This document shows, in pieces, positions 1-64,000 of a stretch of DNA of 64,000 nt. Under the pieces are notes generated by a model. It was not told where the DNA came from, searched no databases, and was given only the letters and a program-made list of their open reading frames with translations. Every line of letters starts with the position of its first letter. Within the stretch, counting starts at the first letter, position 1. Source of the stretch: Pyropia yezoensis (taxonomy: Eukaryota; Rhodophyta; Bangiophyceae; Bangiales; Bangiaceae); contig CM020619.1 in NCBI GenBank assembly GCA_009829735.1, forward strand, positions 16,063,816-16,127,815, in the 5' to 3' direction. Both the position numbers and the translations under genes were made by a program.

Positions 1-2596
1 CACCCCCAGCACCGTCGCCGTCACCATCGCCACCGGTGGTACGGCGACCCATGCGGGCATCGGCATCAGGCCTGGTCCCCGCGACGTCACTATTGCCACC
101 CCCTTCACGCAAACCGGCCCTGGTAGCCGCCGGCGCCGTACCCGACGCGGTGGCTGAATCGGTAGGGAGGGGGCGGTCCTGCTTTTCCGGGGAAGGGGTT
201 ATGAAGGCCCGCAACTTGGCTGCCCACTCGGGGAAGAAGAGCTCGTGAAACGATAGGTCTTCCACAGACCGGACAGGGTCTTCTGCACCACCCGACGCCG
301 CCGTGCCCCTGATTCCGGGTCGACCCTTGCCCTTGCCCTTGCCGCCGTCACCGCCACGCGCAGCCAAGACGGCTCGAGCCGGTGGCTGTGGAGCGTCGTA
401 CTTGGTGAGGACCAACACCTGGAGCTCGTCCAGCAGCAAGAGGTTCAGTCGGCGACGCTTCTGCTTCTAAACGTCCGTCAGAGGCCCTCTGTGTGTGAAA
501 ACGGCACACCCAGCCGTCAGCGCCTGCGCCTCTGCAATTGCACGGTCCTTGGCCGATGCCATGCGAAGAAGGGTGCGCCGCAACTTCGCTTCGTTGATCG
601 CGAAGCGCACGAAATAGACAAGAGTAGCAAAGAACGCAGAGTCGGTGCCCCGTGTCAGCCGCCGGATGGCAGTGTTGCCCGCGTTGCGACGACCTGTCTA
701 CTCCCAACCGACCTGGAGCATCCACAGGCGCACCTCATTGCAGTACACCAGCGGTACGCCCCCCAAAGTGCAAAGTGCCGGAGACGCACACGACTCGGTC
801 GACAAGGCGTGCTCGCCCCGTGAGCCCACAGAGACGGTGATGCACTTGATAATGTATTCGCCAGACCGCTCGTCCTCAATGTAGATCAGGGCAATCTTGA
901 TCATGCGTCGCAAGACGGTCTTGCCAATACGGGCCGTTTCCGGGCCGCCCCTGGCGGTCGCGTCGTCTTGGTCCTCTTGTTCACGGTCCACCTCATCGGA
1001 CTCACGGTGAGCAAGGTCCACGTCCATGCGGTCCTGCTTGCGGTTGTCCATGTATTTGTAGAAGATGCGAATGAGGTCCGACATACTGTGCTGGAACAGA
1101 GACTGCTTCTTGCCCAAAGATTGGCGGTCGTTGTACTCTCGTAGCCAGCTTGTAATGAAGTGGATGTTGTCCACGTCGCTCATCTCCTTGGCCTTGGCGG
1201 CCGTCGAGTTGGCGCGCGCCCCCAACGTGAGGGCCAACATTAGCGTCAAGGGTTGCCCGTCACGCCGAACGATTACCGCCTTTTGCACCTCACCGACAGC
1301 GTTGGAGTGCCCTTCCTTGTGCAGCTCCCGCAGCGCCGTCAGTCGATGAGCGCCGTCCACGAGTAAAAAGCTATCCTCGGCCCCGGGACACTCTGGGTTT
1401 GCGCATACGGATATCATTCCGTACGTGGTCGTATAACCAAAGTCGCGGTACGACCGCAGCTGTTCGTCGACAGTGCCGCGGTTGATAGTACGCACCGTCC
1501 GCGGGGCAATGCGAATGGTTTCGATCGGTACATACAGCTTCGTCGCGATAACGTACTCGCTGGTAGGACCGACCCATGTAGGCGCCGACGCCGCCACCAC
1601 GCCACTGTCCATATGCGGTACTGGAACATCCCCTGGTGCTGTTGGCAGCTGCTCATCGTCAGACGGGGCCCAAGAGTTGCTGTCAGAACGACTGTCATCA
1701 GCGACGCCACGGCCATGGCCGTCTCCACCACTGCCCGGTCCGCCGGACCCACTCGCTCCGCCGGTGCCAGTACGACGACCAGAGCTGCCGCCAGCGATGC
1801 CACGACCGTCGCCGTCTCCACCACCGCTTGGTCGGCCCGCCCCATCCGCTCCCGCTGATGCACCACCTCCGCCACCACCACCGCCACCACCACCGCCACC
1901 CCGACCGTCACTTCGATCGTCACGCTCGGCGCTACGACTGCGACCACGCTCAGCGTCACGGGAAGTCGTGCGAGGTCGGTCAGCCCCGGCATCGGCCCGA
2001 CGTCCGCCGTCATCGCCTCCGCGTCCACCGCGATCGGTGCTACGAGCCTGATTGCGACCACGATCAGTAGCGTCACGGGAAGTCGTGCGAGGTCGGTCAG
2101 CCCCGCCATCGGCTCGACGTCCGCCGCCATCAGCCCGACGTCCGTTGTCATCGCCTCCGCGTCCACCACGATCGGTGCTTCGAGCGTGACCGCGACCACG
2201 ATCGGTTGTGTCTCGGGAGGTCGTGCGAGGCCGGCCGGCGTCGCGAAAAGCGTGACCAAGTCAGTCAGTGCCGCGGCTATCCCGACGTCCGCCGTCATCC
2301 TCACCACGTCCGTCGCGATCAGCGTTTCGCAGGGCGACTCCTCACTCGCCATTATCGGCTCCGTGACCGATGCTGCCACCACTAGAGATACCGCCATGTC
2401 CACCACCGCTACCACCACCACTACCACCACCGCGGGCACCGCCACGTCCACCATCGCTACCGCCACCACGGGGACCGCCACGGGGACCGCCCCGGGCACC
2501 GCCGTGGGCACCACCCCGGGCACCACCACCACCACCGCCGCCACCACCGCCACGGCCACCACCACGGGCACCACCACCGGCCTTTCCCGGTGCCAT
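1..2596 (-). pseudogene. Decayed gene: RGG/repeat-rich N-terminus plus ParB/sulfiredoxin-like domain, partial
   Basis: One minus-strand frame stays protein-like from an ATG at 2596 to the left window edge but carries four in-frame stops: TGA 2342-2344, TGA 2261-2263, TAG 698-700 and TAG 467-469. It opens with a Gly/Arg (RGG-like) stretch, then degenerate repeats rich in DRGGRGGDD and RPRTTSRD (about 2300-1900), a polyglycine linker, and a Ser/Asp-rich acidic linker (about 1700). The longest open part (698-1612) contains VDGAHRLTALRELH, which resembles the nucleotide-binding box of ParB/Srx-type domains. Beyond the TAG codons the frame continues with helical sequence (RMASAKDRAIAEAQAL) and a Gly/Lys-rich tail. 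No frameshift is needed across 2.6 kb, only stop removal. The family assignment rests on one motif and is tentative. It may be a dead transposon-associated or host gene, or a gene with sequencing errors. Confidence 0.5.
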
Positions 2597-2639
2597 CGGT
2601 CCTATAGAGCCACTAAGGGGTGTCGGCCTCGCCACCACG

Positions 2640-3740
2640 CGCACCACACAAACCGCCAACACCACGCAACCCGCCGCCTTGACCGCCGCCACCTGCGGGG
2701 GGGGTGGGGGAGGGGGGTGGGGGGAAAAAGGCGAAAAAGGCACGGCAGGGAATCAGCGGCCGTGGGGTGGTGGCGCGGCTCGGGGGCAGCACACCAGCAG
2801 CGGCGGCGGCGCGGTTTTAAGAAACCGCGCCGCCGGTGCTAGCGCGACCTGCCCCCCTCCCCCAACAGAGCCGCCGCGCCCGTGCTCCCCCCCGGCCGGC
2901 CGCCGATCAGCCACCCCGCCCTTCCCACCCTCTCCCACCTCCTCCTTAGCCCCCCCCCCCACAGCAAACGCACCGGTCCGGCCGCTAAAACCGCCGCAAC
3001 CACCACCTCCCGCCGCCTTGGCCGCTGCCACCGGCGGGAGGAGGGGGTGGGGGAGGGGGGTGGTGGGAAAGAGGCGAAAAATGCAGCGGCCGTGGGGTCG
3101 GGGCGCAGCTTGGGGGCAGCACGCCAGCAGCGGCGGCGGCGCCGTTTCAAGAAACCGCGCCGCCGGTGCTTGCGCGGACTGCCCCCCTCCCCCAACAGAG
3201 CCGCCGCGCCCGTGCTCCCCGCCGGCCGGCCGCCGATCCGCCACCCCACCCCTCCCACACTCTCCCCCCTGCACACGCCCCCTCCTCTCGCCCCCCCCCC
3301 CACAACAAACGCACCGGTCCGGCCGCCGCCAACACCACACAGCCCGCCTCCTTGGCGGCCGCCACCTGCTGGAGGGGAGTGGCGGAGGAAGGTGGGGGGG
3401 AAGAGGGGAGAAAGGCACGGCAGAGAATCAGCGGCCGTGCGGTGGGGGCGCAGCTTGGGGGCAGCACACCAGCAGCAACGGCGGCGCGGTATTAAGAAAC
3501 CGCGCCGCCGGTGCTGGCGCGACCTGCCCCCCTCCTCCAACAGAGCCGCCGCGCCCGTGCTCCCCCCCGGCCGGCCGCCGATCCGCCACCCCACGCCTCC
3601 CACACTCTCCCCCCCCCCTCCTCACGCCCCCTCCTCTCGCCCCCCCCCCCACAACAAACGCACCGGTCCGGCCGCCGCCAGCACCACACAACCCGCCGCC
3701 CTGGCCGCCACCAGCAGCGGGGGGGGTGGGGGGAGGGGTG
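2640..3740. repeat. Tandem repeat, about 335-345 bp unit, three to four copies
   Basis: The block gccgtgg-g-tgg-g-cgc-gct-gggggcagcac recurs at 2759, 3088 and 3432, each followed by a gaaaccgcgccgccggtgct segment, a ccgccgcgcccgtgctcc segment and a run of C with acaacaaacgcaccggtccggcc. A partial extra copy precedes the first. The long proline/alanine-rich open frames here on both strands follow from the repeat and are not called as genes. Confidence 0.85.
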
Positions 3741-3744
3741 GGGG

Positions 3745-3990
3745 AAGGGAGGGGGCGCGGCACACCGTGGAGAGGGTGGTCGGGAACGGGGGAGAGGGCG
3801 CGGCACGACCGGGAAAGGGAGAGGTGAGGGAAGGAAGGGGGCGCGGCACACCGTGGAGAGGGTGAAGGGGAGAGGGCGTGGCACAACCGGGAAAGGGATG
3901 GTGGGGGAAGGGAGGGGGCGCGGCATGCCGTGGAGAGGGTGAGGATGAGAGGGCGCGGCACGGCCCGGAAACGGAGGGGTGGGGGGTGGG
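3745..3990. repeat. Short tandem repeat, about 75-85 bp unit, three copies
   Basis: The block gggcgcggca-(c/t)-(a/g)ccgtggagagggt starts near 3755, 3840 and 3917, each time preceded by ggaagg(g/a)agg and followed by a gagagggcg(c/t)ggcac block. The purine-rich strand is the plus strand. Confidence 0.8.
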
Positions 3991-4024
3991 ACGCACAGAG
4001 CGCGCCGGGGAGGGCGGTGGGGGG

Positions 4025-4130
4025 ACGCGGCCGCGCGCGCACGCATGCGCGCGTGCATGCCCGTTCATCGGGCGCCGCGCGCATGCATGCGCGCGTGCGT
4101 GGGTGCACGAATGCGTGCGCGTCATAGCAC
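4025..4130. repeat. Alternating purine-pyrimidine near-palindrome
   Basis: About 100 bp of cgcgcgcacgcatgcgcgcg-type alternation with two arms around ttcatcggg forms an imperfect inverted repeat of the kind that can adopt Z-DNA or a cruciform. No gene overlaps it. A pure C run follows at about 4478-4500. Confidence 0.6.
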
Positions 4131-4559
4131 CCCGTTTCGAAATCAGAGCGGCAAATTAATAAATGGTCGAGGAAAAACGACCGTACGTACAGAGGTTGTT
4201 TGAGGACATGTCTTCCTCTGGACGCGATAAATTCCACTCTGCTCGCATGTGCCCGCCAAGTGGTGGGTCAGTCAACACTCCTTGCACTGCCTGGCGATAT
4301 TATTGGCATCCTGCATTCCTGTGGACCACGAACGCAGAAATGCAAGCGGGCCTTTGCGTTCCGTACGCTACCCCCCCGCTTGGACCCCTTTTCACGTTGT
4401 CCCCCTGCGCGCGCCCACACCCGCACGTGCGTGTGCATGTGCCCAACGCAATTCGAACCCCACCCCACCCTCCCCCGCCTCCCCCCCCCCCCCCCCCCCC
4501 TACGCGAAAATTAGCGGGGCACACATTTGCGGGAAGGCTCCGGTGTAGCACAATAGGAA

Positions 4560-5122
4560 TCCGTCGCACGTCCACTCTCAGGGAACACTCACCAAGGGGG
4601 ATCGGCACCAACGTCACCGGGAGGCCAAGGTTGCTGTCCTTGGAGCGCAAGCCACGGGACCAAGATGGGAGCCCAAATGGGAGGGGTTTGTTGTTCTACC
4701 TTGGCCGGCGGTGGATTCGCCACCGGTCCCCTCGTTATAAACCCTCGGAGACACTACTAACTACCCTCCACCCCAAGATGCAAGTCCCTCTGGTCATACG
4801 TAACTTATAGATACCGTGACCAGCTCGGACTCTCAAATTGAAGTTAAGGATTAGAAGTAGCCCCCCTGATATTAGGGTCACAATACGGACAACCATATTG
4901 CTACATATCCCCCCCTTAGATTCGGCCCGTCCTCGGGTCGAGTTGCATTTGGGTTACCGAATGTAAGTGGGTCGCGTGACCGTTTACCCGTCGGGTGGGG
5001 CTTTGCGCCCCGTCGCGACAGACACCCCTTTTCGAGGTTGTCCGAGGGGGGTGCCCCCCTTTGTGTGGTACACACACGATCCGTTTTCCGGACCGTTAAT
5101 TTCCCGATGCGGGTTTTTATTC
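4560..5122 (-). repeat. Candidate 3' LTR of E1 (borders uncertain)
   Basis: On the minus strand a purine-rich stretch (ggaaaggggggtcg, about 5136-5123) is followed by TGAATAAAAACCC, which would fit a polypurine tract followed by an LTR beginning TG. The region up to about 4560 is AT-richer than its flanks and has a ttataaac motif near 4733. There is no partner LTR to compare, so both ends are guesses. Confidence 0.3.
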
Positions 5123-5491
5123 ACGACCCCCCTTTCCGAGGGGGTGGTGCAAGCGGATCCGCCACCAGGTGCCTGGTGGTAGGGGGGTCCCTCTCGTGTG
5201 GACGATTGAGTGGGGGGCGAGGGCTGCCCGCGTTGCGTGGGGGCGGTTGGGGGTGACCCCCCTTGCTTACCCCATGTGTTGTGGTGGCCCCGTCCCGCCC
5301 AGGTGCCTGGGTGGAGCGCGGTCGTAGCCCCGTGGGGCGCGGGTCAACCCGCGTACCTGCGGCGCTTCTCGTGGCCGTTTGTGGTCATAAGCGCGGGTGC
5401 CCGCGCTTCCCTGGCTCGTCCCGGTTATCCCAGCGTACCGGGTCGTAGCCGTCGACGGCTTGTGGGCGCGGGGGACTCCGCACCCGTTATC

Positions 5492-7939
5492 ATGTCCTAC
5501 CCCGAGGTGCTTGGAGAGGAGGAAGACCTCCTGATCGGGGAGGAGATGGAGGACGACGCGCCTGTCGGTCCCGACGCCGCGCGTTACGGGGTGAGCTCGT
5601 CTGACGACGACGGGCCTGCGGTGTCCGTCCGTCTGTCGGCCGGAGGACTGTCGTCCGTGTGCAGCGGCACGACGGTGCCGTCGGCCGGCGGTCAACCCGG
5701 CGGTCAACCGCGCGTGGCGGCTTCTACCCCCTCTCTGCCGGCTGCCCGGATGGAGCCTGGTGCCGGTGCCGGCTCACCGCAGCTACCTCAAGATGGTCCG
5801 CCCTGCGGCGGAGGTGGCGACCCGCAGCCGACTCCGGCTGGTCAAGGTGGTCCGGGTGTCCGGGCGGTGACTCCTCGAGGCGGTCCCGACGTTGACGCGG
5901 GTGGTGGTGGCGGTGCGACACCCGGTGCGGCGGGTCAAGACGGTGCGGGTGTCCGCACGGCCGGGGCTCCGGCTCCGGAGGCTGTCCAAGTGCCTTCCCC
6001 TTCCGAGGCGGGGGCTACGCCGACGGGTGGTGCCGGCGCCGGTACCATACCTGCGGTGCCGCGGGTGTCGAGCGGTCAAGACGCTCCTTCTCCCATGGCG
6101 GTTGACACCGGGAGTTACTCCGGGCGGGCGCCCGCCCTTCTTCTTCCTCCTCGGCCTCGTCCATCTCCGACGTCGGCCCCTCTGCCGGTGGTGCGTCCCC
6201 CGGCGCCCCCGATTCTTCCTGGTCCTGCCCGGGTTGCCCCGTTGGGTGGCGGCGTCGCCGTGGCGGCGGGTCAACCCGCCATGTCGGTGTCCGACTTGGT
6301 GGCTCGGGTTCGAGGCCTCACGGTGCAAGAGTCGATGGAGTCCGATGGGCGTATGCGGGTGGACTTCCACCTGGTGCATCCCCGTGGAGAGTCCTCCCGC
6401 CGCGTTAAGGTGGACCCGAGCTGGGAGCGGGAGTTGGTGCGGCTGGTCAACCAGCCGAACGCGGTCCGGGTGGAACATCATTGGATCCTGAGTCAGCCGG
6501 ACGACCGGCATGCGCAGCTCTGGCGCACCCGGGTGGGACGGGGTGAGGTCTACCTCGACCCCAACTTCGGGGTCTGCGACCTCATTGCCCCCGCGTTGCC
6601 GCGGGAGATTGACTACCCGGCTGGTGCTCGGGGGATTGCGGCGGCGGCGGAGCCGGTTGCGTTTGGGGAGACGGTGGGCAGTACCGGTCGGTATCCCGAC
6701 TTTGACTACTACCCGGGGGTATCCCCGTATCTTTCGTTGACGGCTCCCTACCCGCCCATGGCGGGGTTGAAGTCGGCGTCGAGTTGGCGACGTAACCATG
6801 GTCTCATGGCGGATGCGTTCCGCACGGATATAACGTGTGCGTTGCAGACCGGCAACGGTCGTGCTCCGGTATACACTCCCGTGCGCCCGCCGCTATGGCA
6901 GGAGGGGTGGGAACCCGCCCCTGCTTTCCGGTTTGACACCGGCTCCTGTCTTCGCTACTTCGGGAGTGTGTTGGCCTCGCGACCGGTCCACCCGTTGCAG
7001 GGTACCTTCACCCTTGAGGTTACCCTCGGGCAGGCTTCATCCTTCTTGCTGTCCGTCCGCCGGCAGGGTCGTCTGTTTCATCTTCCGACGGGTGTCCGTC
7101 GGCACATCGCGCAGTTGGGCGTGGATCTGATAGCCGCCAAGACCGGGTTGGCCCGGGAGTTCGAAGCCCTGCTGGCTGTTCACGATGCCGTGAACTGGGC
7201 TGGGGTGTTGGCCCTTCCCCCGTACCGGGACCCGCAGGCTGGGGCTTCCCCCTTGCCTCGTCACTCGTTGCGTGTCCGGCGTACTCAGCCGGGTGAGCCC
7301 AGTTGCCATGGGTGGGCATCCACCGAGGCTGTTGCTGACTTGGGTATTCCCATGGTTATCCATGACCCTCTTCAGGTCCTTGCTCCGTGGTTCGGTAACC
7401 CGATGCCGGCGGCGGTTGGCCGTCGTCCCCGAGAGTGGGGCTCTGTGGGTGGGGAGCGTGAGGTGTCCCGTCGTCGGGCGGAGTACCGCCGTGGTTACGG
7501 TGGAGCCCCTTCGGTAGGGTCCTACCGGGCCTCGTATCAGGTGCCACCGGCTCCGGTGGTAGCCGTGTCGGCTCCTGTGGCTCCTCTGGCTGCGCCAGTG
7601 TCACCTCCCGCCCCTGTCCTACATGACGGGGGTCCCCGTCTCTGGTATGAGGGCGTTGACGCCCTTGTTACCCGCGCAATGCGTGGGGGACTCTCTGTTA
7701 GCTGGGGGGATATCTCCCCAGGTGCTGCGCTGGTTGGGTCAGCGCGTTGCTTCGGTGGCGTGCTGGACCGCCTCCAGAAAGCTCTGGAGGACGTGGAGGC
7801 TGGCCGCAGCACCCTCGTCCAGCTATGCACCGAGGTAACTCGGGTGGTCGACCGTCGTGACGTTGCCGACCGGTGGAGCACGGAGGTCTACGCGCTTACG
7901 CGTGAGTGGCCTCCCTCGGGCAGTGGGTCTACCCACTGA
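5492..7939 (+). CDS. E1 antisense accessory ORF, 815 residues, unknown function
   Basis: This ORF runs opposite to E1 gag-pol, between the pol 3' end and the presumed 3' LTR. The ATG at 5492 is chosen because an acidic start (MSYPEVLGEEEDLL) follows it; the frame is open further upstream but looks non-coding there. The first 270 or so residues are Pro/Ala/Gly-rich and probably disordered. A globular part follows, containing FGSV and a SVRRQGRLFHLP core, then a second Pro/Val linker and a helical C-terminal domain with VDRRDVADRWS. The core motif recurs in the antisense ORFs of E2 and E3, and the C-terminal domain aligns with E2 (Ala-x2-Trp-Ser near the end, LVGSARCFGGVLDRL against LVLGTYASVLNDVVDRV). 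No membrane helix, zinc finger or enzyme motif is seen. It is intact, so probably under selection or recently active. Function is unknown. Confidence 0.75.
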   Translation: MSYPEVLGEEEDLLIGEEMEDDAPVGPDAARYGVSSSDDDGPAVSVRLSAGGLSSVCSGTTVPSAGGQPGGQPRVAASTPSLPAARMEPGAGAGSPQLPQDGPPCGGGGDPQPTPAGQGGPGVRAVTPRGGPDVDAGGGGGATPGAAGQDGAGVRTAGAPAPEAVQVPSPSEAGATPTGGAGAGTIPAVPRVSSGQDAPSPMAVDTGSYSGRAPALLLPPRPRPSPTSAPLPVVRPPAPPILPGPARVAPLGGGVAVAAGQPAMSVSDLVARVRGLTVQESMESDGRMRVDFHLVHPRGESSRRVKVDPSWERELVRLVNQPNAVRVEHHWILSQPDDRHAQLWRTRVGRGEVYLDPNFGVCDLIAPALPREIDYPAGARGIAAAAEPVAFGETVGSTGRYPDFDYYPGVSPYLSLTAPYPPMAGLKSASSWRRNHGLMADAFRTDITCALQTGNGRAPVYTPVRPPLWQEGWEPAPAFRFDTGSCLRYFGSVLASRPVHPLQGTFTLEVTLGQASSFLLSVRRQGRLFHLPTGVRRHIAQLGVDLIAAKTGLAREFEALLAVHDAVNWAGVLALPPYRDPQAGASPLPRHSLRVRRTQPGEPSCHGWASTEAVADLGIPMVIHDPLQVLAPWFGNPMPAAVGRRPREWGSVGGEREVSRRRAEYRRGYGGAPSVGSYRASYQVPPAPVVAVSAPVAPLAAPVSPPAPVLHDGGPRLWYEGVDALVTRAMRGGLSVSWGDISPGAALVGSARCFGGVLDRLQKALEDVEAGRSTLVQLCTEVTRVVDRRDVADRWSTEVYALTREWPPSGSGSTH

Positions 7940-8418
7940 GGAGTGCTATTGTTTGTGCGGGAGAGGGCCCCGGCAACCCTTATGGTAGCCGGGTAGTAGT
8001 GAGTATAAACTCATCCCCCGCTGGGGGCATTGCTTGCCTCTGTTTGCTGCCCTGGGGAGTACCCCTTCTGGCTCAGTGGTGCCTTGCCTCCCGTCCAACT
8101 TCTTCCGGTTGGTTCATGCTTGGGGAGGTTATCCTCCCTCACTTTGTGTCTTGGCTTTGGGAGGTCATCCTCCCGTGTAAGCCCCCTAGTTACTTCGATA
8201 TTATCGAGGTTAGCCTTTACCTTTAAGTTAACTTATTAAGGTTCAGGTTTTACTTAGTTACCTAAGCTTAGCGCTACTTAGTTACCTAAGCTTGGTTCGA
8301 CTTAGAAACCTAAGTCTGATTTGACTTAGAAACCTAAGTCTGCCGTAACCACGTCACACCCTACTTAGTAGGTATAAGCCTCACCCCCCAACAGCCGATG
8401 TCGGTGTCGGTTGGGTTG
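7940..8418. other. Spacer between convergent E1 pol and antisense ORF
   Basis: This 479-bp spacer separates two tail-to-tail reading frames. It is AT-richer than the ORFs, holds several short inverted repeats (ggttatcctcc and ggtcatcctcc blocks, ccccgctgggg) and the 24-bp repeat array listed separately. It is the likely place for 3'-end formation of both transcripts, which is inference. Confidence 0.6.
8252..8347. repeat. Four 24-bp tandem repeats, each holding a CTTAG-N4-CTAAG palindrome
   Basis: Copies start at 8252, 8276, 8300 and 8324 with an exact 24-bp spacing. Copies 1-2 carry acttagttacctaagctt and copies 3-4 carry acttagaaacctaagtct. Each unit can form a 5-bp stem with a 4-nt loop, on either strand. 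Confidence 0.95.
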
Positions 8419-11400
8419 TTACAGTAGGCGTCGTCGCCTCATGTACGGCATGAGGAGTTGGCGGGGTATATTTGCCGCCTGTTCCCAGGTGGGTGAGTCG
8501 TATCCGACCCACATAACCTTGACGTACCAGGGTCCTGGTAGGTCCGGGTCGGTGTGTCCGACCACGCTCTCTACTTGGTATGGAATTCCATCCGGTCCCA
8601 CCGGGTCATCTGACCGGTGGGTTGTAAGAGCTTCATGTAGCAACCCAGCCGGTACCGGCTGAGGCTGTTCCGGCATCGGAGCAGGTGTGACGTCATTCAT
8701 GCTGATGCGTTGAATCTCCGTATCGGAGTGTAAGATAACAGAGTGGTCATCTCTGTGGAGGATCTGGTACGGTCCCTTGACCGGTTGCATAAGCTTGTTC
8801 CCTCGGAACTTCTGGTGTCTGATATAGACCCAGTCACCTGTTACCAGGGTTGCGTTGCGCACCCGTAGTCGGGCGTCGAAGTTCTTCTTATACCGAAGTT
8901 GTGTTCTGTCAAGGGCACCCTTGAGCTTAGGAATCATCCACGATAGCTTGGCCAACCAAGCTAGGTGGATGCGTTCGGCGGGTCGGCCCTTCGGTGTATC
9001 ATACCGAGTGCACCTGCCGGGTGGCAGCGTCAAGTTACCGACGCCTAGTGGCATGACCCACTCCAGCGGAGCAATGTTTGTGCTCCGATGTGGCCTGGCA
9101 TTGTATGCCAGGGTGAGTACGGACAAAAGCCTGTACCAAGTGTTCGTGTGCTCGGCCACGTAGCACTGCAGCATCTTTACGATGGTGCGGTTGAACCGCT
9201 CCACCTGCCCGTTGGACTGCGGGTGGTAGTCGGATGCCCGACGTGGTTCGATACCGAACATGCCTAGGACCTTATTGCAGAATGCCGACGTAAGGTTTGC
9301 TCCGTTATCGGAGAGGAGTTGCTTCATGACTCCGTATGCACTGATCCAGTGGTCAACCACTGCGTTCATGATCGTGTATGCCGTATCATTCGGGATGGCT
9401 GCCGCTCTTGACAGCTTAGTGAAGCGGTCAGACATGACCAGGATGTACCTGTTCCCTTCTTCCGTTATCGGAAGTGGCCCGAGTATGTCGATAGCGACTT
9501 GCTCGTTGGGCCCATCAGGTGGGAATAGCTTTATGGAAGACGCCCGCCTATGTAGACTCATGCGGTTACGTGCACAGGGGTGGCATCCCCTTACGTGGTC
9601 GACCACGTCGACGGCCATTGCTGGCCAGTAGAAGAACCTTCGCATTGCTGCGAACATACGTGAACCCCCCGGGTGTCCGGCTGTAGGGTTCTCATGTTCT
9701 CGTTTCATGACGGCTTGCCGTAAGGACACGGGAACCACGACTTGATGTCGTCCATCGGCGGGTGCCCGCCGGTATATGAGTCCGTCTTCGTTCTCGGAGA
9801 AGATGCCGGCCGTACCGGCCAGGAGGTTAGCACGATGACGTCTACAGTCATCGTCGTTGGCCTGTGCCTCGCGGAAGTCCGCGAGGGTCAATGGGCACGC
9901 AAGGTGTGCCATGGTATGGTCAGCCATACCCTGGGTAGCATTACCCACCATGCACACCGGTACTACCGGGATGTCCTCGTCCACCGGGCGGGTATCCCCG
10001 CTCGGGGTGTCGAGTCGAGACAACGCGTCTCCGAGGTGGTGGGTTGACCCAGCCTTATACACCGTGCGGTAGTCGTGCTCGGCCATCTTCAGCCTCCATC
10101 GGGCTAGCCTCCCATGGCTATCGGAATCCTTGTCACCTAGGTTGAGGAGCCATCGTAGGGGTTCGTGGTCGGACCTCACGATGAACCTGGAGCCCTCCAG
10201 GTATGGACGGAGCAGTTGCACTGCCCATATAACTCCGAGGCATTCACGCTCGGTGGCACTATAGTTCCGCTCAGCCGGGTTGAGTGTCCGGCTGAAGTAC
10301 CCTACCGGACGTAGGTCCGGGATAACGTTGTCGGTACCGATCAACGTCTCTCCCTGTAACAGGGTGCATCCCACTTGTGTATCACACGCATCGACATCGA
10401 TGACGAAGGTACCCCGTCTATGCGGAAACGCAAGGACGGGTGGGGCTAGTAGGGCTCGCTTCAGCGACTCGAATGCCTCCTCTTCGCTAGGCGAAGGGGG
10501 TTGGAGTACCTTGGGTAAGGTACTGCTCGTAAGAACCGTTAACGGTTTGGCTATCCGAGCGAAGTCCTTGACGAACCGTCGGTATACATTGCACATTCCC
10601 AGGAAGCTCTTGAGCTGCGTCTGGGTGTTAGGGAACCGGGCATCCCGGAGTGCCCGGGTACTGGCTTCGAGTACCCCTAGTTTACCAGGGGTTATCTGGT
10701 GGCCCAGATACTCGACCGTCTGTTGGAAGAAGGCGCACTTCTTCAGACGCAGGGTTACCCCGGCGTTCCTCAAGAGGGTGAGTACCTCGTCAACATGTTG
10801 TACATGGTCATCCATGTTACGCGAGAAGACGATGACGTCATCGAGGTACACTAGGCAGTTACGCCACTTCACGCCCGACAGTATGATGTCGATAGCCCGC
10901 TGGAAGGTAGCGGGGGCGTTGGACAATCCGAAGGGCATCCTTAGGAACTCGTACACTCCACTGTGACAGACGAATGCCGTCTTGGGGATATCCTCGTCCG
11001 CCACCGGGATCTGCCAGTATCCGGCATTGCAGTCGATGGTGGTAAACACCGTAGCCTCCCCCAGGGAGTCGATGCATTCATCCATCCTTGGTAAAGGGTA
11101 TGAGTCCTTCTTGGTAACCAAGTTGAGGCGTCGATAATCGATGCAAAACCGAGGGGTTTGATCCTTCTTCGGCACAATAACGACTGGGGCACCCCATTCC
11201 GACATCGAAGGTCGGATCACCTTAGCTTCACTCATCCTCTTCACTTCTCCATCGACGATCTCTCGTTGCATAGGTCCCGCTCGGTGCGGTTGTGAGCGGG
11301 CGGGTCGTGCGCCTGGTACCAGGTCTATACGATGTTGGGTTGCCCCAATGGTCCCCAAGGCCCCGCCTGTCCACATGACGTCACGCTTTCTTAGCATCCG

Positions 11401-12606
11401 TCGTACCCCTTCGGCTACCGAAGGGGGAAGGTGGTCGAGGTCAGCCTCGGCCAGTGCCTTCAAGGCCTCTTGGTCCTTTGGCGGCAGGTCCGCCGGAGCC
11501 GCCGATGGGTTAGGCTTCCCGTCATCGGGTTGCTGTCGCTCGGTGGTCTCGGCGACCGCCAGTGCTTCAAGTGGTTCCACTTGACCTTCCTTATCAGGGG
11601 TAAGAATATCTCCTTCGTAGAGTTCGGCAATCCCGAGGATAGTTCCCTTCGGGAGGGTGACTGCCTTACGGCGATAGTTCGCCATCACTAAGAGGGACGA
11701 CCCTCCTGCTGGGAGGTCTATGAGACCGTTGGCCATGGTCAACCCATGGCGCTTGTACGTCCGTAGGTTGGACTGTACTCTGCAGATGCCTGCGAGGTCG
11801 CAGTTAACCGGGAGGACTGTCTCCGACAACGGCTCAAAGCGAGTTCGCTTGGCCAACCGAAGTGTCTTCGGCTCGACGCTTGCGTACACCTCAGCCACGT
11901 TAACGTGGCTTCCTTGTAGCGTCAGGTCCCTGACGATAGCCGTGTGTCCTCGCTTCGTCCCGTCGGCTTCTTGAAGCTCGACGGTCCTCCGGCCTGGCCG
12001 GATTGCATCAACGTGAACGTTGATGAAGGTGCATCCCAGTATGCAGGGCACCGATAGCGTTTCACATACCAGAAAGTCAACTTCCGTGGTGAGATCCCCG
12101 ATGGTAACCCGCAGCGACATCGCTGCGGTCGTACGAATGAGTCGACCATTCGCGTCCTTGATGGTGGGTCCCCGAGTCACTCTGACTCGTGGAAGCCACT
12201 TGTCCGGGAGGGTATCCTTCCGGATAAGGTTGGGTCCAGCCCCTGTATCCAGTACAGGGTAGTACGATCGTGTCGACTGGGGGTCAACCCCCAGTGTGGC
12301 TGATACCTTGAAGTTCTCCAAGGTAAACAACACATGTCCTACACCGATATCCGGTGTAGCTCGGGCATCCTGAACAGGGCCCTTGTCTGGTTCAACGTGA
12401 CGGGGCTTCCCGTCATTTCCTCCCAACCTTGGAGGTTGGTCATCAATCCCCTGACGCCGTGTCGTCGGGGCCGGAAGGTGTACCCGGGGGTTGATGCGGC
12501 GTCGGCTCAACCGCGCTCTCCGTGGGGCTTTCCCCGCGGTACTCCGGGGTGGCTTGCTTGGGTAACCCCAGCGCCCCCCGGTCATCCTTCCTCTTACTCG
12601 TTTCCC
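8419..12606 (-). CDS. pol: E1 Pol polyprotein (PR-RT-RH-IN-chromodomain)
   Basis: Domains in order on the minus strand: aspartic protease VLDTGAGPNLI (about 12260-12220); reverse transcriptase with FCIDYRRLN and YLDDVIVFS (about 10845); RNase H with DVDACDTQVG (about 10390) and TERECLGVIWA; integrase with an HHCC finger ending CHPCARNR (about 9570), first Asp in VAIDILGPLP, DNGANL (about 9310) and GQVERFNR (about 9200); and a chromodomain-like C-terminus WYVKVMWVGYDSPTWE (about 8480). All catalytic residues I can locate are present and there is no stop. The open frame runs up to 12816, but translation probably enters it by a -1 shift at the heptamer at 12600-12606. The chromodomain places it with the chromoviruses, which use it to direct integration into particular chromatin. 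Confidence 0.9.
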   Translation of the reverse strand, partial: GKRVRGRMTGGRWGYPSKPPRSTAGKAPRRARLSRRRINPRVHLPAPTTRRQGIDDQPPRLGGNDGKPRHVEPDKGPVQDARATPDIGVGHVLFTLENFKVSATLGVDPQSTRSYYPVLDTGAGPNLIRKDTLPDKWLPRVRVTRGPTIKDANGRLIRTTAAMSLRVTIGDLTTEVDFLVCETLSVPCILGCTFINVHVDAIRPGRRTVELQEADGTKRGHTAIVRDLTLQGSHVNVAEVYASVEPKTLRLAKRTRFEPLSETVLPVNCDLAGICRVQSNLRTYKRHGLTMANGLIDLPAGGSSLLVMANYRRKAVTLPKGTILGIAELYEGDILTPDKEGQVEPLEALAVAETTERQQPDDGKPNPSAAPADLPPKDQEALKALAEADLDHLPPSVAEGVRRMLRKRDVMWTGGALGTIGATQHRIDLVPGARPARSQPHRAGPMQREIVDGEVKRMSEAKVIRPSMSEWGAPVVIVPKKDQTPRFCIDYRRLNLVTKKDSYPLPRMDECIDSLGEATVFTTIDCNAGYWQIPVADEDIPKTAFVCHSGVYEFLRMPFGLSNAPATFQRAIDIILSGVKWRNCLVYLDDVIVFSRNMDDHVQHVDEVLTLLRNAGVTLRLKKCAFFQQTVEYLGHQITPGKLGVLEASTRALRDARFPNTQTQLKSFLGMCNVYRRFVKDFARIAKPLTVLTSSTLPKVLQPPSPSEEEAFESLKRALLAPPVLAFPHRRGTFVIDVDACDTQVGCTLLQGETLIGTDNVIPDLRPVGYFSRTLNPAERNYSATERECLGVIWAVQLLRPYLEGSRFIVRSDHEPLRWLLNLGDKDSDSHGRLARWRLKMAEHDYRTVYKAGSTHHLGDALSRLDTPSGDTRPVDEDIPVVPVCMVGNATQGMADHTMAHLACPLTLADFREAQANDDDCRRHRANLLAGTAGIFSENEDGLIYRRAPADGRHQVVVPVSLRQAVMKREHENPTAGHPGGSRMFAAMRRFFYWPAMAVDVVDHVRGCHPCARNRMSLHRRASSIKLFPPDGPNEQVAIDILGPLPITEEGNRYILVMSDRFTKLSRAAAIPNDTAYTIMNAVVDHWISAYGVMKQLLSDNGANLTSAFCNKVLGMFGIEPRRASDYHPQSNGQVERFNRTIVKMLQCYVAEHTNTWYRLLSVLTLAYNARPHRSTNIAPLEWVMPLGVGNLTLPPGRCTRYDTPKGRPAERIHLAWLAKLSWMIPKLKGALDRTQLRYKKNFDARLRVRNATLVTGDWVYIRHQKFRGNKLMQPVKGPYQILHRDDHSVILHSDTEIQRISMNDVTPAPMPEQPQPVPAGLLHEALTTHRSDDPVGPDGIPYQVESVVGHTDPDLPGPWYVKVMWVGYDSPTWEQAANIPRQLLMPYMRRRRLL

Positions 12607-13903
12607 GCCCTTGGTAGGGTGCTGTCCGCCGGACATCCGGCTGAGGAGGTGCCCCCTCGACGGCCAGTACTCCACCTGGAGCTGGCTGCCTACCCGGTGC
12701 GGGTCCGGGTGCTCGGGCGGGATACCCCCCGGTGGATGCCTTGCGTTGCGCCGCTGCCCGCCGAGACTCCTCGGGGATGAGTGGGCAGGAAGACACCCAG
12801 TGCTGGGGATCCCCACACAACATACACCCGGACGTGCCGGTCCCCCCTTGAGTTCGCATCGGGGTAGCCCCGTAGCTACGGTTGCCTCCCTCGGGCGCCC
12901 GAGTGCCTGCTCCCTGGTAGGCCTTGGGTCCTTGGGTCAACCGGAACATGGACTTCCCCAACCGGTTGGGTCGGCCCGCAATCTGCGGGGGTGCCTCCGT
13001 GCGCACCGCCCATGTTGGCAAGGTTGGTGAGGGTTACCCTTCACCGGGGAGTACCCGTAGTCCGCACATACGGGACGCGCCGTCCCGTTCCTTCGTTGAC
13101 CTGGAACTGGGTTCCAGCCGGGGCGATGTACGCTACCGTACCATGTTCATCAATCACCGGCGTCGCCGGTAGCAACAGGTGGCCCTGTTGGTCGACTACA
13201 GGTCATCCTCACCAATAGGGGTATGTTCGGTCGCCACCAGTACTGGTGCGGCCTTACGTCCACCTTCTCTTGCCTCGGTACCGGGGTAAGACTGGGCTTG
13301 CCTCCCTCACCCTTGGGCTTCGGGGCCAAGGCACACTCCGGGTGTAGAACCCGGTAGGCGTCCCCTAGGGACTTGCACATATGCATCAGTCGACTGAAGT
13401 TCGTCCGTGCCGTGTTGGCGCCCCGTGCGGATATCCGCACGTAGTTGGGTACTCCTGCGAACAGGATGGCCCGTAGCTCCCCTTCTCCGAGGAGCTTCCC
13501 CAGCTCGTAGTCGAGCTCTTGGATCCGGCGTCCAAACATCTCCTCATCCTCCCAGGACTGGGCGGTGGCAGTGCGAAGGGCCCGATAGTGGTCCTCGCAC
13601 TTGTCCTCACTGAGGTAGCTGCTCAGCAGCTCCTTCAATATCCCACGGTAATCCATGGGGGTGGCCGCGACCCTCATTCCCGGCATCGGGGATGCCTGGC
13701 GAAGAATGCCTCGCACCCGTTCATCAACAAAGAACGGGAGGATCTCCAGGGCCAGCCCCTCGTTAACGAGCGCCTTGTCTGCGGCTGCCTTGAAGCTAGT
13801 CAAGAAGCCGATGACTGCCAACGGGCGTCCGTTCGGCCCCCCGAACATAGGGACTCCCTTCATAAGGGTCTGCATAGAGCGGATCGCCCGATGCGACGTA
13901 TTA
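12443..13903 (-). pseudogene. gag: E1 Gag, partial and frameshifted
   Basis: The segment 13903-13150 encodes a retrotransposon Gag capsid-like region (FGGPNGRPLAVIGFL, then QSWEDEEMFGRRIQELDYEL, typical of the retrotrans_gag fold). The segment 13021-12443 holds the CCHC zinc knuckle CMLCGDPQHWVSSC. The two lie in different frames, and a third frame supplies the joining segment (ATPVIDEHGTVAYIAPAG at about 13160-13100), which in the related E4 is continuous with the knuckle frame. At least two single-base indels are therefore present. The N-terminus is lost in the assembly gap. Either E1 Gag is inactive or these are consensus errors in a GC-rich repeat. Confidence 0.75.
12600..12606 (-). promoter_or_regulatory. 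Candidate -1 ribosomal frameshift heptamer of E1 (GGGAAAC)
   Basis: On the minus strand GGGAAAC is followed by GAGTAA. In the phase G_GGA_AAC the next codons are GAG TAA, and pol lies exactly -1 to that phase. The gag zinc-knuckle frame is the third frame here, so a one-base deletion between the knuckle and this site must be assumed; the aligned E4 stretch is one base longer. Confidence 0.55.
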
Positions 13904-14403
13904 NNNNNNNNNNNNNNNNNNNNNNNNNNNNNNNNNNNNNNNNNNNNNNNNNNNNNNNNNNNNNNNNNNNNNNNNNNNNNNNNNNNNNNNNNNNNNNNNN
14001 NNNNNNNNNNNNNNNNNNNNNNNNNNNNNNNNNNNNNNNNNNNNNNNNNNNNNNNNNNNNNNNNNNNNNNNNNNNNNNNNNNNNNNNNNNNNNNNNNNNN
14101 NNNNNNNNNNNNNNNNNNNNNNNNNNNNNNNNNNNNNNNNNNNNNNNNNNNNNNNNNNNNNNNNNNNNNNNNNNNNNNNNNNNNNNNNNNNNNNNNNNNN
14201 NNNNNNNNNNNNNNNNNNNNNNNNNNNNNNNNNNNNNNNNNNNNNNNNNNNNNNNNNNNNNNNNNNNNNNNNNNNNNNNNNNNNNNNNNNNNNNNNNNNN
14301 NNNNNNNNNNNNNNNNNNNNNNNNNNNNNNNNNNNNNNNNNNNNNNNNNNNNNNNNNNNNNNNNNNNNNNNNNNNNNNNNNNNNNNNNNNNNNNNNNNNN
14401 NNN
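13904..14403. other. Assembly gap (500 N)
   Basis: Exactly 500 N separate E1 gag from the last 50 bp of the E2 5' LTR, so the size is probably a placeholder. The missing DNA should include the E1 gag start, E1 5' LTR and most of the E2 5' LTR. Confidence 1.
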
Positions 14404-14453
14404 CCCCCGAGGGATATTGACACGTGTCTGAGAGGATCGAGTTTTATACCACA
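14404..14453 (+). repeat. E2 5' LTR, 3'-terminal 50 bp
   Basis: Identical over 50 bp to 23482-23531 and then diverging abruptly at 14454. It contains gttttatacc and ends in CCACA, the same ending as the E3 5' LTR. Confidence 0.95.
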
Positions 14454-14457
14454 TATT

Positions 14458-14475
14458 TGGTGGAGCAGCAGGGGA
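14458..14475 (+). promoter_or_regulatory. E2 primer-binding site
   Basis: TGGTGGAGCAGCAGGGGA begins four bases after the LTR. Its complement ends in CCA with A at the discriminator position and C at the tRNA position 61 equivalent, as expected for a tRNA 3' end. The same 18 bases occur at 44548 in E3. The tRNA species was not identified. Confidence 0.85.
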
Positions 14476-14800
14476 TTGGAGTGTTTGAGAAGAGACATTT
14501 GGGAGCAGCGGTTGCGTTGTTCCTATTCTGTCTTTTTCTGTGGTTTGGGAATTATTTGCACCCGTTCACGGGAACCCCATTCCTGGCTCTCCAACCCCTC
14601 TCTTGTGGTCTTGCGATCTTTGGACACGCAGGTAACTGGACTGTGGCTGTCAAGAGACCAACATGGCTACCCTCCCTGGCACGACGGTGCCCGAAGGGTA
14701 GACCCCGCGTCCCTTGACGCATCCCTGGTCACCGCGGGGGACGGTGCCCAACCCGGCGTTCTCCCTACGGGTGAAGCAGACCTGGGCGTGACATCCGGTA

Positions 14801-16423
14801 GTGGACTGGAGTCTACAGGCGGCCAAGTACCCCCTGCTCCCGTTCCTCCGGCTGTTCCTCCTGTGGGAGCCACCCCGGGGTCAACGGCGTTTTGAGTCCG
14901 CTCGCAGCAGACGTCTCCCTCCTGTCGGTTCTACTCTTCAACCTCCAGGGATAGCCCCTGGTGTGTTTACTCCTGGACCCACACATGGCAGCTGGGTGTA
15001 TACACCTCTTCCTGTGGGCACTAGCAGTGCCAGAGGCACCGCTATGACTGGTTCTACGGGTCTTCCTGAGACTTCGACTCCTGGGACCGGCCAAGCTTTT
15101 CCTCCCCTTGCGTCCTATGGGGCGGGGAGCTCCAAGACCGGTGACCGGAGCAGCCGTAGGCGTCGGCGTCGTCGCCGCCGCTCTAGCACCAGCGAGACCA
15201 GTTCCTCCAGCTCTGAGGAGGGATATGACTGGGATGCATCTCCCGGTCCTACCCGGCGCAGGCTAGTCGAGTTCGACTTCCCTGCCCACCAAGTGGGAGA
15301 TGCCACCCTGAACAAGGTCACGTATTGGGGTAACTACCGGCTGGAGAACCAAGACCAAGGTTACACCCGGAAGATGGCCAAGAAGATGGCATCCCTGAAC
15401 CGGCGAATGCAGCCGAGCTTTGGGGGACATCCTAAGTTTTCCGGGAAGAGACCGGCGCTTATCTTTGCCTTCCTGCGCCGGTTTGTCAAGGCATGCAATG
15501 ACAACGATGTGTCCGAGGGCAAGGCTCTCTATCTCCTGGTTAACTTCATGACCGGAGAAGCGGAACAGCGGTTTGCACAGGTTCTACCAGACTCTGCCGG
15601 GCACATTGTTGGACGTACCGTCGCGAGTTATCCGGAGGCGGTCAACTGGCTCCTGTCCAACTACGCAGACGCGGACTCCCTGCGTAAGGCAGTCGGTAGG
15701 CTGAACCGGGCAACCATGGAGAGACAAGAGACTCCAGAGGCGTTCGCCCGTCGTGTCCGGGAGATGAGCGATGCTTGTGGCAACGTTTACCCTGAGGACA
15801 GGCTCAAGATGATCTTCTCGGAGGGGCTTCCTGAATATCTTCAAGTGGATGCGGAGAACTACAACCAGGAACATCAAGAACATACCTTCCAGCAGTTGAT
15901 GGCCTATACCCAGGGCAAGCACCGGCAAGCCAAGGCCCTCCAGGCTCCTATGGTATCAACCCCCAAGCCGTTGTCGCGAGTTCGTCCCGGACCCGACAAG
16001 TATAAGGGAGGTGATAACCCTGTACCGGTACTCGCAGTTGGCGAGGCCTCACCCATGGAGTCAAGGGACAAGTGGGGCGGCTTCGTTTCTAAGGAGCAAC
16101 CTTCCCTGGTCGCCCCCAAGCAGATCAGGAACCAGCGGTTCCGGTCTTGCTGGCTGTGCCAGAAGGAGGATCATATGTCCTACCAGTGCCCGACCATTCC
16201 CGAGGATCTCCAGGAGAAACTCAAGCGTCAAGGACTGGTGTTTGCAAAGGCGGTCAACTGGGCTGACCGGCGGGCACCCTCCAAGATGGACAAGGCACAG
16301 GTACATGCCATCCGAGTGGCAACCTTACAGAGCATCACGGAGGCTCTGGCAAGGGAAGCTCCTACGGACTTTGACCTGGAGACCGAAACCTCTAAGGACT
16401 CCTCGGAGCCGGGAAACGAGTAG
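14801..16423 (+). CDS. gag: E2 Gag
   Basis: The clear coding part has an Arg/Ser-rich linker (nine consecutive Arg near 15155), a capsid-like retrotrans_gag region (FSGKRPALIFAFLRRFVKAC to VYPEDRLKMIFSEGLPEYL, about 15430-15850) and a single CCHC knuckle CWLCQKEDHMSYQC (about 16150-16190), ending GNE then TAG at 16421. The start is unsure. The first in-frame ATG that looks protein-like is 15043, while an ATG at 14663 begins MATLPGTTVPEG in this frame and then continues protein-like one frame off (about 14700-14890) before returning. Two compensating indels in the N-terminal region are likely. The product should form the virus-like particle and bind element RNA. Confidence is high for the fold and low for the start. 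Confidence 0.85.
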   Translation: MDWSLQAAKYPLLPFLRLFLLWEPPRGQRRFESARSRRLPPVGSTLQPPGIAPGVFTPGPTHGSWVYTPLPVGTSSARGTAMTGSTGLPETSTPGTGQAFPPLASYGAGSSKTGDRSSRRRRRRRRRSSTSETSSSSSEEGYDWDASPGPTRRRLVEFDFPAHQVGDATLNKVTYWGNYRLENQDQGYTRKMAKKMASLNRRMQPSFGGHPKFSGKRPALIFAFLRRFVKACNDNDVSEGKALYLLVNFMTGEAEQRFAQVLPDSAGHIVGRTVASYPEAVNWLLSNYADADSLRKAVGRLNRATMERQETPEAFARRVREMSDACGNVYPEDRLKMIFSEGLPEYLQVDAENYNQEHQEHTFQQLMAYTQGKHRQAKALQAPMVSTPKPLSRVRPGPDKYKGGDNPVPVLAVGEASPMESRDKWGGFVSKEQPSLVAPKQIRNQRFRSCWLCQKEDHMSYQCPTIPEDLQEKLKRQGLVFAKAVNWADRRAPSKMDKAQVHAIRVATLQSITEALAREAPTDFDLETETSKDSSEPGNE

Positions 16424-19400
16424 GGCAGGCGCTCTCCCCAAGTGTCTTCCCGAATCTCCAACGGCAGGGTACTTCTACCTGTTCTCCCCTTGCGTGCCGG
16501 GAGAAAGGACGGCAGTTACCTGCTCAACCGGTAGCCGCCTGGACACCCTGTTTGTTCAAGGGGACCTTGCTCGTCCTGCGTAAGGAAAACCTCAAGATTA
16601 ATGCTCGTATGCGTGTGGGGGATAGCCTCCCCCAAGCTGTTACGCCGGTGGTCGACACGGGAGCCGGACCAAGCGTCATCACTGAGAACCTGTTACCTCC
16701 GGGCTGGCGTCGACATGCCTGGAGAGCGCCTACCAAGACCCGGATTGTAGACGCATCAGGTCAAACCCTACGACCGCTTGGCCGTCTTCCCGTCGCCATC
16801 TATGTCAACAATGAACCAATGCTTTTTCCCTTTCTAGTAGTCAAGACCTTATCAGTCCCCCTCATCCTAGGCTGGGACTTCCAGAAGCAGCATGTCAAGA
16901 GCATCCTACCCGGAGAAGGAAAGGTGCAGTTCAACCATGGGTTTGTGTCGCCAGTACTGGAGCACCTGGACACCAAGGTTCGTGTGGCCAAGAACCAGAA
17001 GGAACGCATCCCACCCTCTACCTTGACCCTCATCAAACCGGTGCTCCTACCTCCTCGCTCGGAGACCAAGGTTCAAGTCACGACCCGGACTGCAGGTCAA
17101 TGCCTGATCTACGGACGCAAGGAATTTCTGGCGAAACACCGATTATACCTAGCCCACGGACATCACAAGAAGGTGGAGAGGCACACCCCGTTCTCGGTGC
17201 TGATCGTCAACGTGAGCCGGAAGCCAATAACCCTCGCCAAGGGCACTCGAGTTGGTACAGCAGAGCCTTACCGGGGGTCCGCCCGCGCCATGAGCAAGGA
17301 AGACCTCTTCAACCTCCAACAAGAGCTGGCATCCAACTTGACGGCCTTAGACGTATCTCCGGAACAAGAGCAGGCTGGCCGTACTACTCCGAAGCCCGAA
17401 CAAGCACCACCCGGGATGCCGAAGGTCAACCAAGAAAACGTCCCTCTCGACTTGAAGGAGGCACTGGAGAAGCTTCTCCAGGAACATCGGCACCTGTGGT
17501 CCGGAGAGCTGGGCAAGATGGACGCCACCCTACACCGGATTCAACTCAAGCCAGATGCCAAACCAGTGCACATGCACCCATACCGGGCTGGACCTCATCG
17601 CCGGGATGAGATTGAGAAGCAGGTTAACAAGATGCTCAAGATGGATGTTATCGAGCCGTCTGATGGCGAGTGGGCTTTCCCGGTGGTAGTCGTCCCGAAA
17701 CCTGGCGGTCACTTCCGTTTCTGCGTTGACTACAGACGCCTGAACGAGATGACAGTCAAGGATGTATACCCGATACCCCGGATGGATGATTGCCTCGACT
17801 TTCTTGGTGATGCCACCCTCTTCTCGACGCTGGATTGTAATGCCGGTTACTGGCAGATCCCTCTGGCTGACGAGGACAAGGACAAGACTACCTTCACGTG
17901 CCACATGGGACTGTTCCGGTGCAAGCGTCTCCCTTTTGGTCTCACTAATGCTCCGGCAACCTTCCAGAGAGCCATCGACATCATCCTGTCGGGGCTAAGG
18001 TGGAGAACATGTTTGGTCTACCTGGACGACATCATTGTTTTCTCCAAGACCCCAGCGGAACACCTGGAGCACCTTCGAGAGGTCCTGGCCCTCCTGTCCA
18101 AGGCTGGAGTTACCCTCAAAGCCGAGAAGTGCCACCTGTTTGAGACTGAGGTGGAGTACCTGGGGCACGTGCTCAGTCCGGGGGAGCTCCGAGTCAATGA
18201 GAAGGACATCAAGGCCCTCCGGCATGCACGGCAACCTAAAACCCAGACGGAACTCAAGAGCTTCCTGGGTATGTGCAACGTCTACCGCCGGTTCGTACGG
18301 GACTACGCTCTGATTGCCCGGCCCTTGACCAAGCTTACTAGCAAGAAGCTTCCAGCACAACTCCAGGTGTTCGACGAGAAGCAGACAGCAGCCTTCGAAG
18401 AGCTCAAGAAGCGCCTGACCACCACTCCAGTACTGGCGTTACCCAAGCGGGAGGGCCAGTTTGTTCTGGAGACTGATGCCTGTGGCGTCCAGGTGGGGTG
18501 CTCACTACTCCAGCAGCAACCTGAGGGGCACTTCCTCCCGATAGGCTACTACAGTCGCGTCTTGACTCCCGCCGAGAAGAACTATTCCACGACCGAGCGC
18601 GAGTGCTTGGCGGTCGTCTGGGCTTGCTTCCTGTTACGTCCATATCTTGAAGGACAAGAGTTCCTCATCCGGACGGACCACGCCAGTCTAAGGTGGCTGC
18701 TATGCATGGACAGCAGTCAAGGAAGGGTCGCCCGGTGGCGCCTACGCCTTTCGGAGTTCAAGTACAAGGTGTGCACCAGAGCAGGGAGGGAGCACCACTG
18801 CGCCGACACCATGTCCCGGCTGGAGACTCCTGCAGCCGATACCGGTCCTATCCCGGAGGAAATACCTTGCTTCATCCTCCCGAATGTCGGACGTGGCTGG
18901 CACGCTCCCCTGTACGAGACACCTGACGCTCATCAACCGGTAACCATTCACCGGATGCTGGAGGCACAATTGACGGACCCTCAATGCTTGGAGCTTCGCC
19001 ACCAAATGGACCTGAACCGGAACAGTCGCTTCTCCGAGTCTACAGACGGACTCCTGGTACGGGTGTCACCCTTCGATGGGGCAACTCAAGTCTACGTACC
19101 CCGGAGCCTACGGACTGATATCCTACGCCTGGAGCACTCGTCTCCCCAGGCCGGGCATCCTGGTATCAATCGGATGTATGCTTCCATGAGACGACATTAT
19201 TACTGGGAAACCATGGCCAGTGACGTCCATAAGTGCCTGGAGGCTTGTATTTCTTGTGCAAGGAACCGGTTGTCCCAGAGGAAGAAGACTTCTAAGCTAC
19301 GCCTATTCCCTGCGGCGGAGCCCTTTGCAAGCTTAAGCATGGACATCCTGGGGCCCCTACCTGAGACCTCCAGTGGCAACATATACCTACTCATCATTTG

Positions 19401-20511
19401 TGACCGGTTCTCCAAGTTCACTCGAGCAATCCCGTTGAGAACCATCACGGCTCTGGATGTCACGTCGGCCTTCTGCGAGTACTGGATAGCTGCCTACGGC
19501 CCTCCAGACTCCGTCTTAACCGACAACGGTCCCCAGTTTGCATCCCTGTTCTTCCAAGGAGTCTGTGACCTGATGGGCATCAAGAACTTGTACACCACGA
19601 CGTACCACCCTCAAACGAACGGCCAGGTGGAACGATTCAACCGGACCCTAGTGGACATGCTACGGCACTACGTGGAGGAGCACCAAGAAGACTGGGACGA
19701 GCTCCTGGCTGTCCTCACTCTAGCCTACAACTCCCGAGTTCACCGGACAACGGGAGTCGCTCCACTCGACTTTGTCACCCCAAGGCGGCTGACCAACTTC
19801 TCCCTGGAAAGAATACCGGATGGTCTCCAGCCTGCACTGAAGTCAGGTCCCAAGGCAAAGGATGAGTTCCTGGAACAACTAAAGCTCCTGCTCCCAAGAG
19901 TCAAGGAGTCAATCTCAAAGACCCAGGAGCGATACAAGCGGGACTATGACAAGGGTGTCCGGGAAAAGAACAAGGAACTGGGTGGTGGCGACTGGGTTTT
20001 TGTGGACAACCATAGCAAGACCCGGGGGAAGCTGGACTCTAAGACGGATGGACCTTATGAGATCCTCAATACGGATGGCTGGACCTTCCTTCTAGACGTG
20101 GATGGTTCCCCGTACCGGGTGAGCAGCGACCATGTCACCCGAGCTCCACCGCCAAGCCAACGGGACTTGACCCGGCGTAAGCGGACTGCGATACCCTGGC
20201 TATCCCAAGAAGAAGGCCGGGAATTTGTCTACGTCAAGTTTGTCGACCATGCCTGGAGAGATGGACGCCTGTACCTGCGAGTACGCTGGTTCGGTTTTAA
20301 CCCAGCAGATGATACATGGGAACCCTCAAACCGGCTACCCATCGCGGACGTCTGTGCCTACACGCGACGGAACGGGATTGAGGGCACTCCCGTGGCCAGA
20401 GCCGGCAAGATTCTGGAGTCGGACACGGAGGAGGACCAAGAGGACGGGGCCAACAAAGACCCTCGGGACGAGACGAGCTCACCCGCAACGGATGCGGAAC
20501 AAGAGGATTGA
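16396..20511 (+). CDS. pol: E2 Pol polyprotein (PR-RT-RH-IN-chromodomain)
   Basis: The frame is open from 16396 with no internal stop, and is probably reached by -1 frameshifting from gag. Domains: protease VVDTGAGPSVI (about 16655); reverse transcriptase with FCVDYRRLNEM and YLDDIIVFS (18019); RNase H with ETDACGVQVGC (18472) and TERECLAVVWA; integrase zinc finger (H...H...CISCARNR, 19138-19270), SMDILGPLPE (19339), TDNGPQF (19520) and GQVERFNRT (19623); C-terminal chromodomain LYLRVRWFGFNPADDTWEPSNRL (about 20270-20340) and an acidic tail. Every catalytic residue I can place is intact, so this is the best candidate for an active element here. Confidence 0.95.
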   Translation, partial: GLLGAGKRVGQALSPSVFPNLQRQGTSTCSPLACREKGRQLPAQPVAAWTPCLFKGTLLVLRKENLKINARMRVGDSLPQAVTPVVDTGAGPSVITENLLPPGWRRHAWRAPTKTRIVDASGQTLRPLGRLPVAIYVNNEPMLFPFLVVKTLSVPLILGWDFQKQHVKSILPGEGKVQFNHGFVSPVLEHLDTKVRVAKNQKERIPPSTLTLIKPVLLPPRSETKVQVTTRTAGQCLIYGRKEFLAKHRLYLAHGHHKKVERHTPFSVLIVNVSRKPITLAKGTRVGTAEPYRGSARAMSKEDLFNLQQELASNLTALDVSPEQEQAGRTTPKPEQAPPGMPKVNQENVPLDLKEALEKLLQEHRHLWSGELGKMDATLHRIQLKPDAKPVHMHPYRAGPHRRDEIEKQVNKMLKMDVIEPSDGEWAFPVVVVPKPGGHFRFCVDYRRLNEMTVKDVYPIPRMDDCLDFLGDATLFSTLDCNAGYWQIPLADEDKDKTTFTCHMGLFRCKRLPFGLTNAPATFQRAIDIILSGLRWRTCLVYLDDIIVFSKTPAEHLEHLREVLALLSKAGVTLKAEKCHLFETEVEYLGHVLSPGELRVNEKDIKALRHARQPKTQTELKSFLGMCNVYRRFVRDYALIARPLTKLTSKKLPAQLQVFDEKQTAAFEELKKRLTTTPVLALPKREGQFVLETDACGVQVGCSLLQQQPEGHFLPIGYYSRVLTPAEKNYSTTERECLAVVWACFLLRPYLEGQEFLIRTDHASLRWLLCMDSSQGRVARWRLRLSEFKYKVCTRAGREHHCADTMSRLETPAADTGPIPEEIPCFILPNVGRGWHAPLYETPDAHQPVTIHRMLEAQLTDPQCLELRHQMDLNRNSRFSESTDGLLVRVSPFDGATQVYVPRSLRTDILRLEHSSPQAGHPGINRMYASMRRHYYWETMASDVHKCLEACISCARNRLSQRKKTSKLRLFPAAEPFASLSMDILGPLPETSSGNIYLLIICDRFSKFTRAIPLRTITALDVTSAFCEYWIAAYGPPDSVLTDNGPQFASLFFQGVCDLMGIKNLYTTTYHPQTNGQVERFNRTLVDMLRHYVEEHQEDWDELLAVLTLAYNSRVHRTTGVAPLDFVTPRRLTNFSLERIPDGLQPALKSGPKAKDEFLEQLKLLLPRVKESISKTQERYKRDYDKGVREKNKELGGGDWVFVDNHSKTRGKLDSKTDGPYEILNTDGWTFLLDVDGSPYRVSSDHVTRAPPPSQRDLTRRKRTAIPWLSQEEGREFVYVKFVDHAWRDGRLYLRVRWFGFNPADDTWEPSNRLPIADVCAYTRRNGIEGTPVARAGKILESDTEEDQEDGANKDPRDETSSPATDAEQED
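16411..16417 (+). promoter_or_regulatory. -1 ribosomal frameshift heptamer of E2 (GGGAAAC)
   Basis: GGGAAAC sits in the gag zero frame as G_GGA_AAC, one codon before the gag TAG stop. Pol is in the -1 frame, which is open from 16396, so gag and pol overlap by only 28 bases and the heptamer lies inside that overlap. GGGAAAC is a canonical X_XXY_YYZ slippery sequence. A downstream pseudoknot was not modelled. Confidence 0.85.
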
Positions 20512-20656
20512 GAAGAAGGGAACGGGTATATCAAGGAGAACACGCAATGCAAACATGGAGCAATCAAGGAAAACAAGCACCCGCTCGAGCAACCCTTCTC
20601 TCCGCCTCTTCCCTCCTCGCTTCTCCCAAGACCCTCACCCTCCTTGCATCCAACTA

Positions 20657-22774
20657 CTACTCCCGGCGCGGACGCTGAGCCGCGGGAGTGTCCTCCGGCG
20701 CTGCCTCCGCGGTACGACGGGAACCGGAGGAAGACGGGATGACGTAGTGCGGTGGACGCGGCGCATCCCGGTATGACGCCATCGGAGTAGTACCAGTAGT
20801 TGCCGGTGGCTCCCGCTCATCCAGATATGTCCGTCGGCGCCGCTGGAAGCCCGTGAAGGTCTCTGACCACTGCTGGGCCAAGCCATGCCGCGTCAAAGTC
20901 GCCAGAAGTTCGCCAACCACCGGGTTGTTCGACATCTGACCACTGTCCGCACAAGCAAACACCCGGTCGACCACGTCGTTCAAGACACTGGCGTAAGTGC
21001 CCAGCACCAGAGAAGACCCGACGCCTTCAACCTGCACCGGAAGACGACCCAGCTGGTCTTCAATCATACCGACGTCGTACTGGTCGCATGTTGGACCACC
21101 TTGGTTCAGGTACCAGTCAGGCACCCGGAAGCGGGTAAGGCGCAGAGTCGGCGCCGGAATCTCGAACCGGCCTGAGGATGATACTACCGGACGGTCCACA
21201 ACGGCCCCCGAGACCGGAGTGCCCAACTCCAGCGGAGGCACAGCGCCGCCGGCGTTGGAAGAAGGCGTCCGGGGTAGAGCGGCCGGAGTAGTCGGCGACC
21301 GCACGGCCACTCCCAGACTCGCCGCAGACAAGCGCGGTGCCGGAGGAGCTTGAAGTACCGGCACAGCAGGAACAGGGCGCGGACGTGCCGGTGACGGTTC
21401 AGGCGAGGCGACCGGGGCGACAGGGGCAACAGGAGGAAGCGGAGCCGCCGCAGACGCCCGACCGACCGCCGCGGCCCATCCCGACTCCTGCACCGGCGGC
21501 CCAACTGGCAGAAGATCAAGGGCGGCCGGAGCAGGAAAGCTACCTAGCTGCGGCCACGCCGGAAGCGGCGTCGCCAGCTGCACCTTGGCCGGAGAAGACT
21601 GGTAGACCACCTGCGCCCAACCGAAGCCATCCCGACGCGGGCGGTTCTGGTCGGCAATCGCGTTCAAGAAGTTCCGGTCATGCACCGGCACCAGACGCCG
21701 GAAGTCGATCATCGCCTGGAAGAGCTCCTTGTACTCCTCGTCCTGGCTGCACAGGAAGTCGACGGTCAACTTGTCGACAATCCAGACCATCAGGAGGTCA
21801 GGGAGAAACCAAAGCCGGTTGGACACCAAGACCTCATGAAGCCAGTGGTTGGCCGCCAAGACTGTCATCTCGGACGTGTACATCATGTACGGGATTGAGT
21901 GGAAGAAGCCCTTGATCGACGCCTGAGTCAAGGCGTCCAAGAAGTACCAGGTGCAAGGGATGCTGGAAGGAGCAAACCCGACCGGGATCTCGACTTCCTG
22001 CTGCTGCGGGATGACCTTGGGGTAGTATGCCGCCCGGTTAGCCTTGTCCAGCTTCCAGAACTCCTGGTGGTTGCAGCTCACAAGGAAGTCACGCTGACGC
22101 CCGCGTCGCTCACCCTGCTCCCGTGCCGGCGACAACTTGGAGTATTTCCGGGTCAAGAAAGGCGGCTCCAGAGCGACCATGCTTGGACGGGGGTCGCAGT
22201 TCAAGCTTCCCGACCCCTTGAGCGCCTCATCCCAGACCTTGAGCGCCCGGTAGACGTACCCTTCCTCCTCCGGCCACCGGAGAACGGACGCGGACACGCG
22301 ACGCTCGGTCAAGGGTAGATCCAGTACCAGCGCGAAGGGGAGATCCTCCAGACGAGCAACCCAAGAGGAACCCGAGAAGCTCTGGGAGCGGTCTTGTGCC
22401 AGGCGCATCTGGTCCGCCGTGTGAAGACGTGCCTTGTCCATCTCGGTCAAGACCCCGCGCTGGAGTTCCTTGCGCCAGAGGTCCATGCAATCCTGCTGGC
22501 ACTGGGCCGCGCCGGCGTTGCCAACCACCGTGGAGTAACGCCGGGCCGCCAGAGGGTCCTGCCCAAGGAGCATCTCCGGGAGACCCTCCGGGGGGGCCTC
22601 GACCGGGTGCATCGCGGAAGCCGGGGGAACTCGATCCGTCCCCGCCGTGGCGACCGGCGCCGGCACCGACATCCGAGGAACCGGAGGCAGGAGAGGGGCA
22701 CGACGACCCGAGTTCTCCTCCGCAATACTCGCCGCCGGAACCACGGGCCCAGCTTGGATCTCGGAACTGGACAT
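20657..22774 (-). CDS. E2 antisense accessory ORF, 705 residues, unknown function
   Basis: This ORF faces pol tail-to-tail with only 145 bp between the stops and starts 3' of pol, toward the 3' LTR. The ATG at 22774 (MSSSEIQAG) is preferred; an open extension to 23101 has no ATG start and looks non-coding. Order: Pro-rich N-terminus, a globular region with WVARLEDLPFALVLDLPL, TWYFLDAL, and the core WLHEVLVSNRLWFLPDLL, then a long Pro/Ala linker, and a helical C-terminal domain (GGPTCDQYDVGMIEDQL to AQQWSETFTGFQRRRR). The core spacing (Val, Arg-Leu, Leu-Pro, Ile, Leu) matches E1 and E3, and the C-terminal domain aligns with E1. No stop or frameshift is seen. No membrane segment supports an envelope role, and I do not recognise the family. 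Confidence 0.75.
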   Translation of the reverse strand: MSSSEIQAGPVVPAASIAEENSGRRAPLLPPVPRMSVPAPVATAGTDRVPPASAMHPVEAPPEGLPEMLLGQDPLAARRYSTVVGNAGAAQCQQDCMDLWRKELQRGVLTEMDKARLHTADQMRLAQDRSQSFSGSSWVARLEDLPFALVLDLPLTERRVSASVLRWPEEEGYVYRALKVWDEALKGSGSLNCDPRPSMVALEPPFLTRKYSKLSPAREQGERRGRQRDFLVSCNHQEFWKLDKANRAAYYPKVIPQQQEVEIPVGFAPSSIPCTWYFLDALTQASIKGFFHSIPYMMYTSEMTVLAANHWLHEVLVSNRLWFLPDLLMVWIVDKLTVDFLCSQDEEYKELFQAMIDFRRLVPVHDRNFLNAIADQNRPRRDGFGWAQVVYQSSPAKVQLATPLPAWPQLGSFPAPAALDLLPVGPPVQESGWAAAVGRASAAAPLPPVAPVAPVASPEPSPARPRPVPAVPVLQAPPAPRLSAASLGVAVRSPTTPAALPRTPSSNAGGAVPPLELGTPVSGAVVDRPVVSSSGRFEIPAPTLRLTRFRVPDWYLNQGGPTCDQYDVGMIEDQLGRLPVQVEGVGSSLVLGTYASVLNDVVDRVFACADSGQMSNNPVVGELLATLTRHGLAQQWSETFTGFQRRRRTYLDEREPPATTGTTPMASYRDAPRPPHYVIPSSSGSRRTAEAAPEDTPAAQRPRRE

Positions 22775-23119
22775 ACCGTCCAGACTCCGGGGAATGAGAG
22801 GGCCAAGGTGAAGGAGCGGAGGGGGGGGGCAGAATCGGGGCAGGTGATCGTGACCGGGGTGAAGACGCTCGACCTCGGCACCGGTGTGGACGTGCTCGAG
22901 GCTGTGCACGGTGGCACCTGGTTCGGCCCGAGGACGTGCCGGACTAGGGAGGGAGCTATGTAGCATCCCTGGCCCCGACTTGGCGCCGACCCGGGACTGC
23001 AACCAGAGGGCACCAGGTGCCAGAACACGCCCGCCGTGTGGCGATGGTTGGCGGCCGTGGCCCGTGCCCGGCACTGGGATGCGGTGGACTACGCTATCCA
23101 CACGCGAGAGAGGGATTTC

Positions 23120-23531
23120 TGATGTGTTTTTGCATATTTGTGAGGGACTTGATTTGAGAGAATTTGAGTGTGAGATTAGTGAGTGGGAATAGAATTAGTA
23201 GTGATAGTGGCCCCCGACCTGACGAGGTTAGACTCGGGTCGGGGCCACTCGGGGTTATGGGGGGGGCTACCGGGCCAACGTGCCGGGGTTCCCCCAGATG
23301 CACGTTAAGAGGGACAGCGAGGCGCCCTCGGCCCGCGCCCTCAGGAAAAAAGACAACTGCGCGTTTGCTTTCCTCTTCCCCGTGTGCACTACCGTGCGTA
23401 TCTGTTTGCCCTGCAAGCAGGCACGTGAGGCAACAGGCATACCATTCTCGTAGTTCCCCTTTCTGCGTTACCTGTCCCTTTCCCCCGAGGGATATTGACA
23501 CGTGTCTGAGAGGATCGAGTTTTATACCACA
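23120..23531 (+). repeat. E2 3' LTR (right end firm, left end approximate)
   Basis: The right end at 23531 is fixed by 50-bp identity with 14404-14453. The left end is unclear. A purine tract gcgagagaggga at about 23103-23115 could be the polypurine tract, giving an LTR of about 410 bp; another candidate start is near 23205. A gtggcccc/ggggccac inverted repeat lies at about 23207-23250. Confidence 0.7.
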
Positions 23532-24330
23532 GCAGCGACAGCAGAGGCGGCGCCCCTCGGGGAGCCGCCAACTGGCGTAGCTGTTGGCGGCGGTGGTCGG
23601 GCAGCGGCCAGCCGATGGCCAGCCGGCGGCGGCGGCGGCGGCGGAGTGCAGGCAGGGACGAGCCGGCGGAGGCAGCCGCGGCAGTGGCGGCGGCGGCCGC
23701 CGCGGCGGCGGCGCCGGGCGAACAGAGACTGGCCGGCGGTGACGGCGGCCACGGAGGCGGCGACAGCGGTGGCGGCGGCGGCGGTAAGTGTAGCGGGTGC
23801 GGCGGTAGCGGCGGCAGTGGCGACGGCGGCGGCGGCGGCGACGGAAGCGGTAGGCGGGGAGCGGCGGCAATGGCGATGGCGGCGGCGGCGGCGGAGGAAG
23901 CGGTAGGCGGGGAGCGGTCAGCTGGCGGGGCTGGCGGCGGCGGCCGCAGTGGCGACGGGCGGGCTGCAGCCAGCTGACGGCCAGCCGGCGGCGGCGATTG
24001 TGGGGGGGGGTGGACAGGGACCAGCCGGCGGCGGCGGCCGCGGCGATGGCCGCGCCGCCGCCGCCGCCAGGCGAGCATTCAACAGACGGCGGTGGCAGCG
24101 GCGTCGGCGGCGGCGGCGGCGGTAGTGGCGGCGGCGGCGGCGGCAAGCGGGCGAGCAGCAGCTGGGGGGCCCTTGCCAGCTGGCCGAAGTGCTGGCGGCG
24201 GCGGTCCGGGAGCGGTCGCGGCGGACGGGCGGCTGCCAGCCGGCGGCGGCAGCGGCAGGGGGCCCGTCGCCATCGGGCAGCGGCGGTGGCGGCAGCGGCG
24301 GCCTGTGGCGGCTAGCCGGTGGCCTCGGCG
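23532..24330. repeat. GGC-triplet-rich low-complexity DNA flanking E2
   Basis: About 800 bp of imperfect GGC/GCG triplets, open in several frames on both strands and encoding only Ala/Gly/Arg or Pro runs. No domain or start context supports a gene. Confidence 0.8.
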
Positions 24331-25759
24331 GCAGCAGGGGGGGCAGCGCGGCGTCGGTGGGCCACAGGGGATGCGTCGGTTGCGACAGAAGAGGGGACAG
24401 TAGGGGACAAGGGTCGAGTGGGTGGCGACAGAACGGGGGGCAGGTGTGTCTACAATTGTGTGATGCCTCCCGAAATGCAAAGGCAATTACAGCATGGGAG
24501 GCTTAAGGCCTTCAAGTGCATCTCCACAGTTGTGAAAGACAACAAACCGGCTGGACAAACCCGTTGACACGTACCAGCACTCTCAAACGACGTAGCACCC
24601 ACCCCGGTGCGTGCTAAGCACCTCAATCCATTTGCGAGAGATGGGCGGCTCCTGGCCTGTCGTTAGAGGCAGTCACTAACGACAGGCCAGCAGCCCCCCG
24701 TGGCGAGCGAGGCCCGACCAGGATACCCAATGAGATACTTGGGTTACTAGGTTTATCCGGCATCCTTGGTCGTGCATGGTACATGGGCCAGGGTTCTAAC
24801 TGGATACTAGATACTTTCAGCATGTACGGATCGATGTTGCGGGTAGCTCCTGGGTAGCTCTGCACGCCCATGTGATACCCAAATTCGTAACGAGAACACC
24901 TTCAGCAGGTAGATATCTCGGTAAGAAATTTCGGTCGAGTACTTTCCAAACGTTGCATGGCACGACGTCAGCGTGAAGAAAACCTACAATGTTGAGGGTG
25001 GTGACACCGTGGAGGACGCGAGTTGGCCCCGCTTGTGAGACATTCGACGGGCATCGTGTGCATATGACAACTGGTTCTGCCATGTGGAGGGGGCGGTAGT
25101 GCCGAGCGGCGGGGGCCGGCGGACGCCCGAGTTCTCACCATCTGCTACCAAGCCCGAGAAGACGAGTGCCAGTCAATCTGACCCGTACGTCGGAAGGGTC
25201 AGTCGGGAATTGCTCTCCACGTGGCCAACGTGGCGAGCCAGGCATACCCAGATCCATCGCGGTAGAGTGGGCTGAATAGGCACAAAACTTTGCTTACCGG
25301 ATCTGGGTCGGAGGGCCGTACGTGGCAAACGTGTGACGTCATATACCCTCAACATACCCAGAGGGCGGCTACGGCGATGGAGGGGGGCTTGATAGCTCGA
25401 TGGGGGGGCGGGGGGAGGCTCCGTCGGCGCAAGGGGAAACGGGCAGGGTAAAGTCACTGTTTGAGTTGGAGTGGAATGGGTGACTGCGTCAACAGCGGCG
25501 GTGGTGTAAGCCGCCGGCGCCGGCGCCCGCGTCAGCGCCGGCGTTTTTCTTTCCGTTGCGGGCGCAGGGGGGGACGCGCGATGTTTCCGCTGGGCAGAAG
25601 GGATACGATGGACTGGGCGGGTAACTTCTTGTGGTGCAAGAGAGGGAGGAAGGTGGTGTTGGGATGGTGCAGGGCGTCGTGCGGGCCGATCTTGGGTGGG
25701 GCCTTGGGAAGGTCTGCCCGATAGGCCAAACAGCATCGAGGCACTTCGTGCTCAAAGCG
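24331..25759. other. Intergenic stretch without a supported gene
   Basis: Only short, composition-driven open frames occur. The one clear structure is the perfect hairpin at 24652-24690. Confidence 0.6.
24652..24690. repeat. Perfect 15-bp inverted repeat with 9-nt loop
   Basis: Stem ctggcctgtcgttag (24652-24666) pairs with ctaacgacaggccag (24676-24690) around aggcagtca. It could be a transcription 3'-end hairpin, a small RNA precursor or a transposon end. Nothing nearby decides. Confidence 0.9.
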
Positions 25760-27760
25760 CGAAGTGCCTTGATGCGATGTCGTGCACTTCCGCCCCTTTT
25801 TGAGGCATGACCCCCCCCCACGCCACGCCCACGGCAGACGCCTTCCCCTTTGCTTCCTGGGTCCACACACTGTCGGCGCCTGTGGAGAACCCACTCCACC
25901 TGGGCACGCCCCCCCGCACTGCACTCCACCTGCCAAAGATGGAACCGCCAGAGGGACGCGGGCTTGGGGGGGGTTGCCTCCCTGATGTGCCTAGTCCAGG
26001 AGAGAGGTCCACGAGGGGAAGGTGGGGGGGAGGCCGCTTTATCAGGAGCATGGGGGGCACCTGCCCGAGAAGCCTCAACGGGCACTGGAGACATGAGGAG
26101 GACCAGGCTTCTTCGTGGATTGATCAGGCGACTCCATGACATGGAACATGTACCTCAAGAACGGTCATCACAAAAACGGCGATCCGCACTCGGAAAAAGG
26201 TCCTCAAAACAATGGCCTCCAGCCGTCCCCTGGCTCCTCTCTAAAACCGACTACCCCTCTTCCAAGCCTTAGTTAGCACATGGGCCCGGACCGAACCCGA
26301 GCCGCGCAAATCAATGCGATAAGGATGGCCCCATTTTAGGACCGACAGCAGCCGGTCCACCCAGAACGTGTCCCTGAAAGCGGTACACCGTCCAGGGGAC
26401 CCAGGGACCTCATGGGTTTGCATGGGGCTCTGTGATCCTTCTGTCAGCATGGCGCCCGTGGACAATGCCACGGCCGATGTGGAGCCCGGGCCCGAGCCAA
26501 TAAAAACCTCTATGTATTTTTTTTTGTGCAACGTACCATAGGGGCCTCGACAATCTCGAGTTGCTAGCTAGGGCGGGCCCCGTTAATGATTAACGGATCG
26601 CTGACATTCACGGGTCCTTCCGCACCTGGATGCAAGCGCTCAGCCTCGAACTTCAAGGTGCAACCTTTACTACCCTTCTAAACATTGCATCATCAGATTC
26701 CTGATGCTAGTCTGCACTTCAAATTTCAGGAAGGAACGAACTGCAGGTCGACAATGACGACCTGAGTACACGTGGCACGCTCTCAGCCAATCAGCAAACA
26801 TCGGAAGAGGGCTATCCGTTGGCTTTTGGGCTATCGCTCGACCAAAGCTGGGGCTTTTGGCTCAGCGATAGCTCCAGAGCCAACGGGCACTGGGGTACGC
26901 CATCGGAGTAACGACACCATTTGTTACCACTCCATTGGAACGTGGGGGCTCGTTTCAATATCTTACGGTGCGTTGCACAAAAAACATACGTGGAGGTTCT
27001 TCTCGTCTCGGGCCCGGGCAGGAGACCGGCCATGACGGGGTCCGCGGCCGCCATGCTGACAGAATGATCACAGAGCCCCACGAGAAGCTCATGAGGTCCG
27101 TGTGTCTCCCGGCCGGTGTACCTCTCTCAGAGGCACCCTCGGTGGACCGGCGGCTGTCGACCCAGAAATGGGGCAATCCTTTTCGCACTTTTATGCCCGT
27201 CTCGGCGGTGGGTCCGGGCCCATGTGCTAACTGAGGCTTGGAAGAGGGGTGCTCGATTTTGGGGAGGAGCCCGGGGAAGGCTGGAGGCCATTGTTTTGAG
27301 GACCTTTTTCCGTGTGCGGGTCTCTGTTTTTGAGAACGCTGTTCTTGGAGGAAATGTTCGAAGGCGTGGGCTCGTTTAATTGGTCCACAAAGATGCCTGG
27401 TCTTCTTGTGCCCCTTGCCTGTTCAGGCATCTTTGGCAGGGCCCCCCTCACCTCTTGATGAAGGAGCTTCTCCCCCCCTTCCCCTCCTGGACCCCTCTTC
27501 CGGAATGGAGGCCGTTGGGAGACAAACCTCCACCCGCCCCACGCCCGCCGCGGCCGTCCCCGATGCCGGGACTTCGGCGGGGCACCTTCCGTGCCCAGAG
27601 GGCGGCCGAGCGGGGAGCAGGGCCAAGAGGGATATTTGTCCGCACGCGCCAACGTGCGCGACCAGTTGGGGCGATGGGGACCGTGCCCCGCGCATCTGTG
27701 GCATGGGGGTGATGATGCCTCGTCTTGGAGGAGAGGCGGGCAGCGCGAAGGCCCTTACTG
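25760..27760. mobile_element. Foldback-type element: two arms of about 800 bp in inverted orientation around a spacer of about 380 bp
   Basis: The left arm (about 25760-26560) read on the minus strand aligns along its whole length with the right arm (about 26940-27760). Shared blocks include ccatgctgacag, atcacagagcccca, gggcccatgtgctaact, ggcttggaagaggggt and ggaggccattgttttgaggacctttttccg. Outer parts are more diverged. No transposase is seen. Long terminal inverted repeats with little between them fit a non-autonomous foldback or Mutator-like element. Exact ends and target duplication were not resolved. Confidence 0.8.
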
Positions 27761-27769
27761 CTTTTTTAA

Positions 27770-28776
27770 TCGTAAAGCAGACTGTGTCTCTCCCGAGACC
27801 CACAAAAATAGCTCTAGCAGTGCCCTGCTCCCGCTTTACCTCACATCCCCTCTTTCCTCTCGCACCAAGCCAAGTGCTCAGCAAAGCCAAACAGCTCCCG
27901 CTTGCCCGGGAGAGCCTCCGCGTCCGCCTCGCAGCCACCTTAAGCTCGGCTGGGGCCGGCCTGCCCTCCCTAGGACAACAAAATCAGCGCCGGCGGCGCC
28001 AGTACGGCCGCCACCATCGACGCCGACGCCCACCGCGTTCCGTGTACAACAGTTACTTTACCCCAGCTGCCGTGCCCCCAGGCCGCCTAGGGCTCTCCCC
28101 GTACCCCCGCTCCCTCCCTCCCACTGTCATCCCAACCGCCATTGAACAACGCGTATCGCTATCGCGGGCACCCTCCCTCGATCAAAAACTATCCCCGACG
28201 CCGCCACCAGGCGCCCCCCCCTACCCCCTAACAGAACAGGCCGTCAACCTCTGCCCCTCTCTCCCCCCAAAAACCGTACCCATCACCGCCGCTGCAGCCG
28301 CGGTCACCATAGCTGCCTTGTCAGCCACGGCGGCCGCCACCCTGGGCACCGAGGCGCGCGGGGTCGCCGCCACCGCGGGCACCGCCGCAGGCAGGGTGGC
28401 CACCACCTCCGCCTCGGCCGCCGGGCCGGCCGCCACAGCAGCCGACGCCACCAGCGTCGTCGCCGTCCCCGCCGCCGCCGTCATCGCCGCCACCGCCCCC
28501 CCCCCCCCCCCCCCCCCCAACACGCCGCCGTCGCCGCTCCCGCCCATACCGCCGCCGCCCGCCGACGCCGCCGCCGCCACCCCCCCCCTCCACCCCCCAA
28601 GACTCGTTGTCGCCGCCGCCACCGCCGCCGCCGTCATCGCCGTTGCCGCCGCCGCGGCAACCGTCCCCCACGTCCCCCCCCCCAAACTCGCCGTCGTCGC
28701 CGCTGCCGCCGACGTGGCCACCGCCGCCGACGTCGCCGCCGCCGCCAACCTCGCTGCCGCAGCAGACGCCGCCGAT

Positions 28777-28809
<33 letters not shown>

Positions 28810-29316
28810 GCCACCGCCGCCGCCGTCGCCGTCGCCGCCGTCGCTGCTGCTGCTGCTGCCGTCGTCGCCATCGTCGTCGTGCTGTGCCCGCCATCGTTGA
28901 CGCTGCCCGCGGCATCGGCCCGACCCCCCGTGTCGTGGCCTACCCCGCCGCGTGTGCACCCCTCCCGCTGTCCCACTTGATGAGCACGCTGTTCGGGTTT
29001 CCCGGAAGGGACCCACCACCGCTCATGTGGGGCCCATTACACCCGGGCATACCGTCAAGGCACCTGATTGGCTCAGGCCTGAGGCCCGAAGGTTCTCGGA
29101 GGAATGAGAAAAGAACGCTCCGTATATTTTTTTTCTGCAACTTACCATATAGCTCGTCGACGTTGCCGGATGAACTGTTAGGTGCCACGTTTGGTCCCAA
29201 GTGCCACGCATCGCATACGTGGCACATATATTGGCAATTATGAGCGATAGCCCACGTTGGTGGCTGTGCCCTCAGATCACCGACGTGGAAAAAAAGAAGA
29301 AAAAGTAAAGGCCAAG
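27770..29316. repeat. GCC-rich low-complexity DNA (densest 28260-28900)
   Basis: Long runs of GCC/CCG and a C tract near 28500 keep a plus-strand frame open, but its product is Ala/Pro homopolymer without domains. At about 29090-29160 a short block (tattttttttctgcaacttaccat) resembles the inner ends of the foldback arms (26510 and 26980), suggesting a fragment of a related element. Confidence 0.65.
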
Positions 29317-30685
29317 GAGTCACCGTGATACATTCTGAAAATCTGTCATAAAAGCTTCTGAAGATCTGCCATGAAATCTGACCGGACGGCCGGCGATAGA
29401 GAGAATAAGGAGCAGATACAAGAACAAAGAAAATTCATATCCCGATTATTCCGTGTGCTCAGGTACATCTGAACAGAGCACATTGTGCGCACTCACCAGC
29501 GCCTTGCCCCCACTGAAGTTCAAGCACTGGGAGCTATCACGGAATGCCGCGCAGGCGCACACGTGCCAACCCTTGCCACCCCGGTTTACCCGTTGGTTGC
29601 AGCCATGGCAGACCTGCAGCAGCTTCTGCTCGGCCTCCTCCGCACGCAGAGCTAGCTTGGCAGCGTTGGCCGCCTCCTTTTGAGTCGCGGCGGCCGCCTT
29701 GTCGGCCACCGCCTTGGCGTCCGCGGCCACCCGCGCCTCGTGCTGGGCGATGAGGTCCTTGCTGCGGTACACCTTGGCTTTTTTGACCACTGCCACGCCC
29801 GATACCACCTGTTTCTGATTGGCGCGGGTTGGTGATACGCCTCACGGATGACCAAAGCCGCAGCCGCGCGTGCTTGGTCAGCCACGCAGTCAGAGGGAAG
29901 CCCGACCCCGAGGCTGATGCGCGCCAGCTCGATGACCCGCTTTCGGTCCCACGGGTAGAGGCCGACCGACTTGAACGCCGCCTGGATGGTCTCACGGGTG
30001 AGGGCCAAGCGCTCGGCCTCCTATGCCGCCTCCACGAGACATTCACGGGTCGGCAGGTTGGCATGAGCGCCTGGATGATGTCGTCGTCGGACAGGACAGG
30101 GCCGACCCTCTTGATCCGGGCAAAACATTTGTGTCAGCACCTGCAGCCACTGGGAGGTATTGGCGACCAACCACCAACACAGCACGTTGCTCTTGGCGGC
30201 CGCGCGTACCACATCGACCTGCCGGTGCGCCCCGAGCTGGTCCCCAATGAACATACACTCCTGGTTCGGGTTCCGCAGGCGCCATTCGTCGCAAAAGGCC
30301 TCCTTCACGACCGCAAACTTGGCCGCGTCGACAAAGCCCGACTCTTTCCAACCATACAGCCGCAGCCAGGTGCCCCTGGTCGCTGCTGCACGCGTGACAG
30401 GGTAGAACGCGTGGCTGCCTCATCATTGTCCCCAAAGCGCACGCGGAAGATGTTCAGTCAGGCGCCAATATCGTTTGTCCACTTGGCACATCAAAATCCA
30501 AGAATTATGTTGTCACGATCTGCACCCCTCTCAGACGAGCTGGGTTTGCAGCCAGCGGCTGCGACTTGGTAGAATCCGACCTTTCCCCTCCCCCCCCCCC
30601 CACCCCCCCCCCGCCACCATCGACCATTATTGAGACAACCCGCCTCTCACACACTACCCAACAAGACAGCATGGCCCACCTACTC

Positions 30686-32191
30686 TCAATAATTACTCCC
30701 GTTGCCCTTGGAGGCAATGACGTCCTCTACTCGACGGGGCATGGAGTCAATGGGGGTCATAAAGATGGCGTCGGGCATGACCTTCCACTCCGCACAGAGT
30801 GCCACGTAGATGTCCTCCTTAGTTTTCGGAGCGCTCTCCCGCGCGCTGAAGCGGCGGTCCAGCTCATTCCAGACATTCTCGATGGGAGTAAGGTCGGGGC
30901 TTTGCCCCACCCAAGGAAGCACCTTGAGCCCCAGCGCGGCCTTCGCCACCTTGCTGCGCTTGGTCGCGTGCCAGGGGGCCAAGTCCGCTTGCAGCCAGGC
31001 GCCCCCAGGGGACCCAAAGTCGGCCATCAGGTGGTGGCAGACCTCCTCCTCCAGGACGCGCTCGTACTGCGCAGAGTCCATGGACCCCTGTGTGGCAAAA
31101 ATCGCTCACAGTAACCTCCACCGAGTTGGTGGCAACAGTGAGGGTGCCTATCGTAACGTTGAGAACCGGAAGAAGTGCAAGTCGCACACACGCTGTCTCT
31201 GTTGTGGGGCAATCCCCCCACTAGTAAACAAGAAGATGGTGTGTGGGCCAACAGTTTCTTGGTCGGGACGGGGAAGCAGGGCCAAGCCCCTCTGTCCCTC
31301 CCCTTATCCCCCCAGGGTCCCCTCAGAATCTCGCCACTCAGAATCTCCCACCCCAGCACCTGCCCACCGGGCCACACGAAAATTCAAGACGATGAAATGC
31401 AGAAAACCCTCAAGTCTAAGTTGGACTTACTACTAAGCCAACTATCCCTAACTTGGGTAATATGGACCCAAATGCATGGGGAGAGACGGGTCAGACTAGC
31501 TGCCTGCCGTCCCTTGTATGGCACGTGTTGCCCCCTACCTGGGGTCAATACTGCCACACCCTGCGCCTGATACAACGGGGTGCGCCCGCGCGACGAGAAG
31601 CCGGCCCACACCATCACCGTCTGCCTCCCGCTCTTGAAGGATGGCCGCAAGCAGTCGGGTAGGAAGCGCTCCCCCTCCTTACGCCACACTCGGGCGCGCG
31701 AAGGCCGTCGGACCTCAAACGAGCTCGTCCGTGAAAAGCACAAGCTTCCACCCAAGGTCCCAGGAGCGCCGCGCCGTTGTCCACTTAACCCGCTTGACCT
31801 TGTTAGCGTCGGCGACCCATGGCTCGACGGCGGGCGCCATGGAGTTGAACCCCTGCGCCTGCATGGCGCGGCGCACCGTGCGAGGGCTTACGGATTTGGA
31901 CCGGCCCACATTGACCAGCTCGGTGATGGTAGGGAGGGAGCTGAATCGGTTGGCCTTCATCAGCCGAGAGAGTGCACGCAGTTCTCGCTCGCTCAGCGCG
32001 CGTGGGCGGCCACGGCTGTCACGTGCCGGGACGGCGGTGGCGCTACGCACCTTCTTGGCCACGTGGGCAACCGTGCTCTTCTTGACGTCGAGTGCGGCCG
32101 CAATGGCCCCGTTGCTGTTGCCCGTCGACGCCATCTCCTTGATGGCAGCGGCCTGCTGGTTCGTCTGGGACACCCGATTGTGACCTGCCAT
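30686..32191 (-). pseudogene. Tc1-like transposase (DD34E), broken by a frameshift and a solo LTR
   Basis: From the ATG at 32191 there is a helix-turn-helix region (AAIKEMASTGNSNGAIAAAL and GRPRALSERELRALSRL), then the first catalytic Asp in LVLFTDE at about 31735. A frameshift follows, and the next piece (RVWRKEGERFLPDCL, VMVWAGFS) is in another frame. The solo LTR at 31091-31558 interrupts it. The C-terminal part (30686-31081) is intact, with DLAPWHATK and SPDLTPIENVW, whose Asp and Glu have 34 residues between them, and ends in the Tc1-typical MPRRVEDVIASKG. The role in life was cut-and-paste transposition at TA; it is now inactive. Confidence 0.88.
31091..31558 (-). repeat. Solo LTR of the E3 family with a 5-bp target duplication
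   Basis: The 468-bp sequence, read on the minus strand, begins TGTGGCAGTATTGACCCC and ends TTTTTGCCACA, and matches the E3 LTRs (44077-44545, 52239-52707) throughout, including the gactgttggcccacacacc-type and ccaccctggggggat blocks. CCCTG directly flanks both sides (31086-31090 and 31559-31563). An intact duplication around one LTR means a full element inserted here and was later lost by LTR-LTR recombination. Confidence 0.95.
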
Positions 32192-33145
32192 GCTCGGGGA
32201 TTTCTGTTTTCTTCTTTCTTCGGCCGCAGTGGACGTGGAGATCGCTCTTATACCGGTCGGCAGCCCATCTGGGTGGCGGCGCTTCCCCCGACAAATGTGC
32301 TCCTGAGTGCGCGTGGGGCCACACATGCCACGAGATTGGCGCCCAGTGCCAGGCCTGGGAACCGAGATTTCGACGGTGGACAAATGATTTTGGCCGGCGA
32401 TTGTACGCGGACAGGAAGGGAGCCCATTTGCGGCCACAAAGGTCAACATGGAGGCCACAGTGGCTCCCCGCGTGCTGGAAGAATTCGGGCGCTCTCGCTC
32501 GGCAGCTTGGATGCGTTGCACAGCCAGCGGGTGGCGCCCCACGACGAGGCGGCACTCGTCGTAGTTCAGGATGGCAGAGGGGAGGAGGCGGTGGTCTTTC
32601 AAGATCTTCTTCACCTGGTCAGCCCTTTCGACGACCTCCTCAAACACTGAGGTCGAGTTGCGCCTGTCGGCGAGGGCCTTGGCTGTGCGGGAGGAGAGGT
32701 GCTCCCGTTGACGCTTGACCCAGGACCGTTCCCACGATTCGCCGACCTCCTTGCCCCACAGGTCCCGCACGAGGGAGGCCAGCTGTGGCCGGGTGAGGTG
32801 GAAGTTGGTGTGGCTAAAGGCCTGCACCGCGTACAGCAGCGCCAGGTCCTCCGGCGCCGTCAAGATGTTGTTGCCGTGGTGCACCCCCTTCCCCCCCCCG
32901 GGCAACGTAGTATGCCGTCCTCAGCGCCCCCACAGTGAAGCCCGTGGACCCGTGAACGGCCATCAAAGCATCCTTGAGCAGCTCCCCGGCACGTACGCGC
33001 TCCATGATGAGCGGGACTGCTTGGGTGGTCGTCTTTGGCGCCTCCATAGCGAAGATAGTCACTCGTGTACCTCGAAGATACGACTGTTTGGGCGGGAGAC
33101 AGGTCATATTTTATCACAGATTTTCAGAATTTATCACGGTGACTC

Positions 33146-33939
33146 AAGGGCGGGGTGGACAGTCTCGTGGCGCCGCCCACCGGGCACGCCCACGGACTGG
33201 CCCGGTGGGTTGGCGCCGCGGCCGCCGCTCCCGCGACGCGGGGGGCGCCGGGCGGGTGGGTGGGTGGGCACGGCCACCGCCGGCGGGGCGCCCCCTTCAG
33301 GGTGTGTCTCACGTGGGACGGGTTTTTCCCCCGGCCTCTGTGGTCGCCAACACCCCCGCCGCCGCCGCCTTGTCCTTCGACAAAAAAAAACCCGGCGTAT
33401 TGAACGGATATGACAAGGTCCCCCTTTTGCTGGCCCGCAACCGCCTCGGCCGCCGAACCTCGTCACAGCGGGGCGCATGATGGGAGGTGGGGTCGGGGGG
33501 GGGGTGACGCTAAGCGCCGCCCCCGCAGCCGTCGCCCCCATCGGTCGGGCTAGTACACGGAGGGGTACGCCCACAACGGGGCGGCGCGCGGCACCTTATC
33601 CAGGAGCGGGGGGAGACCAACGCGCCTTGCCATCCCCCCGGTCTTGACATACAAGCCACACTCAACGCCGCCCCTTCCCTCCCTCCAGCCACGCCGGCCG
33701 GGCGCATCGCATCGCTCCCCGACGGGTACCTCCGCTTGGCCCACCGCGACCGCCGCTTTTCTCTACCGCCGCTGTTCTCTGCCGCCGCTTTTCTCTACCG
33801 CCGCCACGGTCTCAGCCCCGCGGAGCGATCAACCGCCCGTTCGTCCGCGCCCTACCCGTCACCCTCCGTGACTTACCCCCCCTCCCCTCCCCTCCTCTTC
33901 TCGGCGCCCCCCCCCCCCCCCCCCCCTCAAGTAGAGGAC
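33146..33939 (+). promoter_or_regulatory. Upstream region of the NADPH oxidase gene
   Basis: About 790 bp separate the pogo-like element from the oxidase ATG. It is GC-rich with pyrimidine-rich repeats (ttctctaccgccgc-type, 33757-33800) and a C run just before the ATG (about 33908-33926). I see no clear TATA box. The promoter must lie here, or partly in the transposon. Confidence 0.4.
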
Positions 33940-35474
33940 ATGTCCAAGAAGGCGGCTGCCGCCGTGCCGCGGCTGCCCAACGACGCGTGGGCCACCTCCC
34001 TCGCGCATGCAGAGGCAGCGATATCGACGCACGGCCTCACCCACCTGGTGGTTGGGGTGTACGCGCTGACCAGCACGGCCGTGTGGTGGTACGGCGCGTA
34101 CAAGGAGTTTGACGTTGGCCACGGCCCCAATGGGGAACACGTGTGGCAGCGATGGCCCGTTGCGTAAGTTTTCTATTTTTTTTCAATCCGGGTGGGGGGT
34201 GGTCCTGCCTGTCCGCCTCTGTCCAGTGCCCCGCACGGACGGAGACTGGGCGGACGAAAGGGAGTGGGCCTTGTTCATCAGGAGGCGCTCTGGCTGTTTC
34301 CGGATGCGAGCAGCCGTTTGGCGGCGGCGGAACCCCCCGTACCAGTCCTGTGCGGGTGGCATGACACCGCTGAAGGTACAGCCGGCCTGACACTGAACCT
34401 CCCGTCTCTGCGCCACTTGCTACTGCACGTGGAGCCCCGCTCTGCGCCTGGACGTGCGCCCCCCCTGCCCCTTGCACACACAGGATTGCGCGGGGCTTTG
34501 GCTTCACTCTCAACCTAAACGTGCAGCTGATCTTCCTCCTGGCCTGCCGCAAGCTCCTCACCTGGCTCCGGAGCACCTCCCTGTCCGTCCTGCTGCCGTT
34601 TGATCAGGCCATGCCCGCCGCCCACATGGCGGTCGGGTACATCATTGCCGTCTCGGCCGCCTTGCACGGCGTCTTTCACCTCATTGCGGGGCTGACCCCC
34701 GGGGAGCAACGCCTGGGCTGGGCCCCCGGCTTTGGGGGGTGGACCCACGCGGTGGTCACGGGCGCCGTCCTCGTCGCCGTCCTTGCCGCCATCATTGTCT
34801 CCTCTCTGCCGTCGGTGCGGCGCGCCCACTTTGAGCGCTTTTACACAACGCACCAGGCGGGCGCCGCCGCCTTCTTCCTCCTCCTCCTCTTCCACGGCAT
34901 GCTGTCGGGCGCCCTCTACACGTACAAATGGATTGCCGCGCCGGTGGCGCTGTACGTGGCCGACCGGGGCCTCCGCACCCTCCAGACCCACCGCGGGGTG
35001 GTGTCGGTCACCCCCGGGGACCCCACCGCCCTGCGGATAGTGTCGCCGTCGGTGGTCCGCGTTGCGGTGCCGCGCCTCTTCCCCTGGTCGCCCGGCCAGT
35101 ACGCGGAGCTCCGCATCCCCTCCCTCAGTTGCACCCAGTGGCACCCCTTTACGATCGCGTCGGCGCCCCACGAGGCGCACATGGTCTTTTTCATAAAGGA
35201 CGCGGGCAACTGGACGGCCGCGCTGGTGGACCACGCCCGCGCCACAGAGGCGGCGGCGGCGGCGGCAGCGGCGGGAGGGGGGGGGGCGCTGCCGGGCGAC
35301 CACATCCCGCCAAGCCACCTGGACATCCACGTCCGCGGGCCGTTTGGGGCGCCCGCCCAGCATACGGGCCAGTACTCGCGGGTGCTGCTCATCGCGGGGG
35401 GGGTGGGGGTGACCCCGTTTCTGGCCGTTGCCAAGGACGCCGACCGGGTCATCAAGGAGGTACGCACCACTGAA

Positions 35475-35506
<32 letters not shown>

Positions 35507-37024
35507 TGCGGCGGCGGCGGCGGTGCCGGCCGACCCGACGCAGCCGCCTGACAGGGGCAGCCGTGTGCCCACGTTCGAGCACAGCCACCGGTCAATGGCG
35601 TCGATCGAACGGGGGGCCGCCTCAGACAGGTGGAACGACTCCCTTGGCGACGCCTCCATCTCCTACGTGGGTCGCTCGTTCATGTACCAGGGCGACGGCG
35701 CGCCCCCCGCGGTGCTGACGGACATGGCCGCGTCAGAGACGTCCACGGAAGCGTCTGCAGAGACGGCCGGCCGGCCCTGTGACAGCACCGCCACGGGCTT
35801 GAGCCTGGACATCCACGCCCTCCGCCGCACCTCTAGCGAGTCGGCCGCCGCCGCCGACGGCGGCCGCAGGGGGGGCGGGGCGGGCGCCGCCGACAGGAAC
35901 AACGCCCCGTTTGGTGCCTTTGCCGTCCGCCACGTGTCCATGGCCCGCTTCCTCCGCGGCGTCACCGTCTCGTACGCGGCCATGTGGGTGCTCCTCGCGC
36001 GCATTGCGCTGCTGTCTATGGCGGCGACGGTCCGGCAGGTGTCTATGGCCGCCTCCCCCGGACTGACCCCCTACGCGTCGCCGGGACTGGTCATTGCCGA
36101 CCTGGTGCTGGCGGGCCTCTTTGCCACCCCCGTGCTCGTGTCGGTAGCCCTCGAGGCGGCGGCCTCTGCCGGCCGGGACCTGTCCTTTGCCACCGCCGCC
36201 CTGGCCGCCGCCTCCATCGTCGGGGTGGTGCTGCCGGCGTTGGCGCTCGGCGGCGTTGCCGCCTCCCACTCCACCCCCGTCGGATACCTCAACGCGCTGG
36301 TGCTGCTGCCCGCGACGGTGGCGGCGTTTGGGTGGCGCCACACCCACCTCCTCCAGCGGCAGCTGCTGGTGGCACCCACCCGGACGGGCGACGTGGCGCG
36401 CCTGCGGGCGGTCGACTTGTTGTGGACCACCCCGACCCGCGCCGACGACGCGTGGGTGGTGGACGAGGTGGCCTCCCTTGGGGCCACGGTGCGGCTGCAC
36501 CGGTTTGGCACCCGCGAGGTGGCGCCCGCCCCCCGCGCGTCGGCCGATGACGACAGCGACACGGACGACCTCGCAAACTGTGAGGCCCACACGCCGCTGC
36601 TGCCCGGCGGCGGGGCCGACCTCGAGGCGGGGGGCGGCGGCGGCGGGGGTGCCGCCGACGACGGGGGGACGGGCCGGTCGGCCGCCGCCGACGCGGCGGG
36701 CGGCGGCGGGGCGGCCGGGCCGGGCCGGCCAGCGTCCGCCGCGTCGGCCGACTGGGCGCGCAGCGTGGGGGGCCACAGCGGCGGCGGGACGCTGGGGCTC
36801 AACTATGGCCGCCCCGCCTGGACGGCCGTCCTGTCCACCCTCGTCGCGCACAGCCGGTCGGGGTCGGCGGTGGGGGTGTTTGTGTGTGGGCCCGCCGCCA
36901 TGACCGACGCCGTCCGCGTGGCGGCGCGGGCGGCCATGGCCGCCAGCCGCCACCGTGGCCGCCGGGGGGGGGGGGGGCGTATGGGGGGAACGTGCGGCTG
37001 ACGGTGCGGGCAGAGAACTTTTAA
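33940..37024 (+). CDS. rboh: Respiratory burst NADPH oxidase with a membrane insert in the NADPH-binding half; C-terminal frame disrupted at a G run
   Basis: Two exons: 33940-34163 and 34484 onward, joined across a GT-AG intron in phase. The product reduces oxygen to superoxide across a membrane using NADPH. Evidence: the NOX block NVQLIFLLACRKLLTWLRST and PFD; paired haem ligands His122/His136 and His198/His212 in membrane helices; FAD motif HPFTIASAP (295-303); GPFG; NADPH motif GGVGVTPF (380-387); and a terminal VFVCGPAAM. Between the last two lies an insert of about 480 residues with Ala/Gly/Pro tracts and about four hydrophobic segments (about 35950-36340). There is no EF-hand N-terminus. 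In the assembled sequence the frame ends at 36999-37001, but after a run of 14 G (36964-36977) another frame ends in AENF then TAA at 37024, the usual NOX C-terminus, so a one-base length error or mutation in the G run is likely. Ferric reductase is the alternative, but the ENF end argues for NOX. Confidence 0.9.
34164..34483 (+). other. Intron of the NADPH oxidase gene
   Basis: Donor gc|gtaagt at 34164 and acceptor cacacag|g ending at 34483 give a 320-bp intron. Without splicing exon 1 meets TAA immediately. With splicing the frame reads PVAIARGFGFTLNLN into the conserved NOX block. Confidence 0.9.
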
Positions 37025-37260
37025 GAAAGGGAGGGGCGGGGGGGGGTGAAACGGGGCAGAGGGAGCGGATGAGGAGGGGGTGGAGGGAGGAAGCGGGGGT
37101 GTGGGCAAAGAGGTGGGGAAAGGGCGAGGGGGGGGGGGGGGAGGGGCGCGCCTAAAAGATGGACCGTGGACGATCACACAGTAGACGCAGAGGATGTATT
37201 TGCACTGTACTGTACTGTACTGCCTGTACAGCTACTGGTCACGCCGTGGGCGTCCGAGCG
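37025..37260. other. Convergent 3' intergenic spacer
   Basis: This 236-bp spacer lies between the oxidase stop (+) and the unknown gene's stop (-). It is purine-rich on the plus strand and carries gtactgtactgtactg near 37205-37220. There is no AATAAA; 3'-end signals for both genes are presumably here. Confidence 0.5.
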
Positions 37261-38688
37261 TCACTGCACAATGGCGGAGGCCACCCCCTCGCCCTCCCTC
37301 CCCTCGGTAGCCAACGGCGATGCCCCCGACTCCCCGCCCCTCCCCCCAACTACCGCCAACCGGTACTTGAGGTCGAGGCGCACGCCGCTGCCCCCCGCCC
37401 CCCCCCATGCCCCCCCGTCCTTATCCCGCCGTCGGCCACCACCGAGCGCCTCGGCGGCGGCGGTGGCGAGCGGCTTGCGCGCCCGCAGCAGCACCTTGGT
37501 GCGGTCGCCCAGGCGGGCGGGAAAGCGGACGCCCGCGACGGCGGCGGGGAGCTTGACAAAAGCCGCGTCCACCCCGCGGAGGGTGATGGCAACGTACGTG
37601 GCGCCGCCGGGGGAGAGGCCCCAGTGCCGTGACGGCGGCGGCAGAGCGCCACGCGGCCCCGACGAGGAACCCGCCCCCCCCGCGCCGTACAGAGGGGGTG
37701 GTGGGGGCGGCGGTGGCGGCGGTGGGGCAAAGTGACTGGGCAGCGTCTGGACGAGCCGCACGTCGGCCAGCACCGTCTGGTCCGTGCCCGGCAGCGGCGC
37801 GACGACGCGGAGTTGGAGGGTGGACGGCCGCCCCGACACGGGCGGCCGCAGCCGCAGACGGCCCGCCACGGTGCGACCACCCACCTTGACATCCACCCGC
37901 GGGTCCACCGCGGGGGGGGGCGCCCACGCGCCAGCGGGAAGGCCACCCACCGGGAAGGGGACGGGGGGGGGGGGGGCCCACTCGGCATGGGAGGGGGGGG
38001 GGGGGGGGGGCGCGCGACCCCACCCCCACCCCCACCCCCAGCCGCCACTTCCCCCTCCGCCGCTGCTGCTGCGGCCTTCGTTGCCGCCGTCACGGCCGTC
38101 GCGGCCGTCGCGGCCGTCGCCGCCCCTCTGCCCCCACCAGCCGCGGCGGTCGTCGCGGCCGACACCCCAGTGGCGCCTGTCGGCCGACGCCGCCGCCGCC
38201 GCCGCCGGGCGCACCGCCGGTGGCAGGCGGAGCGTCAAGCCCGGCTTGACCTTGAGCCACGGCACCACAGCGAGCGTCTGCTTGACCCGCACCTCCGTGT
38301 CGACCGGGTTATCCGCCAGCCGCAGGTACGCGTCGGTGGTCGCGTACTTCCACCGCCACGGGTCCTCTGGCGGGGGGTCCAGGGGGCCGCCCGCACCCGC
38401 GACGGCGGACGCGGCGGGTGCGGAAGCGTCGGCGGCAGCTGGAGTGTCGTCCCGCGACGGGGCCCGCCTTCCCGGGGCAACGGGACTCCCCATACCGTCG
38501 ATCGTTCCCGCCCGAGGCGGGTGACGTGCCGGAGGCGGCGGAGGGGGGGGCGGCGGCGCCCGCCGCGTCGGCCGCGACGGCGCCGGCTGCGGGCACGATG
38601 GGGGAGGGGGCGCGGGGGGGGCGTCGCCGTCGTCGTCAAGCGGGACGGCAGAGAAAAACTCGCGCAACGCGCGCAGGGGTGGAGCCAT
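37261..38688 (-). CDS. Protein of unknown function, 475 residues, Pro/Gly-rich with two conserved-looking segments
   Basis: The start is the ATG at 38688 (MAPPLRALREFFSAVPLDDDGD). The frame is open to 38922, but that extension is Cys/Pro-rich and includes promoter-like sequence. A proline-rich region is followed by DPWRWKYATTDAYLRLADNPVD and VKQTLAVVPWLKVKPGLTLRL (about 38360-38240), then a Gly/Arg/Trp-rich disordered stretch, then VDVKVGGRTVAGRLRL and RPSTLQLRVVAPLPGTDQTVLADVRL in the second half, a proline run, and VAITLRGVDAAFVKLPAAV, with DLKYRLAV near the end. The beta-rich, membrane-associating look and YLRLADN recall the DUF1997 family of cyanobacteria and algae, but the resemblance is weak. 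It is convergent with the oxidase gene. No transmembrane helix or catalytic motif is evident. Confidence 0.6.
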   Translation of the reverse strand: MAPPLRALREFFSAVPLDDDGDAPPAPPPPSCPQPAPSRPTRRAPPPPPPPPPARHPPRAGTIDGMGSPVAPGRRAPSRDDTPAAADASAPAASAVAGAGGPLDPPPEDPWRWKYATTDAYLRLADNPVDTEVRVKQTLAVVPWLKVKPGLTLRLPPAVRPAAAAAASADRRHWGVGRDDRRGWWGQRGGDGRDGRDGRDGGNEGRSSSGGGGSGGWGWGWGWGRAPPPPPPSHAEWAPPPPVPFPVGGLPAGAWAPPPAVDPRVDVKVGGRTVAGRLRLRPPVSGRPSTLQLRVVAPLPGTDQTVLADVRLVQTLPSHFAPPPPPPPPPPPLYGAGGAGSSSGPRGALPPPSRHWGLSPGGATYVAITLRGVDAAFVKLPAAVAGVRFPARLGDRTKVLLRARKPLATAAAEALGGGRRRDKDGGAWGGAGGSGVRLDLKYRLAVVGGRGGESGASPLATEGREGEGVASAIVQ

Positions 38689-38875
38689 AGCGGCTGCGGG
38701 GAGTGGCAGTGGGGAGGGCACACAAGGGCACAGAGGAGGGGGGGAGGGGGGGAGGTGAACAGCGGCGAGCGTGGGGTGACGAGTCGGACGAGCGAGCCCG
38801 CAGCTGCAGAGCTGCAGAGTGAACCGTGAATACCAGCACACGCAACACATGGAGGTCCTCGTCCGCGTCCTCGGT

Positions 38876-38945
38876 TCGCACGTACGGTACTGTACCCAAT
38901 CAATACAGTTCGAACAGTGCATTACAAACAGTACATATATAGGTA
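38876..38945 (-). promoter_or_regulatory. Candidate promoter of the 475-residue gene
   Basis: On the minus strand CTATATATG (about 38942-38934) and further downstream GATTGG (rc of ccaatc, 38896) precede the ATG by about 200-250 bp. The gtacgtacggtactg region nearby is palindromic. TATA-type placement fits a start around 38900. Confidence 0.45.
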
Positions 38946-38959
38946 TCTGTGAACGTACT

Positions 38960-41470
38960 GCAGCCCCCAGCCAAGCGCGAGAGGGGCTGATACGTAGAGA
39001 AGCTTATTCGGATCAGACCTGGAACGTTCAGACTGAAGAGCTGTCTCACGCAACAAGGGCACGTCAAACGACAGACTTTCCGACAGTCTAAGGGGTGATT
39101 TCAGATGTCAACGTGGCGAGTGCTCATTGGCGAGTAGAGCTTTCCGACCTCTCTTTCCGATCTTCCTCGTTCAGGAGCACTGGACTTACGTAAAACGGGC
39201 CCCGGAGCTTTTTTTTAGACGACGTGAGATCGAGATTGGACTTGGGATGAACGAACACCCCCGACTTTTTTCTAGGCTCCAGTCGGCGCATGAATCAGGT
39301 CGTGGCTGTAATGAAAGGCTGTCAGCAACTCGTGCTCGCCTCGTTTCAGGCCAAATCTGCGGCCGAAACGGGGTCAATCTGGTACAGTCAGTATCCAGTT
39401 ATATGCGCCCCGATTATATAGCATGCTATATAAGTGGGAGGATCGCTGTCGGCTTTTTCACCAACTCGATCGCCGGTTTTCTCGATTGTCCACCGGCATA
39501 CAGTAAAGCAATCCCGATGGAATTGCTTTCTTGAGAACATAAGGTGGCGCGGAACGGGGGGGTCCTATGGGGTGCGCCGTCACCGAGGACCCCACCGTCG
39601 TCGACCCCACCGTCATGACCCCACCGCTGTCTCCGCTACCACCATCGTCCGGGATCATTCTTGCCCCGACGTATCGACGGCACGGGGCCTGATTGCGGTT
39701 CGGTGTTTCACGTGCTTTCCAGGGTGGCTTGATTGCGCTGTGGCATCCCCCGTGCTTCTCACGGGGATTCTGCTTCTCGGCGAGTTTTTTTTGTGTGTCG
39801 ATTGGCACTCGGAGGCTCCAGGTCCCATCTTCGTTCTCTTTTCATTTTTGCTGGGTGTTTTTTCGCAATGGATCTTGGTATGTTTTTGTTCTTTTTCGAG
39901 CTCGTCATTTTGTGCACGTCTGCTAGTCTGTGTGCCTCTGCCGTTGCCCCCCCCCTCCCCGGGGGGAGGGAGACAATGCGGACATGGAATGCACTGCTGG
40001 GTCTAGTGATGACAGTGACAATGAATGACTTGCCATTTTTCCCTTTCTTCGCCGCCTTTGTACGGATATGCGAACCCGATCCTATGAAACTGGGGCAATG
40101 CTGGGGTGCAAGAGAGGGGGGGGAGGCGGAAGCGGTGCAGGGATCTCGCCAAGTCAGATGAAGTTGAATGGCTCGACAGATGGAGAGGTCGAGAGGTAGT
40201 GATTTCAAGTCCGTAGTTGGACGCTGCCCTGAGCAATTGACCACTGGCGTACAGTCCAGTTCGACCTCAGAAGCCTGCGATCGAGAGACCACGAACAGTC
40301 CTTTCCCAGTCAAAAAGAGCACGACCGCCAGGCAATCGAGTCTTTTAGGCTAAAAAGTATGACTGGAACAGGGGCTACAAAGTGCCCAATGGTGCCATAT
40401 AAGCGGATACTGACTGTACGGCCGAGACACGTTCCCTGAATAGAGAGAATTTAATGTGCGCGGCCCGGCATTCGCGTGGCCCAATTCCGATGGTGTGGGC
40501 TCAACCGCGGTTGCAACGAGCTCGCACTGGCGGGGTTCTCGGGGTGGGCAAAGTCATGTGGAACAGGGGCCGATGAGATCGTGTGGTCCAGAACACACTC
40601 ATGCCATGAGGCGGACGCGAGGAGCAAAGCCGAAGGGGCACGCGTGCGGTCACGTAGCGATGCAAGGCGCGCCACGGCGTACGCGGCGGCGTGCACTCTT
40701 CTGCGAGGGATGGTGTGCCAGCCAACTCCTGGGTGTCGACAGTACGCCTGGACCCTTGCGAGGGGGGTGGCATACAGTGCTTGTGAGGCCTGCTTTGCGT
40801 AGGTGCTGCGCCACGAGCTCTCTTGGCGCGCCCCAAAGCCTCAGGCGTGCGGTACGACACTGGGGGATTGGGGTGTCTTGCGTGGCTTGCGTTGCGCCGG
40901 GGAGGCGCAGAGTCCCCGTCGTCGCAACGGCGAAAGGAGTTCGTCGACTGCGCGCGACGTCTTTCATTCATGAAGCGCTTTGCGCGCAGCGCACGATGCC
41001 ATCGTTGTGACACCCGCTTGAATTGCATCCGTCGGGGCGCCAGGCGTTTTTTTTAGTGACGTAGGTGGTACGGCGCGTGGATGCGGGCGTCGTCTATGAT
41101 TGCTCGACAGGAGCGACACACGCGATGACTGAGCAGGATTCCGAAACAGCCAAATGAGAAAGTGACAATGCATGGAAAGTGCCTCGACGCGACCCCCCCG
41201 CACCTCCCTCGATCCTCCTAAAAGACGCTGCGGTGGGGCCTTTCTGACGAATTTTTGTTGGCGCCACCTCGAGGTCGCCCGCGGGGAGGGCACCGATTGG
41301 CCAACGACACCTGCGCAGAGGTGTAGGTGCAGGAGACTTGCCTGTGATCCTTGACGCCTCTCAGTAGTTGTAGCGCAGGTGCCTGGGTGGGTCGAACTGT
41401 GACGGCCGGGGTGCCGGGGCAGCAAGCGCTGTCAATCGACCCCTCCCCCCTTCGCCGTCCACATCCGGTG
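38960..41470. other. Intergenic stretch without a supported gene
   Basis: Moderate GC and only short unconvincing frames on both strands. It contains a 20-bp TATA-bearing palindrome at 39414-39433, T runs near 39790 and 39840, and no recognisable domain. A small gene with several introns cannot be excluded. Confidence 0.5.
39414..39433. promoter_or_regulatory. Perfect 20-bp palindrome containing TATA boxes on both strands
   Basis: ttatatagcatgctatataa is its own reverse complement and places TATATAA on each strand. The plus-strand context ctatataagtggg resembles a strong TATA box, but no convincing ORF follows on either side. Confidence 0.5.
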
Positions 41471-41479
41471 GGGTTGACA

Positions 41480-42080
41480 TGGTCACTCGATGTCCACCCC
41501 CTTCGCGGCGTCCACCTCCAACACCAATCCATGTCCTGTGCGGGGCCACCTTTGGCGGGGGCGGCCTTTGGCGCCCCCCCCCCTCCATGTCCAACAACGC
41601 TGGTGGGCTTCTGGGCGTGCACGCCCCCCTCCCCGCCTGTGCCACAGGTCGCGACTTTGGGCTACCATGCGGGGCCGCGTTCGCCCCCCCCCCCCCGCCC
41701 CCCCTGGCCAAGAAGGCTGATGGCCTCCTGGATGAGTGTGCCCCCCGCAAACCTCCGCCAGGCGTCGCGACTTGGGCTCCCGGGCGGGGCCATGCTTGGC
41801 GCCCCCCCCACCCACCCCCGTCCAATAACGCTGGTGGCCTCATGGGCACGGGTGCCCATCCGTCGCCTCTCTCCCGAGCGTCGCGGCGTGGGCTCCTGTG
41901 CGGGGCGGAAATCGTCCCCCCCCCCTTTCCCCCCCTTCCAACAACGGTGACGGCCTCTGGGGCCCACCCCCCCCTCCTACCCCCCTTCGAATCGGTACTT
42001 GGTGCGGGGCGGCCTGTCTTGGCCCCCCACGCCAGCCCACGTACGTGAACGGCCTCATGGGCCTCCACCCCACCCGCAAC
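41480..42080. repeat. Degenerate minisatellite, about 115 bp unit, five to six copies
   Basis: The blocks tccaa(c/t)aacg(c/g)tg(g/a)(t/c)gg-ctc-tggg, followed by gtcgcgact-gggct and gcggggcc then a C run, recur near 41590, 41710, 41820 and 41937, with poorer copies at either side. It keeps a 326-residue minus-strand frame open, which is not called as a gene. Confidence 0.75.
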
Positions 42081-42464
42081 GCTCTTCTGCCGGCGCAGCG
42101 TCGCCGCTCGTTCGGGGAAATCTCGTCGGTTGGGCAACGCTGACGGCGTTGCGCTGCAACACGCCACGCCGCCCCTGCGTTGAGCCGTACCCCCTGGTTG
42201 TTGTGCTGGGGGGCGACAAACCTGCCTACCTTGTGTGCTGAGGAGGGTGCGACGAGGCCGCCTTTGGCGCCCCGTCCCTGAAAGTGCACCAGCCTTCTCC
42301 AGGCGAAGAAGGAGGGGGCTGCCGGGCAAGCTGTCCAGCAACGGCGCCCGCAGCGCCAGCGGGAACAGCGGAGAAGGACCCCCTGCGGAACAACGCCGCT
42401 TGAGTGCGTTCTGCGCGTGGTGGTGTGACGCGGCGACGAGCGTGCCGCCTTTTCCGCCGCCCTA

Positions 42465-44076
42465 GTGACCATAGAGGTCGACTGCGCTCGTGGTGGTGTG
42501 GAAGCTGGCGGTGGTGGGCGTCGCCTGGACGAGCGCGGTGGCTTCTCGGGCGGTGGTTGCCGCTGTAGTGGGGAGTGGCGCGGCGCTGGTGGGGGTGGCG
42601 GGGGCAGCCGCCCGGGTGGTGGGCGCGAGTCGGACGCCTATATGACGCGAGCGCATAAGCGTCGGAGTGTGAGACGGCTCTGTTCTGCGTGTTGGCGCCT
42701 GCAGACCACGGGCTTCAACAGCCCCTCGTGCCCCTCTGGCGTTCTCTGCCCGTCGGCCCCTCTTCCCCTTCACTACGTTCCCGGATGTGTCGACGTCCAA
42801 GGAAGCGGCGTCTACAAGGACCGGGTGGGGAGTGACCTCGACCGCCTCGCGGCGGCTGGAGACGAAGCGGAGCCCGTGGCATGGCAGTCACCCGCGGAGC
42901 TCACGGTGCCGGTCGTGTCGACACCGTGGGAGCAAGTAACGGCGGTGCTGCGGCCCGGTCAGTTGGAGTCGGAGCCGCTGGGGCTACCCATCTCGTTGTC
43001 CGAGCGCGACCGGCTCAACCCGGGGGGCCACGCGAGGTACCTGGCGAGGTGCCAGCCGATTTGAGCTGCTCAGCGGCTAGTGCGGGAGCTGAAGGAGCAG
43101 GTTCGTCGAGAGGACGCGGAGAAGCAGGCGGCGCTGCAGCGGCGCATCGACGACTCGCAGTCGAGTCAGACGCCAGCGCCGCCGCAGTGGCAGTCAGCCC
43201 TCAAGAAGCTGTTGGAGTTGAGCTACAGCAGCTCCTCCCAAGCTCTCGAGGCGATAGGCGTGGGGCAGGGAGAGCCAAGGGAGCCGACGGCCGTCGAGAC
43301 CGAGCCGGCCCGTCAGTAGATGCCGGCGGCGGACGCATCGCGCACCGAGGCCGTGGCGGGGGCGCCATTGGGCGAGGCAGACAAGCTAGCCGACCGCGCC
43401 GCGCCGCTCCCCGCGGGGACTACCTTGCCCTTCACGGCCTCGCCTCCCACGTCGAGGAATGGTCCGAGTCCGAGCGAGCGGCCCATTGTCGAGCCAACGC
43501 CGCCAGCGGGGTGCTGATCGAGATCACGGGGACGACAATGGCGATGGTGGGAGCCCGAAACGCGGCAACGGGCGCCTCGACGACAACGACGTCGAGCGGG
43601 CGACCAGCGGCGACCGATCCGTCGGCGACGACGGCGGCGGCGTCGGTGGCCGGGCCGGTGACATCGATGGGCGCGCAGCGGGCGAGGACAGGCGCGCCGG
43701 CGGCGACAATAGCAGCACCTCCAACGATGGCGGCAGAGGCGCAGACGAAAGCGGCCGAGGCAGCGACGGTTAACGTCAAGCCGGCAACGACGGCCGCCGA
43801 ACCGGTGCCGATGACGGGCCTACCGGAGGGGTCACCTTCCTCCCGGGTCTAGACGTCGCCTGCCGGCGCAGGCTGCACGACCTGTCCGCCTCGGAGCAAG
43901 CGGCCGACTCTTTTGCTCTCGTCGACGTGGCGGACGGGCCCAGCGCGGCCTGCTTTGCTGTCAGCGCGGCGCGCGTGGGGCGGGGTCAGCGCCTGGACGA
44001 GGTGCGTGGCACGCCTTCCCGAACCGACCCATCGGCGTCGGGGGGGCCGGTTGGACCTGTGCTGATGACAGATGCT
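42465..44076 (+). pseudogene. Decayed ORF with a coiled-coil segment, truncated at E3
   Basis: One plus-strand frame from 42465 reads protein-like through stops at 43062 (TGA), 43317 (TAG) and about 43516 (TGA). It includes AWQSPAELTVPVVSTPWEQV and a Gln/Glu/Arg-rich helix RELKEQVRREDAEKQAALQR (about 43085-43145). Nearer to E3 another frame carries DLSASEQAADSFALVDVADG (about 43890-43950), ending at the LTR. No known family was recognised. It may be an old host gene or an unclassified element into which E3 landed. Confidence 0.35.
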
Positions 44077-44545
44077 TGTGGCAAAACTGGCCCCACGCAG
44101 GGGAGCAGAGGGCGCCACACTGGCACGGGGAACAACTGGTCTAGCCCGTTCCTCCCTTTGCATTTGATCCCGAGTTTTCCTAAGTCAGGGATAGTTCGCC
44201 TAGTAGTAATTCCAACTTAGACTTGAGGGTTTTCTGCATTTTATCGCCTTAAATTTTCGTGTGGCCCGGTGGGCAGGTGCTGGGGTGGGAGATTCTGAGT
44301 GGCAAGATTCTCAAAGGACCCTGGGGGGGTAGGGGGGGGGACAGCGGGGCTTGGCCTTGCTTCCCCGTCCCGACCAAGAGACTGTTGGCCCACACACCAT
44401 CTTCTTGTTTGTTAGTGGGGGGATTGCCCCACAACAGGGACAGCGTGTGAGCGACTTGCGCTTTTTTCGGTTCACCCCACACGGGAGGCAGCCCTTGTGC
44501 ACAACCCCAACTTGGGTGCTGGGCGTGCGAGTGGTTTTTTCCACA
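44077..44545 (+). repeat. E3 5' LTR
   Basis: Begins TGTGGCAAAACTGG and ends TTCCACA. It aligns along its length with 52239-52707 and with the reverse complement of 31091-31558, with scattered substitutions. Confidence 0.95.
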
Positions 44546-44547
44546 TT

Positions 44548-44565
44548 TGGTGGAGCAGCAGGGGA
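44548..44565 (+). promoter_or_regulatory. E3 primer-binding site
   Basis: TGGTGGAGCAGCAGGGGA starts two bases after the LTR and is identical over 18 nt to the E2 site at 14458. Confidence 0.88.
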
Positions 44566-44640
44566 CAGAGATAAACTTTACCTCCGGGTTCACCCGGGTG
44601 TAGGGGGCCCTTTGTCTCAGAGCAACGGTGGTCTTGGACT

Positions 44641-46602
44641 GTGTCGTATGGATCGTTTGCCAACACGGCTGGATCGGACTCCCCGTCGTCCGCGGAGTAC
44701 ACGGGTGACGCACGTACTTCAGTGCCTTTGAATACTGGTGAGACACCGGTAGGTGTACCTGGGGTCGCAGGGGGACAAGAGGTCCCTCAAGGCAGCAGGA
44801 CTGGGAGTACGGGCGGGCAACTGGCCACCCGGACTCAGTCGGGGGCTCATTCGAGTGACATCCCCGGTGATGGTGGGCCGAAGCTCGGCCACCGGGTGGT
44901 ACATTCAAGGGGAACGTCCCAAGGTGAGAGGACTCTCCCCTCGGGATCTACTCCGGTTGGAGCCAAATTTGGCATGGAGCCATCGCCAACTAGGCTTTCG
45001 GAGGACGGCGGACCTCCGTTGGTCTGTGATGGGCTCGCGCCCTCGCCCCCGGTTGAGACCCCTGAGGATCGTGGTTCCCCCTCAGGTGGACTCTTGAAAG
45101 CTGACCGAGACTCAACTGGAGTCGAAAATCCTCTCTGGGCGGAAACTGTCCGTCGGGAGGCGACCGATGTGTTGCGGCAGGCTCTACCGGAACTGGTGGT
45201 CACGATGACGAATACCATATTAAGTCAGATTGTGGCGAGTTTGCCACATGGTCTCGATGTCCAGACCGGAGTGGGGCTCTCGAGCCCGCAGACGCAGGGA
45301 ACACCCTACGTATACCTGGGCGGCCCGAACAGAGACCAACCCCTGTGACTCCCAACTTGGGAACCACGGGGACGTCAGCAGGTCGAACGCCGAATACAGG
45401 GGTGTCTCCTGTAGAGACACCGGGGGCTACACCTAGCCCGCCGGTGCTGACGGCAGAGACGGGTCAGTTCACCCCCCTGCCCCAGCGGCTGTTTCCTCAA
45501 CGTGAGGTGCCGCCCAAGATCCAGGTAACCAACCCGGTCTACCAGGGTATCCTCGACTGTAAGGCCTACGCCCTGAACAACAAGTCAGTGGCGTATGGCC
45601 CTGTTCAGGCCCGAGGTATGGGCCGTGCCAAGAAGAACGTAACTCACTCTTTCGGGCACAAAGCGGAGTGGGACGGAACTCCCACCCTCCGTGTCTTTGA
45701 GGTCCTACGTCGTTTTACAAAAGCCTGTGACGACAATGCCATAAGTGAAAGGCGTGGCTCTCCATATGCTACAGGAATTCACCAAGGGCGACCTACGGAC
45801 GAAAATTATGTCCGTCACGCCCAGCTCTTCACGTGAAGCAGCTGGTGAGGTGCCGTTCTACCTAGAGCTCATCAACTGGTTTTTGTGTGCTATGGTTGAT
45901 GAAGCCGCGTTGGCTTCTCAAGTCGAGAAGTTGACGCAGGCGCACCAGGAGGAGAATGAGGACGAGTTTTCCTTCACGGACCGAGTCCGTAAGCTTAACA
46001 ATCTTTGTGGCTTTCTCCACCCACAAGCTGTGGTGAAGAGTCGCTTTGTGGAAGGTCTCCATTGGTCGGTCCGTATGGAGACCCGGGAGCATAATACCTC
46101 CCGGGCAACCCTGGCCGAGTTGGACAGGTCTGCCTTCCGCAGAGGAGAGGCTTATCGCAAGCTGCGAGATGAGCAAGGCCAAGAACGGCATGCCGAGATG
46201 GCCAAGGAGAGAGAGGAGGCTCGCAAAGCCAAAGAGCTACGGGAAGCCCGCCGGATCCGTCAGGATAACCTGGTAGCCGCAGTAGGAACTTCCCAAGGCA
46301 GCCTCTCGAGTTCCCAATACGGGAAGACCCTCCTTGGAACGGAGAATGGGTGTTGGAACTGCAACGCTGATGGACACTGGGCGTACGACTGCCCTATGTA
46401 GAGTAAACGCATTCAACGGCTTTTTAAAAATGCAAGCAAGAAGACGGCAACGAGCGAAGTATGGTCGCGCCGCAATGGGAGTGCGCGGCCGGTGGTAGCC
46501 GTAACTACACCCTCGGCCGAAGAGGCGGACACGTCGTCCTCGGACTCGTCGTCCTCCCCTTCGCCATCTGACTCTGACGCCAAGTCGGCGGGAGACGAGT
46601 AA
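44641..46602 (+). pseudogene. gag: E3 Gag, frameshifted and with an internal stop
   Basis: Three pieces: 44641-45348 (N-terminal Ser/Gly-rich region, then a helix ALPELVVTMTNTILSQIV), 45345-45750 (start of the capsid-like region with HSFGHKAEWDGTPTLRVFEVLRRFTKAC) and 45745-46602 (capsid C-terminal part, a long Glu/Arg/Lys helix, CCHC knuckle CWNCNADGHWAYDC). The frame changes at about 45345 and 45750. A TAG at 46399-46401 interrupts it just after the knuckle, but the frame continues to an acidic Ser/Asp tail ending GDE then TAA at 46600, homologous in position to the GNE stop of E2. No convincing ATG opens the first piece. Confidence 0.85.
46590..46596 (+). promoter_or_regulatory. Remnant frameshift site of E3 (GGGAGAC)
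   Basis: GGGAGAC GAG TAA stands at the gag end in the same phase as GGGAAAC GAG TAG of E2, differing by one A to G change. The -1 frame is open from here to about 46785 with protein-like sequence, after which an indel moves protease to another frame. Confidence 0.65.
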
Positions 46603-49600
46603 ACGCTGGAGCTGGTCGTCCGAAGCTCACAGCGGCATCCTCGGCCAAGTGGGTCCAGAGTACGAATCAGCCCTGTCGGAAATTGCGCCGACCCAAAGGG
46701 GTCCGCCCACCTCGGGTAGGACTGCCTAAGAACGTTAACCCACGTCGGGTCATTGCGGTGCTGACCGGAGAGAACTCCAGGTGGCTGGCCGGGTGCAACT
46801 AGCCCCAGGCCGTTCGTGTTGCGCCCGTATCGTACTGGATACTGGCTCATGCGCTTCCTTGATTCGCCAGTCGCTGATTCCTAAGGAAGTGGAACTCCAA
46901 CGTTGGAGGTCCAGGGCTAACTATATGATCGACATAAATTGTGGGATACTGCCCATTGTTGGTGCTGTGACCCTACCAACTTGGCTGAGTTCCCATTAGG
47001 TCAACGTGACGCGTGGTGTGGTTGAGAACATGTCGGTGCCCCTGCTTCTGAGCACTCCGCATGTGGTGACTCAGGTGCCTTTGATTTGTGGCCCTGAGTA
47101 CTGGGTGAAGTTGAAGCATTGGGAAACTGTCCCCATCGTTGGTAAGGGGAAGTCTGTGGCTCCTGTGACAGTATCACAGTCGAAGCCTGTTTTTTCTGTT
47201 AGAGAAGGGCTTACTGCTACCTTGCGTCTGGCCTGTAAAGCCACGTTGCCTCCCAACTCGGTGGCACACGTCGACGTGGAAACTGATTATACGGGGAACG
47301 GGTTGGTGCACCCTAACCTCCAGCTTGCTCGTCAGCACCAAGTGCATGTTGCCCTTGGCACAATGGACTCCAAAGCCGGAGTCCCGTGGAAGGTCCAGGT
47401 GATGAATATGAGCTCTCTACCCAAGGATTTCAAGTCGGGAGCCAAGGTTGGCTATATCGACGAGTACCAGGGTTCGGTGACAGCGGTCACCCTCAACTCG
47501 GGAGTGACCGGCGGCAAGAAGCCCGCGGAGGAGAAGGAAAAAGCCAAGTCGGCGGCCTCTTCTCGACCCCATGTGGATATGGAGAGTGTTCCGCCGAAGT
47601 TGCGGGTTGAAATTGAACGCCTCTTGGACCAGTATGACGAGTTGTGGGATGGCCAATTGGGACTCATGTAGGCCACAGAGCACCGGATCGAGTTCAAGCC
47701 CGGTGTGGCCCCTATAAGTCAACAACCGTATAAAGGAGGGCCCCGTTCCAGGGCCCTCGTCAAGGAGCAAGCTGCTCGCATGGGGGGCCTAGACGTGATT
47801 GACGTCAGCAACGCCGAGTGGGCGAGCCCAGTCGTGATCGTCCCCAGACCGGATGGGACGCCACGGTTCTGCATTGACCACCGTAAGCTCAACGAGAGCA
47901 CGGTAAACGATAGATATCCTCTTCCTACGATGGATGACTGTCTGGACTCACTGTGGGAGGCAAACGTGTTCTCCACCCTAGACTGTAACACGGGGCACTG
48001 GCAAATTCCCATTGTCCCGGAGGACAGGCATAAAACTACCTTTACCTGCTACTGTGGGACCTACCAGTCCAAGCGGTTGCCGCTTGGGCTGTGCAACGCG
48101 CCGGCAAGTTTCCGGCGCGCGATGGACATGATTCTGGCCGGAGTACGGTGGCAGATCTGTCTTGTGTACCTCGACGACATCATCGTCTTCTCCCGAACTC
48201 TGAGAGAACACATTGACCATCTTGGTCAGGTGTTCACGATACTTGTTGACGCCGGTGTGTCGCTAAAGGCAAGCAAGTGCCGCCTCTTCACTCAGGACGT
48301 GGAGTACTTGGGACATGTTGTCCATCCGGGGCGTCTCAGTGTCAACAAGAAGAATCTGAAGGCTATTCGTAAGGCCCAGTACCCCCGGACACAAACCAAG
48401 ATGAGGGGCTTCCTCGGGATGTGTAGCGTGTACCGACGTTTCACAAAGGGCTTCGCCAAGGTGGCGAAGCCGGTGAACGAGCTAGTCAGCTCGACGCTTC
48501 CGAGCAATCTGCATCCCCCAAGTCGGGTGGAGCAGGAATCCTTTGAGACCCTTCGGGACCAGTTGCTGGACCCTCCCTTCTTGGCTATTCCGAGGTTGGG
48601 AGGCCACAATGTTCTCGACGTGGATGCTAGTTACGACCAACTTGGTTGTGTGCTGCTACAGCAACAGCTGGACATTGAGTACTTGCCAGTGGGATACTTC
48701 AGCAAGGGGCTGAACTCGGCCGAGCGAAACCATGGAGTCACCGAGTTGGAGGGACTCGCAGTGGTGTGGGCGGTGACATCACTTCGTCACTACCTCGACG
48801 GTAAAACGTTCCTCAGCCGTTGTGACCACCGCGCGTTGCAGTTTATCTTCGAGACGGATTGCATCAATACCCGCCTCAACAGGTGGCGGGTGCGGCTGGC
48901 GCCTTTCAACTTTGACTTTGAGTACCGCCCCGGCTGGCAACATGCCTTGGCCAACGGTCTGTCTCGGGTACCTACCGAGGGGCTCGACACTAACTCAATC
49001 GATGAGGACATCCCTATCGTGGGGGCGGTCACGCGCTCGGGTCAAGCGTTGGACTCCGAGACGCCAGGGAACAAGAACTACTTGCACCTGTCGGTGGATG
49101 TAGTCGTGAAGGCCCAGGCCGATGATCCTTCTGCAAGTCGGAGAGGGAGGCGCTTGACGCAGCGGCGAAGACACGGTTCTTCGTGGGAGACGATGGCCTC
49201 CTCTTGAGGAGGGGGGCAATCCAGGGGACTGAACAACTTGTTTTCCCCGCATCCCTCAAGGATAGTATCCTTGTGCGGGAGCATATTGCTCCCGCAGGTG
49301 GACACCTGGGGTCTAGTAAACTTTACCAGGCCCTGACAACCCGGGACTACTGGCCCTCGATGGTGGTGGACATCTACAGCTGGGTGGCTGCATGCACACG
49401 TTCTGCGCAGAACCGCCTGATGGAACGGCGGCCCACTACGGCGATGATGCTGTTACCGGCCAAGGAGCCATTTGCCGCTGGCAGAGATCACGGCCATGTC
49501 GGTCGTGTCAGCATTCCTAGATCACTGAGTTACCGCGTATGGCATCCCAGATATGACGCTATCGGACAACGGACCGCAATTTGCGTCCGTTCTATTTCAG

Positions 49601-50476
49601 AGAGTGCTGGACATGTTGCGGGTTCGGGCAAACTATACCACCCCCTACCACCCACAAACTAGTGGGCAGGTGGAGCGCTTCAACAAGACTATTGCTCGGC
49701 AGCTGCTCCACTATGCGAGTGAGCAGGTGAAAACGTGGGACCAATATGTCTCTATTTTGACTACTGCCTACAATTCGCAGGCTCACTCTTCTACAGGGGA
49801 CGTACCCCTCGCTTTTGTGACTCCGCGCCGTGTGCGGTCTAGTGCGGTACAGCGGCCGCTACCAAGTATGAATGCTGGTGGCGGGACACCTACTCCTACT
49901 GAGAGTAAGGTGGAGCTCGCTGCTAGGCTTGAGAAGCTCATCCCTGAAGTCAGAGCTGAGATGGACAAAGCGCAGAAGCGCTACAAGCGTACTTTCGACA
50001 AGAAGGTACGCAATGCCAAGCACGTCTCCAAGCAGGGTGACTGGGTGCTAGCACAATCGCATACCCCAACTGAGAGTAAGCTGGTGTTCCAAACGAAGGG
50101 ACCATACCAAGTCCTTCGTACGGATGGGCGACGGTACACCATCGAAAGTGACGATAGGATCCGCACCGTAAACGGACAGGACGTGGTCAAGGTTGCACAG
50201 CATCCTCCAGGCAACCCGGTTTGGGCGCGTGCGCTCAAGGCGTGGCATGTGCCGTACCTGCCTGCGGCCAACCAGGGTCCGCAGGAGTACGTGTTCGACA
50301 AGTTCGTCGACCACGGGTGGGATGAGGATACTAACCGCCTCATGTCGAGGGTGCGCTGGTTTGGCTACCGCGCCAAAGATGATACATGCGAGAACGTGGA
50401 GGACCTCCCCGCTGAGAAGGTCCGGGCTTACTGCGCCCGGAATGACATCGACGCGGATTGCCCTCCCTCAACGTGA
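46590..50476 (+). pseudogene. pol: E3 Pol with stops, frameshifts and an integrase deletion
   Basis: Protease IVLDTGSCASLI (about 46830), reverse transcriptase with FCIDHRKLNEST and YLDDIIVFS (48167), and RNase H with DVDASYDQLGC are recognisable. Stops: TAG 46997, TAG 47669, TGA 49526. Frame changes occur near 46785, 49140 and 49480. In integrase the zinc finger has Ser for the last Cys (CTRSAQNR), and the segment holding the first catalytic Asp is missing at about 49480, where AKEPFA joins directly to ITAMSVV. DNGPQF and GQVERFNK remain. The C-terminal chromodomain has Cys for the Trp of DTWE (DTCEN). It cannot function without help. Confidence 0.92.
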
Positions 50477-50587
50477 GGGAAGGCCAAGTGGTCAGGCCCA
50501 GAGAGTGCTTCAAGTCGAAGTGGTACGCAAAGGGGCTTTGAACTACAGCCCTAACCCTCTCAGTCTGACGACAAGGGCAGCAGCCGA

Positions 50588-52018
50588 CTAGGCACGCATG
50601 CTAGGCCCTCCACCACCACGGTCCTCGCGCTCACGCGGAGGCGAGCGGCGAGACCCACGCCAGTAGCGGTCCCCACTAGTCGGTGGAACAGGCGCCTCAA
50701 AGTCGGATTCGTCATCAGTCTCACGGTCACGAGTAGGACGACGAGCGCGGCCACTTCCCTGCTTGGTCTTGCGCGCAAGTTGGCGGCGCAGACGACGGAC
50801 CGACTCGGTCTCGGATGGGGTGGATGACTCCGACTTGGAGTACGACAACTTTTCATCCGACACGGAAGGAAAACGCCGCGAGTGGCGGCTACGACGACGA
50901 GGAGGAGAGTAGGCACGGCTCGCCCGAGGCTTGCCGCGCACAAGTGGGGCCGACAAGGCCATGATGGAGCCGATGCGATGTGAAGCTTCAACATCTACTC
51001 GAGTAGAGTGAGTTGACCCGACGAGCGCCCCTCAGATACTTGCCGAGGGGTGAGCTGCTCCAAACCTTGGATCAGGCGGGGAGGGAGGCGCCAGAACTTC
51101 CCACGCCTCTGGACGCTGGCCACCCAGGTCGACATGACCTCGAGGAACCAGAGTGCCGCCAACATGGCAAACACTATGTGGTCCGGGCCAGCCGTCATCA
51201 TGACAGAGCCGAAGTGGTCAACCAACCGTGGTAGTAGCGCGGGGAACCCATAGAGGACCTCATTTCGAGGCCACCGCTTGGGCTTCTTGGGGAACAGTAA
51301 CTCCCTGATCGCCGGTGATTGCTGCGTAAACTCCAAGTCGAGCCGAGATAACCAAGTAGGGACCTCTTCGATTGTCCTTCTCCGTCCGCACGTCGAAGTA
51401 ATGGACGTGCCGATCAGAGGTATGGAGGCAAGGGGGGCAAGGTGCCACCACGTCCCACGTCAAGGTCGGCACGTCGCCGGGGCCCTCGGTGGTACCCCCG
51501 CGGGTCAACAAGTTGTTGACCCGCTGCACGTCTTCGACCTCCTTGTCATCAAGGAAGGCAAACTGGTCCGTCTTGAAGCCGGCAGTGAACCCGACCCAAC
51601 GGGGGAACTTCTCCCGTAGGCGGCCCCAGACCCGATCCATCGCTGTGCCAAGTCGGCCGCAGCGGATAATCGTCAAGCCTTCCTCGTATTGGGGCTAGGG
51701 TGGGTAGTACCACCTCCCCAGGGCCTCCTGCGAAGGAACAGGGCCTACCTCCGGAGGAGAGCCCGCCGCCAGTCCCGAGTCGGGTGGCGCAGGCATCGCA
51801 TCCCCCGGGGCAACCGCGGGACTCCCGCCGGAAGTCCCAACGGGTGCTACAACGCGAGGCGTGTCCTTCATACGCTCGTCCAGGGAGTCAGACTCCACCC
51901 CGGAGTATACCATGTCTCTCCTCAAGTTAGGGAGAGGCAACTTGGTCGTAACTGCCCGAGGCCCACCTCGAGTTGAGGAGGACTTGGATCGTGTGTATAC
52001 CGGGGGCCTCGCCAGCAT
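50588..52018 (-). pseudogene. E3 antisense accessory ORF, broken into four pieces
   Basis: Minus-strand pieces: 52018-51695, 51676-51260, 51336-50995 and 50962-50588, in changing frames. The third contains DHFGSV and SVQRRGKFWRLPPRLIQGLEQL, matching the E1 core (FGSV ... SVRRQGRLFHLP ... IAQL) and, more weakly, E2. The last piece is Arg/Ser-rich with a Glu/Asp patch and does not resemble the E1/E2 C-terminal domain. It ends 112 bp from the pol stop. A purine tract (gaggagaggggag) and the 3' LTR lie 220 bp upstream of its start. Confidence 0.7.
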
Positions 52019-52223
52019 GGGGGTGACCCGCGGTAAGGTGAGTAGCTGGGGAGGGTGGTGGTAAGGTGGCGCAAGCTGCTAAGTGGGCGACCTTAAGGAG
52101 GAGGACGGTCGACGTGACTGCCTCCACGTCAAGGTGACGTACCAGTGGACAGCGAGTCGCCCCCCCGGCGAGTGCAACACGCACTTTTATATCCCTTCTC
52201 AGGGCCGAACGGTTCGGTCGGAA

Positions 52224-52238
52224 CTGAGGAGAGGGGAG
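52224..52238 (+). promoter_or_regulatory. E3 polypurine tract
   Basis: ctgaggagaggggag directly precedes the 3' LTR start TGTGGCAGAACTGG at 52239, the normal position for the plus-strand primer. Confidence 0.8.
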
Positions 52239-52707
52239 TGTGGCAGAACTGGCCCCACGCAGGGGAGCAGAGGGCGCCACCCTGGGACGGGAGACAACTG
52301 GTCTAGCCCGTTCCTCCCTTTGCATTTGATCCCGAATTTCCCTCAGTCAGGGATACTTCGCTTGATAGTAAATCCAACATAGATTTGAGGGTTTTCTGCT
52401 TTTTAGCGTCTTGAATTTTCGTGTGGCCCAGTGGGCAGGTGCTGGGGTGGGAGATTCTGAGTGGCAAGATTCTCAGAGGACCCTGGGGGGGTAGGGGGGG
52501 GGACAGCGGGGCTTGGTTTTGCTTCCCCGTCCCAACCAAGAGACTGTTGACCCACACACCATCTTCTTGTTTGTTAGTGGGGGGATTGCACTACAACAGG
52601 TACAGCGTGTGAGCGACTCGCACTTCTTTCGGTTCCCCCGACACGGGAGGCAGCCCTTGTGCACCACCTCAACTTGGGTGCTGGGTGTGCGAGTGGTGTT
52701 TGCCACT
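52239..52707 (+). repeat. E3 3' LTR
   Basis: Begins TGTGGCAGAACTGG and ends TTTGCCACT, with the last base changed from the expected A. It aligns end to end with the 5' LTR. Confidence 0.95.
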
Positions 52708-54300
52708 CCGCCAACGCAGACGCGAACCGCCGCCGCCGGGGGCGCGCCGCGTCAGTGCCGTCGGTGAGCGCCCCTCGCACACGCCGCGGCGGCGGCGGCG
52801 GCAGCGGCTGTGGCGGTGGCCGAGGTGGTCTCAGTGGCAGCCCCCGACCGCGGCCGTCACGGCCCATCCACCCACCGCCACCATCACCACCACCGCCCGT
52901 CCCCCCCCACCCCCCCCTTCCTAGCGGTCCCGTCGGCGGCGGCCGCGCGTCACTGCTCAGCTCGCCGCCAACGGTGCCAACGGCGTCGGCGGGCCACGGT
53001 TCGGCGCGACGCTGCCGCCGCCGCTGCTGCTGCTGCGGCTGCTGCCGACCCTGCCGCCGCAGCCACGTCGTCGTCGGAGGTGGTGGCCCCACTGGCCCTT
53101 GGCGTGGCGTCGCCGCCGCCGCCGCCGCCGCCAGCCGTCTCCCCTCCGCAACCGTCCCTACCCCCCGCGCCGCCGCTACCGTCGGTACCCACCTCGCTGC
53201 CAACACCGCCCGTCTTCGGCACAGCCCTCCCCCCCCCCCCCCCGCCCTCTCCTATCAGCAGTTGAGGGGCCCAAACGGCGGCAACGCGTCGCCGCCTCCG
53301 CCGCCCCCCCCCCCCCCCTACCAGCCCGACCCGCCAGGCCGACGGCGGCAGCCACCCACCCCTGCCGCCGTGCCTGCCGGGACGGCAGCGCCATCGCTGC
53401 GGCCGACGATGCCGACGACCGCCGCCGTCGGGTGGGCACCGCCGCCGCCGCCGCTGCCGCCGCCGCTTCCAGCGCGGCCGCGCCATCGCCCCCGTCACCG
53501 CCGTCGCCGCCCCCGCCACGACAGGCGGCCACCCATGGCAGCGCTTCCGACTCCGACGCGGACCGCCGCCGCCGGGGGCGCGCCGCTTCGGTGCCGTCGA
53601 TGAGCGCCCCACGCACACGCCGCGGCGGCGGCGGCGGCAGCGTCGGCGGCGGTGGCAGCGGTTGTGGCGGTGGCCGTGGTGGGGTCAGCGGCAGCCCCCG
53701 GTCGCGGCCGTCACGGCCCATCCGCCCACCGCCACCGTCACCACCACCGCGTGCCTTCCCCCCCCCCCACCCTCCCCGGCGGTCCCGTTGGCGGCGGCGC
53801 CGCGTCAACGCTCAGGCGGCCGCCAACGGCGCCGCCAATCCGCCCCTCGTCGACCGGCCGCCACGCCCACGACCCCCCCCTCTCGCCGCCGCGGACACCA
53901 TCCCCCCCCCCCCCCCGCGCCGCCCGCCCGCCGCCGCGGCGGCAGCCGCCGCCGCCACCGACAATGGCGGGCTTCCCCCCTCTTCCCCCCCCCGCCCGCC
54001 CCCCCCGTCCACCGCCGCTGCCGTCTTGGCGGTGGCGCCCCCCCCCCTCCCATCGCGCCCGCGCCCGCGCCTGACAGAGCCGGCGGCACCGCCGGCGGCA
54101 CCACCTTGGCTGCCGCCGTTGCCGCCTGCGCCGCCGCCGCCGCCGTCACCGCGGGGGCGGCGGCGCCGCACTAAGCGCGGCAGCCGCGGAGGGGCGGCCG
54201 TGATGAGCGCCCGCGCGAGCGCCCCCCCCACGCACAGCGCGCGGTGGAGAAGAGGGGCCGTGACCGCCGTGGCCGCCGGAATTGGACCCGTCCAGAAGAC
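52708..54300. repeat. GCC-rich DNA with a 280-bp direct repeat 834 bp apart
   Basis: The block at about 52718-53000 (ccgccgccgccgggggcgcgccgc, acacgccgcggcggcggc, cggccgtcacggcccatcc) recurs at about 53552-53830. E3 ends at the left border of the first copy. Long plus-strand frames encode Pro/Arg/Ala-rich sequence; the first copy could be SR/proline-rich protein-like, but no domain is seen. Confidence 0.7.
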
Positions 54301-54399
54301 GTTCGCGGGTCGGGTAGGACCGCACGCCCTTGTTTTCCTGACGCACCAGATTGCAACTTCCAGACTGTCAATCAAGCCATACATACAAGAACTAGAGAC

Positions 54400-57300
54400 C
54401 CCTAATAAAAGCGCGAGAACATCGAAAAAAGACAAAGATGCATGCATCACCGCGCGACTCCGTACGAAACACCCCACTCTTTCTCATCATTATCTCCCTC
54501 ACTCTCATCCGACCCACTGCCGTTGCTCTCATCGACGACATCAATAAGTGTGTCGGGAGCAAAGCTGTTCATGCGTGCACGAAACAGAGCTGCGTTCGCA
54601 TGGATCAGGACCCCAACGGCCGTCGTGTCGCTCGGAACGATGTCAGCCTTGGCGGAGACGAAAGAGTGCAGCTCAACACTTGCCGACGACAACGAAGACC
54701 GCTCCGCTCGGACCAAGCGACCATGGACGGAGAAGTCCCGCTCACAGGCAGCAGAGGATCCCGCTGCACCAAGCACAGACGCAGCCACCATAAAAAGCGT
54801 AGCTAAGTGCTCACGATAGGCCCTTCAGAGCTGATGAGCGACTCGGCGGTCGAAGCCGGCGGACAAGCGGGCGAGTCGAGCCAACTCCGCTTGAACCACC
54901 ACACGCTTGTCCAACACGGTAGGGGCAGGGCCTGTAAGGTTCTCGCCCCCTTCCCACTGTGTAAGGGACGAGCGAGCCGCCCTACGTCCCTCTGAAACAA
55001 GGCGCCAAGCAGTCGCCACAGCCGGCTGCTCCACGGCGGCTTTGCCAGTTGGGCCCTCGAGACCGGTCAATAGTGTGGCGCACGCTCGCTCAACGGCTGC
55101 CACTGCGTCCGCCGTTGGGTTCTCTAAGTTCAGCCAGGCAGCGACTTGTTGCATCATCGTGCCGCCCCCAGGAGTAAGAAGTAAAGCCGGAACACGGCCG
55201 CGTTTTTGAGCCAGTTCTTGGTGGTGTCTGTGCGGCCAAAAAATAGGCGGTCCATTTCGGTGCACAGTTGGTAGACCGCTAACCGCGCCTCCCTACAAAA
55301 ATTGTCGTACCCTTCTGCTTCGTCGACGTAGATCGGCTCGCTGCCGTACACCCGGTTGTCCAGCTCCATTACGTCTTCTTCTGGGAAGTCATTGAGGTAG
55401 GCCTCAATAGCCGCCGCGCCAACGGCAGGGGGGACGTCCGGGAACTTCGGCACATCCACGACGTCACTGAGCAGCGTCAAGCTCAGCTTGAATAGCTGGG
55501 TGAAGATGTCCGCCAGCGCTGCCGTGCTCCTCTCGCACGCCTTTGGCTACAGGCGACGAAACTCCGATAAGATGTCGGAGGAGGTCTGAATCCGCCTGCG
55601 CCGCCCGCCTCGAACGCTGCTCTGCCGCCAGGTCACGGTAGCGAGACGTAGACCGTCAAGCGCGGAAACATGGTGTTCAGGCGCTGCACGCAGAAAAGCG
55701 TGGAGCCCCACCGCGTAGCCACCTCATGGCGCGGCCCACGTATCTGTGTATTCTCTGCGACAGGCACGTCACTGAGACGCTGGGCCGCTGCGTCAAAGCG
55801 CTAAAAAAACCGCACCGTTGCTCGGGGCCAGGCGAGGAGCTCCCGCAACGGCGTGCTGCGGCATTCCTTCAGCCGACGTTGAGCCTTCGCGCCACCTTGG
55901 GCAAGACGAGCTGCCCGTTGGTCGGCTGATTCACCAGACATGGCCAGAGCATGGTGAACAGCGTATTGTAGCGATTGCGCCGCACACGGGCCCCACCCCG
56001 CCGCTATCTCGTCATGGCCTCGCGAACGTTCGCGCGAGAATCCGCGGTGGAACCGGCAATGTAGCCGGCAGCCACGCCAAAGTATCCAAGCCGGTTCTCC
56101 AGCGACGACGAAATGCTCAAATAGTTGTGCCTTCCCACGCACCTCCAGACTCCCAACGACCTCTCCACAGCTTCAAATCTGTCCTGGTCAATGTACCGAA
56201 CAACAACCGAGCCGTAGCTGTCATGGAAATGACGCGCCGTCCACATATACGTTGACACGTGCGCGCATGGATCCCCCTTGTAGTAGGCCTTGACGGCTCT
56301 TAAGGATGCCACAACAGAGGTGTGCAAATGAAACGCCAGCTCATCGAGGTGGTGGGCGACCGATCCCATCGCCGGTGACGTGTAGCTGATGCGTAAGCCG
56401 TCCAAAAACGCGCGTACGTACTCCTCCCGGGCAAATGCATGGGCCGAGCCCGTCATGACTACCATCATGGTAAATCGAACGTGATGCTCCCGGCGCTCAG
56501 TCGGGCGCATGAACTGCGTGACGGTCCTATCTGCTGCGACAGACCGCGGCCGTGCCCCGCCCTTGACGTTTTAGGCCAGGTACAGTGCGGCCAGTAGGTG
56601 ATCGCTCCGCGCAGTCTTTGTGCTTTTGCCCCGTCCAACAGTCTCGAAGTGTTTTGTCACGTTGCTTGCCGCCCCACCTCTTAAAAAGACGGTCTCATTC
56701 TTGCCCACGAGGGCGCAAATGCGGCAAACAGCGCAGATGTCCGACGCTCCTGATCGCTTGTACGAATCCACGAGGACCCAAAGATGTGAGCGCTTCGAAC
56801 CGGATACATGGATGTCATCTGAGTGAGCCCAACTCTCTCCGTCATGCGTGACGGTTGGGGGAGGGTCGCCGATAGATAAAGACCGCGTGATGCTGACCTC
56901 GGTGCGAGGGAAGTTAACAAGATCGTCATCTTTTGACGAGGTAGAATCCGCTCCAGGTTGCGACCGCTTCCCAAGTTGGCTTGTCGCCGACGCTGGGGCC
57001 TCCTCATCGTCGGTGATCTGGGGTGACGGCAGAGTCGGGGGTGGCAGGGGGCGAGTGGTGGGCGAGCGACAAGGGCGGCGCACATCCGTAGCGTCCGACT
57101 CTGTCGCTGTAGTCGACATAGTGTGCAGCAGGGGGGATCCCACGTGGTGCGGAGCAACTCCCGACGCCGAGGTGCATCGATGCTTGCCCAAAAAGCCTTT
57201 GATGAAGAGGCAGGGTGTTCTGAGCTTAAGGGCTTCTCACTGGCCCACATCCTTGCCCACCGGCCCAGCCGAGTGAGCCAGAGGGCTTTCGCATTGTTTT

Positions 57301-57795
57301 TCAAACTTTGGTCGGCTCGCTCTGCTCCTGCTCCCCGTGAATTGAATGGGCTCCTGTATCGGTGGTCTGCGAAGTCTATGTATCCTGACACTCTTGCTTT
57401 ACAAACGAGTCTCGCGCCACTCCTCGCCACAGATAGCCATGATCTTTCTTGGCGCTCGCGCTTACAAGCTGGGCCGATATTCTGCTCCCTTGGCGGATGA
57501 GTCTCCATGAATACGCGCTCGTCGCACCATCGGTACGCTCTAACCCGAGCCAAAACCTATCCATATAGTGAAAGGAAAGGCTCTCATTCGAGATGACTGT
57601 AGAACTGGGGCAGACAAGGGCTGTGAGCTGTGACCATGACCAGTACTCACTCGGCCGTATCTGCGGGTATGGTACGTGACTCTCTCAGCTGATCAAGTAC
57701 CGTATGTAGCTCTCGGTAAAACGACGAGTACGGGTATATTCGTACTCACACCCGTGGGAATACTCACTCAAAATATACTTATGGTAGGGCCTGGC
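54400..57795 (-). mobile_element. hAT-family DNA transposon, decayed
   Basis: It contains the remnants of a hAT transposase on the minus strand. The right end is placed at about 57795, where homology of E4 integrase to E1 stops abruptly. Just inside (57640-57790) there are repeats of (g/a)(g/a/t)TACTCAC and tatacttatggtagggcc, as in hAT subterminal regions. The left end and target duplication were not found. Confidence 0.75.
54447..57191 (-). pseudogene. hAT transposase, fragmented
   Basis: Pieces in order on the minus strand: 57191-56571 with a BED-type zinc finger (CAVCRIC ... SNVTKHFETVG); 56510-56004 with the start of the RNase H-like catalytic core (STYMWTARHFHDSYGSVVV, RYIDQD); smaller pieces at 56142-55801, 55480-55154 and 55265-54825 with helical sequence (NDFPEEDVMELDNRVYGSEP); and 54791-54447 with the C-terminal dimerisation motif SSAACERDFSVHGRLVRAE. 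The frame changes several times, so it is inactive. BED finger first and hATC last is the diagnostic order. Confidence 0.85.
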
Positions 57796-60700
57796 GCTAA
57801 CCCAGTGGTCAACCACTGCGTTCATGATAGTGTACGTCTTTTCATCGGGGATGGCTACTGCCCTGGAGAGCTTTGTGCAGCGGTCGTACATAACCATGAT
57901 ATAGGCATGTGATCCGCCACGGGCAGTGGTCCAAGGATATCGATTGCGACGTGCTCGTTGGGACCGTTCGGCAGAAAGAGTTTCACAGTGGATGCCCGCC
58001 CGAGTAGACTCATGCGGTTGCGCGCGCAGGGGTAGCATCCGCGTACGAGGTCAACCACGTCCACAGCCACTGATGGCCAATATAAAAACCATCGCATAGC
58101 TGCGAACATACGGGAGCCCCCTGGTTGTCCTTCTGTAGGGTCCTCATGCTCCCGTTCCACAACGGCCTTCCGTAGGATTACGGGTACTACTATTCGATGT
58201 CGTCCGTCGGCGGGTGCCTGCCCGTATATGAGTCCGTCTTCGTTCTCGGAGAAGACGCTTGCTGTTCCACCCAGAAGGTAGCAACGTCGTCCGAGGTATG
58301 GTGGATCAAGCCCTGGCACGCGTTACCTACCATGCACACCGGTACAACCGGGATTTTTTCGACCACTGGGCGGGTGTCGCCGCTCGGAGTGTCGAGTCGC
58401 GACAAAGCATCGCCAACATGGTGGGTGGCTCCGGACTTGCATAATGTCCGGTAGTCATGCTCGGCCATCTTCCGTCGCCACCGGGCTAGCGGACCATGGC
58501 TATCGGAATCCTTGTCGCCAAGGTTGAGCAGCCAACTTAAGGGCTTGTGGTCGGACTTGACAATGAATCTGGATCCTTCCATGTACGGTCGGAGCAGTTG
58601 TACTGCGCTTATGGCTGCGAGGCATTCCCGCTCTGTTGCGCTCTAGGTACACTTTGCCGGGTTCAGTGTCCGGCTGAAGTATCCCAAAGGATGAAGTTCT
58701 GGGATGGAATCATCGGCACCGACGGTTATCTCTCCCTGCAGTAGGCTACATCCTACTGGGGTGTCGCATGCATCGACGTGGATGACGAATGTCCCGTGCC
58801 TATGCGGTAACGCTAGAACGGGAGGTGACAGCAGAGCGTGCTAAAGTGCTTCGACGGCTGCCTCCTCGTCTGGAGACAGGTGTTGGAGTACCTTTGGCAA
58901 GGTGCTGCTTGATAAAACCGTTAACAGTCTATACATACGCGCGAAGTCCTCGACGAACCGTCGGTATACGTTACACATTCCGATGAAGCTTTTGAGCTCT
59001 GTCTGGGTATTAGGGTGCCGGGCATCCTTGAGTGCCCGGATATTGGCTTCGAGTACTCCCAGCTTGCCTTGAATGATCGGGTGTCCCAGATACTCTACCG
59101 TTGTTGGAAGAAAGCACACTTCTTTCAGCGCAGGGTTACCCCAGCGTTACTCAAGAGGGTTAGAATCTCGTCGACATGCTGCACATGGTCATCCATGTTA
59201 CGCGAGAAGACAATGACGTCGTCATGGTACACTTGTCAGTTCCGCCATTTCACCCCCGACCATATAATGTTAATAGCCCGCTGGAATGTAGCGGGTGCGT
59301 TGCATAATCTCAAGGGCATCCTTAAGAATTCGTAGACCCCCCCGTGACAGAGGAAAGCTGTCTTGGGCATGTCCTGCTATGCTACCTGGATCTGCCAGTA
59401 CCAGGCGCTGCAGTCAAAAATGGTAAAGACTGTGGCTTCCCCCCGAGAGTCGATGCACTTGTCCATCCTTGGCAACGGATATGAGTCCTTCTTGGTAGCC
59501 AAGTTGAGGCGTTGATAGTCGATGCAGGACCGAGAAGTTTTGTCCTACTTGGGCACTATGACTACTGGTACTCCCCACTCCGACAATGCGGGTCTGACGA
59601 CCTTAGCCTCACTCATCCTCTTGACTTTGCTGTCAACGATATCTCGTTTCATGGGTCCCGCCCGGTGCGGTTGCGACCGGGCGGTTCGGGCACCTGGTAC
59701 CAGGTCGACCCGGTGTGGGCTGCTCCAATGGTACCGAAGGCCCCGCCTGTCCACATTATGTCACGCTTCTTCATCATCGGATGTACCCCTTCCGCTACTG
59801 AGGGGGGGGGGGTGGGTGAGGTTGGCCTCAGCCATCGCCTTCAGGTTTCCTAGTCTTCTGTCCGAACATCCGAGCTGTCTTGGTCATCGCAGGGGTCCTC
59901 GACGTTTGAATCCCCTTGCTCTGGATGGTCAGTGGCCGCGATAACTCCAAATGGTTTCACTGGACCGTCCCCATTGGGGGCTCGTACATCTCCCTCGTAG
60001 AGCTCAGCTATGCCGAGGATGGTACCCTTTGGGAGAGTGACTGTTCTGTGGCGATAGTTCGGCACCACCAGCGGTGACGACCCCCCTGCGGGGAGGTGAA
60101 CGATACCTCTGGCCATGGTCAATCCATTATGTCTGTATGCGCGAAAGATGGCCTGACCTCGGCAGATACCTGCGAGGTCACAGTTCACCGGGAGGACTGC
60201 CTCGTACAGGGGCTCAAAGCGGGTCCGCTGGGCCAGTCAGAGGGTCTTAGGTTCTACGCTGGCGTATTCCTCAACCACGTTAATGTAGCTTCCGCGTAAC
60301 TTCAGGTCTCTGACGATCGCCGTATGTCCTCGCTTAGTACGATCGGCTTCCCGTAGCTCGACGATCCTCCGGCCTTACCGAATTGCATTCACGTGGACGT
60401 TGATGAAGGTACACCCGAGTATGCAGGGTACCGAGAGCGTCTCGTATACGAGGAGGTTGACTTCCGTGGAGAGGCCCCCTATTGCCACCGACAGCTGTAT
60501 CGCTGCCGTCGTCCGGATGAACCGGCCATTTGCGGCTTTATATGAGGGTCCCCGAGTCACTCTGACTTGAGGTAGCCACTTGCCCGTGAGGATATCCTTC
60601 CGGATCAGGTTCGGTCCAGCCGCCATGATTAGCACGGAGTAATAGGAGGGTATCCTTCCGGATAAGGTTCGGTCCAGCCCCCATGTCTAGCACGGAGTAA

Positions 60701-61656
60701 TACGATCGCGTCGACTGGGGGTCAACCCCCAGTGTGGCCGACACCTTGAAGTTCTCCAAAGGTGAACAGTGCGTACCCCATACGGATATCCGGTGTAGTT
60801 CGGACATCTTGACTTAGGTAGGCATGGCGAGGTTTCCCGTCCGTGTTACTCCTCTTAAGCGGGAATGGGTCCTCATCCCCTTGATTTGCCATCGAGTGGG
60901 CAGGAAGGAGTACCCCGGCGATGATTCGGCGCCGGCTCAGCCGTGCTCTCCGCGGGGCTTCGCCCGCGGCAGGGCGGGTGAGTGGCCCCTGGTTGTCCGG
61001 TGCCCCCCGTCTTTTACTTCCTCTTACTCGTTTTCCTCGCCAGGGTAGGTGACCTCATCCGAGCTATTCGGCTGAGGGTGCTCTTCTCCAATGGCCTTTA
61101 CCCCCGCCGGTGTCGAGTGCTTGCCTGGTACGGCACCCGGTGCTGCCATCGGCCTTCTCACGGGATAACTCACGATGGCCGCCTTGCGTTGAGTTGCCAC
61201 CCGTCGAGACTTTTCCGGAATCAGGGGGCACGCGGACACCCAGTGCTGAGGGTCCCTACACAGCATACATCCGGCAGACCCGGCTGCAATGGGGGCCCTA
61301 GGGAATGTAGATGCGTCGCCTCGCGGAGCGGGGCCGGTTGCTCGGATGCCCGAACCTTGGTAGGCCTTGGGTCCAGGAGCCGTGCGGAACATGGATTCCC
61401 CATAGCCGATTTGGCCGGCCTGCAACCTGCGGGGGTGCCTCCGCCCGCAGTGCCCGTGTTGGCATGGGTTGATCGGGGTGCCCGGTACCGGGGGTGTAGC
61501 CGGTCGTCCGTACGTACAGTACGCGGCGCCCGTCCCCTTCGTTGACATGGAACTGCGACCCCGCGGGAGCGATATACGCCACCGTCCCGTGGTCATCTAC
61601 TACCGGCGTAGCTTGCAGCAACAGGTGACCCTGTTGGTCGAATATGCCCTGGTCGT
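57796..61656 (-). mobile_element. E4: degenerate, truncated relative of E1
   Basis: Minus-strand homology to E1 runs from the gag region (61656) to the integrase core (57796): gag knuckle CMLCRDPQHWVSAC (about 61255), protease AAGPNLIRKD (about 60620), RT fragments (59750-58850), RNase H (58582-58190) and integrase finger CYPCARNRMS (about 58020). Stops and frameshifts are frequent. The left end is cut by the hAT element; the right end stops inside gag. Its gag ends EENE then TAA. The E1-type antisense ORF and LTRs are absent. Confidence 0.9.
60590..60702. repeat. 58-bp tandem duplication inside E4 protease
   Basis: The block tatccttccggat(c/a)aggttcggtccagcc ... agcacggagtaata occurs at 60593 and again at 60651. 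E1 has one copy at the equivalent place, so the duplication arose after E4 inserted. Confidence 0.9.
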
Positions 61657-61740
61657 CGCCTTGATCGGGGTACTTCGATCACTGCAGACGCCGCCGCCGC
61701 TTAATCGCCAGCGGCAACGTTCCACGCCACCGCAACTGCG

Positions 61741-62589
61741 ATGCCCGTTGGGGAGCACATTGTGGTGGTAGGGGACCCCGGCGCGGGCAAGAGCACCCTC
61801 CTCTCCACCCTGTGCGGGCGGACGGGGCTGTTTAAATCGGGCATCTCTGTCGGCCGCGGCCTCACCGACCGCCTGCGCTCAGAGGTTGTGGACGGGCGGC
61901 TCTACTCAGACACCCCCGGTCTGAACGACCCGTTGATGGAACAGGCGGCTGCGGACGCAATAGCCGGGGCTATCCAGCTCGGCGGGAACATCAAGCTGGT
62001 GTTTGTGCTCACCGTAGAGTCTGGCCGCGCGCGGCAGTCCAATTTGGACACGATCCAGAGGGTACTGGACGCGCTGATCGAAGTCGGTCATGATGTGAGA
62101 GGCCGCTACACTATCCTCTTCAACAAGATGACCCCGGACGAGATGGCTATCTCCGACGTGCTACTCAGCGAGTCCATCCCGCTACTCCACACCTCTGAGC
62201 CCGGGAGCAACCCGTACGAGGTGGGCAAGATGTTGGCCATCCCCAGAATGAGCAGTGTGGCAGACGTCCAAGACAAGATGCTACCCCCAGAGCTCCGTCG
62301 CGAGGTGGAGGGAGTCATTGAGGGCGTGCCGGCAATCCCCATCCTTAAGGGCACGGTCGTCTGCATGGACTCATTGGAGCAGCGGCACGAACAGGCGGTG
62401 CGGAAGCTGGAGCGGTCGCACCATGAGGACCTCTCTCAACAGAAGCAGAAAATCGATGCGGATCATGAGGCCCGTCTTGCAGCGGGGGTGCGGTCTGGCG
62501 GGGGCCGGACGTCCAGCTCGTCCCCGCGGCGCCGCCGCAAGAGCCAAGGCCCATGGCAGTCGACGGGCGGGGGTGTCTGCCATTCTTGA
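61741..62589 (+). CDS. AIG1/GIMAP-like P-loop GTPase, 282 residues
   Basis: The ATG at 61741 is the first in frame after the end of E4 and lies ten residues before the Walker A motif. G1 is GDPGAGKST (11-19), G3 is DTPGL (57-61), and G4 is NKMT (128-131), the pattern of the septin/TRAFAC-like AIG1 (GIMAP/Toc) group. Residues of about 210-250 (EQRHEQAVRKLERSHHEDL) form a predicted coiled coil, and the tail is Ser/Arg-rich and basic. There is no transmembrane segment or signal peptide. Family members bind GTP and act on membranes or in stress and immune responses; the substrate here is unknown. The frame is uninterrupted. E4 ends only 85 bp upstream, so the promoter may include retroelement sequence. 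Confidence 0.85.
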   Translation: MPVGEHIVVVGDPGAGKSTLLSTLCGRTGLFKSGISVGRGLTDRLRSEVVDGRLYSDTPGLNDPLMEQAAADAIAGAIQLGGNIKLVFVLTVESGRARQSNLDTIQRVLDALIEVGHDVRGRYTILFNKMTPDEMAISDVLLSESIPLLHTSEPGSNPYEVGKMLAIPRMSSVADVQDKMLPPELRREVEGVIEGVPAIPILKGTVVCMDSLEQRHEQAVRKLERSHHEDLSQQKQKIDADHEARLAAGVRSGGGRTSSSSPRRRRKSQGPWQSTGGGVCHS

Positions 62590-64000
62590 TGGTGATGATG
62601 CCCTCGCGGCGTCGGCCGTTGCCCGCGCCGGCGACACGGCCCGGGTGGCAGGAGGGGGACCCGTCTGGGCAATTCGCGCACCGGTGACTCTGTGTGCAAT
62701 CATCGCCGATGAGGGACCGTGTGGTGAGGAAGAAAAAAAGAAGCAAAAAAAACATGTTCTGTCGCACGTCACCCGTGTGCCTGTCGTTGTCCTCACCTTT
62801 TCATGTCTTCTCTTCGCCGCCTCTTGCACTGGGGACAGCCACCGTTCCTCATGCAGCTGCTTCCTCCCCGCTTTCCCGCAAGAAATCCTCGTGGCGCCGC
62901 GCCCCCGTCTGCCACGCACACCTGCGTGCCCCCCCGCAGGGGCCGCCGTTGCTGCGGCGGCGGCACAAGACGCCGCACGCGCGCGGGGTGGAGCGGGCGG
63001 CCTAAAAGGCGAAGCTAGGCGCGGTGGCGCCCAAGGCGAAAGGGGAAGGGCCGCCGCCGCTGCCGCCCAGCCGCCCGACACCCGGCCCCTCGCCGAGGCG
63101 GGTGCTCCGCCCCGCCGCTGCGGGGCGTCGGCTGCTCGCGGCAGTGGCGGAGTGGAGGCGCACGTGCCGCCGCCGCCGCGCAGCAGGCCTTCGAGGTGGG
63201 CGCTGCGTGGCGGGCGTCGAGGCGGCGACGGCGGGGCGGCCGGCGGGGCGGCCGGCGGGGCGGCTCCCGCAGCGACGGCGCGGGGGAGGGGGGGAGCGGT
63301 GGGAGGTGACTCACGAGCCTAGCATGGGGAGTGGGGCTGCGCCGTAGCGGCGGACGCGGCGGCGGTAGTCGTTGCGGCAGCGGCGACGGCGGTGATGGCA
63401 CTGGCAGACCAGGTGTTGGGGACCGCCGCCATGGTCCCCGCGGCGTGGGGTGCCGCTCCCCCGACAGCCGCGGCGGCAGCGGCCCATCGGTGGGCGGCAG
63501 AATGGTGTACGGCGGCGGCCGCCACACGATCGCCGCGGCCGCAGATGCCGTCGGTTGCTCGGCGGGCCGCGCCGCCGCTCGTCCGGCTGCGCCGCCCAAC
63601 ACCGCTCCGCCGCGCACACTCGCGGGGCGGGGCTGGGCGGGGTGCATGGCGCTTGCCGTCCACGCCCGTGGGCGGCCACGAGTCGCACGTCGGTTGAGCG
63701 GCGTGGGGCGTGCGGCCGCGCGGCGGCGGCTGGCAACGCGGCGGCCGCCCCCACCCGACGGCCGATTCATCCCCCGGCGACAGTCTGCTCGGACGACGCT
63801 CGCCATCTGCCTGTTCGATGGCGACGCGCCGTTGGGGACGGCTGTAGGCAGACAGTGGCACCCGCCCCGCCGCGGCGGTCCGCGGGCACCCCCCCGCGCC
63901 CATCCCGCTCGTCCCGTGCGCTCCCGTGGCTGAAGCCACTGCCGCTGCTGTCGCGCTGACGCCGCGGCCGCCGTCGTGGGCAGCCTCCGTCCCCATCGCC
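62590..64000. other. GC-rich stretch without a supported gene
   Basis: After the GTPase stop there is an A-rich patch (gaagaaaaaaagaagcaaaaaaaac, about 62730-62755), possibly the 3' UTR, and then CGG/GCC-rich low-complexity DNA to the window end, including a tandem ggggcggccggc block near 63233-63262. Open frames on both strands are compositional. Confidence 0.55.

Follow-up and report, generated by a model that had tools for sequence, protein, structure and literature searches.

Five types of Ty3/gypsy element in the genome of Pyropia yezoensis carry an open reading frame (aORF) that runs antisense to gag-pol and is located between pol and the 3′ LTR; in one of them, E3, it is present as fragments, and the ORF, its place and its strand persist in further copies. 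Types E1, E2 and E3 lie in the window, i.e., the whole stretch of 64,000 nucleotides that was analyzed (Table 1), while A and B are two additional types from the same genome, with the ORF at the same place. Taken as a whole, the data are likely to reflect a Ty3/gypsy clade of chromovirus type, which possesses a translated and selected antisense accessory gene.

Table 1. Features of the three elements in the window.
Feature	Position	Strand	Remarks
E1 3′ LTR	4544..4905		boundaries common to L018, L024, L009, L011
E1 antisense accessory ORF	5492..7939	+	815 aa, open
E1 ORF parts			N-terminal third low-complexity, conserved part about 276-675, then C-terminal part
E1 pol	8419..12636	-	protease-like, RT, RNase H, integrase
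E2 gag	15044..16423	+	CCHC knuckle match under cut-off
E2 pol	16609..20511	+	chromodomain match under cut-off
E2 antisense accessory ORF	20657..22966	-	769 aa counted from first ATG, open
E2 3′ LTR	23122..23531		end: 50-bp exact match to 5′ side
E3 5′ LTR	44077..44544		LTR pair, 91.9% identity to 52239..52706
E3 pol, in pieces	47672..50476	+	RT/RNase H frame followed by integrase frame
E3 antisense fragment, Arg/Ser-rich charged tail	50591..51031	-	position only
E3 antisense fragment with family core	50998..51459	-	A/B-core HMM E 1.3e-6
E3 antisense fragment, possible N-terminal part	51263..51694	-	position only
E3 3′ LTR	52239..52706		LTR pair, 91.9% identity to 44077..44544

The sequence-only reading of this DNA had described, in each of the three elements, a long ORF antisense to gag-pol, placed between pol and the 3′ LTR and ending 112-480 bp from the pol stop. 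This layout was confirmed: the 3′ LTR lies beyond the antisense ORF in E1, E2 and E3, as in plant Retand/Tat elements with an aORF, and the coordinate differences between pol stop and ORF end are 480, 146 and 112 bp, respectively. Homology of E1 with L018 and L024 begins at 4544, the edge of its 3′ LTR, and positions 4544-4905 form a separate block of 363 columns that also matches L009 and L011; the start of the E2 3′ LTR at 23122 is a by-eye guess, from a purine tract followed by TG. In E1 and E2 the ORF is open, as had been stated, and the pol to which it is antisense has RT, RNase H and integrase, an order that is present also in A and B. The E2 ORF runs to 22966 when counted from its first ATG; the start that had been given for it, 22774, lies near an inner methionine at about 22777, which is possibly the true start, and similarity with the second copy, L036, extends in one piece from residue 60-62 onward, with residues 37-59 matching separately. 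The E3 ORF is indeed broken, and only fragments of it are found.

The coding capacity of the antisense strand was evaluated from ORF length and from substitution patterns. The stop-free runs of E1 and E2 reach 909 and 845 codons, compared with maxima of 539 and 704 in 2000 order-2 simulations per ORF. Between E2 and L036, which is open throughout, dN/dS is 0.12 over 710 aligned codons (windows, 0.02-0.26), and 73 of the 106 changes fall at third positions. Between E1 and L029 it is 0.35 for the whole protein and 0.08-0.16 in residues 276-595; also for the whole protein, the shifted frames of the same strand give 1.20 and 1.58 and those of the opposite strand 1.17, 0.46 and 1.69, the true frame being the lowest. 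The A and B types have values of 0.18 and 0.21, the reference for pol being 0.12-0.13. Purifying selection acts on the antisense frame in four of the five element types, E3 being represented by fragments, and the conserved parts of the protein are under selection about as strong as that on pol. A selected accessory protein, as had been supposed, is well supported, because dN/dS is well below 1, and not near it, and because the ORF is kept in other copies. The third-position bias and the low dN/dS in one frame indicate translation, and the antisense ORF is almost certainly a selected protein-coding gene.

The GC-rich genome could have produced long ORFs by chance, or as the shadow of a gene on the sense strand; indeed, long overlapping ORFs occur here on both strands, long unrelated antisense ORFs are found also near the pols of another lineage, and one opposite-strand frame has a dN/dS of 0.46. 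This origin is nevertheless extremely improbable: the lengths of E1 and E2 are above all simulations, the opposite-strand frames of the E1/L029 pair contain 5-25 stops per copy and the antisense frame has the lowest dN/dS, and the antisense proteins show homology across divergent types, whereas none was found for the antisense ORFs near the pols of the other lineage. A further explanation is that selection maintains an antisense noncoding RNA, tuning gag-pol via dsRNA, with the ORF as an incidental feature. The layout is convergent, and the idea has been raised for plant elements (PMC7264820); the third-position bias and the low dN/dS in a single frame make it very unlikely as the whole explanation, but RNA and protein may coexist.

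The ORF recurs outside the window. In the A type it is found directly after pol in L016, L025 and L019, and partially in L015; in the B type, in L013, L014 and L017. An E1-type ORF is present in L018 and L029, and an E2-type ORF in L036. At six additional places, chosen because their RT match resembled A/B, the ORF was always present, and fully open in five. Relatives exist also in public data, and two of them are annotated as Pyropia vietnamensis hypothetical proteins. These two appear as genes on long contigs, and one P. vietnamensis relative has a long extra C-terminal part, as might be expected if a host gene had been captured and carried as a passenger; however, divergent types have the ORF at the same site and selection acts on it in mobile copies, which renders this origin quite unlikely.

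The A and B proteins are homologous (best BLASTP, 6e-19), and the A/B profile picks the core fragment of E3 (1.3e-6), which larger profiles match with E 1.9e-4 and 7.1e-4; in the profile search, the E3 tail fragment (50591-51031) had no significant match and the fragment at 51263-51694 had none listed. As judged from sequence comparison, the assignment of E3, A and B to one homologous family is well supported, whereas E1 and E2 are only probable members; the recurrent family of the sequence-only reading stands to this extent. The common core noted between E1 and E2 is weakly supported, with a BLASTP E of 0.016 and a borderline profile match (P 0.0013, 0 of 100 column shuffles scoring as high; HHalign probability 18.6%). 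A core profile of E1, E2 and E3 matches the A/B profile over about 100 columns with P 6.4e-5 to 3.8e-6. With E3 left out, E1 and E2 give a marginal P of 0.0053 (0/100 shuffles as high), and of the single types E1 is equaled by one and E2 by 15 of 100 shuffles, for regions that were selected once the alignments had been viewed. The best pairwise alignment of E1 with A has a register that differs from the core, and pairwise comparison of E1 or E2 with B and with two A relatives found nothing. What connects E1 and E2 with A/B, and E1 with E2, is one weak core (P 0.0013-0.005). The C-terminal domains of E1 and E2, which had been said to align, do not do so significantly (13/100 shuffles as high); for this part A and B match marginally (2/100), and no other types match.

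These marginal scores and the non-matching C-termini, together with the reuse of the site in plant and fungal elements, are what would be expected if A, B and E3 shared one protein and E1 and E2 had gained unrelated proteins at a favored site. Separate gains are the less likely history, in view of the match of the E1, E2 and E3 core to A/B over about 100 columns and of the position of all types inside one RT clade, and it is quite probable that all five types belong to one homologous family.

The RT tree was built with 24 rows, without plant pols. A branch with 100/100 support has on one side all 10 aORF rows and three others, and on the other side 11 rows of another chromovirus lineage, in which no family ORF was found; the antisense family is confined to one side of the tree. 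Inside the clade, L018 and the E1-type pol of L026 show no aORF of their own, read as shortened, and L020 has a remnant only; the aORF label requires four changes on the tree, or at least three by starred branches. The 11 loci of the other lineage contain 15 antisense ORFs of at least 250 aa within 3.5 kb after pol, none of which matches another (BLASTP 1e-3) or the family profiles (E 1); the sequence shared by these elements after pol stops within about 1.2 kb. This other lineage serves as a natural control within the one genome, and the role of the antisense protein is therefore testable. The name chromovirus, used in the sequence-only reading, holds for the A type, the only one in the clade with a chromodomain (37.1 bits) over the Pfam cut-off of 25.1 bits; matches are below it in B (19.0-19.1), E2 (20.4), E3 (13.6) and the E1-type L029 (11.9), and none is listed for the E1 pol.

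The antisense proteins had not been recognized from sequence, and searches of Pfam, NCBIfam and PDB gave no significant match. A mostly helical fold is probable for the protein, and several types have a stretch that is basic or rich in Arg/Ser; basic clusters occur in A, B, E2 and E3, and E1 is devoid of a cluster of the kind counted in these. Predicted structure models were poor (pLDDT 53 and 28.5). The position between pol and the 3′ LTR recalls an Env-like or virion surface protein, but such a product is very improbable, as retroviral Env is encoded on the sense strand, no significant Pfam match was obtained, and no hydrophobic 19-residue window (Kyte-Doolittle) exceeds 1.6 in E1, E2, A, B and P0007, such windows occurring only in the E3 piece (2) and in P0010 (1).

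HBZ of HTLV-1 is a much smaller bZIP protein. As an antisense retroelement gene with a nuclear product (PMC11963269), it provides an analogy only in the way of working. The occurrence of antisense accessory ORFs in LTR retrotransposons is a long-standing observation to which no function has been assigned (PMC7264820). In plants, the maize Grande protein is reported to be nuclear and expressed from its own antisense promoter, and Retand, a non-chromovirus lineage, is described as coding for TRP28 (PF04195) in nearly all its clusters (PMC7264820, PMC11963269). The Pyropia ORFs resemble those described for Grande/Retand in strand, place, presence in most copies and sequence conservation. Unlike Retand, the A type does not have a non-chromovirus pol, because its chromodomain exceeds the cut-off; moreover, in domain searches, where HMMER filters drop weak matches, PF04195 (TRP28/Transposase_28) was not among the matches listed for E1, E2, A and B (E<=1), and none of 14 members had it listed with E<=10. 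Outside plants, Boty-like elements of the fungus Botrytis carry an antisense gene, brtn (PMC8365987), which is likewise an extra antisense gene in a Ty3/gypsy element, although in a fungal host and compared here by description only. Strand and place are thus already known from plant Grande/Retand and fungal Boty, while the protein family is absent from the libraries searched.

In the favored explanation, the gene, which is convergent with pol, just inside the 3′ LTR and on the strand opposite gag-pol, would be expressed from an antisense mRNA that starts between the ORF and the 3′ LTR, as is reported for maize Grande. The protein would probably be a trans-acting nuclear factor, with the RNA, the cDNA or the silenced chromatin of the element itself as its target; a nuclear regulatory or anti-silencing role is put forward tentatively. 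The simplest history would be that the ancestor of the clade acquired the gene a single time, long ago, and that E1 and E2 have strongly diverged since. It is conceivable, if somewhat doubtful, that a new family, gained once, defines a red-algal chromovirus clade and provides a nuclear antisense-coded regulator, e.g., for counter-silencing, which evolved apart from the antisense genes of plants and fungi; in that case, an accessory gene in reverse orientation next to the 3′ LTR would have arisen by convergence in Ty3 elements of different kingdoms. These results suggest that Ty3 elements have made recurrent use of the antisense position 3′ of pol, in plants, in fungi and probably in red algae.

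Each of the three Ty3/gypsy elements of the window, E1, E2 and E3, has one long ORF, or its remnant, on the strand opposite to gag-pol and after pol, as the sequence-only reading had described. This antisense accessory ORF (aORF) lies in E1 between pol and the 3′ LTR. The source genome measures 107.5 Mb, the three largest contigs seen being of 43.6, 34.3 and 29.4 Mb.

Positions in the window of the elements and their antisense ORFs
Feature	Position	Strand	Remarks
E1 pol	8419-12636	-	RT, RNase H, integrase by Pfam
E2 pol	16609-20511	+	RT, RNase H, integrase by Pfam
E1 aORF, 815 aa	5492-7939	+	opposite strand, after pol
E2 aORF, 769 aa	20657-22966	-	opposite strand, after pol
E3 aORF remains (fragments)	between 50591 and about 52078	-	opposite strand, after pol
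E3 LTR pair	44077-44544 / 52239-52706		91.9% identity; element broken
E1 3′ LTR	4544-4905		boundaries common to other loci

Stop-free runs extend over 909 codons in E1 and 845 in E2, more than chance gave: when each region was simulated 2000 times with an order-2 Markov model, the longest runs reached 539 and 704 codons. GC by codon position is 74.8/59.8/68.9 in the E1 aORF and 69.9/52.1/72.9 in that of E2, and the low second-position value is likewise found in pol. A decayed E1 relative, E4 (57794-61644, minus; DNA identity 71-77%, pol in many pieces), gave no aORF match by tblastn. At 1800-4000 and 28400-28860, tandem and GCC-rich low-complexity repeats lie within long ORFs.

Copies were sought elsewhere in the genome among 150 RT places scored out of 3927 candidates, a capped list without the window's own elements; 20 were fetched with their 3′ side, an E1-type neighbour (L029) and an E2-type copy (L036) were added later, and six further places were picked from the list for their RT match to two other element types, A and B. 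The ORF recurs in other copies of the same types: it is open in L018 (97.5% identical to E1), in L029 (85% over aligned codons) and across 710 aligned codons of L036. Long antisense ORFs after pol also occur in A (L016, L025, L019, partly L015) and B (L013, L014, L017), and all six extra A/B-like places have one, open over the whole protein in five. Window 22669-23532, L033:1-867 and L036, taken together, show that elsewhere in the genome the end of an E2-type element, which has an open antisense ORF of its own, adjoins an A-type element running the other way.

That intact ORFs reflect a selected function, as initially proposed, agrees with the comparisons of copies, which covered E1, E2, A and B, the broken E3 being left out. 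The dN/dS ratio was 0.12 for E2 and L036 (dN 0.018, dS 0.156; by window 0.26, 0.02, 0.06, 0.16 and 0.06), 0.35 for E1 and L029 (780 codons), 0.18 for A (L016, L019) and 0.21 for B (L014, L013), with pol at 0.12-0.13; very close pairs (E1-L018, L016-L025, L016-L015), having few changes, gave 0.45-0.52. Along E1/L029 the ratio was 0.38-0.58 at residues 1-275, 0.08-0.16 at 276-595, 0.28 at 596-675 and 0.58 at 676-755, and the C-terminus gave 0.28. When these columns were read in the two shifted same-strand frames, the ratios were 1.20 and 1.58; the three opposite-strand frames, which hold 5-25 stops, gave 1.17, 0.46 and 1.69. Because of these ratios, the antisense frame is, as judged from the copies, translated and constrained, most strongly in the core. 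Synonymous divergence was higher in the aORF than in pol (B, L013 and L014, 0.48 and only 0.05; A pair, 1.02 and 0.49; E1 pair, 0.25 and 0.12), which suggests either that elements have swapped their 3′ module or that this part changes faster.

The A and B proteins are homologous (best BLASTP 6e-19; HHalign 98.2%), and when 2232 six-frame pieces were searched with an A/B-core profile, the antisense fragment of E3 was picked at 1.3e-6 (larger profiles gave 1.9e-4 and 7.1e-4); it is the sole piece of the E3 region, on both strands, with a family match that counts. Support for E1-E2 homology is weaker: of the relationship first claimed from sequence, the common core persists as a weak match (BLASTP 0.016; core profile P 0.0013, 0/100 column shuffles as high), with P values flattered since core regions were chosen after the alignments had been seen, while the C-terminal alignment is rejected (13/100 shuffles as high). 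Under the same reservation, the E1+E2 core matches A/B at P 0.0053 (0/100 shuffles; singly, E1 1/100 and E2 15/100), and the E1+E2+E3 core at 6.4e-5 (3e-5 and 4e-6 in a separate run), the bulk coming from E3, which alone gives 6.5e-5. The A-B C-terminal match is marginal (2/100), and the top E1-A pairwise alignment falls in a register other than the core. Two proteins related to that of A type carry the name Pyropia vietnamensis; the source genome accordingly looks like that of a Pyropia/Porphyra-type red alga, which its size fits. In P. vietnamensis, MMPV_008440 (P0008) is annotated as the aORF family plus a long additional C-terminal part, either because gene prediction merged two genes or because the copy is domesticated. 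One of 14 family members scanned, perhaps P0008, matches glycosyltransferase-61 weakly (E 0.026).

In a midpoint-rooted RT/RNase H tree of this genome's elements (24 rows, 426 columns), a 100/100 branch separates 13 rows from 11, and all ten aORF rows (E1, E2, E3, A, B) fall among the 13. This side also holds L020, with an aORF remnant (HMM 1.3e-9 to 2.3e-16), L018, in which the A-type pol has a shorter frame, and L026, an E1-type pol that meets a different element on its 3′ side. The other lineage, with 11 loci, showed no family member antisense on pol's own 3′ side, and none of their 15 antisense ORFs (≥250 aa, starting ≤3.5 kb after pol) matches the family profiles or each other; the relatives' common stretch after pol stops within about 1.2 kb, and two loci hold family pieces of neighbouring elements (L024, E1 type; L028, decayed). 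The aORF label needs four changes on the tree, at least three by the starred branches; therefore losses or truncated copies have to be assumed as well, and a single gain would be the simplest reading, although not proved. The chromodomain is strong in the two other-lineage rows tested (54.8 and 51.0 bits); in the aORF lineage it reaches 37.1 bits in A and stays under the cut-off in other types. LTR-like stretches of other-lineage loci (L009:3580-4047, directly after pol; L021:6228-6695) share about 82.6-82.8% identity with the E3 LTR at 52239-52706, a hint that the lineages have exchanged LTRs. B-type pol (L014:3-3899, L013:2-3889) runs beyond a weak chromodomain, and its C-terminus (about residues 1147-1219) matches the DNA N6-adenine methyltransferase PF05869 (29.0 and 29.7 bits, cut-off 28.1); Dam-like domains occur in DIRS elements and are not known from chromoviruses.

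In strand and place the aORF matches plant antisense ORFs and Boty brtn (PMC7264820; PMC8365987). TRP28 marks the antisense ORFs of Retand, a non-chromovirus lineage in which 97% of clusters carry it (PMC11963269), and was not found in the present ones; because of this and the shared position, the gene is of a known kind and its protein family is new. The papers listed by literature searches included no report of such an antisense gene in this host group.

Since the aORF converges with pol, it is not translatable from gag-pol RNA and needs an antisense transcript, which would start near the 3′ LTR; for the maize Grande antisense gene, an own promoter and a nuclear product are reported (PMC7264820). 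The constrained core, the fast-evolving N-terminal stretch of E1 and the basic patches favour a regulatory protein, which would be linked to nucleic acid or chromatin and fits better than a particle protein or an enzyme. Passing from protein to function, we infer, tentatively, that the aORF protein may have an accessory role in the nucleus.
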